Part shown: positions 1-64,000 of the stretch, piece after piece
Numbering within the stretch: the first letter of the stretch is position 1
Layout of the letters: the number at the start of each line of letters is the position of its first letter
Source: Liopterus haemorrhoidalis
Lineage: Eukaryota > Arthropoda > Insecta > Coleoptera > Dytiscidae
Assembly: GCA_963971575.1 (NCBI GenBank)
Contig: OZ020615.1
Coordinates: 63,311,379 to 63,375,378, forward strand
Direction: 5' to 3'
DNA length: 64,000 nucleotides
Made by a program: the position numbers and the translations under genes
The notes under the pieces: generated by a model
What the model saw: only the letters and a program-made list of their open reading frames with translations
Told to the model about the DNA's origin: nothing
The model's database searches: none

Positions 1-41
1 CCAGATGGATACATCTCTCGGTGCTCAGATTTCGACGACTA

Positions 42-324
42 AAGCCTGTAATACATGATGCGATTTCTCGTTTTGAATCTCGTACGATTTATCGTACAAG
101 AATTATTGTATCGTGTACTACAGGATTTTCGTACGAGATCTTGTACGATATTGAAAACCATCCAATATTTATGCTCCAGACCTAAAATATTGTATAGAAA
201 TGAACAGATATCGACACAGTAGATTATTGCGCATAGTCACGTGACCGATACCGTTAGGAATAATTATCGTACGATAAATCGTACGAGATTCAAAACGAGA
301 AATCGCATCATGTATTACAGGCTT
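42..324. mobile_element. Palindromic MITE, TA target
   Basis: The element is 283 bp. Its ends AAGCCTGTAATACATGATG and the complement form inverted repeats of roughly 60 bp, including CGTACGATTTATCGTAC, and TA flanks both sides. It lies inside a locally duplicated segment: sequence at about 409-475 repeats the flanks without the insertion, giving an empty site. TA target and long inverted repeats suggest a Tc1/mariner-mobilised MITE in a KMO intron. Confidence 0.8.
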
Positions 325-480
325 TAGTTCTTAATTTAGTAATATATTGCAACAGTTCATATAGTAGTACACCGATCCTCAGGGATGAAGCCCCCGGCTG
401 CACGTGTTTCGATGATTAAGCTCTTTATTTAGTACTAAATTGTAATAATTCATATGGTAGTACACCAATCCTCACATATA
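325..480. repeat. Short tandem duplication
   Basis: The segment ending ATTCATATGGTAGTACACC (about 409-475) is a diverged copy of the segment that flanks the 42-324 MITE and ends GTTCATATAGTAGTACACC. The unit is about 100 bp. Confidence 0.6.
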
Positions 481-515
481 CAACCGAAACAAGAGTTGAA
501 TTATTTTAGTTTTAC

Positions 516-709
516 CTGATTTGTTCTTTTGTCATATGGGATGGGTGTCTGACACCCATCCAAGCTATGTATCATTCGTGCCCCCATTGGAATTCCATGT
601 TCTGATACCATATGGTCTTCTAGGCCAATAACACGAAGTGCTTTTCTTGCTCGAGCTGACATAGAAAGATTTATAGATCTACCTTGAATATGCTGTTGTG
701 TCCTGATAT
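516..709 (-). CDS. kmo: Kynurenine 3-monooxygenase, third coding exon
   Basis: This exon has a tttttag acceptor and a gtaaaa donor. It completes the split Asp codon and encodes IRTQQHIQGRSINLSMSAR, then ALRVIGLEDHMV, HGIPMGARMIHSLDG and PIPYDKRTNQ, ending in phase 0. The GRSINL motif and the HGIPMxARMIHxLDG block are signatures of KMO among class A flavin monooxygenases. The three exons give about 103 residues of an enzyme usually near 450, so the remaining exons lie left of position 1. No further exon was recognised in 1-515, where a palindromic MITE and a short tandem duplication sit. Confidence 0.9.
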
Positions 710-763
710 CTAAAAAATATGTCGGTTCAAATTTTGACAATAGTTTCATATATTTTCACTTAC

Positions 764-833
764 CATCACGATATTCATAAACAGTGACATTATGGCCTCG
801 CTTAGCCATAAAACAAGCACACGTGGAACCTAC
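764..833 (-). CDS. kmo: Kynurenine 3-monooxygenase, second coding exon
   Basis: Seventy bases between a ttttttacag acceptor and a gtaagt donor encode VGSTCACFMAKRGH followed by NVTVYEYRDD, entering in phase 0 and leaving in phase 1. This is the end of the dinucleotide-binding loop, the helix after it and the second beta strand with the acidic residue that binds the FAD ribose. It fits KMO (GSLxACFLAKRGHxVxVYE type). The intron before it is 2,513 bp and is largely filled by a type-II H element; the intron after it is only 54 bp. Confidence 0.88.
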
Positions 834-1149
834 CTGTAAAAAATAAACATTGTTAAACCATTACATAACAAATTTTTTGAGAAAATCGAATTTTGTCCGC
901 CCCCCTCATTTTCTGGGTGCGCCACTGGCCCACGATATATTTATTATTATTATTATTATTACTATTATTATTATTACATTGAGAGCAGAAGCCCAAGGTT
1001 TGTTATGCTCAATTGAAACATATATTTTATACTTACAAACTATTTACATGATATACTAATATAAACAAATAATTACATAATTACTTAAATTAAGAAATGC
1101 AGATTTAACAATTAAATTAAATATAGAACTAAAATTACCTTGCTCGGGG

Positions 1150-1515
1150 AAATATTTGTTTGACCTTACACAGCAAAAAGTTTAAAAGTTCATTCTCAGT
1201 TTGGTTAAAACTAGAGTGTTGAAATTTCAATTAAAAAAAGTAAAAAGTACTCTATTTCTAACCAAATCAACGTGTAAATCTTCATTTATTCAGATAGTGT
1301 TATTTTTATGAAATATTACTTTTTCAGTGTTAAAATTAACACTACTTTAACACTATAATTTAACTAGTATGTAAGTGTAAATTTTACACTAAATTTAATC
1401 AAGGAAGTGTAAATAATTTACACGAAAACCGCGGAACTTCATGGTACATTAAAAGTTTATTTTTTAGTGTATCGTGTAGTCTCTTTAACACTTTTTTTTT
1501 AGAATGTAATAGGGC
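1150..1515 (-). repeat. Family D repeat, copy 1
   Basis: AT-rich interspersed repeat marked by GTGTTAAAATTAACACT and a terminal TTAGTGTATCGTG motif. The same sequence recurs at 21440-21725 and 56540-56875, and a piece at 3120-3220. No coding content was seen. Confidence 0.55.
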
Positions 1516-2074
1516 GGTTACTTATATAAATAATATACTAATTTGGCAGCCTTGTTGTAAATTTCGAAAAAGATTTTCGAACTAACCAGAAGAAAAAAAG
1601 AAAATACAGTGAAACCTCAATCTATCGTTCCTCAAATAATACTTTTCCCGTATGTATCGTTATTTCTTGCGGTTCCGAATTTCATACAAAACACGCAAAA
1701 ATAGATCGCATCGATCGTTTCTCTATGCATCATTTTACCGCATTCATCGTTTAAATTACGCAGCAAATTTCGTATTATTTTAAATTGAAAACTTTTTTTA
1801 TGCACTTTCGATAACTGATGCCGAAAAAAATGTAATTTGTAACACCGAAAAAATATTGATTTCTTACGGCAATAAAAAAGCCAAAAAGCAAATGACGATG
1901 AAAGATTATATACAATACAAAGTATAATTTTTTTTGTCTGCATGCAGCTTCCTTTTTTATTTTGTTACGATATTTTTTATTTAAACAAATTGATTTATAC
2001 CTGAAACATGTATCATTTTTAGAATATGTATGTATGTACATATTAAACATTTAAATATGTATTAATGTGTTTTT

Positions 2075-3118
2075 AGGGTTTTGTAGGTATGACCAAAAAA
2101 CCCTTATACCGTCATTTTGTCGTCTGTCTGTCTGTCTGTCTGTCTGTCTGTTCGGTAAAAATTGTAGCCAAACGGCTAAACCTAGAGAGTAGAAATTTGG
2201 CATGCTTATACAACTCTTTGACCCGCACAAACGAAAAATACTAAAAGATCTCAAAAACATATCCCCCTAAAAATATAAACAAATATGTGCTCATCGAAAA
2301 AAAAAAATATTTTTTTATAATTATGAGTAGGGTATCAAATGAAAGCTGTGGATTAACGATCAAATTTTTAGTTTTGCAAAATAAATTATTTTGAAGCGAT
2401 TTTTGCCAAAATTGTGCAAAAAATTTTTTGTCCCACACCCAGTAGGCCAGATGGTTTAAACTAAAAATCTGAAAAAATTCTAAGTAATGTACATTGGTGT
2501 GAACCGGAATAGTACAACAGGAATTTTTGATCAGATTATATTTTCGGAAAATAACGCATTTTTTGTGTTTTTAAGTAAAATATGTAATATATTTAATCCG
2601 CTATTAAACATAGTAAACGAGTGATCCTGTATAGCACAGTGGTAGCGTTCTCGCTTAGTGAGTTGAAACTACTGTAAGAAACTGTGTTCGAATCCCGTCA
2701 ATTTTTATTTTTTCAGTTTTTTTTTGCAATTTTATTTTGTTTAAATTATTTTGTCAAAATTCTAGTTATATTTTGGTAAATATTGCATTTAATTTTTAAA
2801 AGCGTAAATTTAATAACCAGTGGGAAGTGTTGAAATTATAATTTAATTATATATTTGAAGGTATCAGAGGGCGAGGCTTATGATTTAAGCAACCAATGGA
2901 AGCCATAGGCGCAATTTTCAAAATCTTAATGAACCTTGCTATATAAAAAAAATACTGCACATATTTAGAAACTTAAATAATGGTATTAGGCATTCGAATT
3001 AAAATTCATAAAAAAATATTTTGACATAAAATTTGTTTTGGCATCCCAAATAATCATCACACAGTTAATAAATACCTGCGAAACCCTGAAATGTGTGAAA
3101 ATTCACACTTCACATCAA
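2075..3118 (+). mobile_element. H element copy 1 (type II), complete
   Basis: Starts AGGGTTTTGTAGGTATGACC and ends with the hairpin GTGTGAAAATTCACAC plus TTCACATCAA, with T-runs on both sides. It contains a (GTCT)n tract at 2124-2150. The right arm is the type-II version (CAACCAATGGAAGCCATAGG). The two ends share AGGGTTTYGYAGGTAT as inverted subterminal repeats. T-run insertion, tetranucleotide tract and terminal hairpin match Helentron-associated DINE-1/mini-me elements. Inserted in KMO intron 1. No transposase; needs a partner in trans. Confidence 0.8.
2626..2698 (+). ncRNA. tRNA-like module in H copy 1
   Basis: Box A TAGCACAGTGG (2632-2642) and box B GTTCGAATCC (2686-2695) both match the polymerase III internal promoter consensus at tRNA-like spacing, and a T-rich tract that could terminate transcription follows. 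GTGGTAGCGTTCTCGC resembles the D-arm and anticodon-arm start of glycine-type tRNAs. The acceptor stem does not pair, so this is not called a functional tRNA. Confidence 0.55.
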
Positions 3119-3346
3119 TTTTTTTTAGTGTATCGTGAAGTCTCTTTAACACTTCTTTTTTTAGAATGTAATAGGGTGGTTACTTACATAAATAATATAC
3201 TAATTTGGCAGTCTTGTAAATTTTGAAAAAGGTTTTCGAATTAACCAGAAGAAAAAATGAAAATATATAATTGGGCTTAGCTCTGTTAATTATAATATTA
3301 ATTTTAAATAGAATGTTCTTGGATTATAGCCTTAAATATTACTTAC

Positions 3347-3391
3347 AAGTCCACCTCCGATGATGGTTATATTGAGGGCACGTTTCTCCAT
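3347..3391 (-). CDS. kmo: Kynurenine 3-monooxygenase, first coding exon
   Basis: This exon encodes 15 residues, MEKRALNITIIGGGL, and stops at a consensus donor (gtaagt). It is the beta strand and GxGxxG start of the FAD-binding Rossmann fold. The intron is phase 0 and the next exon continues with VGSTCACF, so the junction reads GGGLVGS as expected for KMO. KMO is a flavoprotein of the outer mitochondrial membrane that hydroxylates L-kynurenine to 3-hydroxykynurenine with NADPH and O2, feeding ommochrome eye pigment synthesis (cinnabar in Drosophila). The start is the only ATG in frame directly before the strand. Family assignment rests on the three joined exons, not on this short piece alone. 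Confidence 0.85.
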
Positions 3392-3689
3392 CAGGGCACT
3401 GTTGTCTGTCCTATGGCCGTGGAGAGACTAACGCTAGCTAATAGAGGGAGTAAAAATATCACAAGAACTTGAAAGGTATCATGACAAGTCTTATCTTACT
3501 GACATTTTTTTTGTTGACAGTAGTCAGTTAATCAAACAGTTACCACCAGATGAACATGAGTTGAGAAAAAAGTAAACTATTAGCTAATAGTAAATGGTGA
3601 AGATAGGTGATTACGTAGCAGGCTCCAAGCTTAAACACAAACGCCAGTTCATTATACTTGATGTTGGCCGATAACGGGTACAAAGAGCA

Positions 3690-3843
3690 TAATATGATTC
3701 AATCAAGGAAGTTATCTAAATCAAACGATGACATTCGTTCGGATATTGGGCCGTATGAATAAAAATAAGCATATCCTTTTACTTGCAAATTATGAAGCAA
3801 ATCCTCCCAACAATATGAATAAAAATGCAAGCAAAACCTTCTA
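3690..3843. repeat. Motif-repeat block left of Mar-1
   Basis: The motifs TATGAATAAA, AAGCAAAT and CCTTTTACTT recur here, at 5154-5275, and at 6690-7110. The AATTGAAGAC(C/T)C(T/A)GGGATAAGAA segment near 5255 reappears inverted near 6690. This looks like one repeat element split and rearranged by Mar-1 and other insertions; its class is unknown. Confidence 0.4.
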
Positions 3844-5153
3844 CAAGGTGTCTCAAAAGAAATTTTATATTTAGTGGATCGATTAAAAAAAAAGTAAGCC
3901 GTATATAGAAAAAATGTTTATTAATTATTAAAATATACTTTTTGGGGATTTTTTTCTTAAAAATAATATCGTCTAAATGTAGACCCTCGCGTTCTCGGCA
4001 CTCATTTAGTCGAACAGTAAAATTACTTATGACGTCTCGGCAGGTGGACTCAGGGATGGCTGCCATTTCGTGACGGATATTTTCTTTCAAATGCGCCAGT
4101 GAAGTCGGTTTATTGGCGTAAACTTTAGATTTAAGATAACCTCATAGGAAAAAGTCCATAGGGGTTAAATCTGGACTGCGTGGAGGCCAATTTATGTCAC
4201 CTCTCCGGGAGATCAATTTGCCTGAGAAAATTTCACGAACACGTGGCAGAGACATATTGGACGTGTGTGAAGTTGCTCCGTCCTGTTGGAACCATGTTCT
4301 TTAGTTATAGCCAGGAAAGTTTTGCAGTTCAGGTACCAAGAAGTTGTCTAACATCTCCACGTAACGCTCTGAATTCACTGTAACTGCACGCCCCCTTTTG
4401 TCTTCAAAAAAGTAAGGGCCGATAATTCCTCGCGCCGACATCGCAGCCCATACGGTCACTTTAGGCGAATGTAGGGGTTTCTGATGTTTGCGTTACGGAT
4501 TCGTTGCACTCCAGTAGCGGCAGTTCTGCTTATTTACGTGCCCATTAAGATGAAAATGAGCTTCATCCGAAAACAAAATGTTGGTAAACGTTGAAAATCG
4601 CTCAATCACCTGATTTACGAAATTAAGCCTCTGACTGGCATCTTGGGGCTTTAATTCTTGCACCAATTGAATTTTGTAGGGGTGCAGCTTTAGGTCTTTG
4701 TGCATAATGCGATGTAATGATGATCTATGCACATTTAAAGCACTTGCGCGCTTCCGAATTGAAAGGTTCGGGTCGTCACGAACAGACTGATTAACATTCT
4801 CCACGTTTTCTACCGTTCTTGATGACCTAGGTCGCCCGGATTTTGATTTATCCAGCGTTGTACCAGTCTCTTCAAACTTTTTAACCCAATTTTGAATGAG
4901 AGGAAAGCTTGGCGCATCATTTAAGTGGCGAAAACCTCGAATACTGCAGAATTTTCTACGCGCTACAGTCGCCGAATCACCGTTTTTGTAAAACTCTCGC
5001 ACGCATAACGCGCGGTCTGCTCCCGAGAAACGCTCCATAGCGACTGAATTCCCAAGAGCCAGGCTACCGATTGACATAACCCCCGCGCCCCTCGGATACG
5101 TTGCGTTCACGCAGTAAGCTAAATAAATATAAAATTTCTTTTGAGACACCTTT
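3844..5153 (-). mobile_element. IS630/Tc1/mariner-like transposon, near full length (Mar-1)
   Basis: The element is 1,310 bp with ends CAAGGTGTCTCAAAAGAAA in inverted orientation, flanked by TA (3842-3843 and 5154-5155). It carries a transposase frame on the minus strand. Two shorter copies with the same ends lie at 18076-18991 and 26105-27036. Confidence 0.9.
3950..5038 (-). pseudogene. Transposase of Mar-1, broken by stop codons
   Basis: Reading from MERFSGADRAL the frame encodes a DUF4817-like N-terminal DNA-binding region (WVKKFEETGT, GRPRSSRT), a second helix-turn-helix (RKRASALNVHRSSLHRIM), and the catalytic core: first Asp in ILFSDEAHFHLNG, second in FQQDGATSHT, third in WPPRSPDLTPMDFF. 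By hand I count 36 residues between the last two Asp, so the triad is DD36D-like. Three in-frame stops were found: after YWSATNP, after FPGYN, and a Trp-to-stop in FFLWGY. The normal stop after DDIIFKK is lost. The frame is otherwise intact, so this is a recently dead copy. An upstream Met lies in the terminal repeat and is less likely to be the start. Confidence 0.85.
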
Positions 5154-5764
5154 TACTTATGAGTAAGAAGCAAATGCTTTTTTTGTTGATCTTTTGCTCA
5201 CGACAGAAGTAAATGGTTATGAATAAAACAGACCTTTTACTTTAATTGAAGACCCTGGGATAAGAAGGATTTAAGCCACAAAACTGAGTTTTTGTGTTAT
5301 TTCATTTAGAATATTTTAGAAGAATCTAAAAATCGTATGCACGTTATTACACAATTTTCAATATACGCAAGATCTTTAATAGATTCAAAAATATGTACTA
5401 GGATGGAAATATAGTGCAAATAATGTTTACATGTTAGTATAAGCAATTCACTTTTGTAAGAACACGCTAGATCTGGTTATTTTGGTTACTTTTATGGTGT
5501 GTTACTGACTTTAAATGTCAATTAAAAATATTCCTTACGCTGTAAAACCGACTTTAGATTGATAAGGTTATGATCACTATAATTAAGATATCATTTTTCA
5601 TTATGACATATGTCAAATGGATCGACATTTTAAAAAAGTGACATTTTTTAATACCAACATGACATACAGCTTCAAAGGTGCAAACTATTGAAAACAAAAT
5701 TCCCTCTTAGTTTGTTCTTATAAAAGTGAACAGCTTATAATAATAAGTATTTTTGTTTAAAAAA
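5154..5764. other. Intergenic sequence without recognised gene
   Basis: The first 120 bp continue the motif repeat found left of Mar-1. The remainder is AT-rich single-copy-looking sequence with no coding signal I can support. Confidence 0.4.
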
Positions 5765-5921
5765 TTTATGTGAAGTGTGAATCTTCACACATTTCTGGGT
5801 TTTGCAGGTATTTAGTAACTGAATGATGATTATTTGGGATGCCAAAACAAATTTTATGTCAAAATATTTTTTTATGAATTTTAATTCGAATGCCTAATAC
5901 CATTATTTAAGTTTCTAATTA

Positions 5922-6322
5922 CAGTCTGTTCCAAACGGTTAAGCGGAACTAGATTTTGCAATCTAGTTACTTTCATCGTTTAAATCGTGCTGCCTTTCGG
6001 CCGTTTTGTTTAAGCTTTGTAAACCATACTTACAATTAACATTTTTTGGTTAAGGTTAATATCATTTTAAAATGTCATTTTCTTTATATTTTGATTTTTT
6101 GTGTCATTCTTAATACAAATTTCCCATTTATTATTTATAAAATATCTAAAAAAAATATTTAATTTTGACATATGTCATTCGTTTCCATGGTTTCATTGTT
6201 GGAATTTTAAATTTTGACATCCCAACATGAAAAATGAAATAACCCAAGCAAGGTCCCTTCTAGTGACAACCTAAAAGAACTAAATTCCCATTTAGTTCCG
6301 CTTAACCGTTTGGAACAGACTG
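5922..6322. mobile_element. MITE B copy 1
   Basis: The ends CAGTCTGTTCCAAACGGTTA are inverted and flanked by TA (5920-5921, 6323-6324). The surrounding H arm is known uninterrupted from other copies, which defines the insertion. Internal sequence is noncoding. Copies 2 and 3 lie at 39660-40053 and 29701-30302. The TA target suggests Tc1/mariner mobilisation. Confidence 0.85.
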
Positions 6323-6587
6323 TATGTACAGTATTTTATTTATACAGCAAGGTTCAGTAAGATTTTTAAAATTGCGCCTATGGCTTCCATTGGTTGCTTA
6401 TATCATAAGTCCCACCCTCTGATTTCGTCAAACAGAATTAAATTATAATTTCAACACTTCCCACTGGTTATTAAATTTACGCTTTTAAAAAATAAATGCA
6501 ACATTTACCAAAATATAACTAGAATTTTGAAAAAATAATTTAAACAAAATAGAAATGCAAAAACAAAACAGAAAAAAATAAAAGTAA

Positions 6588-6662
6588 CTGGATTCGAACT
6601 CTGCAACGTTCGCACTGCAATTTACAAAGTGCGTTACGAAACCATCTGAGCTACCAGAGTTT
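6588..6662 (-). ncRNA. tRNA-like module in H copy 2
   Basis: On the minus strand box A is TAGCTCAGATGG and box B is GTTCGAATCC, both close to consensus, about 45 bp apart, followed by a T-rich tract. The sequence between the boxes is unlike that of the other H cores. Confidence 0.5.
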
Positions 6663-6689
6663 CTTATCTGAAGTGTTACATAGTTCTTA

Positions 6690-7110
6690 TCCCAGAGTCT
6701 TCAATTATAAGCAAATGCTTCGAAAAACATACATCTATATATTCATATACTCACTTGTGAAAAAATTTTTGCTCTTCCTTTGAATTTGGGAGGTGAGGAC
6801 CTTTTTTTTTGCTCTTCACTTGGATCTGGGAGGAAACAAAGACCTGTTTTTTCCCTGTGTCCCGGTTTCCCTTCACTGAAATCTGGTCACCCTACTTATA
6901 GTTGGGTTAGTGTCACCTTGCATCGCTGCAAACATACGGTTCTCCCATTTCGTCAACTTAATCAGCCGTATGAATAAAGTTGAAGTAAATGCTCATAAGT
7001 AGAAGGTAGAAGTAAAAGCATTTGCTTTGAGTAAAAGGTCGGAGTAAAAGCATTTGCTTCTTTTTATATGAATAATGATTACCTTTTACTTATAAGTCAA
7101 TGCTTCTACC
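6690..7110. repeat. Motif repeat with 40-bp satellite unit and hAT-type end
   Basis: Holds the CAAATGCTT/CCTTTTACTT motif repeat on both sides. About two units of a ~40-bp repeat (GGGAGGTGAGGACC plus T-run plus GCTCTTCACTTGG) lie at about 6768-6835, and a TGGTCACCCTA end resembling the hAT-type element at 47401-47672 lies near 6885. Confidence 0.5.
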
Positions 7111-7848
7111 GGTGAGGAAAAGGTCAAGAGGATGTGTTTATGTTGAAACCTGAAAATCAGTATTTATCAAAATCGTACTACTTCTTTCTGATTGCTGTCT
7201 TGAAATTAGTCTATGAACACTATCAAAACTGTACTAGTGCTGTATTGAGTTCCATGTTTGACAGATCAGTTTGTTGGCTTGTTACACTTATTAAATATTT
7301 ACTAAAACCTACGTGGGTCAGATGAAATCATTTGGAAGACCGGATCTGGCCCTCGAGCCATAGTTGACCCCTTCCTGGTCTGACATGTCTACTGAATGGC
7401 CTATGACGTGGTAAAAAAATAACCCTCAACTTCCAAAAGGTTGAACACCGCTTTTCTACGCATTTAAATGGACAATTTTATTGCCTACGTTTCCAACATA
7501 AAATGAACCCATTTATAACAGACCTCAAAACTGTAGACTGGGAAATATTGATTCATCTCTTGAATCATAGTCTAAAATAAGACTATTTCTAATTAGTCAG
7601 AAATACCCTATGACTACAAACAAACGAAACACTTTTTTTCAAAGACAAAAAATGTGTTTGGCAAATTAAGATTTTTGGTACAATAAAGATTGTAAACAGT
7701 GACATTCAACAATTTTTAATAATTTGAGTTCTATTTTATTTAAATAACAAACCTTATCTTCTGAACTAAATCTTCTTCTTCATAGCGTTTTACAAATAAT
7801 TTACAAATACTGAATACAATTAATTATATAATATGTTTTGTTGTCTTA
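7111..7848. other. No gene recognised
   Basis: AT-rich sequence with scattered stops in all frames; no family or repeat was recognised. Confidence 0.4.
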
Positions 7849-8054
7849 GGGGCAGTTGCACCGCTAACATTTAAACTTTAAGTATAACTTAAAACTGTTA
7901 AGTGACGTTTATTCCATTGCACCGCTGTTTAAGTGGAACTTATTTTTTGTTAAGTGAAACCTAAAGTAAGCCCTAGATTGGGTTGGGCTTATTATTTAAG
8001 TGAAACTCAAATGTCATATTTTGACAGTTATTGAAAATATAAGTATTAACATTT

Positions 8055-8200
8055 TTACCGACCGCCAACATGTATAAGGGAGGTATTGTGATTATACCGA
8101 TTTTGACGTTTCGAGATTTCGATGGATCTCCACGAATTGATGTCCCTACATAACGTTTTAACTATTTTTAGCATGATGTCTGTCGGTCTGTCTGTCCGTC
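8055..8200 (-). repeat. Family C repeat, truncated copy
   Basis: Begins ACCGACCGCCAACATGTATA and runs through CGAGATTTCGATGGATCTCC to a short GTCTGTC tract. Other copies are at 16750-17345, 48770-49428, 54403-55012 and 56876-57120. Confidence 0.65.
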
Positions 8201-8640
8201 AATAGTTTTAGGTCATTACGGACCAAACATTAATTTTTTCTAGACAAAATAAGATGTGAGTATTCTAAAAATTTAAACCTTAAGTCTCTATCTCTTACCT
8301 TTTTTGAGATAAGATTTTTTTTTAAATTCCATTAAAATCAAAATTTTCCCTAATAGTTTTAGGTCATTACGGACCAAACATTAATTTTTTCTAGACAAAA
8401 CAAGGTGTAAGAATTCCAAAAATTCAAACCTCAAGTCTCTACCTCTTACCATTTTTGAGATATGAATTTTTGAAATTTACAAACAAAATCAAAATTTTAC
8501 CAATTAGTTTTAGGTCATTACGGACCAAATATTACAGAAAAAACATCGTAAAACTAAATTTTTTAAAGATTTAAACCTTAGGTCTCTATTTCTTACCATT
8601 TTTGAGATATAGTTTTTGATTTAATACCCAAATTTCCAAA
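8200..8640 (-). repeat. Tandem array, three ~150-bp units
   Basis: The units start at about 8201, 8351 and 8504 with TTTTAGGTCATTACGGACCA, and each includes a CTCTATCTCTTACC-like block. On the minus strand this block reads like the ACTCAAAAACGGTTAGAG block of the arrays at 61080-61780 and 46400-47010. Confidence 0.75.
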
Positions 8641-9146
8641 AATAACTACACTTTCACGAGACCCAATATATTCAATGTTAAAATACGTACAAAAAATAAC
8701 TTAGAATTTATAAGAAAGACATTTTAATGTTATCTCGATGTTTTGTTAACCACAAATCAATTAGTATGGGATTAAAAAAATAATTAATCCTCTTAAATAA
8801 GTTGATAAGGAAATTTTATTTTTATATCATTAGCAGGAATTACGTAAACATTTATGAGACGAAACATGTTTATCTGAAAAAATATATAAACTGTGAATTG
8901 TCATAGTTTACAGGATTTCGTAGGCAGGGCTGACATTAAAAATATTTGAGAAGATAACATTCAAAATATGATTTATCACAGTAATACAGTTTTGAAATTA
9001 TTGTAGAAAACATTACTAACCAATTTGCAATAAGTTTGGAACCTAATTTTACGACCTAGTTATTTTTAATTGAAAATCTAGTTCCACTTAAACCAAATAA
9101 ACAAGTTATATTGTATTTCAATTTTATTTAAAGTAATTTATAGTTT

Positions 9147-9520
9147 ACCCAGCAAACATTCCACTAACGGCCGAATGCTGGCAAACTGCTTTTATGCTGG
9201 TAAATTACTGGCACCAAAAGTAAGTGCAACGCCAGTATTAATAATGTACTTCACATTTGTATTTCGCATTCCGCCTATACCAAGTACTTTACCAGCATTT
9301 TATAAGCACTCTTCTTCACTCATACTTTTTACTTAAAACCATCAGAAATAAATCTTGCAACTAATGCGATTATTTTGCACTTTACCGTTGCTGGGCCAGC
9401 AACTGATACATCAATGGGCCAGTAACGGCCCCGGGGACACCGGGGTACTGGCCCATTACTTTCAATGCCGGGGACTATGTGCTTTACCAGTACTGGCCCG
9501 TATAAAAATGTTTGCTGGGT
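9147..9520. mobile_element. MITE with ACCCAGCAAACATT ends
   Basis: The 14-bp terminal inverted repeats ACCCAGCAAACATT and AATGTTTGCTGGGT frame 374 bp that contain several TACTGGC/GCCAGTA motifs. The target duplication is not clear, so superfamily is open. Confidence 0.65.
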
Positions 9521-10070
9521 ACTTTTATTTATATTTATTTATATTTACATACATATTTTAATTTTAGAGTTTCACCAATTTAAGAAATTTTGAATACTTT
9601 ACGATTATACTGTACTAGTTGTCATCCAATAACCGTAGCTGATTATTATTTACCGCGTTAAATGTTAAAATTAGAATTTGGTAAAAACAAGTGACAGTTA
9701 TTCTTTATAAAAACGTTACATATTTAAATTATTCCGTATTTCACCACCTTAAACCATTCCTTAATAAAGCGCTCCTCAAAAGTAGTCGGTGCAATGCATT
9801 TATTTTTTAAGTGTCACTTAAATTTAAGTTACACTTTGTAAAGTGTTAGATTTATTACAAAGCAGTGCAACTGGCCCTTAATGTAACAAGGCCTACGTCA
9901 TGAGATGAAACGGAGTGAATGGCATAGATTATGTGCTATAGGGATTTGCAGCTAAGCACCCTACCATCTGGTGAGCGTTTCATGAACTTGTGTACATCAG
10001 ATAACATTTCGTTTTGTGTATTGGTTTTGTATGAAGTTTGTTTTTAAAGTTTTATTATAATCATTGAAAA

Positions 10071-10312
10071 ATGTATAATACATATTGTTGTGTGCCTATG
10101 TGCAATTCATTGAAAAGAAGAAACCCGGATATATCGTTTCATTTGTTTCCACTAATATCAGACACCGTATGGTTCGAAACAAAATTGGGAAAGCAAGAGG
10201 TTTTAGATAAACATTTTGAAAATTGGAAAAAAAGTGAGCCCTTACATCAAAGTTTGCTCATTACATTTTAATGATAGTGACTACAAAAAATATTTTCAAT
10301 TTTGTATTTATT
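10071..10312 (+). pseudogene. THAP-domain fragment with frameshift
   Basis: The start encodes CCVPMCNSLKRRNPDISFHL then FPLISDT, which is the N-terminal half of a THAP zinc-binding DNA-binding domain (C2CH, with the NPDISFHxFP signature). After a frameshift near 10250 another frame gives VCSLHFNDSDYKKYF, the C-x2-H half. The conserved AVPTF box is not seen. THAP domains occur in P-element-type transposases and in cellular genes derived from them. It may be an exon of a larger gene, but the frame break favours a relic. Confidence 0.6.
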
Positions 10313-11360
10313 ATCGCATATCTTGAAAATTCCTGTTATTGTGTATGGGTTTGTAATGCACAACTTTGTAGGCATAATTCATAAATCTTTATGAACTCTC
10401 TGTTTTTTTCAGTGACTCCACACAATATTATATGCCCAGCATTGTAGATTTCTACCCCTTGGTAAACAACACGGGAATTATTATTTCCCCCAATATAGTT
10501 AAAATAATCGACAATGGAAAACCGCCATAACTTAAAACATATCACGAAATGTAGTATTTTAGATGTTTACAAGTAATTCACAAAATCACTTCACAAAATC
10601 AGAAAATCCCAAACAATTATTTATTTTTTGTCGTTTTTTGATACACTTTTCGCTATTATTTACTAGTAAATGTCAAGTGGTATCTGATTTAGAATGGTTT
10701 CAAAAAAATCCGCGGAGAAATAAAACCCCGGTTGCGAAACTAATTAGTGTTTCTTGTTTAAGATGCATATATATTTTATGTACGATACTAAAAGAAAATT
10801 AAAATATGTTTAATCATCTTATGAAATATCGCTGAAAATTTTGTACAATATTTATAGCAATACGTAGAAAGAATACTTGTTTAATATATGTATTTGTGAA
10901 GCTTTACCAAATCATTTAAGAACTTTTTTCTTTTCTGATTCATTTTTAGGCTAAGTATTTTAAGGATAGTTGTGATGGTATGCATATTATAATGTTTTTG
11001 GCCTTGTGGATTGTGTAAAATGAAAAATTGACCACTTATCCAAGTTGCAAGTCGGTGAATGGAGCGCCAAGATGTGACGTCACGCGACGCTGAGATTGGG
11101 ATGCTGATACAGGACTGGCTTAAGCCCAATACTAAAACTCCCACACTTTAAATTCAATGCTAAAATCTTCTTAGCGATTATATTTAGAATTATGCAACCC
11201 GCTCTGCACTTGAGATGTTTGGAAGGTTGCCTATGTCAAGTGGTTTGATTCTCATATAATTCTTTATCGGGAGCACATTTTGAATTTGCTAACTATTTTG
11301 TGAATTACAAGTTAAAAGTAACTTCTTCGTAAAACAGCTATAGCGTACTACAGAGATACA
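10313..11360. other. No gene recognised
   Basis: AT-rich intergenic sequence. The reading frames present have no recognisable domain and atypical composition. No strong repeat signature. Confidence 0.4.
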
Positions 11361-12261
11361 AAAACATCTAAAAAACATATCCCCCTAAAAATATAATCAA
11401 ATATGTGCTCATCGAAAAAAAAATATTTTTTTAAAATTCTGAGTAGGGTATCAAATGAAAGGCCTTGGTACGTGGATTAACGATCAAATTTTTATTTTTG
11501 CAAAATAAATTATTTTGGTGCGATTTTTGCTAAAATTGTGCAAATAAATTTTGTCCCACACCCTGTAGCCCAGATGGTTTAAACTAAAAATCTAAACAAA
11601 TTCTAAGTAATGTACATTGGTGTGAACCGGAATAGTACAACAGGAATTTTTGTTCAGATTACGTTTTTTGAAAAAAACGCATTTTTTTTGATTTTTTGCT
11701 AATAATGTACACAAGTTATAGCTTTGTAACACACTACATTAGAACGTGTATGCTGGTGAAGTGGTTTTGACGTTGGCTTTTCACCCAAGTAACTCGATCC
11801 GAAAGGGATCGAACCCTGCAAGAAGAGACAATATTATTTTATGTTTTTTTTTTTTTAAATTTTTATATTGTTTAAATTATTTTTTCAAAATTCTAGTTAT
11901 ATTTTGGCAAATGTTGCATTTAATTTTTAAAAGCGTAAATTTAATAACCAGTGGAAATTGTTTAAATTATAATTTAATTCTGTTTCAATGTACACGAAAT
12001 CAGAGGGGCGGAACTTATAACAACCAATGGAAGCCATAGGCGCAATTTTTAAAATTCTTAATGAACCTTGCTATATATAAAAAAAAAAAAAAATACTGCA
12101 CATATTTAGAAACCTAAATAATGGTATTAGGCGTTCGAATTAAAATTAACAAAAAAAAATATTTTAATATAAAATTTGTTTTGGCATCCCAAATAATCAT
12201 CATTCACTTACTAAATACCTGCAAAACCCTGAAATGTGTGAAAATTCACACTTCACATCAA
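11361..12261 (+). mobile_element. H element copy 3 (type II), left end missing
   Basis: Starts inside the left arm (AACATATCCCCCTAAAAAT), so the terminal AGGG end and GTCT tract are lost. The core and type-II right arm are complete to CTTCACATCAA. Confidence 0.8.
11748..11822 (+). ncRNA. tRNA-like module in H copy 3
   Basis: Box A TGGTGAAGTGG (11754-11764) and box B GATCGAACCC (11807-11816) are close to consensus. An ACTCGATCCG/AGGGATCGA stretch overlapping box B could pair locally. The sequence is distinct from other H cores. Confidence 0.45.
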
Positions 12262-12735
12262 TTTTTTATTATTTTTCTCTGTATACAGACACATATAGGA
12301 CTTATGTTTGTTGTGTCGTTATTTTCAAATAAATAAATAAATAAATAAATAAATAAATAGCTTAAAATCTTTCTAGACGAATGTCCAATACGCTGCCGAA
12401 AATCTCATCAAAATCGGTTCATTCGTTTTAGAGTTTTAAGTTAAAGTACAGACAGCCAGAAATACGACACAGAACGGAAACGAGAAAGGAAATTTTGGAT
12501 GAAACAGGAAAGGGGTATGAATGGATGAAAGAAGTGAAAAACAGAAGGGAGGAAATTAAGGAAAGGAGTCAACGAAGATATTAACTAGAGGAGAAGGAGA
12601 GTAGATTTTAAGCCGAAAGGCGAAAATTTCAATTATTACAAGTATAAGTACAAGTATAATTACAAGTATAAGTTAATTGTTGTAAGATAAAATGTAGTAT
12701 ATAATATTTAATAATAAAAATATCTATCTATCTAT
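12262..12735 (+). mobile_element. Non-LTR retrotransposon 3' ends
   Basis: Two tails are seen: one ending in (AAAT)n at about 12325-12360, and one ending in (TATC)n at about 12719-12740. The second is preceded by coding-like sequence reading EWMKEVKNRREEIKERSQRR then a stop, and an UTR with CCGAAAGGC, also present near 17820 in a similar fragment. Both are 5'-truncated, typical of target-primed retrotransposition. Confidence 0.55.
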
Positions 12736-12739
12736 CTAC

Positions 12740-12785
12740 AGACAGCCAGACAGACAGACAGACAGATAGACAGTCGTTCCTATTT
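12740..12785 (+). repeat. GACA tetranucleotide tract
   Basis: Short imperfect (CAGA)n/(GACA)n run next to a retrotransposon tail. Confidence 0.8.
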
Positions 12786-12904
12786 ATATATTGAAAGAGA
12801 CGTTTCAGTGTTACAAGAATGGGGCGTACTATAGTTTTGGTAAGGTCTTATTTTGTAACATCCGTTAATGAGTGTTGTTTTGAAGTAGTATATTTTGTGT
12901 GAGT

Positions 12905-13080
12905 GTTAAAATGTAAGCCCAGTCCGCTCCAGTGTTGGCTCAGATCCGACGCTCTAGGTAGTGGGAGACGTGAAAGTAAAGGACGGTGGTGGTTAGGACG
13001 TCGCGACGATAACAGTGGTGCGGGTCCGCGGCTCCTGATCTAAGAGCTCGCGTGTGTAAACCAAACAGTCTCTAACGGCC
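12905..13080 (+). promoter_or_regulatory. 5' leader/promoter region of the thioredoxin-fold gene
   Basis: The 175 bp before the ATG are clearly richer in G+C than the surroundings (GTGCGGGTCCGCGGCTCC) and have no repeat signature, as expected for a 5' UTR and core promoter. No convincing TATA box was seen, so the start site is not assigned. Confidence 0.45.
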
Positions 13081-13270
13081 ATGTTACCCAATGTACGGTG
13101 GTTGTCAGTTACTGTGCTTTTCTTCTTAGCCCTAAGTTCTCAACTAGATGTTACTTCAGCTGCTAAGAAGGCCGCGGACGCCGCGGCGACTTCCGCCGTT
13201 ATCGAGGAAGTAACGACTAAACAACTGGAACGACTGCTCAATGAAAAAGACTTTGTAGCAGTGTACTGGT
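13081..13270 (+). CDS. Thioredoxin-fold secretory protein, exon 1
   Basis: Encodes a hydrophobic signal peptide (about residues 7-28, WLSVTVLFFLALSS) then AAKKAADAAAT and VIEEVTTKQLERLLNEKDFVAVYW. The pattern of a short helix followed by a central VAVYW strand is the start of a thioredoxin fold. It leaves in phase 1 at a gtaagt donor; joined to exon 2 the active-site region reads VYWYARSCTTCDK. The protein is therefore secreted or ER-luminal and PDI-like. I recognise the fold and the multi-thioredoxin arrangement of an insect protein family, but not a gene name. The following intron of 31.9 kb contains three P450 genes on the other strand. Confidence 0.85.
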
Positions 13271-13867
13271 GTAAGTGATTGTTTTGTTTATTGGAATATA
13301 TCACACAAGAAAAAAAAAAAAAACAGTGACAAAGGGATAATGGTGTCCTTCATAACTAATTTCTGAAAAATTGTGATTAAATCATTTAATTGTGCAAGTG
13401 ATACCAACCCAAAAATATTTGTCATTTTTTAGTTTTACGTGAAGTGTTTACGCTAATTTGAATTATGCTGCAATTCTGTAGCAAATAAGCTTACAGACAA
13501 AGTCTATAAGAAACTGGCCATAACAATACATAAAACAACTCGTTAGGTACGATCGTCCGCAGCTTACAGATTTCCCACAGAATTGCATCATTAGTTTTAA
13601 TATATTTAACTGTCTCTCAAAGCTCAAATTTAATTATGACAAATTAAAATTAACCAGAAAAACTTTTCCATCATCAGTGACACAGTTTTGTCTTTTGTCG
13701 TCCTTCCAATTGTAGATACCTAACCTTTTTAGACCTCCAAAAATGTTCCATCTCCAATAAACATAAATCCGAGCCTCGTGTTTGAAGAGTTCGCCAGTAT
13801 TTTTTATTATTTAATTTTTAATACTTAAATAACAATTAGAATATAATTTAGATGAATTTTATATAAT

Positions 13868-14645
13868 ACTAGCTGTCGTACCCGCACTTTATATATATTT
13901 TTTATGTATATTTTTGCTATAATGTAAATGATAAGATTTCAATTTCCAGTAGAACTGAAAATATATATTTTTTTTTTATTCAAAATTTTTATTATATATA
14001 TTTTTGATGTTAAAAAATAATAAGAGGTATTTCAAGTTTATAGGTAGCACTCCCCATATATATCCTCCAAATATATATTATTAAAAATAGCACTGAACAA
14101 AGAAAAATCGTTTTTTTATTTATAATCAATCTTATTTATTTTTTAACTTTAACAACTTTTATTATATTAATTTTTACTGTTACGTTGATGAGATATTTCA
14201 ACTTATTATGTAAAATTGGCCCCCTGAATTTTTTTTTAAAAAACTGCATTAAACTTAAAATAAATGTTTTCTCATTTTTGATGTAAATAATTAGTTATTT
14301 CAATAATTTAGTTTTAGGGGAAAGCCAGTAACTCCCCAAATATTCATGTACATTGAACAAAAACGATATATTTTTTTATTATATATATATATTGTCATAT
14401 ATTTCTATTAAATCAATAATAAGGGATATATTTCAAAAGTTTAATTTTAGGGTCTTCACATTTAACCCCGAAACACCCCCTTAGAATAAAAATTTTGAGA
14501 TGTCATATAGCCTATATTCGAATACTAGTTTTGCTACATGATCGTATCAAATTTTATGAAAATATGTTCAGCCGTTTTTGTGTGAATCACAGACAGACAA
14601 AAATTGATTTTTTTGGCAGATTTCGTCTTATATTCATCTAAAACG
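13868..14645 (+). mobile_element. Helentron-like element, CTAGCTGTCGTACCCGC type
   Basis: Begins CTAGCTGTCGTACCCGCA and ends with TTCAGCCGTTTTTGTGTGAA, a short CAGACAGACAAAAATTGA tract and TCGTCTTATATTCAT. The arrangement (ACCCG start, GCCGTTTT motif, GACA tract, AT-rich finish) is typical of small Helitron/Helentron derivatives in insects. No coding capacity. Confidence 0.55.
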
Positions 14646-14769
14646 TATAGAAAATGTAAGGCTTAAAAAAATTAAATAACAAATATAGCCTCCAGTTTTA
14701 TTAAAATAGATTTTTTAAAAACTACAATGAATATGAAACATTTTCATGTAATATTTAACTAAAAAAAAA

Positions 14770-15655
14770 TGTATGTGAAGTGTGAATATTCACACATTTC
14801 AGGGTTTCGCAGGTATATAATAAGTGAAGGCGGTATGCTGAGTGTGTAAAATTTTACTTTGTAGTAATCACGGCAAAATGAACGATATTTTTAAAATAAT
14901 TTATCGTCTGTTAATCATATAATAAGACTGGTTATTAAATTTACGCTCATAAAAATTAAATACAACTTTTGACAAAATAATTTCAACATAATAAAAATGC
15001 AAAAAAAAACAGAAAAAATAAAATTTACTCCGTACTCGAACTCGAAACCCTTCGTTTTCCAGCCAGTTTAAGAGTGCTCTAACGCATGTAGCCATCGCAC
15101 GCCATGCATGTGAGTGTCTTACATTGGTATAACTTTTGTACTTTGTGAACCAAAAACCACAAAAAATGCGTTATTTTCCAAAAACATAATCTGATCAAAA
15201 ATTCCTGTTGTACTATTTCGGTTCACACCAATATACATTACTTAGAATTTTTTTAGATTTTTAGTTTAAACCATCTGGGCTACAGGGTGAGACAAAATTT
15301 TTTTTGCACATTTTTGGCAAAAATCGCATCAAAATAATTTATTTTGCAAAAATAAAAATTTGATCGTTAATCCACGTACTAAGGGCTTTCATTTGATACC
15401 CTACTCAGAATTTAAAAAAAATATTTTTGTTTTCGATGAGCACATATTTGTTTATATTTTTAGGGGGGTATGTTTTTTAGATGTTTTAGTATTTTTCCTA
15501 TGTGCGGGTCAAAGAGTTGTATAAGCATGCCAAATTTCAACTCTCTAGGTTTAGCCGTTTGGCTACAATTTTTACCGAACAGACAGACAGACAGACAGAC
15601 AGACAGACGACAAAATGACGGTATAAGGGTTTTTTGGTCATACCTACAAAACCCT
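14770..15655 (-). mobile_element. H element copy 4 (type I), complete
   Basis: Both ends are present on the minus strand (AGGGTTTTGTAGGTATGACC start, GTGTGAATATTCACAC hairpin end), with a (GTCT)n tract at about 15580-15607. The tRNA-like core lies at about 15025-15105 with box B GTTCGAGTACGG and a weaker box A (TGGCTACATGCG). Inserted in thioredoxin intron 1. Confidence 0.85.
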
Positions 15656-15766
15656 AAATAATGTTTAAAATATAAATAACTAGCGCAAAACTTTTTTAAA
15701 TGATTAATTTAAGTTCGCCCAATTCCAAAAAATATAATTTACCACTGGGTAACAGCACCTTGCTTT

Positions 15767-15985
15767 TCAAAACTTCTTCCATACGTCGCGGCAAAATATC
15801 CACAATATTTTGAGCCTTCTAAAAGGACTGCTAAATTTTTTGAAATCTTCTTGTAACTCTTCAATATTCTTGACGTTATCTTTTTTTTTCATTTTATTCC
15901 ACAATGTTTCGATTAGGATTAGATCTGGGCTACTAAAAGTCCAATCGAACAATGGAATATTGTTTTCCACCATCCAATATTTCAA
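15767..15985 (-). pseudogene. Tc1-like transposase C-terminal relic
   Basis: The minus strand encodes WMVENNIPLFDWTFSSPDL, LIETLWNKMKK, NIEELQEDFKK and CRDVWKKF. This is the C-terminal catalytic part of a Tc1-like DD34E transposase (the SPDLNPIENLW region; here PDLILIETLW), with the last acidic residue retained. Only about 70 residues survive and no terminal repeats were identified. Confidence 0.75.
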
Positions 15986-16204
15986 TATTCAACAGTTAAT
16001 ACGAAGTACGAGTGAATTCATATATTATGGAACCGTTTATTTTTTCAAAAAATAAATAGAACTTTAATGAGGTTATGAAATGAAAGCTATTATAGTATAG
16101 ATTAGGGAACAAAAATTTTAAAATTCTTGCCAAAACATTTCCAAAAAAACTGGAGTCGAAATAGGAATTTTCAACGCCAGCTTGAGATGTCTTTGATATA
16201 GACA

Positions 16205-16750
16205 AAAAAGTTTAACAATAAATATATTATTTCTTTTAATTCTCATTTTAGCTATGGATCTTACAGAGGATAGTGCTTCACCCAGAGAAGGTTAAGACCT
16301 CTTTTAAAAGCTCCGCACATTATTATTCTTTGGTTTAAAGTTAGATCTGGACTTAGTAACTTAACAGATATAGTTAAAAGTTTGTCAATGCTTTAAAGTA
16401 CGCCCAACAAGACTGGATAAAATTAGGTCACTCTGAATTAATTTTAGACGACGTACGTTTTGATAGACACGTCTTTAACAGTGCTGTGTACTGTAATTAT
16501 CTTTTTACACTAATTTCTTACTTAGTTTTTTGTTAAATTTTAAGGTTATTATATTCAAATATATGCATCTTTGGTTAGTATATTTTTTGCTATTTCATTT
16601 TTATTTATTTTTTATTTCATTTATTCCCAAATTGCAAAAAACATTCTCCTTTCCTACATCCAATCGGTTCTTTTGCCATAACTAACCCTAACTAGACCCT
16701 AATATATATTTTGTTGTGAAATCAAAATACTACAAACGTGTTTTTACTTG
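16205..16750. other. No gene recognised
   Basis: AT-rich intronic sequence with no repeat or domain that I can name. Confidence 0.4.
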
Positions 16751-17345
16751 CCCGACCTTAATATATATAAGGGGCAAGTATTGTAATCGCGAAAATTTTC
16801 GATGTCGAGATTTTGACGGATGACCACCTTTCATGGTCCAGGGAATCCAAAAAACCTATTTTCGAAGTGCCGTCCGTATGTGTGTGTGTCTGTGTGTGTG
16901 TGTCTGTGTGTGTGTGTGGCTGTGTGTGTGTGTGTGTCTGTGTGTGTGTGTGACTGTGTGTGTGTGTGTCTGTGTGTGTGTCTGTGTGTATACACGATAA
17001 CTCAAAACAGGTTTAAATTAAAGAGTTCGTTCTGGTACTAAAAAATTCTCCTATTAAATGGGAAGAACCCTATTGTTTTTTATGAAAATCGGTTGACTAG
17101 AAATGGGAGATTACTCGTGTCGATTTTAAGATTTTTGCGAATATTTAGCAACAGAAAAATATTTCGAAAAAATTTATTGAACAAAAGTTACTATAAATGC
17201 AATAACTAATAACTTTTATTTGAGACGTTTTTTGATAAAACGAAAAATTTCGAAAATTTTTTGTAAAATTATTTAAATTTTTTCCAAGTCTCAATTTTTT
17301 CATACTTATGTGTAACGTTTCCATGGTCATGATAATTAATTCGTA
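16750..17345 (-). repeat. Family C repeat, diverged copy with TG microsatellite
   Basis: Same plan as the other C copies (ATATATAAGGG start, GAGATTTTGACGGATGACC block, then a long (GTGTGTCT)n/(TG)n tract at 16878-16990 and a CCATGGTCATGATAA end). The tract is TG-rich instead of GTCT-rich. The plus-strand frame through it is simple repeat, not protein. Confidence 0.55.
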
Positions 17346-17699
17346 ACTAGTAAAGCAAGCCTTGGACAAAAATTTGTATAGAACATAATTTGATGTATTT
17401 TTGAAGATTTATCTAAATATTTAATTTTTTTTTTTTTTTAAATTTACATTTTTTAAAAATTTTTTTTTTTATGGGAGGGCAAGTCTAGCGGAGGTTTCCC
17501 TTCGCCACTGGTTTGAGTGTTTGGGGAGGAGTTAAAGCCCGTGGGCCCGTCCTGGATGCGCATTTGTTGGAAAGTATACGATGGTATACGGTGTATACCT
17601 TCTGCTTTACTTCTAATCAGTGTACACTCTATATTTATGTAAGCTAATATATTGATTCTCCCCAAGTAACAGTTTTATAAGCGTATACCTTCTGATTTT

Positions 17700-18073
17700 T
17701 GCGATATATGTACAATGTTCTTTGTTGAAATAATAAAAGTTACAAACTGTAGAGGAAGCTTAAGTTTATTTCTGTTAACAATAAAGGTATTTATTGTACT
17801 TAATAATAATTTGTTTTCCGTGCCTTTCGGCTTTGAAAGAATTGATTTACAATCTAAAATAATAATATATACGATTCTATGTTACATAATAATTCATTTT
17901 ATTCTTCTTTCCAACTTTCCAAGATTTCATCCAGGCTAGTCCTCTCACTGAGTCGTCTAGTACGTCTTCTGTTTTCTAGTTCTGGCTGCATTCTTTCACA
18001 GTTTCTTAGGCGGTATATTGTTTCTTGTTCTTCTCTGTAGATTCTACATATTTTTTCTACTAAAGTACTGTTA
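17700..18073 (-). pseudogene. Non-LTR retrotransposon 3' fragment
   Basis: On the minus strand, about 18065-17898 reads KICRIYREEQETIYRLRNCE then MQPELENRRRTRRLSERTSL and a stop after LESWKEE, followed by a UTR with CCGAAAGGC shared with the fragment at 12600. This is the basic C-terminal tail of a reverse-transcriptase polyprotein. It is cut off by the Mar-2 transposon. Confidence 0.5.
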
Positions 18074-18075
18074 TA

Positions 18076-18991
18076 CAAGGTGTCTCAAAAGAAATTTTAT
18101 ATTTATTTAGCTTACTGCGTGAACGCAACGTATCCGAGGGGCGCGGGGGTTATGTCAATCGGTAGCCTGGCTCTTGGGAATTCTGTCGCTATGGAGCGTT
18201 TCTCGGGAGCAGACCGCGCGTTATGCGTGCGAGAGTTTTACAAAAACGGTGATTCGGCGACTGTAGCGCGTAGAAAATTCTGCAGTATTCGAGGTTTTCG
18301 CCACTTAAATGATGCGCCAAGCATTCCTCTCATTCGACATTGGGTTAAAAAGTTTGAAGAGACTGGTACAACGCTGGATAAAACAAAATCCGGGCGACCT
18401 AGGTCATCAAGAACGGTAGAAAACGTGGAGAATGTTAATCAGTCTGTTCGTGACGACCCGAACCTTTCAATTCGGAAGCGCGCAAGTGCTATAAATGTGC
18501 ATAGATCATCATTACATCGCATTATGCACAAAGAGCTAAAGCTGCACCCCTACAAAATTCAATTGGTGCAAGAATTAAAGCCCCAATATGCCAGTCAGAG
18601 ACTTAATTCTCAGGCAAATTGATCTCCCGGAGAGGTGACATAAATTGGCCTCCACGCAGTCCAGATTTAACCCCTATGGACTTTTTCCTATGGGGTTATC
18701 TTAAATCTAAAGTTTACGCCAATAAACCGACTTCACTGGCGCATTTGAAAGAAAATATCCGTCACGAAATGGCAGCCATCCCTGAGTCCATCTGCCGAGA
18801 CGTCATAAGTAATTTTACTGTTCGATTAAATGAGTGCCGAGAACGCGAGGGTCTACATTTAGACGATATTATTTTTAAGAAATAAATCCCCAAAAAGTGT
18901 ATTTTAATAATTAATAAACATTTTTTCTATATACGGCTTACTTTTTTTTTAATCGATCCACTAAATATAAAATTTCTTTTGAGACACCTTG
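18076..18991 (+). mobile_element. Mar-2, internally deleted copy of the Mar-1 element
   Basis: Same CAAGGTGTCTC ends as Mar-1, with TA on both sides (18074-18075, 18992-18993). It is 916 bp: the transposase N-terminal half (to about 18606) is joined to the C-terminal quarter (from about 18608), removing roughly 390 bp that include the first two catalytic Asp. The two halves are in different frames (18190-18622 and 18619-18885). It can only move in trans. Confidence 0.9.
18190..18885 (+). pseudogene. Deleted transposase of Mar-2
   Basis: The first part starts MERFSGADRAL and is intact through SLHRIMHKELKLHPYKIQLV; it ends shortly after the deletion point. The second part resumes at SRRGDINWPPRSPDLTPMDF and runs to the natural stop after DDIIFKK. 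The DNA-binding half could still be made and might act as a competitor of transposition, which is inference. Confidence 0.85.
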
Positions 18992-19099
18992 TATTACACT
19001 TTTTAGTGTCAGTTCAAGTAGCTGATTTGTTGCACTAATTAAATATTAGATTCGTTCAGCTCTTATTGCAGGAGAGGGGCAAGATGTTTTTTCAAACGG

Positions 19100-19800
19100 C
19101 ATCCTGTATAAAAAATATATATTCTTTATTTTCCCCTAGACCTTGTGGTGTTTCGGGTATTACTACAAAGAAATAAAATAAAATTACAATAAATTTTACT
19201 AAAATCCCTTTTTATTTAATTTCTTTGTTTTTCCTCCGATGTCTCTTTCTTTCTTCCTATTCTCATTCCGGTTTACCTCTCCTATCTCCTTCCTTCTTGC
19301 CTCCAGTTCTTTCACCCATCTTTCTCCCTTTCCTTCTTCACTCATCAGTTCATTTATCTCTTCCTCCCAGCCTGCCATCTCTCTGCATTTCTTCGCTAAA
19401 TGCTCCAAGGTTTCCTTTTCTTCCTTGCACTACAGGGCTTCTCCTCTGGCTTTGCACAGTACCTATTGTTCCTCTCTTCGTTGCCGCACATTAACCTCGC
19501 TATCCTCCTGACTCTACCGCCTGATCATCCTCGTTTCCCCTTCAAGTATCTCGGTATTCCAATAACTCGTCTCTGTTTATATCTTTTCACATTCTGCGAT
19601 TTTTCTATTCTGTTTTTCTGCTCCTGTACCTCCTTATCCCTCTTTCTCAATTTGTTTCTCTTTCTCTCTGCTTCTTTTATGTCCATTCCGCATCTCCAAA
19701 AGTACTCTGTTCTTGTCTCGTCCCTTGCTGACAGTTTGCTTTTTGTTCTTCCTTCATTCTTTCTTCCCAGCATTCCCTTAGTATTTTTCTATTCTCTTAA
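19100..19800 (-). pseudogene. Non-LTR retrotransposon C-terminal and 3' fragment
   Basis: The minus strand has pieces WRCGMDIKEAERKRNKLRKR, RVIGIPRYLKGKRGRSGGR, IARLMCGNEERNRYCAKP, and ETLEHLAKKCREMAGWEEEI in more than one frame. The order (GNEER, Cys-rich spacing, ETxEHLxxxC) is the C-terminal zinc-knuckle-like tail of Jockey/R1-type polyproteins. It is frameshifted and dead. The opposite-strand frames in this stretch are shadows. Confidence 0.6.
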
Positions 19801-19859
19801 AAAATATTATTCTCCATTATTTGGTATAATATATTTTATTTTATAATACGTAACTAAGA

Positions 19860-20465
19860 AGGAAACTTAATTTCATATGTTGTATATTTATAATATCAGA
19901 GTGGTAATTCTTAAAAAGCCTCTTTCGAATAATTTTAACCTTAATACAATAAAACCTAACCAAATATTGAAATATCAGAATTACAAGATCATATAATTCT
20001 ATGAAAATTCATTTACAACACAACAATCACTAAAGTTATCTAAGATATTATAAGAATAATCTATTATATAAGATCTAGTAAGATATACAAAATGAAATAT
20101 TTTATTACAAAATGAAATATATAATAGCATAGATTTTTCTAGCTTTAGTAGTATAACATTTCAAATATTGTTAACAATTTTTAAATTGTTAATTGAAAAA
20201 ATGATTCTCTCAAAACATTTTGGCCCCTTCTGACCAATACTAGTAGGTGAAATGATTAAACAATATTTTAATTTTTCTTTGCGTCGGTTATTTTATTAAA
20301 AAAAGTTCAAAATATCTTAAAAATTAAACAATTCTTTGCAATCTTTTGTAATATAATCCTATACATTTTTTTTTACTGGTAAACTTAAAAAATATGCTGT
20401 TATTAATAATAATTTTTATATAGGTGTCATTTCAAAAAACAAACTTACCTCCTCTCCTGCGGAAG
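19860..20465. other. No gene recognised
   Basis: AT-rich intronic sequence without a recognised repeat or coding signal. Confidence 0.4.
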
Positions 20466-20513
20466 GTATTGAACGTGTACTCTAAAACAAGTACTTCATG
20501 GTACACTAAAAAA

Positions 20514-21351
20514 TTGATGTGAAGTGTGAATATTCACACATTTCAGGGTTTCGCAGGTATATAATAAGTGAAGGCGGTATGCTGAGTGTGTAGGACAAAT
20601 TTTACTTTGTAGTAATCACGGCAAAATGAACGATATTTTTAAAATAATTTATCGTCTGTTAATCATATAATAAGACTGGTTATTAAATTTACGTTCTTAA
20701 AAATTAAATACAACATTTGTCAAAATATAACTAGAATTTTGATAAAATAATTTCAACATAATAAAAATGCAAAAAAAAAACAGAAAAAATAAAATTCACT
20801 CCGTACTCGAACTCGAAACCCTTCGTTTTCCAGCCAGTTTAAGAGTGCTCTAACGCATGTCGCCATCGCACGCCATGCATGTGAGTGTCTTACATTGGTA
20901 TAACTTTTGTACTTTGTGAACCAAAAACTACAAAAAATGCGTTATTTTCCAAAAACATAATCTGATCAAAAATTCCTGTTGTACTATTTCGGTTCACACC
21001 AATATACATTACTTAGAATTTTTTTAGATTTTTAGTTTAAACCATCTGGGCTACAGGGTGTGGGACAAAATTTTTTTTGCACATTTTTGGCAAAAATCGC
21101 ATCGAAATAATTTATTTTGCAAAAATAAAAATTTGATCGTTAATCCACGTACTAAGCGCTTTCATTTGATACCCTACTCAGAATTTAAAAAAAATATTTT
21201 TGTTTTCGATGAGCACATATTTGTTTATATTTTTAGGGGGGTATGTTTTTTAGATGTTTTAGTATTTTTCCTATGTGCGGGTCAAAGAGTTGTATAAGCA
21301 TGCCAAATTTCAACTCTCTAGGTTTAGCCGTTTGGCTACAATTTTTACCGA

Positions 21352-21389
<38 letters not shown>

Positions 21390-21436
21390 GACAAAATGAC
21401 GGTATAAGGGTTTTTTGGTCATACCTACAAAACCCT
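20514..21436 (-). mobile_element. H element copy 5 (type I), complete
   Basis: Complete with both ends, GTCT tract (about 21355-21390 on the plus strand as GACA) and a tRNA-like core at about 20800-20885. It lies within a family-D repeat: the same D sequence at about 56553-56600 is uninterrupted, so the insertion point is inside CACTAAAAAATGAAC, a T-run on the minus strand. Confidence 0.9.
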
Positions 21437-21725
21437 AAAAATGAACTTTTACTGTACCATGAAGTCCCTCGCTTTTCTTGTTAGTTATTTACTGATTTAC
21501 CCTTACATACTGATTAAATTGTAGTGTTAGAAAATAAATAGTGTTAAAGTAGTGTTAATTTTAACACTGAAAAAGTAATATTTCATAAAAATAACACCTG
21601 AATTAATGAAGATTTACGGTGATTTGGTTAAAAATAGTGAACTCTTTTTTTAATGTAAATAATAACACTAATATTAATCAAACTGAGAATGAACTTTTAC
21701 ATTTAAGAATTTTTTGCTGGATATT
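21437..21725 (+). repeat. Family D repeat, copy 2
   Basis: Continues from the H insertion: GAACTTTTACTGTACCATGA, AGTGTTAATTTTAACACTGA. Near-identical to 56575-56875. Confidence 0.7.
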
Positions 21726-21742
21726 TGATTAGAGCTATAGAT

Positions 21743-21821
21743 CAGTGTTTCTCAACCTTTTCTGGCATGGGACCCCCCAAAATAACTTAAATATTGTCTG
21801 CGGCCCCCTTATATATATGTA

Positions 21822-21860
<39 letters not shown>

Positions 21861-23042
21861 GCTTACCATAATTATGAAACTCTAAACCGGGACAAGAACG
21901 GGAGCTAGGGCAAAGGAAAAATGTAACCACAAAAAATTGTTTTATTATTAAGTCTTACAAAAGAAATATGCAGATGGTCTACTGCAGCAGAAAGTTAATT
22001 ATTTTATTTATTGTACCAGTACAACAAATATTTTTAAGAGCAGGTTCTAACTTATAAATTGTTGCTATACCAATATAATTCAATATTCATTTAGTCAATA
22101 ATCGGGATTTATGAAAATGATTTAAAAAATAGTTTTGTTTCTCTAGTTATAGCCGATAGTGTATGCATGTATGTGTTTCTATATTGTCCATAGAATCACA
22201 TTCTACATAACAATAACTTACATTATAAAATTAACAAAATTTTCTACAAATACCTTTCCAGTCGCTCCAATTTTGGTCTGCATGGAGTCCAAACCTTAAA
22301 GTCCACACTATAACACACTATTTCAAGTATTTTCTGCACTTTTATCACTTAAAAATAACTAAAAACGTCAGAAAAAAATGAAGACGCCACTTGCAAAAAT
22401 CACGTATCACATATCAAGATGGTTAATCCTGATAAAGCTCATTAAGGAATATAGTCATTAACAATTAATACATAAGGAACATAATTGCTTAAAATAATTC
22501 TTTATGAGAATAAACACATATATTAATATTTTATCAATAGTATACAGGTGGTTGAAATTGAACTACCGGGCCTAATACACTATTTTTTTATTATTGAAGA
22601 TGAGGTATAACGTTATATTTGGGTTACTTGGTACTACATGATCTAAAATAGTTTATATTTTGTTACTTTGTATCTTTATATAAATAGTTATACATTTTGA
22701 TTGAGGATTTATTAAAATTTCAGAGCTATAGCGTTGGAGACACGGCCTATATGGTAAAATGAGAGGACAGAGGTAATAGGATGACTTTTGGGCTATCAAT
22801 GATAATTCTGAGATCTCAGAAAGGGATGAAAATTACTATTGGAAGTATAATGGAGTTATCTCTCAAGAATTTTATACAGGTTAATTTTTTTATTTACGGG
22901 TTCATTGGAATATAAATGTCATATATTTATGAATATATCTTGCAAAATTGAGCATTTTTCTATTATAATTTCATGCTTTAATTTTATATGACTTCGCGGC
23001 CCCCCGACGAAGTTTTCACGGTCCCCCGGTTGAGAAACGCTG
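21743..23042 (+). mobile_element. hAT-type element 1, complete
   Basis: Ends CAGTGTTTCTCAACC and GGTTGAGAAACGCTG are flanked by a perfect 8-bp duplication CTATAGAT (21735-21742, 23043-23050). It is 1,300 bp with a (TA)n tract near 21830 and no transposase frame recognised, so it is non-autonomous. Copies are at 63083-63840 (left part) and 25607-27153 (inverted, with Mar-3 inside). Confidence 0.9.
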
Positions 23043-23050
23043 CTATAGAT

Positions 23051-24590
23051 CACCCTCTTTAATTTATGATTCAAAAGTCGTAACTTTTAAAATAAGAACG
23101 TTATTGGTCCTTAATTAACCATTTATTTATTTTGTTCCACGTTAAAACAGAAACTAAATTACCCTGTTTGGCCTCTCTACGTTTATTGCGCAAAATTTGC
23201 CGATAACTGTCAATGCATTACAGCCACGTTTAACAGCACTCACCCGTTCTTAATCTTCGTCGTTCTCTTCTCCATGCATTGATTGTGAAAAGAAAGGGCT
23301 TTTTAGATGGTTTTAACAGTTAAATTTCGCACGGGAACAGGTTCGTCATTTTCTAGGGACGTATGGCAATTGTCGATCGCATTATAACGAATCCGCACTA
23401 GCCGGGGTCGCAACCTGTATAGAGTTCGACAAATCCGGTCGCTCGGTGAGCAATCGACTAGATTTTTATCACCTGGCGACTAAAAACTAAAACATCGAGT
23501 CCGATTTTATGTACTACAGAGGGCGTGTAACTTTTTTGTCTGACGATTACGATTCGTCGCGATTTGTTTATATATCTAAAACATTAAGTATTATTAAGTA
23601 TATTATCTAAAACATATATTAAGTTAAATCTATGGTGACCCACTCTTGGATCGATATCGATAAATTCAGAAGCGTTGGTGTAGAATATAATTATTTTTTT
23701 TATGTTAAATTAGAAAATTTTGATTTGATTTTTTGATTAACTATTTCTGTATATTCTTTAAATGATTTTATCTAAACGTATCCCTTAGCTTTCATTCGTT
23801 GGTAGGCAGGTGTCTACTAGTAGAGTAGGTATACGCGTCCAGTATTGTGGTAGAGGTTATTTTAGAAAAGACTAGAACAACATTATAATATTATCTCTGC
23901 TGTACGTTTTTTGAAAGTAATGCGAGCCTTTGATAAATTTGGTCTGTGTAGATGGTCAGAGCATCAGATTGGTCGATCAACATCGGTGTTATTCGCAAAC
24001 TAACGCCAGCCAACGAATGTTCAAAACTAAATCAAATGTATTTTTAGTAACAAACTACTAACTATTCCCAAAACATTTATTACATCTTACGGTTGGTTTA
24101 TTAAAAAATCTTCATGATCCAGAATGATTTTAATTCTTGTTAGTTCTGTAGTTTATATCTTGATGAAGCGGTGTTGTTGGATTTGATTGTTTTGTAACAA
24201 TGGTGTTATTTAGAAGCTATATTATGCGCAGAGACGGCAGCTAGAATTCCCAGATTCTTGCCCGGCTAACTCTATTCTCAGGATTGCCATTGCCAAAAAA
24301 GGGTCGGCAGCGAGATTCAAAATGGCGTGTAGTTGCTACACGATCAACACTACGCGATATATTCATACATTACTAACCTCCCGCGCTTTGGAAATATGTC
24401 TTTTCATATCTATCACTTTTACAACAATGACATACAGATGACACAACAGTAAAAAAAATAATAGCTTATATTGGACCAATAAATTGATCTAAATGGGTTG
24501 AATGAACTGTGCAAATTAATTATCAAAACACTCAATCATTACATCCTCCTTTACAAAGTATTTATACATATTTAAAAAATATTTATGCAA
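23051..24590. other. No gene recognised
   Basis: About 1.5 kb of less repetitive sequence, with somewhat higher G+C around 23250-23550 and 24200-24380. No domain, splice pattern or repeat family was recognised. Confidence 0.4.
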
Positions 24591-24630
24591 ATTACAGGTT
24601 CTGTAGGTGTCTTTTTGTGTACGCTAAAAA

Positions 24631-24690
24631 TTGATGTGAAGTGTGAATTTTCAAACATTAAGCGTTTTGTAGGTATTTAATAGTACAACA
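24631..24690 (-). mobile_element. H element right-end fragment, inverted
   Basis: TTGATGTGAAGTGTGAATTT followed by GCGTTTTGTAGGTAT is the complement of an H right terminus, 60 bp before a plus-strand H copy that also finishes with a right terminus. Confidence 0.7.
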
Positions 24691-24749
24691 AAATTCTGGA
24701 TGTTTAGGGCAATATTTTTTCTATAACTACAACAAAATCAGTAATTTTT

Positions 24750-25585
24750 AGGGTTTTGTAGGTATACCACCAAAAAACCCTTATAACGTCTCTCATGTGT
24801 CTGTCTGTCTATACGGTAGAAATTGTAGCCAAACGGCTTAACATAAAGTTGAAATTGGGCATGCTTATACAACTCTTTGACCCAATAGGAAAAATTCTGA
24901 GAGTTAAAAAAACTCATCTAGAGATAAATATAAACAAATATGTATGTATTTAATAAAAAAATTATTTTTTTTTTTAAATTTTGAAAGTCTTATCGAATGA
25001 AAACTCTTAAACCGTTGATCAACATACAAATTTTTATTTTTGAAATTTTTTTTTATGGAATTTTCGCCACAAAGGTGTCATAAAACTTTTGCCCCCCCCC
25101 CTACATCCCAGAGGGGCTGATCTAAAAAAACTGAAAAAATCTCCGTAATTAGATAGGAACCAGAATAGTTTAACAGGAATTTTTGATCATATAAGTTTTT
25201 CGAAAAATGTCGATTTTTTGAGTCGTTGATAAATAAATATTTAAAAAAAAATATTGTGTGGTATCAAAAGAAAGCTCTTAAGACGTAGATTAAGGAATGA
25301 TAAATAGTTTTTAGTAGTTCATTTCTTTTAACACGATTTTAGCCAAAAATGTGCTAAAAAATTCTTGTCCCGCACCCTTTTACCTAAAGGGGTTAAATTA
25401 AAAATCTGAAAAAATTACAGGTAATGTATATTGATCTGAGCCGGAAATTTACGAGAGGAATTTTTGATCAGATTGTGTTTTTGAAAAATATGGCAGTTTT
25501 TGTGTTTTTGACAAAATTAATTATTTTTTTAATTCATGGTTATTAAGGTTAATAATGTTATGGAATTTTTGTATTTTCACATCAA
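24750..25585 (+). mobile_element. H element copy 6 (type III), coreless
   Basis: AGGGTTTTGTAGGTATACCA start, short GTCT tract, diverged left arm (AGAGATAAATATAAACAAAT), then an abrupt join to TTTTCACATCAA. The tRNA-like core and the right arm are missing. Shares diagnostic changes with 36888-37540. Confidence 0.75.
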
Positions 25586-25606
25586 TTTTTAGAGTGTAGT
25601 ATAGTC

Positions 25607-27153
25607 CAGCGTTTTTCAACCGGGGGGCCGTGAAAGCTTCGTCGGGGGGCCGCGAAGTCATGCAAGATCGAAACATGAAAATATAGTAGATATGTACTCA
25701 ATCTTGCAAGATATAAATTTTACCTATATCTAGAAAAATGGGTACTTTGAACACTTTTAAATAAAAATATTTTACTTACTAGTCGTTATAGGGAATATAA
25801 TCGTCATATAAAAATATCACATAAAAATAAATTTCATAAAAATAAATTTTTTGTCAACCGTAAAAGATATTAAAAAAAAGTAAAATTTTCAAACCTCTAT
25901 CCAAAGGAACCCGATATGACATACGTTCCATTTAAAAATTCTAAATCGTTCTTGATATCCTGTACTTTATTTATTCTGGAAAATTTTAATACCACCATTT
26001 AATTTTTTGGATAAATTTTGGTTATCATTTTTTTTTTCCAACTTGCTCACACGTTGCCTGTTCGAGAAAAATCGTGTTCCCTCTATCTTGATACATCATA
26101 TATACAAGGTGTCTCAAAAGAAGTTTTATATTTAGTGGATCGATTAAAAAAAAAGTAAGCCGTATATAGAAAAAATGTTTATTAATTATTAAAATACACT
26201 TTTTGGGGATTTATTTCTTAAAAATAATATCGTCTAAATGTAGATCCTCGCGTTCTCGGCACTCATTTAATCGAACAGTAAAATTACTTATGACGTCTCG
26301 GCAGGTGGACTCAGGGATGGCTGCCATTTCGTGACGGATATTTTCTTTCAAATGCGCCAGTGAAGTCGGTTTATTGGCGTAAACTTTAGATTTAAGATAA
26401 CCCCATAGGAAAAAGTCCATAGGGGTTAAATCTGGACTGCGTGGAGGCCAATTTATGTCACCTCTCCGGGAGATCAATTTGCCTGAGAAAATGTTTTTAT
26501 TTACGAAATTAAGCCTAGACTGGCATCTTGGGGCTTTAATTCTTGCATCAATTGAATTTTGTAGGGTGCAGCTTTAGGTCTTTGTGCATAATGCGATGTA
26601 ATGATGATCTATGCACATTTAAAGCACTTGCGCGCTTCCGAAGTGAAAGGTTCGGGTCGTCACGAACAGATTGATTAACATTCTCCACGTTTTCTACCGT
26701 TCTTGATGACCTAGGTCGCCCGGATTTTGATTTATTCAGCGTTGTACCAGTCTCTTCAAACTTTTTAACCCAATGTCGAATGAGAGGATGCTTGGCGCAT
26801 TATTTAAGTGGCGAAAACCTCGAATACTGCAGAATTTTCTACGCGCTACAGTCGCCGAATCACCGTTTTTGTAAAACTCTCGCACGCATAACGCGCGGTC
26901 TGCTCCCGAGAAACGCTCCACAATGACTGAATTCCCAAGAGCCAGGCTACCGATTGACATAAACCCCGCGCCCCTCGGATACGTTGCGTTCACGCAGTAA
27001 GCTAAATAAATATAAAATTTCTTTTGAGACACCTTGTATATATAGGGGGGCCGAACACAATATTTACATAATATAGGGGGGCCATAGACAATATTTACAT
27101 AATTTTGGGGGGCCCATCCCAGAAAAGGTTGAGAATATCGACTATACCAGTGG
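25607..27153 (-). mobile_element. hAT-type element 1, inverted copy with Mar-3 nested
   Basis: Starts CAGCGTTTTTCAACCGGGGG, matching the complement of the right end of the 21743-23042 copy. It is flanked by an exact 8-bp duplication GTATAGTC (25599-25606, 27154-27161). The far end reads GGTTGAGAA followed by TATCGACTATACCAGTGG in place of the usual ACGCTG. The interior is diverged and interrupted by Mar-3. Confidence 0.75.
26105..27036 (-). mobile_element. Mar-3, internally deleted copy of the Mar-1 element
   Basis: CAAGGTGTCTC ends with TA flanks (26103-26104, 27037-27038); 932 bp. Its deletion joins TCGTAAATAAAAACATT to TTCTCAGGCAAATTGATC, a different endpoint from Mar-2, again removing the first two catalytic Asp. 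The remaining transposase pieces (C-terminal 26211-26477, N-terminal 26920 down to 26736) also carry frameshifts. Confidence 0.9.
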
Positions 27154-27167
27154 GTATAGTCGATATT
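27134..27167. repeat. 15-bp perfect palindrome at hAT boundary
   Basis: AATATCGACTATACC and its exact complement are separated by AGTG. The right arm overlaps the target duplication of the hAT copy and its flank. Confidence 0.85.
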
Positions 27168-27590
27168 CCGTAGATATTTTTTTCCACAAAATTCCTGACA
27201 ATTTATACTCCATTTAAAATTTCAAAACACGATATTTTTGAATAAAATTGCCCTTACGTACGCCTTATTTAAATTTAGAAAATGTTTATAAACACATATT
27301 TTGATACTATTTTAGACATTTTCGTAAGATATTGGTAATATTTTACGCATAATTTTTTTATAGTTCATTTTAAGAAATTGCTCAATTTTTATTTTTACAA
27401 GTCTGAAGTTAAGAGTTTTATTTCCAAAAATAGAACCATTAAAACACAATAATAGATTAAAATTATTTGTAATTTAATTTTGGATACTTTCCAAATAATT
27501 TTTAAAATATGTAATTTGGAAAATGGGGATATTCACCTTTGCAAATAAAATAAAAGAAAAAATTTATAACCTAAAACTACAATCTACATA

Positions 27591-28062
27591 CAGTGTTGCC
27601 ACCTGACAGGGAATTTGCCTTTTTCAGGGAATTTTTGATGCCTAGAGGGAAAAAGGGAAATATCGTCAAAAAAAGAGAATTTTCCATATCTGATAGATTG
27701 TTTTTTTTTATGATGAACAGATCCGTAGTAAGGAAAACTTGCGCTAGGGGCAGAACCGTGTTTTGGCGCCCTTGGTAAATAAAAACAAGGTTCTTACCTC
27801 CCAAAATTTAAGTAATGAGCAAGATAAAAAGGTCCTCACCTCGCAAAATCCAAGTGACGAGCAAAAAAAAAAGGTTCTCATCCTTAGGTCCCTTTTCTTT
27901 ATTGCGCTAGGGGCCGTCGCCCCATCCGCCCCCCCCCTTACTGCGGCTCTGATGATGAAGACCTTTTTTTTGTTTGTACTCGTCACTTAGATTTTGGGAA
28001 GTAAGGACCTTTTTTAGGGTTTTGTAGGTATGACCAAAAAACCCTTATACCGTCATTTTGTC

Positions 28063-28100
<38 letters not shown>

Positions 28101-29097
28101 TCGGTAAAAATTGTAGCCAAACAGCTAAACCTAGAGAGTTGAAATTTGGCATGCTTATACAACTCTTTGACCCGCACATAGGAAAAATACTAAAACATCT
28201 AAAAAACATACCCCCCTAAAAATATAAACAAATATGTGCTCATCGAAAACAAAAATATTTTTTTTAAATTCTGAGTAGGGTATCAAATGAAAACCCTTAG
28301 TACGTGGATTAACGATCAAATTTTTATTTTTGCAAAATAAATTATTTTGATGCGATTTTTGCCAAAATTGTGCAAAAAAAATTTGTCCCACACCCTGTAG
28401 CCCAGATGGTTTAAACTAAAAATCTAAAAAAATTCTAAGTAATGTATATTGGTGTGAACCGAAATAGTACAACAGGAATTTTTGATCAGATTATGTTTTC
28501 GGAAAATAACGCATTTTTTGTGGTTTTTGGTTCACAAAGTACTAAAGTTATACTAATGTAAGACAATCGCATGGCGTGCGATGGCGTAATGGGTTAGAGC
28601 ACTGCTAGAAAACGAAGAGTTTCGAGTTCGAGTACGGAGTGAATTTAATTTTACCTGTTTTTTTTTTGCATTTTTATTATTTAGAAATTATATTATCAAA
28701 ATTCTAGTTATATTTTAACAAATGTTGTATTTAATTTTTAAGAGCGTAAATTTAATAACCAGTCTTATTATATGATTAACAGACAATAAATTATTTTAAA
28801 AATATCGTTCATTTTGCCGTGATTACTACAAAGTAAAATTTGTCCTACACACTCAGCATACCGCCTTAACTTATTATATACCTGCGAAACCCTGAAATGT
28901 GTGAATATTCACACTTCACATCAATTTTTTTCTTACTCATCACTTAAATTTTGAGAGGTGATAAGCTTTTTTTAGCACTTGTCCCACATTTCATTGTAAA
29001 ACAACTGGTCACTTTTGGCAAGGGAATTTTCTTGAGAAAAAGCGAATTTTTTGCACCACCCAAAGGGAATTTTCTTTTCAGACAGGTGGCGACACTG
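27591..29097. mobile_element. hAT-type composite with satellite and H copy 7 inside
   Basis: CAGTGTTGCCACCTGACAGG at the left and CAGACAGGTGGCGACACTG at the right are inverted ends. Between them lie AGGGAATTTTC-type blocks, a GCGCTAGGGGC-bounded insert (about 27735-27935), several units of a ~40-bp satellite, and the H element at 28016-28924. No matching 8-bp duplication was found at the outer ends, so the two ends may not belong to one insertion. Confidence 0.5.
28016..28924 (+). mobile_element. H element copy 7 (type I), complete
   Basis: Both ends, GTCT tract (28067-28100), type-I core (box A TGGCGTAATGG, box B GTTCGAGTAC) and type-I right arm are present. It has entered the T-run of a ~40-bp satellite unit: GTAAGGACCTTTTT lies left and TTTTCTTACTCATCAC lies right. 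Confidence 0.88.
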
Positions 29098-29159
29098 AGG
29101 CCTTTACACTTACCTACGATACATTTAGATCTCATGATATGTACTGCAAAAAAGATATA

Positions 29160-29417
29160 ATTTTTTATAAAATTTATCTTTATTTAAACAATTAACAATA
29201 CATATAAATTAAAAATTATAATGATTATCATTAAACCATATGCCTCATCCAATTCTGATGAATAGCTTCAAGTACTTTGTTATTCACTATAATCATATCT
29301 TTGATTAAAATTAATAATACAATAAAAAAATAATACTTTAAATCTTATCTTAAAACTAGTTACATTAAAACTGCATCTAAAACAAAAAAAACTGGTTTAT
29401 AAATTTATATAAAAGCA
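29160..29417. other. CYP9-A downstream flank, duplicated segment
   Basis: AT-rich sequence whose final 90 bp (AACTGGTTTATAAATTTATA then AAAGCAGTGGC) match 33590-33655 in the CYP9-A/CYP9-B spacer. It marks the outer part of the duplication unit. Confidence 0.6.
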
Positions 29418-29425
29418 GTGGCATA

Positions 29426-29589
29426 AGTGGCGGATTAAGTTGCTTGGGGGCCCTGGGCGGTAAAATTAAAATGGGCCCACTATTATTTTAAATAGAATGG
29501 AAATATTTGTATATAGGCCTCGGTGGGCCCCCCAGCTTCGTGGGCCCCGGGTGGTCACCCAGTCCACCCACCGCTTAATCCGCCTCTGA
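29426..29589. mobile_element. hAT-type MITE, 164 bp
   Basis: Ends AGTGGCGGATTAAG and CTTAATCCGCCTCTGA, flanked by a perfect 8-bp duplication GTGGCATA (29418-29425, 29590-29597). The paralogous flank at 33650 (AGCAGTGGCGTACTG) has no insertion. Confidence 0.9.
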
Positions 29590-29700
29590 GTGGCATACTG
29601 TCATGGAACAATCAATTGAAAAAAGCGTGTATGGTATATTTTAATAAAATGGTATATTTAAGGTTAATGGGGGTTTACATTACTAACATTCTCTTATCTA

Positions 29701-30302
29701 TAGGCTATTCCAGCGGTTCCCAAACTTTTTTGACCGCGACCCGGTACGAGGTTTTAAAATTTTTCGCGACCCACCTAATGAAAAAAAAAAAATTATTTAC
29801 AAAACAAATTTTATTTTAAAGCAGTAGATTTATAGTAATAAAGAGTACTAAATAGTAATAAAGAATATAGTATAGTAATAAAGAGTATAGTATAGCAATA
29901 AAGAATATAGTATAGTAATAAAGAGTATAGTATAGCAATAAAGAATATAGTATAGTAATAAAGAGCAAAATACTCACTATTCTAGTGATTAACTCTCTAG
30001 TGACGTAAAAAAAAAATATGTACAAAAAAAATCTTTTTTGTGTTTTTACAATTTTATCGCGACCCAGCAAAATTTTTCTGCGACCCAGTGCTGGGTCGCG
30101 ACCCACACTTTGGGAAACGCTGGGCTATTCCAAACGTTTAGACGGAACTAACTGGAATTTTCATTTTTGTAAGTTGTCATGAGCTCTTCTTTTATTGTTT
30201 AAAGTAGGCTTTTGCTAAACAAAATTATCAAAATCCTCACTTAATCGGTAAAAGTTACTAAAATTGAAAATCTAGTTCCGCCTAAACCATAGAAACAGAC
30301 TT
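29701..30302. mobile_element. MITE B copy 3, with hAT element nested in its end
   Basis: The left end TAGGCTATTCCAAACGTTTA and right end CCATAGAAACAGACTT are diverged CAGTCTGTTCC ends, flanked by TA. The paralogous site at about 34360 (TATCTATACCAATGC) is empty. Confidence 0.75.
29711..30122. mobile_element. hAT-type element 2 with internal minisatellite
   Basis: Ends CAGCGGTTCCCAAACTT and AGTTTGGGAAACGCTG-type (here CACTTTGGGAAACGCTG), with a perfect 8-bp duplication GGCTATTC (29703-29710, 30123-30130). The GGTCGCGACCC blocks near the ends resemble SPIN-like hAT MITEs. Inside, 29830-29966 is a tandem repeat of TATAGTAATAAAGAG, about 19-20 bp per unit. Confidence 0.9.
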
Positions 30303-30697
30303 TACACCAATATATAATATTTTAGATGAACTTTTAGTGAATTTGTCAAAGCTAGGTTACTTATAGGGGAAGTATTTTAAGATCGCAGCGCTATTTCGGC
30401 AAACTTGGAACCTTCAAAATAGACAATCGTTACATATAAACAACGTGAATTTTAATGTTTACTGGTGGTTTTTGTAATTTTGCTACAATATTAATACTTG
30501 TTTTTATGCAATTATATTTTTATGCAAACATTTTTTATAAAAAAAAAGCGCGATAGAATGTCTATTTCTGTAGCTGCTAAAATCCCACCAGATGTCATAT
30601 CGGTTAGCAATTTTTCCCTATAAGTTATCAGCTATCTTTGACAATTCAAAATTTAAACCTAATTTTGTTCTAAAACCTTGAAAATATATTCCAAAAA

Positions 30698-32278
30698 TTA
30701 TATATGATTTTCCAAATTTCTCGGTTTCATTCCAAGCCAAAAACCATTATCTGGTTTCATAGCCATTTGAGTTTTACTCAAAACCAATGGAACTTGTGTT
30801 TTTTCAGTAACAACCAATTCAAATTTAGCCAAAAGATGTACAAAAAGTGACTTAATTTCTAATAAAGCAAACCTGGATCCAATACAATTCCTAGGACCAA
30901 GTCCAAATGGAAAATAAGTAAACGGCAAAATAGAATGTTTGTTTTCATCACTAAATCTCTCCGGGTCAAATTTTTTTGGATTTGGAAAATATTTCGGGTC
31001 ATGATGTAAGCAATACACCGGCAACCAAACACTTTGGTCCTTTTCGATTTCAACAGAGTCCGTTCCATCGGTTAAAGTGTAGTTATTAAGAGATAACCGT
31101 TCGGTTAAAGGTGCTGGTGGCCACTTACGCAAACATTCACTTATAACCATATCGAGGTACTTCATTTTAAGCAAAGATTCATAATCAATATTCGCACCAC
31201 ATTTCTTGAAAGTTTCATCGATTTCTTCTTGTAACTTCTTTTGAATTTCGGGGTTAATAGCAAGTTCATGAGCTAGGAAACACATTAAAGTTGAACTTGT
31301 ATCATATCCGGCGAGGAAGAATAGAATTACTTGCGCTGTTATGTCTTCGTTTGTTAACTGTGGTCTGTCCAAGAGTTCTTCTTTTCCAATATGTGATTCT
31401 TGGACAGTAGCAAAACCTGTATCTTCATCTTGATGCGTTTCATGCTTCAATTTACCCTTCTTTGCTTCCATTAAAAGATGAATCATGTCAGGACGAATAA
31501 TATTGTTTTTTTCTCGAGTTTCGATTGTATTTTTAACGATATCTTTAAAAAAATTACCAACTTCAGGTCCGAAAAGACCAAATTTAAAAAATTTCATAAC
31601 TCTAGGCATTAAAGAGAATGCCATAAATTTTATCATAGCCTTAAATCCGAAATTTGTAACTGATTTACCCATGGTATAAAATTCGTTGTTTTCATTTTTT
31701 AAAGAGTCGCAGGTTATACCAAAAGCAGTTGTTGCGATAACATCGTTTGTGTATCTTGTGAAGATGTCTTTCATCTCAACTGATATGTCTTTTTTTTCCA
31801 GAAAATGTTCAACAAATTTTTTGGAACAATCGTTAATCAAAACATACATTGCCCTCATTTTGCTGCTTGTAAAAGCTGGTGACAATGTTGCCCTCATGTG
31901 TCTCCATCTGTTACCTTCGAGTGAAACTAAATTTTTACCAAACAGTGGGTCTATGTCTTCAGTAAATATAACAGTGTGGTTGATGAAGTTGTCAAAATGT
32001 TTTACAGTTACTAATTTAATTAATTCTGGATCACGTACCATTAATATAGGACGATTAAGTTGATGGATTCCAATAAATTTGTCTTCTGAAAATTTGTAAT
32101 ATACATCTTGAAGTATATCCACTAGATTTTTTCTTCTTAAAAAACTTTCTGGGAAACTTCCAACCACTGGCCATGCTCTAATATATTTCACATTTTTCTT
32201 CTTCCAATAAGTAAAACCTTTATAGGTTTGTATTATGAAGTAGGTTATTATTATTGTTATAATTGTCCACAACCACAT
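30698..32278 (-). CDS. Cytochrome P450, CYP9-like, copy A
   Basis: Intact 526-residue microsomal P450 with no intron. Order of features: N-terminal membrane anchor (residues 2-18), proline hinge RAWPVVGSFP (35-43), helix C WRHMR (125-129), LSPAFTSSKMR, I-helix AGYDTSS (323-329), K-helix ECLR (381-384), DPERF (438-442), heme loop FGLGPRNCIG with Cys465. The phrases DPLFGKNL, LSPAFTSSKM and RPDMIHLLMEAKKG are typical of family CYP9 in the CYP3 clan, whose members oxidise plant compounds and insecticides. It lies antisense within intron 1 of the thioredoxin gene and is the most downstream of three tandem copies. Start chosen because MWLWT is shared by all three. The antisense 125-residue frame here is a shadow. 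Confidence 0.95.
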   Translation of the reverse strand: MWLWTIITIIITYFIIQTYKGFTYWKKKNVKYIRAWPVVGSFPESFLRRKNLVDILQDVYYKFSEDKFIGIHQLNRPILMVRDPELIKLVTVKHFDNFINHTVIFTEDIDPLFGKNLVSLEGNRWRHMRATLSPAFTSSKMRAMYVLINDCSKKFVEHFLEKKDISVEMKDIFTRYTNDVIATTAFGITCDSLKNENNEFYTMGKSVTNFGFKAMIKFMAFSLMPRVMKFFKFGLFGPEVGNFFKDIVKNTIETREKNNIIRPDMIHLLMEAKKGKLKHETHQDEDTGFATVQESHIGKEELLDRPQLTNEDITAQVILFFLAGYDTSSTLMCFLAHELAINPEIQKKLQEEIDETFKKCGANIDYESLLKMKYLDMVISECLRKWPPAPLTERLSLNNYTLTDGTDSVEIEKDQSVWLPVYCLHHDPKYFPNPKKFDPERFSDENKHSILPFTYFPFGLGPRNCIGSRFALLEIKSLFVHLLAKFELVVTEKTQVPLVLSKTQMAMKPDNGFWLGMKPRNLENHI

Positions 32279-32470
32279 TTTTGATGCTCACTGTTTCACA
32301 GCTGATTGTCAACTAAATGTTTTGTAGTGCAATAATGATAAGTAGAGAGGATGAATCATCTAAATATTAGTTTAAATGAAAAACACTGATGTTGATGCGC
32401 GAGTCGCTGGAGTGTACAATACATAGTTCAGGGACATTGGTCTAAAGACCGACTTTAGTTATAAACATTT
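32279..32470 (-). promoter_or_regulatory. Conserved upstream block of CYP9-A
   Basis: About 190 bp upstream of the ATG match the same region of copies B and C, including CAATCAGCTGTGA near -20, CATCTAAATATTAG-type sequence and, near -160, the palindrome GGTCTTTAGACC. Conservation outside coding sequence indicates that the duplication carried the promoter, and may indicate constraint. Confidence 0.5.
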
Positions 32471-32611
32471 TTACTATAATTAGCGTAGAATGACGAAAAA
32501 TGACAGGTAGAATATGATGTCGTGTTTGGTAAAAAATTGGGAGACGTCAAATGGATTTAGTGTTTTTAATTTGGCTCGTTAGTAATGATGTTGATTTTGG
32601 AGTATGCTTTT

Positions 32612-32660
32612 TAGGGTTTTGTAGATATGACCACCTAAAAACCCTATTAAAAACCCACCA
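32612..32660 (+). mobile_element. H element left-end fragment
   Basis: AGGGTTTTGTAGATATGACC followed by AAAAACCCT: the terminal hairpin of H with nothing else. Confidence 0.6.
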
Positions 32661-32802
32661 AATTATTCATATACTAACAAAACAACGAAAGAAACGGAGA
32701 ACTTACCTTCTCTGCCCCTATGCGCTATCTAGGCGTTTGGGAACCTATCATTATTTATTATTTAACAAAATAAGAAATATATATATTGCATTTTTATAAT
32801 TA

Positions 32803-33498
32803 CAGTGGTACCTTGACTTACGAGTGTCCCAAGTAAAGAGTTTTTCGAGATACGGCTCGTATCTCGGCCGATGTTTTGCTTTGAGTTGAGAGCTAAAATT
32901 CGAATTACGAGCGGAGGAGGTTATCTCTACAAGTGAGATGAACGAAATGTTGGAATTGTGGGAGAATGTTTCAGACTTTATTCAAAAGAAACACCAGAAT
33001 AAGTTACAACTGGGCGTGCGATGACGCTATTTAATGACACTTGCCGAACTCATTTCAGAAACATTAAAAAAGGGAGAATGAAACAGACCGCATTGGACAG
33101 GTTTTTATCGAAAACCCTGCAGATGAAAGTGAAGAAAGCGTGACGAAAAGGACAAAAATCAGCGAATAAGATTCGGTTATGCAGTTCAATCTTTCTCCTC
33201 CACCTCTGTCAGTATCTTCAAGTCGTCTGATCTTCTTTACCTTGATGTACATAATACTTAATCAGTTTACTGCAGTAATTCTATTGTATTGCGCTTTTAT
33301 ACAATATTCCTTATTTATAAATACAATTTTCTTATCTAAAAACATGTAACAAAAAAATTGCGGTGTATTTTGAGGGCCCGGGACGTATTAATGGCTTTTT
33401 AATTCATTCCAATGGGGAAAATTGCTTTGACATACGAGTAATTTGAGTTACGAGCTCCGTCATAGAACGAATTAAACTCCTAAGTCAAGGCACCACTC
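32803..33498 (+). mobile_element. pogo/Tigger-like element
   Basis: Ends CAGTGGTACCTTGACTTACG and CTAAGTCAAGGCACCACTC are flanked by TA, and CTCGTATCTCGG-type sequence is typical of Tigger. The interior retains transposase C-terminal sequence (MLELWENVSDFIQKKH, MTLAELISETLKKG, MKQTALDRFLSK), broken by a stop and frameshift. Confidence 0.85.
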
Positions 33499-34673
33499 TA
33501 CTATATATATATATATTTTGAATTTTTATAATCATATCATTAAAATTGATAATAAAATAAAAAAATAATATTTCAAATCTTATCTAAAAACTAGCTATAT
33601 TAAAACTTCATCTAAAACTAAAAACTGGTTTCTAAATTTATATAGAAGCAGTGGCGTACTGTTATGGGACAAACAATTGAGAATAGGTGTGTTAAAATGG
33701 TACACATGTACGGTTAATGGGGGTTTACATAAGGTGACCATACGTCCCGAATTTCCGCCTTGCGTCTCGAATTTTTTCAGAGGCAATATTTGTCCCGAAT
33801 TCGGGTTTTTTTTTATCCCGAATCGTCCCGAATTTTAGAAAAGGTACTTATTTTCAATATTTATTTTTACAAAACTTGAACTAAAAAAAAAATTACCGAA
33901 AGGGTATTTTCCTTGATGAACAGCTTTTGGACAAGTGACAAGACTCAACTTGATTTAGACACATTAAAAGCAATATTACTGATTAAAGTAAATTATGAAG
34001 AAAACTGTGCGTATTTTTATAAAATGCTTCAAAGCAAAAAAGACCTACTCAAAAAGATCCATACTTCGGAGAAATATAAATAGTTTTCTACTGAGTAATT
34101 TTAATGAATAAATTATGAATTCATTTAACAAATACTGCGATTTTAATAACGTTCCTTTTAATAATATAAGTTAATTTCTATGATTGGAAATTTTTATTTA
34201 TTATAAATTATAATAATTTATTGTACTTAAAAAAATGAATTCAACAATTATAATTGAATAATCACCCCCCCTCCCCCGTCTATGAGCTTCCGTCCCGAAT
34301 TTTGAACTAAAAAATATGGTCACCTTAGTTTGCATCATTAACATTATTTTATCTATACCAATGCATAATTTTTTTATCAAAAACTTGTATCATTTCCGAA
34401 CGAAGTGCGACGTACAGCATACTTAGGTACTCACACAACATTCGGACATTTGAGTGAATAGACTTTATTTACTGTTGGACTTGTTAAAGACAGCAGCGTT
34501 GTACATTATCCATTATCTTCTAAAAGTCTAATAAAAACTGTTTAAAATATTTTGATCTGCAAAAAAATATTTGAAACGGACGTTTAGCGAACCCATTAAA
34601 GCTAGGTTACTAACAAGTGATCTGCAATCTTTGACAAATTTGAACTAAGACCTTGAAAATATGTTCCAAAAAA
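33499..34673. other. CYP9-A/CYP9-B spacer, duplicated flank
   Basis: Matches 29330-30700 in order outside the insertions: AACTGGTTTCTAAATTTATA, TAATGGGGGTTTACAT, TTATCTATACCAAT and the last stretch before the P450 stop. It is the CYP9-B counterpart of the CYP9-A downstream flank. Confidence 0.75.
33731..34327. mobile_element. hAT element with transposase C-terminal remnant
   Basis: Ends AAGGTGACCATACGTCCCG and TATGGTCACCTTA, flanked by GTTTACAT (33723-33730) and GTTTGCAT (34328-34335), 7 of 8 bases identical. The plus strand at about 33920-34080 encodes WTSDKTQLDLDTLKAILLIK, VNYEENCAYFYKMLQSKKDL and LKKIHTSEKYK then stop, which is the C-terminal end typical of hAT transposases. The paralogous flank at 29675 is empty. 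Confidence 0.85.
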
Positions 34674-36251
34674 TTAATGATTTTCCAAATTTCTTGGTTT
34701 CATTCCAAGCCAAAAACCATTCTCTGGTTTCATAGCCATATAACTTTTAGTCAAAACCAATGGAACTTGTGTTTTTTCAGTAACAACCAATTCAAATTTA
34801 GCCAAAAGTTGTACAAAAAGTGACTTAACTTCTAATAAAGCAAACCTGGATCCAATACAATTCCTAGGACCAAGTCCAAATGGAAAATAAGTAAATGGCA
34901 AAATAGAATGTTTATTTTCATCATTAAATCTCTCTGGGTCAAATTTTTCTGGATTTGGAAAATATTTCGGGTCATGATGTAAGCAATACACCGGCATCCA
35001 AACAGTTTGGTCCTTTTCGACTTCTACGGAGTTCTTTCCATCGGTTAAAGTGTAGTTATTAAGGGATAACCGTTCGGTGAAAGGCGCTGGTGGCCACATA
35101 CGTAAACACTCACTTATAACCATATCGAGGTACGTCATTTTAAGCAAAGATTCATAATCAATATTCGCACCACATTTCTGGAAAGTTTCATCGATTTCTT
35201 CTTGTAACTTCTTTTGAATTTCGGGGTTAACAGCAAGTTCATGAGCTAGGAAACACATTAAAGTTGAACTGGTATCATATCCACCGAGGAAGAATAAAAT
35301 TACTTGAGCCGTTATGTCTTCGTCTGTTAACTGTGGTCTGTCCAAGAGTTCTTCTTTTCCAATATGTGATTCTTGGACAGTAGCAAAACCTGTATCTTCA
35401 TCTTGATGAGTTTCATGCTTCAATTTACCCTTCTTTGCTTCCATTAAAAGATGAATCATGTCAGGACGAATAATACCGTTATTTTCTCGAGTTTCTATTG
35501 TATTTTTAACGATATCTTTAAAAAAATTACCAACTTCAGGCCCAAAAACACTAACTTTAAAATATTTCATAATTCTAGGCATGAAAGTGATGGCCATAAA
35601 CTTCATCATAACCTTAAATCCGAAATTTGTAACTGTTTTACCCATGGTATAAAATTCATTGTTTTCATTTTTTAAAGAGTCGCAGGTTATACCAAAAGCA
35701 GTTGTTGCGATAACATCGTTTGTGTATCTTGTGAAGATGTCTTTCATCTCAACTGATATGTCTTCTTTTTCCAAAAAATGTTCAACAAATTTTTTGGAAC
35801 AATCGTTAATCAAAACATACATTGCCCTCATTTTGCTGCTTGTAAAAGCTGGTGACAATGTTGCCCTCATGTGTCTCCATCTGTTACCTTCGAGTGAAAC
35901 TAAATTTTTACCAAACAGTGGGTCTATGTCTTCAGTAAATATAACAGTGTGGTTGATGAAGTTGTCAAAATGTTTTACAGTTACTAATTTAATTAATTCT
36001 GGATCACGTACCATTAATATAGGACGATTAAGTTGATGGAATCCAATATATTTGTCTTCTGGATATTTGTAATATAAATCTTGAAGTAGATACACTAGAT
36101 TTTTTCTTCTTAAAAGGCTTTCTGGGAAACTTCCAACCACTGGCCATGCTCTAATATGTTTCACATTTTTCTTCTTCCAATAATTAAAACCTTTATAGGT
36201 TTGTATTATGAAGTAGGTTATTATTATTGTTACAACTGTCCACAACCACAT
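34674..36251 (-). CDS. Cytochrome P450, CYP9-like, copy B
   Basis: Intact 525-residue intronless P450, closest to copy A. Anchor (2-18), WRHMR (125-129), I-helix GGYDTSS, ECLR with the following MWPPAPFTERL, DPERF, and FGLGPRNCIG with Cys465 are all present. Compared with A the changes cluster in the first 75 residues, in residues around 205-240 (VMMKFMAITFMPRIMKYFK) and in the C-terminal half; residues about 71-158 are encoded by identical DNA. Same strand and orientation as A and C. Likely oxidises lipophilic xenobiotics or endogenous lipids at the ER; substrate unknown. Confidence 0.95.
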   Translation of the reverse strand: MWLWTVVTIIITYFIIQTYKGFNYWKKKNVKHIRAWPVVGSFPESLLRRKNLVYLLQDLYYKYPEDKYIGFHQLNRPILMVRDPELIKLVTVKHFDNFINHTVIFTEDIDPLFGKNLVSLEGNRWRHMRATLSPAFTSSKMRAMYVLINDCSKKFVEHFLEKEDISVEMKDIFTRYTNDVIATTAFGITCDSLKNENNEFYTMGKTVTNFGFKVMMKFMAITFMPRIMKYFKVSVFGPEVGNFFKDIVKNTIETRENNGIIRPDMIHLLMEAKKGKLKHETHQDEDTGFATVQESHIGKEELLDRPQLTDEDITAQVILFFLGGYDTSSTLMCFLAHELAVNPEIQKKLQEEIDETFQKCGANIDYESLLKMTYLDMVISECLRMWPPAPFTERLSLNNYTLTDGKNSVEVEKDQTVWMPVYCLHHDPKYFPNPEKFDPERFNDENKHSILPFTYFPFGLGPRNCIGSRFALLEVKSLFVQLLAKFELVVTEKTQVPLVLTKSYMAMKPENGFWLGMKPRNLENH

Positions 36252-36470
36252 TTTTGATGCACACTATGTCACAGCTGATTGTTAACTAAATGTTTTGTAA
36301 TGCAATAATGATAAGTAGAGAGGATGAATCATCTAAATATTAGTTTGAATGAAAAACACTGTTGTTGATGCGCGAGTTGCTGGAGTGTTTACTGACATTG
36401 ACATGGTTCAGGGACATTCTGATTGGTCTAAAGACCGACTTAAGTTATAAACATTTTTATTATAATTGGC
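36252..36470 (-). promoter_or_regulatory. Conserved upstream block of CYP9-B
   Basis: Closely matches the upstream 190 bp of copy A, including CAGCTG near the start codon and GGTCTTTAGACC. Homology continues past the hAT-type insertion at 36474-36853 (GACGTAGAATGGC matches AGCGTAGAATGAC of copy A). Confidence 0.5.
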
Positions 36471-36473
36471 CAG

Positions 36474-36853
36474 GGCCGTAACGAGGATATTAAGCGCCGA
36501 TGGCAAGTGTCCAAGTTGCGCCCTTTCGAATATTTTGGCGCCTTTATTGCGAATGCTGAAAATATAGTATATACTGGAAATACAGTACATTGTATTCAAT
36601 TTTACTCACCTTGAGCAAAAAAAGTCCTCATATCCAAAATACAAGTGTGATGAGCAAAAGAAAAGAGGTCCTCACCTCCAAAATACAAGTGATGAGCAAA
36701 AAAAAAGGTCCGCATCTCCAACATACAAAGATAAGCAAAAAAAAATGTCCTCACCTCTGATGACACAAAAAAGTCCAGCAATTAAAAATTAAAAATTTTG
36801 CGCCCTTAACACAGTTGGTGGCAGGCACCTCTTTTGCCACGCCCTAGTCACCT
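36474..36853. mobile_element. hAT-like element with 40-bp satellite core
   Basis: Ends CAGGGCCGTAACGAGG and CACGCCCTAGTCACCTG interrupt the upstream homology to CYP9-A and are flanked by TAATTGGC and TAATTGAC (7 of 8). The interior holds about four units of the ~40-bp repeat (GAGGTCCTCACCTCCAAAAT, ACAAGTGATGAGCAAAAA) at 36605-36770. Confidence 0.75.
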
Positions 36854-36887
36854 GTAATTGACGTAGAATGGCAAAAAAAATACAGTT

Positions 36888-37540
36888 AAAATGAAAATTG
36901 GCATGCTTATACAACTCTTTGACCCACATATAGGAAAAATACTGAGATTTCAAGAAAACATCCCGAGATAAATATAAACAAATATGTATTTAATGAAAAT
37001 ATTTTTTTTTTTTAAATTTTGACTGGCATGTCAGATGAAACCTCTTAATACACGCACATTTTTCTTTTGAAAAATCATTGTTTTTTTATAGGATTTTCGT
37101 CAAAAACTTTTGTCCTCCACCCTATTTCCCAAAGGAGTTGATCTAAAATTTTGAAAAAATCTCCATAATATATATTGATGGGAACCGGAATAGATTAACA
37201 GGAATTTTTGACCAAATTTTTCGAAAAATATCGATTTTTTTCAAATGAAAATATAACTATTTCTTAAAAATTTATTGTGTGGTATTTAAAAAGAAAGATC
37301 TTAAAAAGTAAATTAAGGAACGAAAAGTAATTTTTTTAAATTTTCTTTTAACACGATTTTATCCAAAAATGGCTAAAATTACTGCCCCGCACCTTTTAAT
37401 CCAAAAGGGGGTTAAGCTAAAAATCTGAAAAAATTGTAGGTAATGTACATTGGTCTGAGCCGGAAACGTAAGAGAGAAATTTTTGATCAGATTGTGCTTT
37501 TGGAAAATATTGCAGTTTTTGTTTTTGACAAAATTATTGG
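36888..37540 (+). mobile_element. H element copy 8 (type III), both ends missing
   Basis: GGCATGCTTATACAACTCTT and CGAGATAAATATAAACAAAT belong to the diverged left arm also seen at 24750-25510. Neither terminal AGGG end nor hairpin end remains. Confidence 0.65.
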
Positions 37541-37893
37541 GGTTTGTCAGGTCTTGACAAGCGTCCACTAATCTCAAACTTCAGCAACCTTTTGAGCCGC
37601 GTCATACTAGAAACTAGTGGAGCTAAATACACACGACTGCATCCCAAACCCTGGCGATATGCAGCCGCGGAAATTACGCCAGATCCAGTGCCCGCACAAT
37701 GCGGAGCGACCCGAGCAGCACTGCTTTCTGCATCCTGCAGATCAAAGAGTTGGCAGAAGATCTACAGGCGGGAATGGACTCGATTTCCCTTCGATAGGAG
37801 GCTTTCATGCCACCCAAAACACCAACTATCAGGACTACAAGCTTAACTTTATACCCGGGATACAGCTTTCTAAGCTCGGACAAGAGGTCCATA
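37541..37893 (+). repeat. Repeat segment of unknown class, left of the gap
   Basis: About 150 bp (GTCAGGTCTTGACAAGCGTC through CAGTGCCCGCACAATG) are nearly identical to the complement of 60012-60165. In one frame both give LSGLDKRPLI, LETxGAKYTRLHPKxWRYA and EITxDPVPAQC, so it may be derived from coding sequence. I recognise no domain. The sequence is cut by the gap. Confidence 0.5.
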
Positions 37894-38093
37894 NNNNNNN
37901 NNNNNNNNNNNNNNNNNNNNNNNNNNNNNNNNNNNNNNNNNNNNNNNNNNNNNNNNNNNNNNNNNNNNNNNNNNNNNNNNNNNNNNNNNNNNNNNNNNNN
38001 NNNNNNNNNNNNNNNNNNNNNNNNNNNNNNNNNNNNNNNNNNNNNNNNNNNNNNNNNNNNNNNNNNNNNNNNNNNNNNNNNNNNNNNNNNNNN
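37894..38093. other. Assembly gap, 200 N
   Basis: Exactly 200 undetermined bases; such a round length usually marks a gap of unknown size. The reading frames crossing it are meaningless. Confidence 0.99.
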
Positions 38094-38705
38094 TCGGCAC
38101 TTGGAAATTTTCCACCACCGATTCTATGTCAGAAGGGGACGTACGGTTATAACTGGTATTTGGTCAAAATTATTATTAGTATTATTATTAATTTAATTAA
38201 TGGTAATAATGTTTATCGATTTTTTGAATTTATGGCTAAAGTAGTATGTGTCTTCTTTTTAAATTAAAAATATAATAAAAAATTTTAACAGCTGAGAATC
38301 GCGTTCATGTGTGTAAGAAGCAAACAGGCGGGGGCCTACTGTTATTTATAGATTCAACCTATTGTTTGAATTAGTTTAGTTTTTTTAATTATAAGGTATC
38401 AAACAAGAATAAGTCATTTATAGTAGTGAAATACTTATAAATCAAATAACACATTGTCAAATAGTGAGAAAAACGTTTTTAAAATAAAAAAAAGTCATTT
38501 ATTAATATGTTTCTTATTAATTTAATAAAGACTTAGAAATGAAGCAACTGCAAAAAAAAAATCACTGGGATTTTTTAATTTAAATTGTGATGAAAATTGC
38601 GCAAATTATTTAAATTTAGTTTCAAAAAATTAAATGGAAGCTCTTACTACTCTAATGACGAATAAAAATGATTATAAAAACTTTTACAAAAAAATATTTG
38701 TAGAC
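38094..38705. other. No gene recognised
   Basis: AT-rich sequence right of the gap. No domain or repeat recognised. Confidence 0.4.
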
Positions 38706-38940
38706 ATCCATTCCGTTGTCAAAAGAGTACCCGAGCTCGTTAAATCGCGCAGTTCTGACTTGTTAAAACAGTCTGAATTGTGAGATTGCTGGTTCAAGTC
38801 CCTATTGGTCATATTATTCGGGCAATAATATGACAATCATTCACCCCTCATCCAGGTGTAGGAGCTCACCCCCTGGCATCGGCGATTAGCCTCGTTGCAG
38901 AAATAGGCCGATGTAAAATGAATTAAAATTAAAAAAAGCA
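38706..38940 (+). mobile_element. tRNA-derived SINE
   Basis: A tRNA-like head with a perfect box B (GGTTCAAGTCC, about 38789-38799) and a degenerate box A is followed by a body (CACCCCTCATCCAGGTGTAG, CTGGCATCGGCGATTAGCC) and a short A-rich 3' end AATTAAAATTAAAAAAAG. Unlike the H elements it has no (GTCT)n and no hairpin end. Confidence 0.6.
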
Positions 38941-38944
38941 TTCT

Positions 38945-39010
38945 ATTGGCTTATGACACTTATTAAAAACGTACAAAACCTTGAAATATGTGAAAATTTA
39001 CACAATTTTT
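38945..39010 (+). mobile_element. H element right-end fragment
   Basis: TTATTAAAAACGTACAAAAC then CTTGAAATATGTGAAAATTT is a decayed H right terminus directly after the SINE. Confidence 0.45.
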
Positions 39011-39276
39011 TATAATATAATATACTTATAATAATAATCTATTTTTTTATAACAAAAAAATATTTTTATAAATAAAAAATCAAACTCTAATAAAACTAAC
39101 ACTAAAATATAACCTTAATTAGAATAACCTAATAATTAATTAATATAAAAACTGGTTTGTCGGTAATGAAATGCTGAAACACAAAAAAAATATTTATAGA
39201 GTCCAAAACTTTAACTATCAGTTTGACGGCATATAAAATGTATTAAAAAAGTAAAAAAAATTATTAAGAACTAGGA

Positions 39277-39449
39277 CAGTGTTTCCCAAACTGTAGTCCG
39301 CGTGTCAGTTCTTGGTGGTCCACGCATAGAAAATTTCTTTAATATTAGTAACGGATCTTTTCGAAAAACAATTTTCTTCATGTTAGTGGTTGCGGTTAGC
39401 GTGGAATTTTGAAAGTGTTCCTCAAATGTCAAAATTTTGAGAAACACTG
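39277..39449. mobile_element. hAT-type MITE, 173 bp
   Basis: CAGTGTTTCCCAAACTGTAG and TTTTGAGAAACACTG ends, flanked by AACTAGGA (39269-39276) and GACTAGGA (39450-39457). Confidence 0.85.
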
Positions 39450-39479
39450 GACTAGGATTACTTGTAAAAAACGTCAGAG

Positions 39480-40253
39480 CAGTGGATTTAACTTTTTGGG
39501 GGCTCAGGGTTTAAAAATACCAAGGGCCCCTACACATGTTTCAATCAAAAAATTTAAAAAATCAAAGACAGTATTAAAGGTTAATTATTATTTATTACAT
39601 TTTTATTAATGTTGAATATTATTTTTTTATTGGCGCTTCACTTGTTGATTTTTAATATACAGTCTGTTCCAAAGGGTTAGGCGAAACGGGAATTTCGTTC
39701 TTTTACGTTGTCACGAGAAGGGACCTTGCTTGGGTTATTTTATTATTCACGTTGGAATGTCAAAATTTAAAATTCCAAAAATGAAACCTTGGAAACGAAT
39801 GGCATAAATCAAAATTAAATTATTTTTTTACACATTTTAATGACAAAAAAATAAATAAATGGGAAATTTGTATTAAGAATGACACAAAAAATAAAGAAAA
39901 TGACATTTTAAAATGATATTAACCTTAACCAAAATTTTTTTATTGTAAGTATGATTCACAAAGCTTAAACAAAACGGCTGAAAAGCACAATTTAAACGAT
40001 GAAAGTAACTAGATTGCAAAATTTAGTTCCGCCTAATCTTTTGGGACAGACTTTATATTAGTAAATTTTTTAGTAAGTTTTTAATTTTTTGTGTTGTTTT
40101 TTAAAGTAATATTTTTGTTTTCATCTTTCCTCTTATAAGCCGTACTTGGTATAGAATATAATAGGTACATATATGTCCGAGAGGTTGGGGGCCCCTTGAG
40201 GGTCTGGGGCCCAGAGCTTAAGCCCTATTAGCCCGTATGTAGATCCGCCACTG
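39480..40253. mobile_element. hAT-type element 3 with MITE B nested
   Basis: CAGTGGATTTAACTTTTTGG and GTAGATCCGCCACTG ends, flanked by a perfect 8-bp duplication CGTCAGAG (39472-39479, 40254-40261). It contains MITE B copy 2. The sequence after it (GTTGTACATTATCC) matches the copy-B flank at 34490, where nothing is inserted. Confidence 0.88.
39660..40053. mobile_element. MITE B copy 2
   Basis: CAGTCTGTTCCAAAGGGTTA start and GGGACAGACTT end, TA on both sides, inserted inside hAT-type element 3. Confidence 0.85.
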
Positions 40254-40609
40254 CGTCAGAGTTGTACATTATCCTTTGTCTTCTAAGTCCAGTTTAAAAG
40301 TATAAAAAAAGGTTTCATTCAGATCAATTCTGTAAAAAATTACTGTGTAAGTAACGTTACTACAAGATAAAATATTATAAAAAGTATAATGACTTTCATT
40401 CATGATAGTAACTGGCCTTGCTCATAGAGACATATTTAGTTACTATGATCATAGTAACTGAGTTACAGAATTGGTCTGTATAATAAAAAAAATTTGAAGC
40501 TACAATTTTTAGTAAACTTATCAAACATATATTGCTTATAAGTTACCTGCTATCTTTAACAAATCTAAATTTAAGGTTATTTTTGTTTTAAAATCCTGAA
40601 TCTAATAAT

Positions 40610-42190
40610 TTAAATACGATTTTCCAAATGTCTGGGTTTCATTCCAAGCCAAATACCATTTTCAGATGTAGGAATTAGTTTTGTTTTAGCCAAAATCAAC
40701 GGAAGTTGTGTTTTTTTAGTAACAACCAATTCAAATTTAGCCAAAAGTTGTACAAAAAGTGACTTAATTTCTAACAAAGCAACCCTTGAACCAATACAAC
40801 TTCTAGGACCAAGTCCAAAAGGAAAATAACTAAATGGCAAAATAGAATGTTTGTTTTCATCACTAAATCTTTCCGGGTCAAATTTTTCTGGATTTGGAAA
40901 ATATTTCGGGTCATGATGAAAGCAATACACTGGCATACAAATAGTGTGGCCTTTTTGGACTTCAATAGAGTCCACTCCATCGGTTAAAGTGCAGTTATTA
41001 AGGCAAGTCCGTTCGGTTAAAACAAATGGTGGCCACATACGTAAACACTCACTTATAACCATATCGAGATACTTCATTTTAAGCAAAGATTCATAATCAA
41101 TATTCGCACCACATTTCTGGAAAGTTTCATCGATTTCTTCTTGTAACTTCTTTTGAATTTCGGGGTTTACAGCCAGTTCATACGCAAGGAAACTCATCAA
41201 TGTTGCACTTGTCTCATATCCACCGATATAGAATAGAATTGCTTGGGCTATTATGTCATCGTCTGTTAACTGTGGTTTATCCGAATTTTCTTCTTTTCCA
41301 ATATGTGATTCTTGGACAGTAGCAAAACCTGTATCTTCATCTTGATGAGTTTCATGCTTCAATGTACCCTTTTTTGCTTCCATTAGAAGATGAATCATAT
41401 CAGGACGAATAATACCGTTTTTTTCTCGAGTTTCGATTGTATTTTTAACGATATCACTAAAAAAAATACCAATTTCATGCCCGAGAAGAAAAACTTTAAA
41501 AAATTTCATAACTCTAGGCATAAAGGTTAAGCCCAAAAATTTTATCATAGTCATAAATCCGAAATTTGTAACCGATTGTCCCATTGTATAAAATTCGTTG
41601 TTTTTATTTTTTAAAGAGTCGCAGGTTATACCATAAACAGTTGTTGCGATAATATCGTTTGCATATCTTGAGCAGATGTCTTTCATTTCAACTGATATGT
41701 CTTCTTTTTCCAGAAAATATTCAACATATTTTTTAGAACAATCTTTAATCAAAACATACATTGATCTCATTTTGCTGCTTGTAAAAGCTAGTGACAATGT
41801 TGATCTCATATGTCTCCATCTGTTATCTTTGAGTGAAAGTAAATTTTTACCAAACAGTGGGTCTATGTCTTCAGTATTTATAACAGTATGGTTGATGAAG
41901 TTGTCAAAATGTTTTACAGTGACTAATTTTACGAATTCTGGATCACGTATTATTAAAACAGGACGATTATATTCATAGACTCCAAGAAATTTTTCTTCTG
42001 GATATTTGTAATAAAATTCTTGAAGTATATCCACTAGATTTTTTCTTCTTAAAATACTCTCAGCGACACTTCCAAACAATGGCCAGGTTCTAACATATTT
42101 CACATTTTTCTTTTTCCAGTAATTTAAATCTTTATATATTTTTATTATTATGCTGGTTATTATTATTGTTATAATTGTCCACAACCACAT
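40610..42190 (-). CDS. Cytochrome P450, CYP9-like, copy C
   Basis: Intact intronless P450; started at MWLWT it has 526 residues, the same as copy A (an upstream in-frame Met at 42211 would add seven residues not shared by A and B). WRHMR, ECLR, DPERF and heme Cys465 (FGLGPRSCIG) are present. It is the most diverged copy: LSPAFTSSKM has become LSLAFTSSKM, the I-helix reads GGYETSAT, and the region after ECLR is MWPPFVLTERTCLNN. All core heme-binding residues remain, so it is probably functional with altered substrate range. It lies 4.4 kb from B, across element-rich sequence and the gap. Confidence 0.93.
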   Translation of the reverse strand: MWLWTIITIIITSIIIKIYKDLNYWKKKNVKYVRTWPLFGSVAESILRRKNLVDILQEFYYKYPEEKFLGVYEYNRPVLIIRDPEFVKLVTVKHFDNFINHTVINTEDIDPLFGKNLLSLKDNRWRHMRSTLSLAFTSSKMRSMYVLIKDCSKKYVEYFLEKEDISVEMKDICSRYANDIIATTVYGITCDSLKNKNNEFYTMGQSVTNFGFMTMIKFLGLTFMPRVMKFFKVFLLGHEIGIFFSDIVKNTIETREKNGIIRPDMIHLLMEAKKGTLKHETHQDEDTGFATVQESHIGKEENSDKPQLTDDDIIAQAILFYIGGYETSATLMSFLAYELAVNPEIQKKLQEEIDETFQKCGANIDYESLLKMKYLDMVISECLRMWPPFVLTERTCLNNCTLTDGVDSIEVQKGHTICMPVYCFHHDPKYFPNPEKFDPERFSDENKHSILPFSYFPFGLGPRSCIGSRVALLEIKSLFVQLLAKFELVVTKKTQLPLILAKTKLIPTSENGIWLGMKPRHLENRI

Positions 42191-42400
42191 TTTTGATCCG
42201 CACTGTATCACAGCTGATTGTTAACTAAATGTTTTGTTTTAAACAATTGTAGAAGAAAACATCTAAATATTAGTTTAAATGAAAAATAAAATTGTTAATG
42301 CGTGAATCGCTGGAGTGAGTAGTGAAAGGTGGAGGGATATTTTTATTGGTTTAAAGATCGACTTTAGTTGTAAATATTTTTATTATAACTGGCTTTCAGT
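42191..42400 (-). promoter_or_regulatory. Conserved upstream block of CYP9-C
   Basis: Keeps CAATCAGCTGTGA near the start codon and, further up, CGATCTTTAAACC where A and B have GGTCTTTAGACC. More diverged than A versus B and carries an internal deletion. Confidence 0.45.
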
Positions 42401-42421
42401 GGCTTTCGACGAATCATTTTT

Positions 42422-42533
42422 GGGTATGCAATTACAAGGAATACACAATCTCGTGATTTGTCGTTTTAATACTGCTGTTGAACGATATAGTACGAGCTTG
42501 TCCGATCATACTAATTGCATACCCAAACTTGTT
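42422..42533. mobile_element. Short MITE
   Basis: GGGTATGCAATTA and TAATTGCATACCC are a perfect 13-bp inverted pair about 110 bp apart, upstream of CYP9-C. Target duplication not resolved. Confidence 0.5.
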
Positions 42534-42758
42534 TCACCAACCATCTCTGCATGGCAAAAAAATTTAGGTTGAATATGTTTATCAACAAATTGGGCGCTGT
42601 CATGATTTTGTGTTTTTAATTTTGATATTTTATATTGATATTGGAGTATTTAGTTTTTTCTTAAGCCTATCAGTTTTTTGTTATCATTTAATCAAAACTT
42701 TTCATTAATATTTTTTGGATGGTTTTTTGGATTCTATCAACAGTTCGTCACTTCATAA

Positions 42759-43165
42759 CAGGGCTTCGAACCGTTATTTTTTTCGTTCCGGTTTTTGTTC
42801 AGGCAAAAATAACGTTTTTTTTCGGTTTTCGGTTCAGTTCCGAGTGATAAATTTTTAAATGCTTTTATTTGTATTAGAAATTTATTTTCTACTATAATTT
42901 AGAAGAACATTTTATTCCTTATTCTGTGATAATAATACCAAGGTCGCTGCCAGGGGGGGGGTCTGGGCGTTCTACCCTCCTCCACCGAAATAATAGAGGC
43001 GCATTTTTTTTTAAATTATCAGTTAAAAAAAACGAATTACGATTTTTTTCTGCTCATCAGTTTAAAAAATAATCTTAAATAAAATGTATTTTATATTCAC
43101 TCACATAAACATTATCTGGACCGAAATAAACCGATATTTTTTTTCAGTTCCTGTTCGAAACCCTG
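42759..43165. mobile_element. hAT-type element 4
   Basis: CAGGGCTTCGAACCGTTATT and CTGTTCGAAACCCTG ends, flanked by a perfect 8-bp duplication CTTCATAA (42751-42758, 43166-43173). Noncoding, 407 bp. Confidence 0.9.
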
Positions 43166-43245
43166 CTTCATAATCATAAATTTTCTCCTTTTTAAGTACT
43201 GTCAACTAAAAATCATTACCAAAAATTTCGGAATATATTTCAATA

Positions 43246-43458
43246 TTCACAGTGGCGAAATTAATTTTAAAAATGGTACAATATATTTTAACCTGTGAGA
43301 ACCATTGTAATTTGTTTCCATAGTATATTAAATAAAACTTAATACAACTATATAAAGGTCCTCATGTATATTTTTAAATTTTTTTATTGCGTTTGTTTGT
43401 TTTTATTTTTATTTCCTTCCTTCTTGGGGGGGGGGGGGCTCCCTGGATGCGCCACTGT
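43246..43458. mobile_element. Probable hAT-type MITE
   Basis: CAGTGGCGAAATTAA at the left and GGATGCGCCACTG at the right; the flanking bases do not match, so boundaries are tentative. Confidence 0.45.
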
Positions 43459-43684
43459 TACTAATTGTTAACTTCTAATAGCTGATAATGTTATCATAAT
43501 TCCTATATTACCATATTACTCTCGAATTAATCCTAGTATTACTTCGATTGTATAATAGCAAACATATGTTTTGTTCATATGTTGTTTACTTTACAGTGCT
43601 AAAGATAGAATGATAAATAAAAAATATTTTCAGTGGCGTAACTAAAATAAGATAATCGCATAAGAATACGTCCGCTCTGGTAAC

Positions 43685-43790
43685 CAGACAACTGGGGCCG
43701 TAAGACAATTCGGGCCGTTCACAATTGGGGTTTTTCACAACTGGGACCATTAACAACTGGGGCGATGGACAATTCGGTCCGTTGATTAAG
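43685..43790. repeat. Six imperfect ~17-bp repeats
   Basis: Units of the form ACAACTGGGGCCGTAAG, ACAATTCGGGCCGTTC, ACAATTGGGG and so on alternate in tandem. Confidence 0.7.
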
Positions 43791-43883
43791 TACATTTTGG
43801 TGCATAGAATAAAAGTAATATACCAAGTATGATAGTATTTAATTAATCTGTCAGCTAGGTACATTTATTGACCACTGCTTTTT

Positions 43884-44783
43884 AGGGTTTTGTAGGTATG
43901 ACCAAAAAACCCTTATACCGTCATTTTGTCGTCTGTCTGTCTGTCTGTCTGTTCGGTAAAAATTGTAGCCAAACGGCTAAACCTAGAGAGTTGAAATTTG
44001 GCATGCTTATACAACTCTTTGACCCGCACATAGGAAAAATACTAAAACATCTAAAAAACATACCCCCCTAAAAATATAAACAAATATGTGCTCATCGAAA
44101 ACAAAAATATTTTTTTTAAATTCTGAGTAGGGTATCAAATGAAAGCCCTTAGTACGTGGATTAACGATCAAATTTTTATTTTTGCAAAATAAATTATTTT
44201 GATGCGATTTTTGCCAAAAATGTGCAAAAAAAATTTTGTCCCACACCCTGTAGCCCAGATGGTTTAAACTAAAAATTCTAAGTAATGTATATTGGTGTGA
44301 ACCGAAATAGTACAACAGGAATTTTTGATCAGATTATGTTTTTGGAAAATAACGCATTTTTTGTAGTTTTTGGTTCACAAAGTACAAAAGTTATACCAAT
44401 GTAAGACACTCACATGCATAGCGTGCGATGGCTACATGCGTTAGAGCGCTCTTAAACTGGCTGGAAAACGAAGGGTTTCGAGTTCGAGTACGGAGTGAAT
44501 TTTATTTTTTCTGTTTTTTTTTTTTTGCATTTTTATTATGTTGAAATTATTTTGTCAAAATTCTAGTTATATTTTGACAAATGTTGTATTTAATTTTTAT
44601 GAGCGTAAATTTAATAACCAGTCTTATTATATGATTAACAGACGATAAATTATTTTAAAAATATCGTTCTTTTTGCCGTGATTACTACAAAGTAAAATTT
44701 GTCCTACACACTCAGCATACCGCCTTCACTTATTATATACCTGCGAAACCCTGAAATGTGTGAATATTCACACTTCACATCAA
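43884..44783 (+). mobile_element. H element copy 9 (type I), complete
   Basis: Both ends, a short (GTCT)n tract, type-I core (about 44420-44500, box B GTTCGAGTACGG) and type-I right arm are present. Nearest element to exon 2 of the thioredoxin gene. Confidence 0.88.
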
Positions 44784-44840
44784 TTTTTTTGGTTTTCCGA
44801 TCCCCTCGGCATTCCTCTCAAATATTTACAAAATATTTTT

Positions 44841-44930
44841 TTCGATGAATTTGCTTTCGATGTACTCGTTTTCGATGAACTCTTTTTTGATGAATTTGCT
44901 TTCGATGAATTGATTTTCGATGAACTTTAC
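44841..44930. repeat. 15-bp minisatellite, six units
   Basis: TTCGATGAATTTGCT repeated six times with changes, keeping a 15-base register throughout. It lies about 200 bp before exon 2. Confidence 0.85.
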
Positions 44931-45137
44931 ATTGTATGTCCTATATAACTTTAAAATGTCATCGCGCCGATTACAACAAATCTCGCCCAAAATTACAAAG
45001 ACAAATAGTAAATGTTCAAATTTTATGTTATGAGACATTATATTCCGGTACACATCGAATATTTTAAATAAAACCTAATCATATATATATAACACATATC
45101 TGTGATTTTTATTTGAATTGGTGTTTTTCTTTTTCAG

Positions 45138-45320
45138 ATGCAAGAAGTTGTACAACATGTGACAAAGTATTGGCCGAATTAGAGAAGATTGACGATGATA
45201 CGGACAGTTTCGGTGTGGATTTTGTGAAAATTAACGATAAACGTTTGGCGAAACAATATGGAATCAACAAATTTCCAGCTCTCACATACTTCCGAGACAA
45301 GGAGCCCATCATCTACGACG
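45138..45320 (+). CDS. Thioredoxin-fold secretory protein, exon 2
   Basis: Acceptor ctttttcag and donor gtgagt bound 183 bases that enter and leave in phase 1. The peptide begins ARSCTTCDKVLAELEKIDDD, with a CxxC motif at the position of the thioredoxin redox site, continues FGVDFVKINDKRLAKQYGI and NKFPALTYFRDKEPIIYDG, with the conserved cis-proline (FPAL). This is a complete thioredoxin core. CTTC differs from CGHC of classical PDI; its redox activity is not established by sequence. High coding quality and canonical splice sites set it apart from surrounding repeats. Confidence 0.92.
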
Positions 45321-45469
45321 GTGAGTCAAATATAACATTTACAAAACATTGAATAAAATCATCTTTGATCAAATATACAAGAACCACTTTAAAAGATTTA
45401 TTAATTATATTAATTGAATTAGTTAAAGGCACTCGTTGACAAGGCCATCGGGCTCTGTGTAACACAGTG

Positions 45470-45706
45470 TTTCCCAACCTTTTTTCATGGCGGACCAGTA
45501 AGCGACCTAGGAAAAATTCGCGGTCCGGCAAGTTTAGAAAGTAATGTGTATCGCAAAAGTTTTATATTTTTTATTGCACTGATTACAAACACAAAAAAAC
45601 CAACAAATAAAAAATCCCATATAATTAGTGAAAAAAGAAACAAATTATTAGTCGAATTGTTGCATAGTAAAAACAAAATCTCGCGGACCGGCGGTTGGGA
45701 AACATT
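45470..45706. mobile_element. hAT-type MITE in intron 2
   Basis: CAGTGTTTCCCAACC and GGTTGGGAAACATTG ends with inner GGCGGACC/GGACCGGCG; flanks TGTGTAACA and TGTTAGCA are only roughly alike. Confidence 0.7.
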
Positions 45707-45772
45707 GTGTTAGCATCTGGCCAGGTTTTCGGATATGTTTTATTAAAATCGATTCGGTTGTTCCAAAGTTAT

Positions 45773-47320
45773 GATACAAGCTGGTGTACCCGTACCTCGT
45801 ACGGTTTTTTGTAATGTTTATTTTGCTGTAAATGATGAGATATTCCAATTTCAAGTAGAACACAATATAATCGTTTCTTTATTCGTAATAACTCTTTAGC
45901 ATATATTTTTGATGTTACGTAAATAATAGTTTAAAAAAGGGGGCAGGCTAACATTTGAAAAAGGCTCAGACTTTTTGTGGACTGTTTTTTTTTACTTTTT
46001 TGCCGCAAATGTCAAAATTTTAGACCGTAACTTAAAAGTAACCATATATTTGTGATGTAAGGCTAAAAATGTATAAGTATACCAATTTCCAAATAAAAAT
46101 CCAAATTTTTTTTGCCTAAAATTTTGGTCAAAATTTTTTGACTCAGATTTTAGCCAAAATATAGTTTTAAGCTAATTTTGGGGTGTGGATTATGAAAAAA
46201 ATATTTAAAAAATTCCTGCTTTCCTAGTTTTTGAGTTAGAACCAATTTGGGTTAGTTTTTTGCCTATAATTCCAAAACTTTTGCCCAAAATTCAAAATGG
46301 ACTAAATTTTATTGATCTATGACCAAAAATACATATATGTGCCAATTTTCAATAAAATTGGAGACAAAAAAAAATTTGCTTAAAAAACACGATTTTTTTA
46401 AGGTCTACCCCTTACGATTTTTTCGTTTTTTTGCCATTTTCAAGGGTTTAGAATTACTGCCCATACAAATCTTAATAATTGGTTTATTAAAGTCCTAATT
46501 TTTTCTTAGACTAAACAATGTATTAGAATTTTAAAAATTCAAACCGCAAATTTTTATCCCCAACCATTTTTTAGTTAGGATTTATCAAAATTTTCAAAAA
46601 AATCTAAAAAAAATAAAAAAATTTCAAAAAATTTTTTTGTTTCAAAATATAATTATAAGTCAATTAGGACCTCAAGATTTCAAAAATTTCAACCGCTGAT
46701 CATTATCGCATTTCGTTTTTGAGATAAGTCCATGCGTAGATGAAAATTTCTATAAATCACGCCGTATTAAAATTTGTCATAATTTTAAAATACGCAAAAC
46801 GAAGAAGGCCTTAAATTTTTTCTAAACTAAATAAAATACGAGAAATCCAAAAATTCTAACGGTAGGTCGCTATCTCTAATCGTTTTTGAGTTATGTTTTT
46901 TTTTTTAATTCACAATTTTCAAAAATAATGTAAATTATGTCATTAAAAAAATTGTTGTAAACCTTAGGTCGTTTTCTCTGGCCGTTTTTTAGTTATGATT
47001 TTTTTTTAATTCACAATTTTCATAAATAATATAAATTATGCCACTCAATCATTTTACTAATTTACGTCAAAATAAGTCGGGCCGTTTTGGCGTGAATCTC
47101 GGAGAGACAGACAGACAGACAGATAGACATACATACATACATACAGACAGACAGACAGACAGACATATATATAGACAGACAGGCAGACAGACAGACAGAC
47201 AAAAAATTGATTTTTTCGCCGACATCGTCTGCTAATATGAAACGCGTAGAAACCAAATATGATGACGAAAAAATAAAAAAAAACAGCCATAATCTCCAAT
47301 TTTATTAATATGGATTTTCC
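45773..47320 (+). mobile_element. Large Helentron-like element with internal repeats
   Basis: Starts AGCTGGTGTACCCGTACC and ends after GGGCCGTTTTGGCGTGAATC, a GACA/ACAT tract (47104-47200) and TTTATTAATATGGAT. The centre has repeated blocks such as AGTTATGATTTTTTTTTAAT. Its middle (46380-46440, AAAACACGATTTTTTTAAGG) is the complement of 62095-62130. No helicase frame was found. Confidence 0.6.
47104..47200 (+). repeat. GACA/ACAT microsatellite
   Basis: Compound (GACA)n(ACAT)n(ACAG)n tract inside the Helentron-like element. Confidence 0.9.
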
Positions 47321-47400
47321 TCAAGCGAAACCGGGAGGGAGGGGGGGTACGCGCGCATAAACTAAAAGTGGAACTAATCATAATGTGGAATCCCTAAGAG

Positions 47401-47672
47401 TAGGGTGACCATTCGTCCCGCTTTTTGCGGGACTGTCGCACATTTTAACATTTTGTCCCGCATCAAGATGCGTCACGCAAAAGTCCCGCATTTTAACATT
47501 TTGTCCCGCATTGTCCCGCATTTTGGATTTGGGAGGTGAGGACCTTTTTTTTGCTCTTCACTTGGATTTGGGAGGTGAGGACCTTTTTTTTGCTCTTCAC
47601 TTGGATTTGGGAGATGAGGACCTTTTTTTTTGCTCCGTCTCGCATTGCCTTCTTAAGAAAAAGTTCACCCTA
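47401..47672. mobile_element. hAT-type MITE with 40-bp satellite core
   Basis: TAGGGTGACCATTCGTCCCG and AAAGTTCACCCTA ends, flanked by a perfect 8-bp duplication CCTAAGAG (47393-47400, 47673-47680). The core has about three units of the 40-bp repeat (GGATTTGGGAGGTGAGGACC plus T-run plus GCTCTTCACTT). Confidence 0.9.
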
Positions 47673-47680
47673 CCTAAGAG

Positions 47681-48390
47681 CCCAATGCGTCTTTCGCGGG
47701 ATAACTTATTAAAAATTTATTTTCACCTGTCACTATTTTTAATTAAACATTCAGAGTGATTCTCGTATTATAAGTTTATGACATGGTGAGTCAATATTCT
47801 TATTTATTGATTTCATTTGGCGTTTCCATCAAAAGAAACTCTTAAACTCGATATAGTTTAAAATTCTTTGAAGTCTGTTTAAGCATTCTTTACTGCCTTC
47901 TATATTTCTGCGTCTTACTTGGACTATTTGGTAATTAGTAAGGGTTCAACTGTAGTTCATGGACTACATTTTGAGGCTACGCAATTGAGCGTTGAGTGTT
48001 AGCTTGTCCTAGTCGTGCTGAAATATTCTGCCTACAGATAAAAATAGAAAGCAAGTGCGGTCGTTAGCTCCTACCTTCCCGATTAATCATAAGTTATGCT
48101 TTTATCTATTAATGGAACATTTAAGTGTCCATATTGCGCATGTCACAAAAGATCAAAAGGGGATAAGTTGAAAATTTTTGTGAAATTAAAAATGCGAATT
48201 TTATTTGAAATTCTTATAATTAAAATATGAAGCAAAACAATGTGTTGATTGATAATTTCTATCTTTCTCTCTATATCTTAATCTACACACCGGCAAATTT
48301 AAAGGAATAGATTGAAAATTATGTTTTTTTGTTTAAATTTTATTACTTTGTAGTCTATATCTAGATAGCTTTGAATGCTCTACTAAACCG
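47681..48390. other. No gene recognised
   Basis: Intron 2 sequence with no repeat or domain that I can name. Confidence 0.4.
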
Positions 48391-48394
48391 TAGG

Positions 48395-48757
48395 TAAAGA
48401 TTGTATCGACGCCAAGGAGAACAAAATGCAAAATTTAATTTTGCTACTAGTGTATCTTTTGGTGGAGGTTCAATTATGGTGTGGGGTGGAATATATTTGG
48501 GAGCTCGCACAGAGTTAGTGGTGATTGATGGCGAAGCGTTAACTGCAGATAGATATATCAGAGATATTCTTCAAGATCATGTTGTACCTTTTGCCCCATA
48601 TATCGAAAAAAAATCCACCCTAATGCAGGATAATGCGCGCCCACACGTCGCCCACTGTGTAACTTTTTAAATCAAATGGGTATAACAACAATAACAACAG
48701 TGGCCAATCAATGGGTTGGCAGCGTACTCCCCTGACCTCAACCCGATTGAACATTAT
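48395..48757 (+). pseudogene. Tc1-like transposase relic
   Basis: Encodes FGGGSIMVWGGIYLGART, TADRYIRDILQDHVVPF and LMQDNARPHVA, then after a frame break AYSPDLNPIEH, so the second Asp and the final Glu of a DDE catalytic triad are visible. The N-terminal half is missing, and a family-C repeat follows directly. Confidence 0.8.
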
Positions 48758-48769
48758 TCCAAAAAATCA

Positions 48770-49428
48770 GCTGTGGCCACCACAGGACCGACCGCCATCG
48801 TAAAGTACTTATATAAAATACATTCTAGCACCAGAGTAGAAATAACTTGGCCTAATATTTTCTAACAGAAATATTATTTATCATGACCATGGAAACATTA
48901 CATATAAGTATGAAAAAATTGAGAAAAATTTCGAAAAATTTTACAGAATTATTCGAAATTTTTCGTTTTATCAAAAAACGTATCGAATAAAAGCTATTAG
49001 TTATTGCTTTTATAGCAACTTTTATTCAATAATTTTTTTCGAAATATTTTTCTGTTGTGAAATATTCGCAAAAATCTTAAAATCGACACGAGTAAACTCC
49101 CATTTTTAGTCAACCGATTTTTACCAAAAGTTGATCAAGTCGTGGCATTGATGGCAGAAGCTTAAATATGAAGTTTCATAAAAATCCTTTTAGCCGAATT
49201 TGCTCTGCACGTGTACACAGACAGACGAACAGACGGACAAACGGACAGACGGACAGACAGACGGACAGACAGACAGACAGACGGACAGAGAGACCGACAG
49301 ACATCATGCTAAAAATAGTTAAAACGTTATGTAGGGACCGCAATTCGTGGAGATCCATCGAAATCTCGAAATGTCAAAATCGGTATGATCACAATACCTC
49401 CCTTATATATGTTGACGGTCGGTAAAAA
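48770..49428 (+). repeat. Family C repeat, full-length copy
   Basis: Begins CAGCTGTGGCCACCACAG and ends TTGACGGTCGGTAAAAA, with a (GACA)n tract at 49217-49300. About 650 bp; matched by 54403-55012. Short palindromic start and tetranucleotide tract suggest another Helentron-type non-autonomous family, but the class is not proven. Confidence 0.65.
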
Positions 49429-50370
49429 CATCGTACCTGAGAGATATCAACAATATGTACACTACAGGGAAAATAATTAGATTTTTATGTCTGTTCCTTT
49501 AAATTTACCAGTGTGTGTATATCTCTATTTTATTTATTTTATTATTCTTTTCGAGGGGCGGAACTGTTGAGATAGTAAAAGCAAAGATGGAGTAAAAATA
49601 TTATTACTGAATTCCTGTTATGAAGGTGCAATTGCACCTGTGGTGCCTACATACAAGCAGTTGATTCTAACATGAGTTCAAAAAGAAATTACATAAGGGT
49701 TGGCTATGGAAAAATAAAATAATGTCTACTGCAAACTTTATATAATTATAAATACTTATGACAACAACTTCGATGACAATTAATTCTAAAGCTTGTTGAC
49801 ATAACTTTTATTTTCCAAAGCCAACCCTTATGTAATTTCTTTTTGAACTCATGGTACAAAGTATCTAGGTGTCATTATAAATCAGTGGTATTCAACCTGT
49901 GTTCCGCGGAACCCTGGGGTTCCTTGGAACGTTTAAGGAGTTCTGCAACTTAAATGGTTTTATTCTGTTTTTTTGCTTGACTCTTGACTCTTTTCTTGCA
50001 TTGATTTTGGTAAATTTTGAAAATTGAATAACTTTAAATCTGAGGGTGCTACAAATTAATCACCATTTTCGTCATCAGTACGTCATATTTCATCCAAAAC
50101 AATTAATTTTCCACAAATTTTTTTTTGAGTAGTCTTTATTATTTACTTCTTATATCCACCTACCATTAAAATAAATACTTTGTTCTGCATTATTGGTTTT
50201 ATGTTTATAAATTACTATATTTCTTTAATTTTATGTTTATTATGATTGGTAATAAAATAATAATTCGACTTCGGTCAGACATCAAATATAAGTGAATAAA
50301 TAATTATTACTAATAAAAGTTTATAAGAAATAAATAAGGAAGATTTAAAAAATATAAATGGGGCGTCATT
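49429..50370. other. No gene recognised
   Basis: Contains an inverted pair around AAAAAGAAATTACATAAGGG (about 49680 and 49840) bracketing about 170 bp, and a hAT-like end CAGTGGTATTCAACCTGTG near 49883 without a found partner. Otherwise unrecognised. Confidence 0.45.
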
Positions 50371-50373
50371 TTT

Positions 50374-50420
50374 AGGGTTTTGTAGGTATGACCAAAAAAC
50401 CCTTATACCGTCATTTTGTC

Positions 50421-50454
<34 letters not shown>

Positions 50455-51294
50455 TCGGTAAAAATTGTAGCCAAACGGCTAAACCTAGAGAGTTGAAATT
50501 TGGCATGCTTATACAACTCTTTGACCCGCACATAGGAAAAATACTAAAACATCTAAAAAACATACCCCCCTAAAAATATAAACAAATATGTGCTCATCGA
50601 AAACAAAAATATTTTTTTTAAATTCTGAGTAGGGTATCAAATGAAAGCCCTTAGTACGTGGATTAAAACAAATTTTTATTTTTGCAAAATAAATTATTTT
50701 GATGCGATTTTTGCCAAAAATGTGCAAAAAAAAAATTTGTCCCACACCCTGTAGCCCAGATGGTTTAAACTAAAAATCTAAAAAAATTCTAAGTAATGTA
50801 TATTGGTGTGAACCGAAATAGTACAACAGGAATTTTTGATCAGATTATGTTTTTGGAAAATAACGCATTTTTTGTGGTTTTTGGTTCACAAAGTACAAAA
50901 GTTATACCAATGTAAGACACTCACATGCAAAGCGTGCGATGGCGTAATGGGTTAGAGCACTGCTAAAATGAGCTGGAAAACGAAGGGTTTCGAGTTCGAG
51001 TACGGAGTGAATTTTATTTTTTCTGTTTTTTTTTTTTGCATTTTTATTATGTTGAAATTATTTTATCAAAATTCTAGTTATATTTTGACAAATGTTGCAT
51101 TTAATTTTTAAGAGCGTAAATTTAATAACCAGTCTTATTATATGACTAACAGACGATAAATTATTTTAAAAATATCGTTCATTTTGCCGTGATTACTACA
51201 AAGTAAAATTTGTCCTACACACTCAGCATGCCGCCTTCACTTATTATATACCTGCAAAACCCTGAAATGTGTGAATATTCACACTTCACATCAA
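50374..51294 (+). mobile_element. H element copy 10 (type I), complete
   Basis: Full copy with a (GTCT)n tract at 50420-50455, the best type-I core, a type-I right arm and the GTGTGAATATTCACAC hairpin. Confidence 0.9.
50933..51010 (+). ncRNA. tRNA-like module, type I (H copy 10)
   Basis: Box A TGGCGTAATGG (50940-50950), then GTTAGAGCACTGC, and box B GTTCGAGTAC (50994-51003), 43 bases apart. A long T-run follows within 30 bases. The GGGTTAGAGCACT D-arm is tRNA-like. Equivalent modules with small changes are in copies 4, 5, 7 and 9. Confidence 0.55.
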
Positions 51295-51644
51295 TTTTTA
51301 TTAGAGTGCACAGTTGCTCCGCAGCCTTTGAAATTTTTTTCATGTTAACGCCCTCAGGCTTACCGTGTCCTGGGAATGCAGGCCTATAATAATAATAATA
51401 ATAATAATAATCTGTATTGGTGTTTTTTTTTACATTACTGAGAATGTTTACACAAGTCAAAAGAATATTAAAATACATGAAGTCAGGAAATAAAATAATC
51501 ACAATACAAACATATTAAAAATTATCCAAAATGGTGGTAAAAATTAAAATTACAAAAATCATACGTCATTAAACGTTTAAATACTATGATGTCATGAAGT
51601 CAGGAAAATAAAATAATCACATTACAAATAACATATTAAAAAAA

Positions 51645-52562
51645 TTTATGTGAAGTGTGAATTTTCACACATTTCAGGGTTTCGCAGGTATTTAGTAACT
51701 GAATGATGATTATTTGGGATGCCAAAACAAATTTTATGTCAAAATAATTTTTTATGAATTTTAATTCGAATGCCTAATTAAGTTTGCCATTATTTAAATT
51801 TGTAAATATGTGCAGTATTTTTTTTATATAGTAATATAGTTTTTTTTTGTATAGGTTCATTAAGATTTTGAAAATTGCGCCTATGGCTTCCATTGGTTGC
51901 TTAAATCATAAGCTCCGCCCCTCTGATTTTCTATACATTCAAACATAGAATTAAATTCTAATTTCAACACTTCCCACTGGTTATTAAATTTATGCTTTTA
52001 AAGCTTTTAAAAATTAAATGCAACATTTACCAAAATATTACTAGAAATTTCACAAAATAATTTAAAACAAATAAAAATGCAAAAAAAAACAAAAAATAAA
52101 ATTGATAGGATTCGAACTGTAGTTTGCAAATTTCTAACCGACAACGCTACTGACTACGCTACGGGAGATTACTTGTTTACTGTGTTACATAGCAAATTAA
52201 ATATTTAACATATTTTAGTTAAAACACAAAAAATGCGTTATTTATAAAAATTCCTGTTGTACTATTCCGGTTCACACCAATGTACATTACTTAGTTTTTT
52301 TTCAGATTTTTAGTTTAAACCATCTGGGCTACAGAGTGTGGGACAAAAATTTTTTTGCACAATTTTGGCAAAAAACGCGTCAGAATAATTTATTTTGCAA
52401 AAATAAAATTTTGATCCAAGTACTTTCGTACTTTCATTTGATACCCTACTCAGAATTTTAAAAAAATATTTTTTTTTCGATGAGCACATATTTGTTTATA
52501 TTTTAGGGGGATATGTTTTTTAGATGTTTTAGTATCTTTCCTATGTGCGGGTCAAAGAGTTG

Positions 52563-52654
<92 letters not shown>

Positions 52655-52701
52655 GACAAAATGACGGTATAAGGGTTTTTTGGTCATACCTACAAAACCC
52701 T
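51645..52701 (-). mobile_element. H element copy 11 (type II), complete, expanded microsatellite
   Basis: Both ends and a type-II right arm are present. The GTCT tract has expanded to about 22 units (52563-52655). The left arm has lost the stretch that normally lies between the tract and AACTCTTTGACCC. Flanks match the unoccupied UTR repeat at 51505-51530. Confidence 0.88.
52105..52165 (-). ncRNA. tRNA-like module in H copy 11
   Basis: Minus strand box A TAGCGTAGTCAG (complement of 52150-52161) and box B GTTCGAATCC (complement of 52107-52116), with sequence between them unlike other cores. Confidence 0.45.
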
Positions 52702-53069
52702 AAAAATGTCCAAAATGATGGTAAAAAACTAAAATTACAAAAATCATAGACGTTAAAATATTATATCAATGTACACAAGATAGAAGTAAATTCATCAACT
52801 GAGTAAACACAATTTTCTAACAGCAATATTTTGATCTCGCTTTTAAATTGATTGAGCGTTTTTTTATTTTTAATAGAGTCAGGTAGCTTATTGTAAAATT
52901 TCAAACCAATCGTGAAAAACCCTTTATTTGTGTTTTCATACCTATTACGGGGTATCTTAAATAAATCTTTCTTTCTGGTATGGCAATTGTGACAATCTTT
53001 ATTACAGTCAAACTGCATTGTATTGCTATAGATGTGACATAATAAGTCTAGTATGTAAATACTCGGCAC

Positions 53070-54230
53070 TGTAAAAATTTTAAAATTTGTAAAGTAAGGC
53101 CTGCATGAAACTAGTGTTTTTATTGGCTATGCACATAATTATCATTTTCTGTGCAATAAATACACTTGTTATCATTGAAGATGATCCCCAAAAGCAGATT
53201 CCATATTTTATTCTACTATTGAGAAGTGATATTACCTATAGAGGCGCTGTTTACGCTTACAAAATGGCGATTGGAATAGGATTTTTTGACATTTGCCATT
53301 TGATAAACAAGAATTCACATTGCAGTTAATTTTCTGTTGCGATTTTAAAGACATTTTATTCACTTTTCTTCACTTTAACACAGAAACAATGCAATTAAAT
53401 GAGCCACATCCAACAAAATCCTATTCCGTTAAGTTACAAAATAGTTCTCAATATATCTGACCATAATAGAATTTTATTAAAGTGTCATGACTTACATGGT
53501 ACTTAAGATTTTTAATCTGGTATTAAAATGAGTGTAGAGAAGATACTTATTTCTCAGATGATACTATTAACCCCTATATTTAAGTTGGGCCTTCTTGTAT
53601 GACACCTAGGAGTTGGACATACTACTATTATTAATATTAAGAACAAGCACTTTATTTCATTTATTGTTCTTAAACCTTCTTGTTGAAGCTGGTTTAATTG
53701 TTTTGAGAGTAAGTTAGACCTGGTTTTAATGTCATGTTTTAGTGTGCTTTTGTTGGTCCTGATCCAAACGATCATATTCTTGCTGTGAGTGGGAGACTAT
53801 ATAACAAAAATAGTTTTGTTTTCGGGAATAAAAATAATATGTCGCCTTAGCTGGCTCTACGGCTAACAATGGACTTTTGGCACTATTTTTAACATGAAAT
53901 TTATCTAATTATGTCATTATGCTCATAAATAAAAGATTCAGAGACAACGTGAAATAGGAGACATTCTTAATGGCTTTGAATATCCGCGTTTTTTACAAAG
54001 TTTATTTTAAAAAATTTATTTTAAAATTCAGCTCGGCCCTCAAAACACAACAATTCGAGGATAAAAGAGAAAAAAACAATATAAAAACAGAATTATTTGT
54101 TTAAGAAATTCTTTAAGTCCTGGATTAGAAATCATTGTTTAAACAAAAACCTTTAGAACGAACAGAAGTAGGAAGATCAAAGCATAGATAAAACTGTCCG
54201 GCTGCGTAACTAAGAATTTTAGTCTTTTAA
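53070..54230. other. No gene recognised
   Basis: Intron 2 sequence; short frames only, with no family signature. Confidence 0.4.
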
Positions 54231-54402
54231 GCAAAATATGTAATAGCCTCCCGCAGAAATAATTATTAGAACACTAGGCTTGTTCTGGGTTTGGATCCCA
54301 GCGTCAACAGCTGGCCCAAATCCTACAATGTCAAGGCCGTCATAGGCCATGCAGGGGCCTTTGGGCACAGTTTGGGGCCCTTTTAAAAAGTAAAAAAAAA
54401 CA

Positions 54403-54838
54403 GCTGTGGCCACCACAGTAGCGACCGCCATCGTAAAGTACTTATATAAAATACATTCTGGCAGCAGAGTAGAAATAACTTGGCCTAATATTTTCTAACA
54501 GAGATATTATTTATATGACCATGGAAACGTTACATATAAGTATGAAAAAATTGCGAAAAATTTTACAGAAATTATTCGAAATTTTTCGTTTTATCAAAAA
54601 ACGTCTCAAATAAAAGTTATTAGTTATTGCTTTTATAGCAACTTTTGTTCAATAATTTTTTTCGAAATATTTTTTGTTGTGGAATATTCACAAAAATCTT
54701 AAAATCGACACGAGTAAACTCCCATTTTTAGTCAACCAATTTTTACCAAAAGTTGATCAACCCGTGCCATTGATGGCAGAAGCTTAAATATGAAGTTTCA
54801 TAAAAATCTTTTCAGCCGAATTTGCTCTGCACTTGTAC

Positions 54839-54872
<34 letters not shown>

Positions 54873-55012
54873 AGACCGACAGACATCATGCTAAAAATAG
54901 TCAAAACGTTATGTAGGGACCTCAATTCGCGGAGATCCATCGAAATCTCGAAACGTCAAAATCGGTATGATCACAATACCTCCCTTATATATGTTGGCGG
55001 TCGGTAAAAATG
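54403..55012 (+). repeat. Family C repeat, full-length copy 2
   Basis: CAGCTGTGGCCACCACAG start to GGCGGTCGGTAAAAA end, with GACA/GACG tract at 54838-54885. Inserted next to or within a hAT relic (GGGGCC blocks at 54350-54390 and 55345-55375). Confidence 0.65.
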
Positions 55013-55240
55013 TGAATAAAAACACCAGTATGTACTTTTGACAAATTAGTAAGTCGTTCTTGTAACATAGTCGTTCGTAATTCATTTTTTATACTTTTTA
55101 GCCGTGAAAATGAGCGCTCTGCACTACAATTGGTGACCATTAAGCAAAGGAATATCCTTGTAGCAACTTCCACATTCGGGAAAATTTCTTCTAATTTATC
55201 TGCTTTTATTAGAGTATGTAAGGCTAAGATACTCAAGCCC
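55013..55240 (-). pseudogene. hAT transposase C-terminal dimerisation relic
   Basis: The minus strand encodes LEEIFPNVEVATRIFLCLMV, TNCSAERSFSRLKSIKNELR and TTMLQERLTNLS. The SAERSFSxLKxIKxxLRxxMxxxRL block is the diagnostic dimerisation region of hAT transposases. It is cut by the family-C repeat at the downstream side. Confidence 0.8.
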
Positions 55241-55582
55241 GCCGATTCATTTGCAAGGTTTTTTAATAAAAGTAGTAAAATTGTAGTAAAATTGCACTAA
55301 AAATTGAGCTCGTCTTTTCTCTGTGTAAACGACGACCTCGGCATTTTGAGGCCCCCGTCAAGCCGGGGGCCCTGGGCTCGTGCCCTTATGGAAAAGACGG
55401 AACTGTACACGCAAGGAAAACACTGTATTTGTAAATAATTCATTAAAGGATTACGAATTTAGAATAGTACAACAGAATCAACAAATAATATATGATCTTT
55501 ACATGCCATTTTTTTTTAGTTTTGAAATAAATTTGTGTAATATTTCTTTTATTAATTTTTAATTGTTGTTTTTCTTTCTCAG

Positions 55583-55723
55583 GAGATCTTATGGATGAAG
55601 AGAATGTCCTCGATTTCTTAACAAGTTTAGAAGCGATGGATCTGCCTGACAGGATAGAAGAAGTCAACTCAAAAATCTTAGGAAAAATTGTAGAAGATAC
55701 TGAGTTCGTAGCAGTCCTCTTCT
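55583..55723 (+). CDS. Thioredoxin-fold secretory protein, exon 3
   Basis: Acceptor ctttctcag and donor gtgagt bound 141 bases (47 codons), phase 1 to phase 1. It encodes the last helix of the first thioredoxin domain (GDLMDEENVLDFLTSLEAMD) and then the start of a second one (RIEEVNSKILGKIVEDTEF, VAVLF), parallel to VAVYW in exon 1. The gene therefore encodes at least two thioredoxin-like repeats, and the next exon should supply the second active-site loop. Confidence 0.9.
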
Positions 55724-55879
55724 GTGAGTATTAACAACATTTATTCATGTGACTAAATATTGTATATAATTTTATGTGAATTATAACGAAATTACAAAAC
55801 CAGATTGTCCAAAATATTCACTACAAAAACAAAATTACATTTAAATACCACTAAATAAACAATAAAAATACTTAATACA

Positions 55880-56010
55880 CTAATGGAGGGTTGCTAACGT
55901 AAGAGATTTCTCTAACTCAAGTTAAAATCATTTGTTTTTGTATGTTACAACATACAAAAACAAATGATTTTAACTTGAGTTAGGGATAATTCTTACTTTA
56001 GCAACCGGCC
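55880..56010. mobile_element. Hairpin MITE with 35-bp perfect inverted repeat
   Basis: Arms 55912-55946 and 55949-55983 are perfect complements (starting CTAACTCAAGTTAAAATC) with a 2-base loop. Outer GGGTTGCTAA and TTAGCAACC extend the symmetry. Located in intron 3 of the thioredoxin gene. Confidence 0.85.
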
Positions 56011-56099
56011 ATAAATAAATTAATTTTTGAAACAATAAATATACGGCAGTAGGAGTAGGAGTCATATTTTCTTCGCCAGTAAATGTTAGTTTCAGATTT

Positions 56100-56407
56100 A
56101 GTTTCAGCAATTAGAAAAACAATCTCACTCAGCAAAAATAACTCGTGAAAAATATCAGGATTTAAACTGGGAAATTATTCCACATCCACTGTATTCATTC
56201 GATCCCGCGCCTATCGATTTTCAGCTACTTAGGTCTATGGAACTTACACTCAGAGATAAGAAATTTCGAAATATCACCGATGTAGAAAATCACCCGATCA
56301 GTTATTTTATGAAGTTAAAACCAGAAAACTTCTATAGAGAGGGTATCGAAAAATTAGTACAACATTGGGAAGCCCTAATACATAATGATGGAATTTATAT
56401 TTTGTAA
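56100..56407 (+). pseudogene. Classical mariner transposase C-terminal relic
   Basis: Encodes AKITREKYQDLNWEIIPHPL, YSFDPAPIDFQLLRSM, LRDKKFRNITDVENH, KLKPENFYREGIEKLVQHWE and IHNDGIYIL then stop. This is the C-terminal third of a mariner (DD34D) transposase (LNWEVLPHPPYSPDLAPSDYHLFRSL region), with the last Asp retained but PDLAPSD changed to FDPAPID. N-terminal part absent. Confidence 0.85.
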
Positions 56408-56539
56408 ATATGCTTGGTAAAAATCTCTGGAAAAAAAAATATTTTGTACTCTAAAATAAAGGTTTTTTTCTTCGGCCCCCCTATTATGTATATACAGGGT
56501 GGTGAACTGACCTGTCGGCCATACACTCTAAAAAAGTAC

Positions 56540-56875
56540 TGTTAAAGGGACTTCATGGTACACTAAAAAATGAACTTTTAGTGTACCATGAAATCCCTCG
56601 CTTTTCGTGTTAATTATTTACATTTCTCTTTTGATTAAATTTAGTCTAAAGGTTACACTTACATACTGGTTAAAAAATAGTGTTAGTAAATAAATAATGT
56701 TAAAGTAGTTTTAATTTTAACACTGAAATAGTAATATTTCATAAAAATAACACTATATGAATAAATGAAGATTTACACGGTCATTTGGTTAAAAATTGTG
56801 AACTTTTTATTTATTTTTTTAAAATGAAAATTAATAAAATTTTAATCAAACTGAGAACGAATTTTTACGCATGAA
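56540..56875 (+). repeat. Family D repeat, copy 3 (empty site for H copy 5)
   Basis: A near-palindromic block CATGGTACACTAAAAAATGA/ACTTTTAGTGTACCATGAA is followed by the D body with TTTTAACACTGAA. Uninterrupted counterpart of 20495-21725. Confidence 0.75.
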
Positions 56876-57014
56876 TTTTTACCGACCGCCAACATATATA
56901 AGGCAGGTATTGTAATCATACCCATTTTGACATTTCGAGATTTCGATGGATATCCACGAATTGCGGTCCCTACATAACGTTTTGACTATTTTTAGCATGA
57001 TGTCTGCCGGTCTA

Positions 57015-57048
<34 letters not shown>

Positions 57049-57125
57049 GGTCGGTCTGTGTACACGTGCAGAGCAAATTCGGCTGAAAGGATTTTTATGA
57101 AACTTCATATTTAAGCTTATATCAT
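56876..57125 (-). repeat. Family C repeat, right portion
   Basis: ACCGACCGCCAACATATATA through CTGTCTGTC tract to CTTCATATTTAAGCTTA; truncated relative to the 650-bp copies. Confidence 0.65.
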
Positions 57126-57129
57126 AAAT

Positions 57130-57628
57130 ATTTATTTAAGCATATACATATATTAAAAAACATAAAATAAATAAAAATAGTAGTAAAAAGAATTAAAAAA
57201 GTTAACAAATTATAATACGTTAAACTTACTTACTCTTATTCAAATATTGGACAAAATAGATCTTATTATAATATGTTTTCTGTAAATAATTTGCAGTTGA
57301 ATAAAAATAATTAAATTTTTACTAATTATTATTTAGTTACGTCAATAACTAGTTAGATAACAACAAATACAAAAAGTCTTGACCATGTAGGATTTTTATT
57401 AAATGAGTTATTTGAATAAAAGCGAAAAGTTGAGGGATGTAAAGTTAATGTCAAAATTGTTTCGCGGACCCCAGTTTAAGAACCACTGACATAGTTGATT
57501 CGCGGCGAGTGGATATAATGAAGGAATAGTTAAACTTAACGTCGTTTTTAAGAGTTTTAAATAAAACTAAATTTGCAAGGACGTTTCGCGTTTAATAGGT
57601 TAACGCATCTTCAACCCATGACATAAAG
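57130..57628. other. No gene recognised
   Basis: AT-rich, with a possible hAT-like end GTTTAAGAACCACTG near 57475; no partner assigned. Confidence 0.4.
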
Positions 57629-57630
57629 TA

Positions 57631-58195
57631 ATGGGTGTTTTTTTTAGAGGTATAGAACTTTAAATTGCAATAAAACAACGATGGATTATTCGATTGACAT
57701 GAATTTTTTTTTATTCGAAAGATAATCTTGTGGCATTACATTTTAAATATGATTTCTGGCATATGACCGCCACGGCTGGCTCGGATGTAGTCCGATCTGG
57801 ACGTCCAATTTTCGATGACTTTTTCCAACATTTGTGGCCGTATATCGGCAATAACACGGCGAATGTTGTCTTCCAAATGGTCAAGCGTTTGTGGCTTATC
57901 CGCATAGACCAATGACTTTACATAGCCCCACAGAAAGTAGTCCAGCGGTGTTAAATCACAAGATCTTGGCGGCCAATTCACAGGTCCAAAACGTGAAATT
58001 AGGCGGTCACCAAACGTGTCTTTCAATAAATCGATTGTGGCACGAGCTGTGTGACATGTTGCGCCGTCTTGTTGGTATGATTTAATGTAATGCCACAAGA
58101 TTATCTTTCGAATAAAAAAAAATTCATGTCAATCGAATAATCCATCGTTGTTTTATTGCAATTTAAAGTTCTATACCTCTAAAAAAAACACCCGT
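57631..58195. mobile_element. IS630/Tc1/mariner deletion derivative with ~110-bp inverted ends
   Basis: Long, nearly perfect terminal repeats (GGGTGTTTTTTTTAGAGG inward to GATAATCTTGTGGCATTACA) with TA on both sides (57629-57630, 58196-58197). Between them lies only the C-terminal part of a transposase, so it was derived by deletion. Confidence 0.88.
57736..58080 (-). pseudogene. Transposase C-terminal fragment in the 57631 element
   Basis: Encodes YQQDGATCHTARATIDLLKD, ISRFGPVNWPPRSCDLTPLD, YFLWGYVKSLVYADKPQTLD and a C-terminus ending MPEIIFKM. Distant relative of Mar-1 (shared QQDGAT, NWPPRSxDLTPxD, FLWGY). The second and third Asp are present; everything before them is gone. Confidence 0.8.
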
Positions 58196-58444
58196 TAGTT
58201 TCATATCCATAAAAAGATACAAATTAAGAAACACAGTAGGGTGTTTTATAGTGAATACATTACAATACAATACATCATATACAGTACAGTTTTATCTGGT
58301 GAATTTGTATTTATTTGTTGGACAGCCTGGTATAAATGTAAATAGTATAAATAAATGGGCTTCTCTAGGAAGCAATAATAAAGCTAGCATAGTAAACAAG
58401 TCACAAAGATGCGGTGTGACCATTTTTACATGATTATACTTCAG

Positions 58445-58480
58445 GTCCCGATGCGGAGACATGCGCTAAGACGCCATCCA
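58445..58480 (+). CDS. Probable 36-nt microexon of the thioredoxin-fold gene
   Basis: A tatacttcag acceptor and a gtaagt donor enclose 36 bases that keep phase 1 at both ends. Joined to exon 3 it reads VAVLFCPDAETCAKTPS, placing two cysteines where the second domain's active-site loop belongs. A 12-codon insert that keeps the frame could be an alternative exon. No further exon was identified before the window end. The call depends on splice-site fit and phase only. Confidence 0.5.
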
Positions 58481-58524
58481 GTAAGTATTACACCGGAATA
58501 CACACAGATTTGTACGTTTTGTGA

Positions 58525-59612
58525 CAATTGGTGCCCATAGTTTCCAAACTTTTCAATTAGAAATTCAAAGAAAAACAAATGTTTCACCAGATACAAACCT
58601 TGAGACATACAGACTAGAGATGGGAATTTCGGCTCAGTTTGCGGAACCGGATCAGTGGAGGTCGTTCAGTTTGTTGAGCCGGTTCATTGATCCGGCTCAA
58701 TGATCCGGTTAAGTAAACATGTTTTCGAGACACAGGTCGGTCGTTAGTTCGTAGGTAGAACGTCTCTTAGAGCCGGTTCTTGCAATATATGAACTGTAAA
58801 CATGATCCCGAGACACAGGTCGGTCAGTCGTTCGGTCGTAGGTAGAATGTCGCTTAGAACCGGCTCTTGCTTAGACCCGGTCAGTTGTCGGTCGTTCGCT
58901 CGTAGGTAGACGTCGCTTAGAACCGGTTCTTTCTTAGACCCGGTCAGTTGTCGGTCGTTCGCTTGTAGGTAGACGTCGCTTAGAGCCGGCTCTTGCTTAG
59001 ACCCGGTCAGTTGTCGGTCGTTCGCTCGTAGGTAGAACGACGCTTAGCCCCGGTTCTTATCTAACATTTTTGAAACAAACAATTCACTTTATGTAGCTAC
59101 TGTATTTTAAACCAGATGTGTTAAGTTTATGGCGATGTTTATTGCCCTTATAAATCGGACATCTGGGATTTGGGCAACATTTTTAATATTTTTATATAGT
59201 ATGGTTATATGAAAATACAGACTAAGCCTATTAGTTTCAAATAAACTGCCCTACAAATTGATGACAATAAATAATACACTTTATGATAATACATTACACG
59301 CCGAGTTCTCGCGAAGTTGAACATGATATCGATCCAGATCCGGATCACTCCGGTCACTGCTCACAATCGCCCGACCAATCGTATCCTTGAAACTTGAAAC
59401 TATACAGTGAGCCGTGAGCCGGCTCATTTCAATTTGGTGAACCGTGTCACGTCGGTCAGTGTACTGAGTCGGCTCAGTGAGCCGGTTCGTTCATGAACGA
59501 CCCATCTCTAATACAGACTAAAGAACAAACAGACAAGCGAACGCACTTCTAGCAAATTTTCAACGAAAATCATTTTTAAGACCAGTTTTTGTAGATTGTG
59601 GGCACCAATTAA
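58525..59612. mobile_element. MITE with ATTGGTGCCCA ends, split by a hAT element
   Basis: CAATTGGTGCCCATAG and TGTGGGCACCAATT form inverted ends. Without the inserted 896-bp element it would be about 180 bp. Confidence 0.5.
58615..59510. mobile_element. hAT-type element 5 with internal tandem repeats
   Basis: TAGAGATGGGAATTTCGGCT and GAACGACCCATCTCTA ends, flanked by a perfect 8-bp duplication ATACAGAC (58607-58614, 59511-59518). From about 58730 to 59050 a ~65-75-bp unit (GGTCGTTCGCTCGTAGGTAG, TCGCTTAGAACCGG) repeats about five times. Many GAGCCGG/CCGGCTC motifs give it high G+C. Confidence 0.9.
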
Positions 59613-59619
59613 TTTGTTC

Positions 59620-59900
59620 GAATTTGGATTTTTGAAAGCATGGTTTTTTATGTTTTATATTCTACAGTAGATAGTATTTTTTTAGCTTAATGATAAATTG
59701 TCTTTGAATTATAATTTATTATAAAATATTTTGCGATTCTGTAAAAAGGATTAAAAAAATAGTACACCATTTAGTTTAAATCCTCGCAATTGGGTGTCAT
59801 AGTGTTAATCATCTTATAGAGCATACATTCCGTTAAAGAATCGCACTATTAATTTGTAAATATTTAACTTTAATTATTAATAATACTAACATTTGTTTAT
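59620..59900. other. No gene recognised
   Basis: AT-rich sequence downstream of the hAT-type element, without coding signal. Confidence 0.4.
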
Positions 59901-59901
59901 A

Positions 59902-60291
59902 GCAGTAGTTCCGAAACTGTGAAATCTCTTCTTTAAAAGAAACATTTTGGCGACACTATTTTAAGCCGGGAGGTTTTAAGTGAAAAAAACAATAATAATA
60001 ATAATGCACATTGTGCGGGCACTGGATCAGACGTAATTTCGTCTGCATATCGCCAGGATTTGGGATGCAGTCGTGTGTATTTAGCTCCATTAGTCTCCAG
60101 TATGATGTGGCTCAAAATGTTGCTTAAGTTTGCGATTAGTGGACGCTTGTCAAGACCTGACAAACTCCATATAAAAAAATATTTTTACTATAAAACTATA
60201 ACATTTAATTATAATCTTAATATTGCGGAATCCCGATTTTTATGTGTCGGACAGAAAAGTTCGTGGACAACAGTTTCGGAATCACTGCTTA
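59902..60291. mobile_element. Probable hAT-type element carrying the GLDKRPL segment
   Basis: CAGTAGTTCCGAAACTGTG and CAACAGTTTCGGAATCACTG ends; the complement of 60012-60165 matches 37541-37700 near the gap. No clear 8-bp duplication. Confidence 0.5.
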
Positions 60292-60299
60292 AGTTAGAA

Positions 60300-61050
60300 T
60301 AATAAGTAGAAATATTCATAAGAACAGAAACAGTTAAGATATAGTAAAATTTCTAATAAGTTCATTCTATGACTGATTGTTAAACAAGGATATGTGTGTA
60401 TATTTTATTACTATTTCTTATTCAAGGTCTTCCTAAATAGTATAATTATTTCTAATGCATATTTATTTAGTTCATCACCGAGTTATTTTTGTTTAGTTTA
60501 TTTATCTTAATATACGTGTGGGCCACTGCATTAAGGTTTTAGTGATATTTTTTCAAAGTGAGATTCAATAAATATTATTTTAAATATTTCTTTTGTATTA
60601 TTTTTGTCGTTTTAAATATATATACAAGATGTTACTAAATTTATTTTGTCTGGCAAAGTATAAATGTTTCTGTTTTTATGTAACATTTGCAGATATTATT
60701 TTAGTAGACTTAATAGTAGAATATAATAGTAGAATTTAGTACAATTTAATAGTAGAAGTTAGTAGTAGAAGCTTGTAGTTGTAGTTAGTAGTTTAGTAGT
60801 AGAAAGTAGTAGATTTTTTCATTTTATTTCATATTTTTGCTTCGATTTTTGTTCCTCTACATTTTTTGCATATGTCTAGGCGTAGATCATATATGATGAT
60901 TTCTTTGAAAAATTAGAGGGGATATTTTTGTTGTCCATTTTAACTAAATTAATCATCATCATCCAGGCTTGTACATCGTAGGGTGTTGTTGGCCTGCCCC
61001 TAAAAAGAGCCTAGCTTTTTCATCTAAACTGTCTATTTACCATTACATTC
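60300..61050. other. No gene recognised; TAG-rich stretch
   Basis: Includes an irregular (TAGTAGAA)n stretch at about 60700-60815. No exon of the thioredoxin gene was found here. Confidence 0.5.
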
Positions 61051-62520
61051 AACGATGTGACTGTAAAATTATAAATTTAAAAAAATCACAACTCAAAAAC
61101 GGTTAAGGATAGCGACCTGCGGTTGAAATTTTTGGATTCTCCATAGTTTATTTACTCAAGGAAAAATTTGGGGCTTTAATCGTTGGCCGCATTTTGAGAT
61201 AACGACATTTTTTTAAAATGACTATTCACATTATTTTTGAAAACTGTGAATTAAAAAAAAAAACAAAACTCAAGAACGGTTAGAGATAGCGATCTGAGGT
61301 TGTAATTTTTAGTTTCTCCGTAGTTTATTTAGTCTAGAAAAAATTTGGGGCTTTAATCGTTTAATGCGTTTTGAAATTATGACAAATTTTTTAATGGCAT
61401 AATTTAGATTTTCTGTGAAAATTGTGAATTAAAAAAAAATCGTAACTCAAAAATGGTTAGAGAGAGCGACCTGTGATTGAAATTTTTGGATTATCCATAG
61501 TTTATTTAGTCTAGAAAAAAATTGGGGCTTTAATGGTTTAATGAGTATTGAGAATATAATATTTTTTTAATGGCATATTTTACATTATTTGTGAAAATTG
61601 TGAATTAAAAAAAATCTCAACTCAAAAAACGGTTAGAGAAAACGATCTGAGGTTAGTATTTTTGGATTCCTCGTAGTTTATTTAGTCCAGAAAAAAATTG
61701 AGGCCTTATTCGTTTTGCGTATTTGATAAATTTTAATATGGCGTGATTTATAGAAATTTACATTTTCTCATGGACGTATCTCAAAAACGAAATGCGATAA
61801 AGAACTGCGGTTGAAATTTTTGAAATCTTGAGGCCCTAATTGACTTGTAACCATATTTTCAAAGAAAAAAATTTTTTGACCATTTTTAATTTTTTTAAAT
61901 TTTTTTCGTAAATTTTGGTAAATTCTAACTAAAAAATGGTTAGGGATAGAAATCTGCGGTTTGAATTTTTAGAATTCTCCTACATTGTTTAGTCTACAAA
62001 AAAAATTGGGCTTTAATAAACCAAATATTAAATTTTGTATGGGCAGTAATCCAAAAACCTTGAAAATGGCCAAAAATCGAAAAAATCGTAAGGGGTAGAC
62101 CTTAAAAAAATCGTGTTTTTTAAGCAAAAAATTTTTGTCTTCGATTTTATTGAAAATTGGTATAAATATGTATTTTTGGTCGTAGATCAATAAAATTAGG
62201 TCAATTTTGAAGTTTGGGCAAAAGTTTTGGAATTATAGGCAAAAAACTGACCAAAATCGGCTCTAACTCAAAAACTAGGAAATCATGAATTTTTTAATAA
62301 TTTTTTTCATAATCCTCACCCCAAAATTAGCTTAAAATTAAATTTTGGCTAAAATTAGAGGCAAAAAATTTTTGGCCAAAATTTCATTATTTTAGATTTT
62401 TTTTTTTTTTAAATTTGGTTTAAAAATTGGTATACTTATACATATACTTATCACTTTTGCGTTACGGTCTAAAATTTTGACATTTGTGGCAAAAAAGGTA
62501 AAAAAAAGACAGTTTACAAA
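61050..62520 (-). mobile_element. Helentron-like element, inverted relative of 45773-47320
   Basis: The middle and right parts (62040-62480) are the complement of 46000-46450. Its left part is a tandem array. Both outer ends are unclear, so it is probably partial. Confidence 0.55.
61079..61780 (+). repeat. Tandem array, four ~175-bp units
   Basis: The units begin at about 61079, 61254, 61432 and 61607 with ACTCAAAAACGGTTAGAG-like sequence, followed by GGTTGAAATTTTTGGATT and TAGTTTATTTAGTC. More decayed units follow to about 62000. Confidence 0.85.
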
Positions 62521-63082
62521 ACTCCTCCTTTCTTCTTGTAGCAAATGACTAATCTTCTTGGAATAACTCAAGAATATATGGAATAATTTATGCCTAAAGC
62601 AGGTTGAGGCAGGCGTAAAACCAGGATTTTTTCTTGGGGGGGGGGTAGAAGACAAAATTATTTTATGGGGACAAGGATTGACCAGAACCAACATTTTGAT
62701 TAGGCCAAAAACGTCGAAACGTATCGACTTTTAGCTTAAAACTAGATTTAACAGTTATATGCAACCGGGAATTAGAGACTGCTTCAGATATGTTATTGAT
62801 TTTGATATTCCGTAATTTTTTGATAATTAAAATTAAAAGTGTTTCGCGACTTTGATAAGATTAAGAACCACTGTGGTCTTTTGTCTTGGTTTTGAGAGTT
62901 CCATGCTAACAGCCATCTTTGATAGTATTGATCATCGTCGGATACTCTTAAGTGCTTTTCTTCTTTTGCTGTCTTTTTAGACAAAGTGTAAGATGACACA
63001 TAGATTTAAAAAAATCCTATTTATGATTTATGAAGGTTTTCTTGGTCAATTCAATAATATTTCAGCACCAAAGTCATCTAGT

Positions 63083-63840
63083 TCAGTGTTTCTCAACTTT
63101 TTCTGGCATGGGACCCCCAAAATAACTTAAATATTGTCTGCGCCCCCCTATATATATATATATATAATTATTTTATTTATTGCACCAGTATAACAAATAT
63201 TTTTAAGAGCAGGTTCTTACTTATAAATTGTTGTTGCTATACCAATATAATTCAATATTCATTTAGTCAATAATCGGGATTTATGAAAATGATTTAAAAA
63301 ATAGTTTTGTTTCTCTAGTTATAGCCGATAGTGTATGCATGTATGTGTTTCTATATTGTCCATAGAAGCACATTCTACATAACAATGACTTACATTATAA
63401 AATTAACAAAAATTTCTACAAATACCTTTCCAGTCGCTCCAATTTTAGTCTGCATGAAGTCCAAACAATAAAGTCCACACTATAACACACTATTTCAAGT
63501 ATTTTCTGCACTTTTATCACTTAAAAATAACTAAAAACGTCAGAAAAAAATGAAGACGCCACTTGCAAAAATCACGTATCACTACATATCAAGATGGTTA
63601 ATCATGATAAAGCTCATTAAGGAATATAGTCATTAACAATTAATACATAAGGAACAGAATTGCTTAAAATAATTCTTTATGAGAATAAACACATATATTA
63701 ATATTATATCAATAGTATACAGGTGGTTGAAATTGAACTACCGGGCCCAATACACTATTTTTTTATTATTGAAGATGAGGTATAACGTTAAATTTGGAAG
63801 TTACTTGGTACTATATGATCTAAAATAGTTTATATTTTGG
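63083..63840 (+). mobile_element. hAT-type element 1, left part
   Basis: CAGTGTTTCTCAACTTTTTC start and long near-identity to 21743-22690. Similarity stops near 63840, where CAAGGTGTATCAAGAAAGAG begins; the right part is missing or displaced. Confidence 0.8.
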
Positions 63841-64000
63841 TTCTCAAGGTGTATCAAGAAAGAGGAAACACGATTTTTCTCGAAAAGACGATGTGGGAGC
63901 AACTTGAGAAAAAAATTTGGTGACAAAAAAAATTTGAGTTTACCCAAATAATTGAATGGTAGTATTTAAATTTTCGGAATAAACCGGAAGTACAGCATAT
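63841..64000. other. Unassigned sequence to window end
   Basis: No family recognised; probably another repeat that interrupts hAT-type element 1. Confidence 0.4.

What the first reader, a model, noticed from the sequence alone, without database searches (positions are those of the whole stretch)
2075..52701. Helentron-like H elements carry interchangeable tRNA-like (box A/box B) cores
Nine of the eleven larger H copies keep the same arms around a central module with both polymerase III boxes. Five different modules occur: 2626-2698, 6588-6662, 11748-11822, the type-I module (copies 4, 5, 7, 9, 10) and 52105-52165. The boxes are kept (TAGCACAGTGG, TAGCTCAGATGG, TGGTGAAGTGG, TGGCGTAATGG; GTTCGAATCC or close) while the bases between them do not align, and each is followed at once by a T-rich tract. 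Either the core is replaced as a cassette, for example by tRNA or SINE sequence captured during rolling-circle replication, or it diverged under selection for the boxes only. I know of no described DINE-1/HINE family built this way.
Basis: partly seen in the sequence, partly recalled or inferred. Interest (0 to 1): 0.85.

Follow-up and report, generated by a model that had tools for sequence, protein, structure and literature searches.

The report
Rolling-circle transposons with tRNA-like cores
An insect (probably beetle) sequence carries short DNA transposons of the rolling-circle kind whose middle holds a worn tRNA-like promoter that differs between copies with otherwise very similar arms, a combination earlier work on the related DINE-1 elements had looked for and not found.

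Summary
The H copies are HINE/DINE-1-like: subterminal inverted repeats, GTCT microsatellite, 3' hairpin, T-rich ends. Nine copies carry a central module with pol III box A and box B. A profile of 29 recalled tRNAs scanned over the window puts 8 of 9 cores among its best 9 hits, all on the element's sense strand; shuffled windows and a reversed profile do not. Seven of nine cores beat all 3000 background windows. There are four module lineages, not five: 2632-2695 and 52108-52161 are one (74% identical). The T-rich tract is shared right arm. Box A has 2 mismatches in 4 of 9 copies, and the cloverleaf is gone. Between lineages inter-box columns agree no more than by chance while arms stay 81-95% identical. 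No target duplications flank the cores. Equal flank length and linked flanks favour one old acquisition, divergence and block exchange; repeated tRNA capture stays open, because two cores have the ordinary tRNA span and best-matching isotypes differ. No host genome could be searched; transcription is untested. Pol III-type cores in HINEs were not described in the papers I could find.

The parts
2070..3125 (+). H copy c1, full length; boxes at 2632-2642 and 2685-2695; lineage c1/c11
5759..6690 (-). H copy c2, 5' part missing; boxes at 6642-6653 and 6590-6600; right arm interrupted by an insert of about 0.4 kb
11356..12267 (+). H copy c3, 5' part missing; boxes at 11754-11764 and 11806-11816; core unlike the others
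14758..15658 (-). H copy c4, type I beta; boxes at 15083-15094 (2 mismatches) and 15032-15042
20508..21441 (-). H copy c5, type I beta; boxes at 20854-20865 (2 mismatches) and 20803-20813
24745..25606 (+). H relative c6, older, tandem left-arm copies, no core recognised
28011..28931 (+). H copy c7, type I alpha; boxes at 28582-28593 and 28625-28635; box span 54
36892..39010 (+). H relative c8, older: tandem left arms, an insert of about 0.65 kb (37537-38183), and a HINE-like 3' end at 38956-39010; extent as one element is inferred
38728..38940 (+). SINE-like stretch inside c8: box B GGTTCAAGTCC at 38791-38801, poor box A, GC-rich body, A-rich end
43879..44790 (+). H copy c9, type I beta; boxes at 44429-44440 (2 mismatches) and 44481-44491
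50369..51304 (+). H copy c10, type I alpha; boxes at 50940-50951 and 50993-51003
51638..52706 (-). H copy c11; boxes at 52150-52161 (2 mismatches) and 52108-52118; core of the c1 lineage, box span 54
2703..2821 (+). in c1: T-rich right arm up to AACCAGT, shared by all nine copies, gives the possible pol III terminator

Best explanation
The H copies are non-autonomous Helentrons (HINE, DINE-1-like) of an insect, about 0.9-1.1 kb long, presumably copied in trans by a Helentron Rep/helicase-endonuclease and inserted at T-rich sites. Their central slot, where DINE-1 and oyster HINEs carry tandem repeats, holds a module of about 130 bp: a 5' flank of 66-67 bp and a tRNA-derived pol III type-2 promoter (box A, box B), followed by a T-rich terminator supplied by the right arm. 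The module was most likely acquired once, from a tRNA gene or the tRNA head of a SINE, lost its cloverleaf, diverged into at least four lineages, and was put as a block between very similar arms by recombination or template switching between element lineages. If active it would bind TFIIIC and could give an RNA of very roughly 75-95 nt that contains neither element end, so it would not be a transposition intermediate. Its likeliest role is a TFIIIC-binding or open-chromatin site, with a plain passenger about as likely. Shown: anatomy, tRNA-likeness, divergence pattern, equal flank length. Inferred: single origin, block exchange, protein binding, mobilisation in trans.
For: HINE anatomy and T-rich insertion sites (features as in PMC4067079 passages). 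Cores top a window-wide tRNA-profile scan, on the sense strand, with shuffle, reversed-profile and background controls. Left-arm anchor to box A is 66-67 nt in three lineages (62 in c7); upstream flanks are linked c3-type I (0 of 300 shuffles) and c3-c11 (2 of 300). Box span 63-64 occurs in all four lineages, longer than in 25 of 29 panel tRNAs (53-56). Reversed distance ranks of c3 and 10 of 28 incompatible pairs of informative columns within type I fit exchange. No target duplications around cores in 9 of 9 copies. Box B 6 of 11 invariant columns against 2 of 40 between boxes, 1.7 expected.
Against: c7 and c11 have a box span of 54, that of ordinary tRNAs; whether these are deletions or the older state is undetermined, and four random panel tRNAs agree within 1 nt in 32% of draws. 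Upstream flanks c1-c3, c1-c10 and c11-c10 are not significant (67, 53 and 93 of 300). Best-matching isotypes differ between lineages. The 3' part of type I shows no homology to the others, so type I differs in more than the core. Box A is damaged in 4 of 9 copies. Four-gamete failures may be recurrent mutation. No transcript, no autonomous partner and no second locus was seen.
Confidence: 0.4

Rival explanations
1. Repeated capture: different tRNA genes or SINE heads were copied into the slot of HINEs on separate occasions (filler DNA or template switching), each replacing the earlier core.
For: Cores of different lineages are mutually unalignable between close arms. Best panel matches differ: Ala for c1, Val for c3, Thr or Asn for type I. 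Between the boxes c1, c3 and type I match tRNAs somewhat better than background (48, 77, and 2-48 of 3000). c7 has the ordinary tRNA span of 54 and the best tRNA match of all (41.5). A SINE-like stretch sits in c8.
Against: Equal 66-67 nt flank and linked flanks; box span 63-64 in all four lineages, expected with probability about 9e-5 for four panel tRNAs drawn at random; no target duplications; c2 and c11 show no inter-box tRNA match (1693 and 2325 of 3000), and a control stretch upstream of c1 matched as well as the cores.
Confidence: 0.3
2. Fast-changing core: one module stays linked to its arms, but its sites change several times faster than the arms, through pol III transcription-associated mutation or relaxed constraint.
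For: Excess change at every level: c1-c11 74-77% in core and flank against 90-93% in arms; type I 10 of 68 core columns vary against 35 of 864 elsewhere, P 0.0009, without c7 8 of 68 against 19 of 864, P 0.0004, and within 66 columns of the core 24 of 201 against 21 of 731, P 1.6e-6; identity falls gradually towards the core.
Against: The alpha/beta differences form two tight clusters, as in a patch replacement; the excess in the flanks of type I comes largely from c7 (column list); the 66 bp upstream, mostly outside a transcript, diverge as much as the core in c1-c11 while the right arm does not. High mutation of tRNA genes is recalled; one search gave listings only.
Confidence: 0.15
3. SINE insertions: each core is an ordinary tRNA-derived SINE that inserted in an H element.
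For: tRNA-like boxes; a SINE-like unit in c8 at 38728-38940.
Against: Same position and left-flank length in three lineages, no SINE body or A-tail by eye, longest flanking repeats 6-9 nt and not longer than in shuffles in 9 of 9 copies.
Confidence: 0.05
4. Chance resemblance of AT-rich filler to the two boxes.
For: ARAGORN and Rfam find no tRNA; a structure-aware tRNA model lists only c1 (11.5 bits, E 0.33) and c3 (7.8 bits) among 18 matches up to E 10; c2 is missed by the profile.
Against: Window-wide ranks, sense-strand bias, shuffle, reversed-profile and background controls, across lineages whose cores do not align.
Confidence: 0.05

Closest known systems
DINE-1 of Drosophila (Yang and Barbash 2008, PMC2374699; passages seen)
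   Same: subterminal inverted repeats, inverted repeat beside the 5' one, GTCY microsatellite, conserved end blocks around a variable centre, 3' stem-loop, preference for TT
   Different: central region of tandem repeats; the paper states that D. [quoted passage not shown]
HINE / Helentron (Thomas et al. 2014, PMC4067079; passages seen)
   Same: subTIRs, 3' palindrome, Ts at the borders, no coding capacity
   Different: the words tRNA and polymerase III do not occur in its main text
Cg_HINE of oyster (PMC7492417; abstract and passages seen)
   Same: related flanks combined with different central modules; recombination or replacement of the centre is proposed there
   Different: the central modules are satellite-like tandem repeats
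Helenus and other TRIMp3 (Kojima 2024, PMC10886601; abstract and discussion read)
   Same: a non-autonomous element of another class with a tRNA-like pol III promoter and no functional tRNA
   Different: LTR retrotransposons copied through RNA, with LTRs and target duplications
tRNA-derived SINEs (recalled; listings only)
   Same: box A and box B without an intact cloverleaf
   Different: SINEs have body, tail and target duplications; the nine H cores do not

Membership tests
HINE / DINE-1 (non-autonomous Helentron) | subterminal inverted repeats of about 11-15 bp | tested here: met
   GGGTTTTGTAGGTA near the 5' end, TACCTGC[AG]AAACCC near the 3' end, 1-2 mismatches as inverted repeats
HINE / DINE-1 (non-autonomous Helentron) | inverted repeat beside the 5' subTIR and GTCY microsatellite | tested here: met
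   GGGTTTT...AAAACCC by eye; TGTC/ACAG arrays
HINE / DINE-1 (non-autonomous Helentron) | palindrome close to the 3' end | tested here: met
   GTGTGAATATTCACAC in type I, one or two changes in others
HINE / DINE-1 (non-autonomous Helentron) | insertion between Ts without target duplication | tested here: inconclusive
   T runs at both borders and no evident duplication in 7 of 7 copies with both ends; no empty site available
HINE / DINE-1 (non-autonomous Helentron) | sequence shared with an autonomous Helentron | not testable with these tools
   no host genome could be searched; none recognised among 10 of the window's longer ORFs scanned with Pfam
tRNA-derived SINE | own target duplications around the unit | tested here: not met
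   9 of 9 cores, repeats no longer than in shuffles
tRNA-derived SINE | tRNA-related head with box A and box B | tested here: met
   box A has 2 mismatches in 4 of 9 copies
tRNA gene | cloverleaf recognised by tRNA models | tested here: not met
TRIMp3 / Helenus | long terminal repeats that carry the promoter | tested here: not met
   ends are subterminal inverted repeats and the module is single and central (by inspection)
pol III type-2 promoter | drives transcription by pol III | not testable with these tools
   sequence features only

The most novel reading that the evidence does not exclude
A class of rolling-circle DNA transposons ('HINEp3') keeps a pol III/TFIIIC promoter as a standing, exchangeable part: divergent promoter modules circulate by recombination among lineages with very similar arms, because TFIIIC occupancy helps the DNA element persist or replicate (open chromatin, shelter from silencing, or fork pausing), a use of a tRNA promoter that needs no RNA intermediate.
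Probability: 0.22. Interest if true: 0.85.

Novelty: new variant of a known kind. Interest (0 to 1): 0.58.

Why it matters
DINE-1/HINEs are very abundant insect repeats that were set apart from SINEs partly because they showed no pol III or tRNA-like sequence (PMC2374699). A family that carries such a module breaks that rule and extends promoter-bearing small elements (SINE, TRIMp3) to a DNA transposon, where the promoter cannot serve to make the transposed template. It makes two questions testable: what a B box does for a rolling-circle element, and how the central slot of HINEs is exchanged.

Tried and rejected
Rejected: ordinary tRNA genes; SINE insertion at the nine cores; a firm isotype for any core, because with the boxes removed the match is modest (48, 77 and 2-48 of 3000 background windows as good for c1, c3 and type I; none for c2 and c11) and a control stretch upstream of c1 matched as well (0 of 300 shuffles). 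A tree contrast of arms and cores was replaced by segment distances, since with four lineages the unrooted topology does not differ; c2 was left out of the 3' segment because of its insert and of the left segments because it lacks them.

Changed on re-checking: I first read the box span of 54 in c7 and c11 as deletions; the direction is open, so I lowered the single-acquisition reading and raised repeated capture to 0.3. The background test was added then.

Led nowhere: exact searches for arm and end motifs in viral contigs and genome contigs gave 0 matches, so no copy outside the window was seen. One search timed out and was redone another way; the script stopped before its counts and was redone.

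Literature: searches listed no description of a tRNA-like or pol III module in a Helitron or Helentron. Their lists are capped (206 papers matched, 20 shown), the library holds open-licence papers only, and Repbase could not be searched. (mutation of tRNA genes) was seen as a listing only.
Full report
What is there. The ends are those of DINE-1/HINE elements: TTTTTAGGGTTTTGTAGGTATGACCAAAAAACCC at the start (subterminal repeat plus inverted repeat), a GTCT array, and at the 3' end TACCTGC[AG]AAACCC, a hairpin such as GTGTGAATATTCACAC, and a T run. c2 and c3 lack their 5' parts. The host is probably a beetle: three P450 genes lie in a row, and among the 120 relatives listed for one of them the named ones at 50% identity or more are mostly beetles, though a flea and a sand fly appear too. 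The host genome could not be searched.

The cores are tRNA-like beyond chance. I built a profile of 29 recalled nuclear tRNAs, all found by ARAGORN with the intended anticodon, and scanned the window on both strands. The best nine hits were c1 (E 6e-5), c7 (0.013), c10 (0.048), a stretch at 38774 (0.077), c11 (0.14), c3 (0.36), c9 (0.59), c4 and c5 (0.87 each); the eight H cores are on the sense strand of their elements; c2 was missed. Ten shuffled windows gave 0.62 at best, with one hit of E 1 or less in 2 of 10; the reversed profile gave one hit, E 7.6. Box pairs with at most two mismatches: 9 rows at 6 places, five of them H cores, against a mean of 0.3 in 20 shuffles; with four mismatches there is no excess. 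Against 3000 windows from outside the H elements, no window matched the tRNA panel as well as c1, c3, c4, c5, c7, c9 or c10; 14 did for c2 and 38 for c11. As type I (five copies) and c1/c11 are one lineage each, the independent evidence is four lineages, two of whose members (c2, c11) are the weakest.

They are not tRNA genes. ARAGORN at its default and Rfam find none. A structure-aware model of 23 tRNAs, without filters, lists c1 first with 11.5 bits (E 0.33) and c3 seventh with 7.8 bits; the other seven cores are not among its 18 matches up to E 10. With the boxes cut out the match is modest for c1, c3 and type I (48, 77 and 2-48 of 3000 background windows as good) and absent for c2 and c11 (shuffles agree). 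The best isotypes differ (Ala or Pro for c1; Val, Lys or Glu for c3; Thr or Asn for type I), but a control stretch upstream of c1 also matched a tRNA better than all 300 of its shuffles, so I assign none.

How many modules. c1 and c11 share core and upstream flank (scores 44 against 15.6, s.d. 3.0, and 66 against 18.6, s.d. 3.3, in shuffles). c2 is linked to c1 (0 of 300 shuffles) and c11 (2 of 300), mostly through the boxes. So there are four lineages: c1/c11, c2, c3, type I. Type I has two core variants, alpha (c7, c10) and beta (c4, c5, c9). Three of eight informative columns separate them, all three in the core; the other five do not support the split.

Segment identities. Left arm: 92-100%. 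The stretch before box A: c1-c11 77, c3-type I 61-65, c1 or c11 against c3 or type I 41-50. Core: c1-c11 74, c1-c2 58, c2-c11 59, c3 against the rest 35-47, alpha against beta 87-91. Right arm to AACCAGT: 81-99. 3' part: c1, c11, c3 88-93 with one another; type I against them 44-50, no better than shuffles for c10. So c3 sides with type I before the core and with c1/c11 in the 3' part, and has its own core. With four lineages this is a reversal of distances, not of unrooted topology. Within type I 10 of 28 pairs of informative columns fail the four-gamete test, as recombination, or recurrent mutation, would give.

Change is concentrated at the module. In type I 10 of 68 core columns vary against 35 of 864 elsewhere (P 0.0009); within 66 columns of the core 24 of 201 against 21 of 731 (P 1.6e-6), and without c7 8 of 68 core columns against 19 of 864 (P 0.0004). 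Much of the excess in the flanks is private to c7. Between lineages identity falls from about 0.9 to 0.5 over 80-100 bp on the left and recovers within about 40 bp on the right.

Origin. For one acquisition: the distance from the left-arm anchor to box A is 66-67 in c1, c11, c3, c4, c5, c9 and c10 (62 in c7; c2 lacks it); flanks are linked between c3 and type I (0 of 300) and c3 and c11 (2 of 300); box A to box B measures 63-64 in seven copies covering all four lineages, where 25 of 29 panel tRNAs have 53-56 and only Ser/Leu 64-66. Four panel tRNAs drawn at random would all be 63-64 with probability about 9e-5. By eye TGTAA[CG]AC stands at nearly the same distance before box A in c2, c3, c11 and type I (sequences). 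Against it: c7 and c11 measure 54, as ordinary tRNAs do, and whether they lost or the others gained about 10 nt is open; agreement within 1 nt alone occurs in 32% of random draws; flanks c1-c3, c1-c10 and c11-c10 are not significant; isotypes differ. I hold one acquisition with later exchange at 0.4 and repeated capture at 0.3.

Are the boxes selected? Over c1, c2, c3 and c10, 6 of 11 box-B columns are invariant, 3 of 12 in the box-A stretch (ungapped, so understated, as c2 has an extra base) and 2 of 40 between, 1.7 being expected. The boxes were picked for matching a consensus, so part of this is built in. Against selection now: box A has 2 mismatches in c4, c5, c9 and c11, and box B has 2 in c3 and the five type-I copies. 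Box B, the main TFIIIC contact (recalled), is kept better than box A, hence my preference for a TFIIIC-binding role; a passenger is about as likely.

SINE test. The longest direct repeats around the cores are 6-9 nt and no longer than in shuffles in 9 of 9 copies, and the T-rich tract is part of the common right arm. In contrast 38728-38940 has a perfect box B, a GC-rich body and an A-rich end, inside what looks like HINE relative c8; this shows a plausible route for the ancestral module.

Known or new. [quoted passage not shown] The main text of the HINE paper has no occurrence of tRNA or polymerase III (PMC4067079). Oyster HINEs combine related flanks with different satellite-like centres (PMC7492417, abstract and passages). 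Kojima's TRIMp3 is the parallel among LTR elements (PMC10886601, abstract and discussion). A Calliphora repeat survey describes DINE-1-like Helitrons, and the passages I saw mention no tRNA-like part (PMC3630058). Searches listed no tRNA-like module in a Helitron or Helentron, within capped lists. So the element class and the exchange of its centre are known; a pol III-type centre appears new within what I could search.

Noticed in passing
38728-38940: SINE-like unit (perfect box B GGTTCAAGTCC, GC-rich body, A-rich end) just before a HINE-like 3' end at 38956-39010; single copy in the window.
   Followed up: partly
37537-38183: Insert of about 0.65 kb in H relative c8, with CAAAATTATT on both sides by eye and a relative at 60009-60165 (90.6% over 160 bp); it contains the 200-base N run.
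   Followed up: partly
5922-6322: MITE-like insert in c2 with inverted ends ACAGTCTGTTCCAAACGGTTAAGCGGAAC, apparently in a TA (by eye).
   Followed up: no
2441-2453: The left arm itself holds a box-A-like string (TAGCCCAGATGG in most copies, TAGGCCAGATGG in c1); no box B of 3 or fewer mismatches at tRNA spacing was listed for it (by eye).
   Followed up: partly
30698-42220: Three P450 genes in a row on the minus strand, with H relatives between or beside them.
   Followed up: partly
3842-5155, 18072-18994, 26102-27040: Three broken mariner-type transposase copies, 97-99% alike in stretches.
   Followed up: no
55899-55996: Long near-perfect hairpin scoring weakly as miRNA families on both strands; probably a small inverted-repeat element.
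   Followed up: no
61061-61715: Tandem array of a 177-nt unit, 3.7 copies.
   Followed up: no
28545-28705: In c7 private substitutions crowd around the core, roughly 11 of 17, unlike the other type-I copies (column list, counted by eye); cause unknown.
   Followed up: partly
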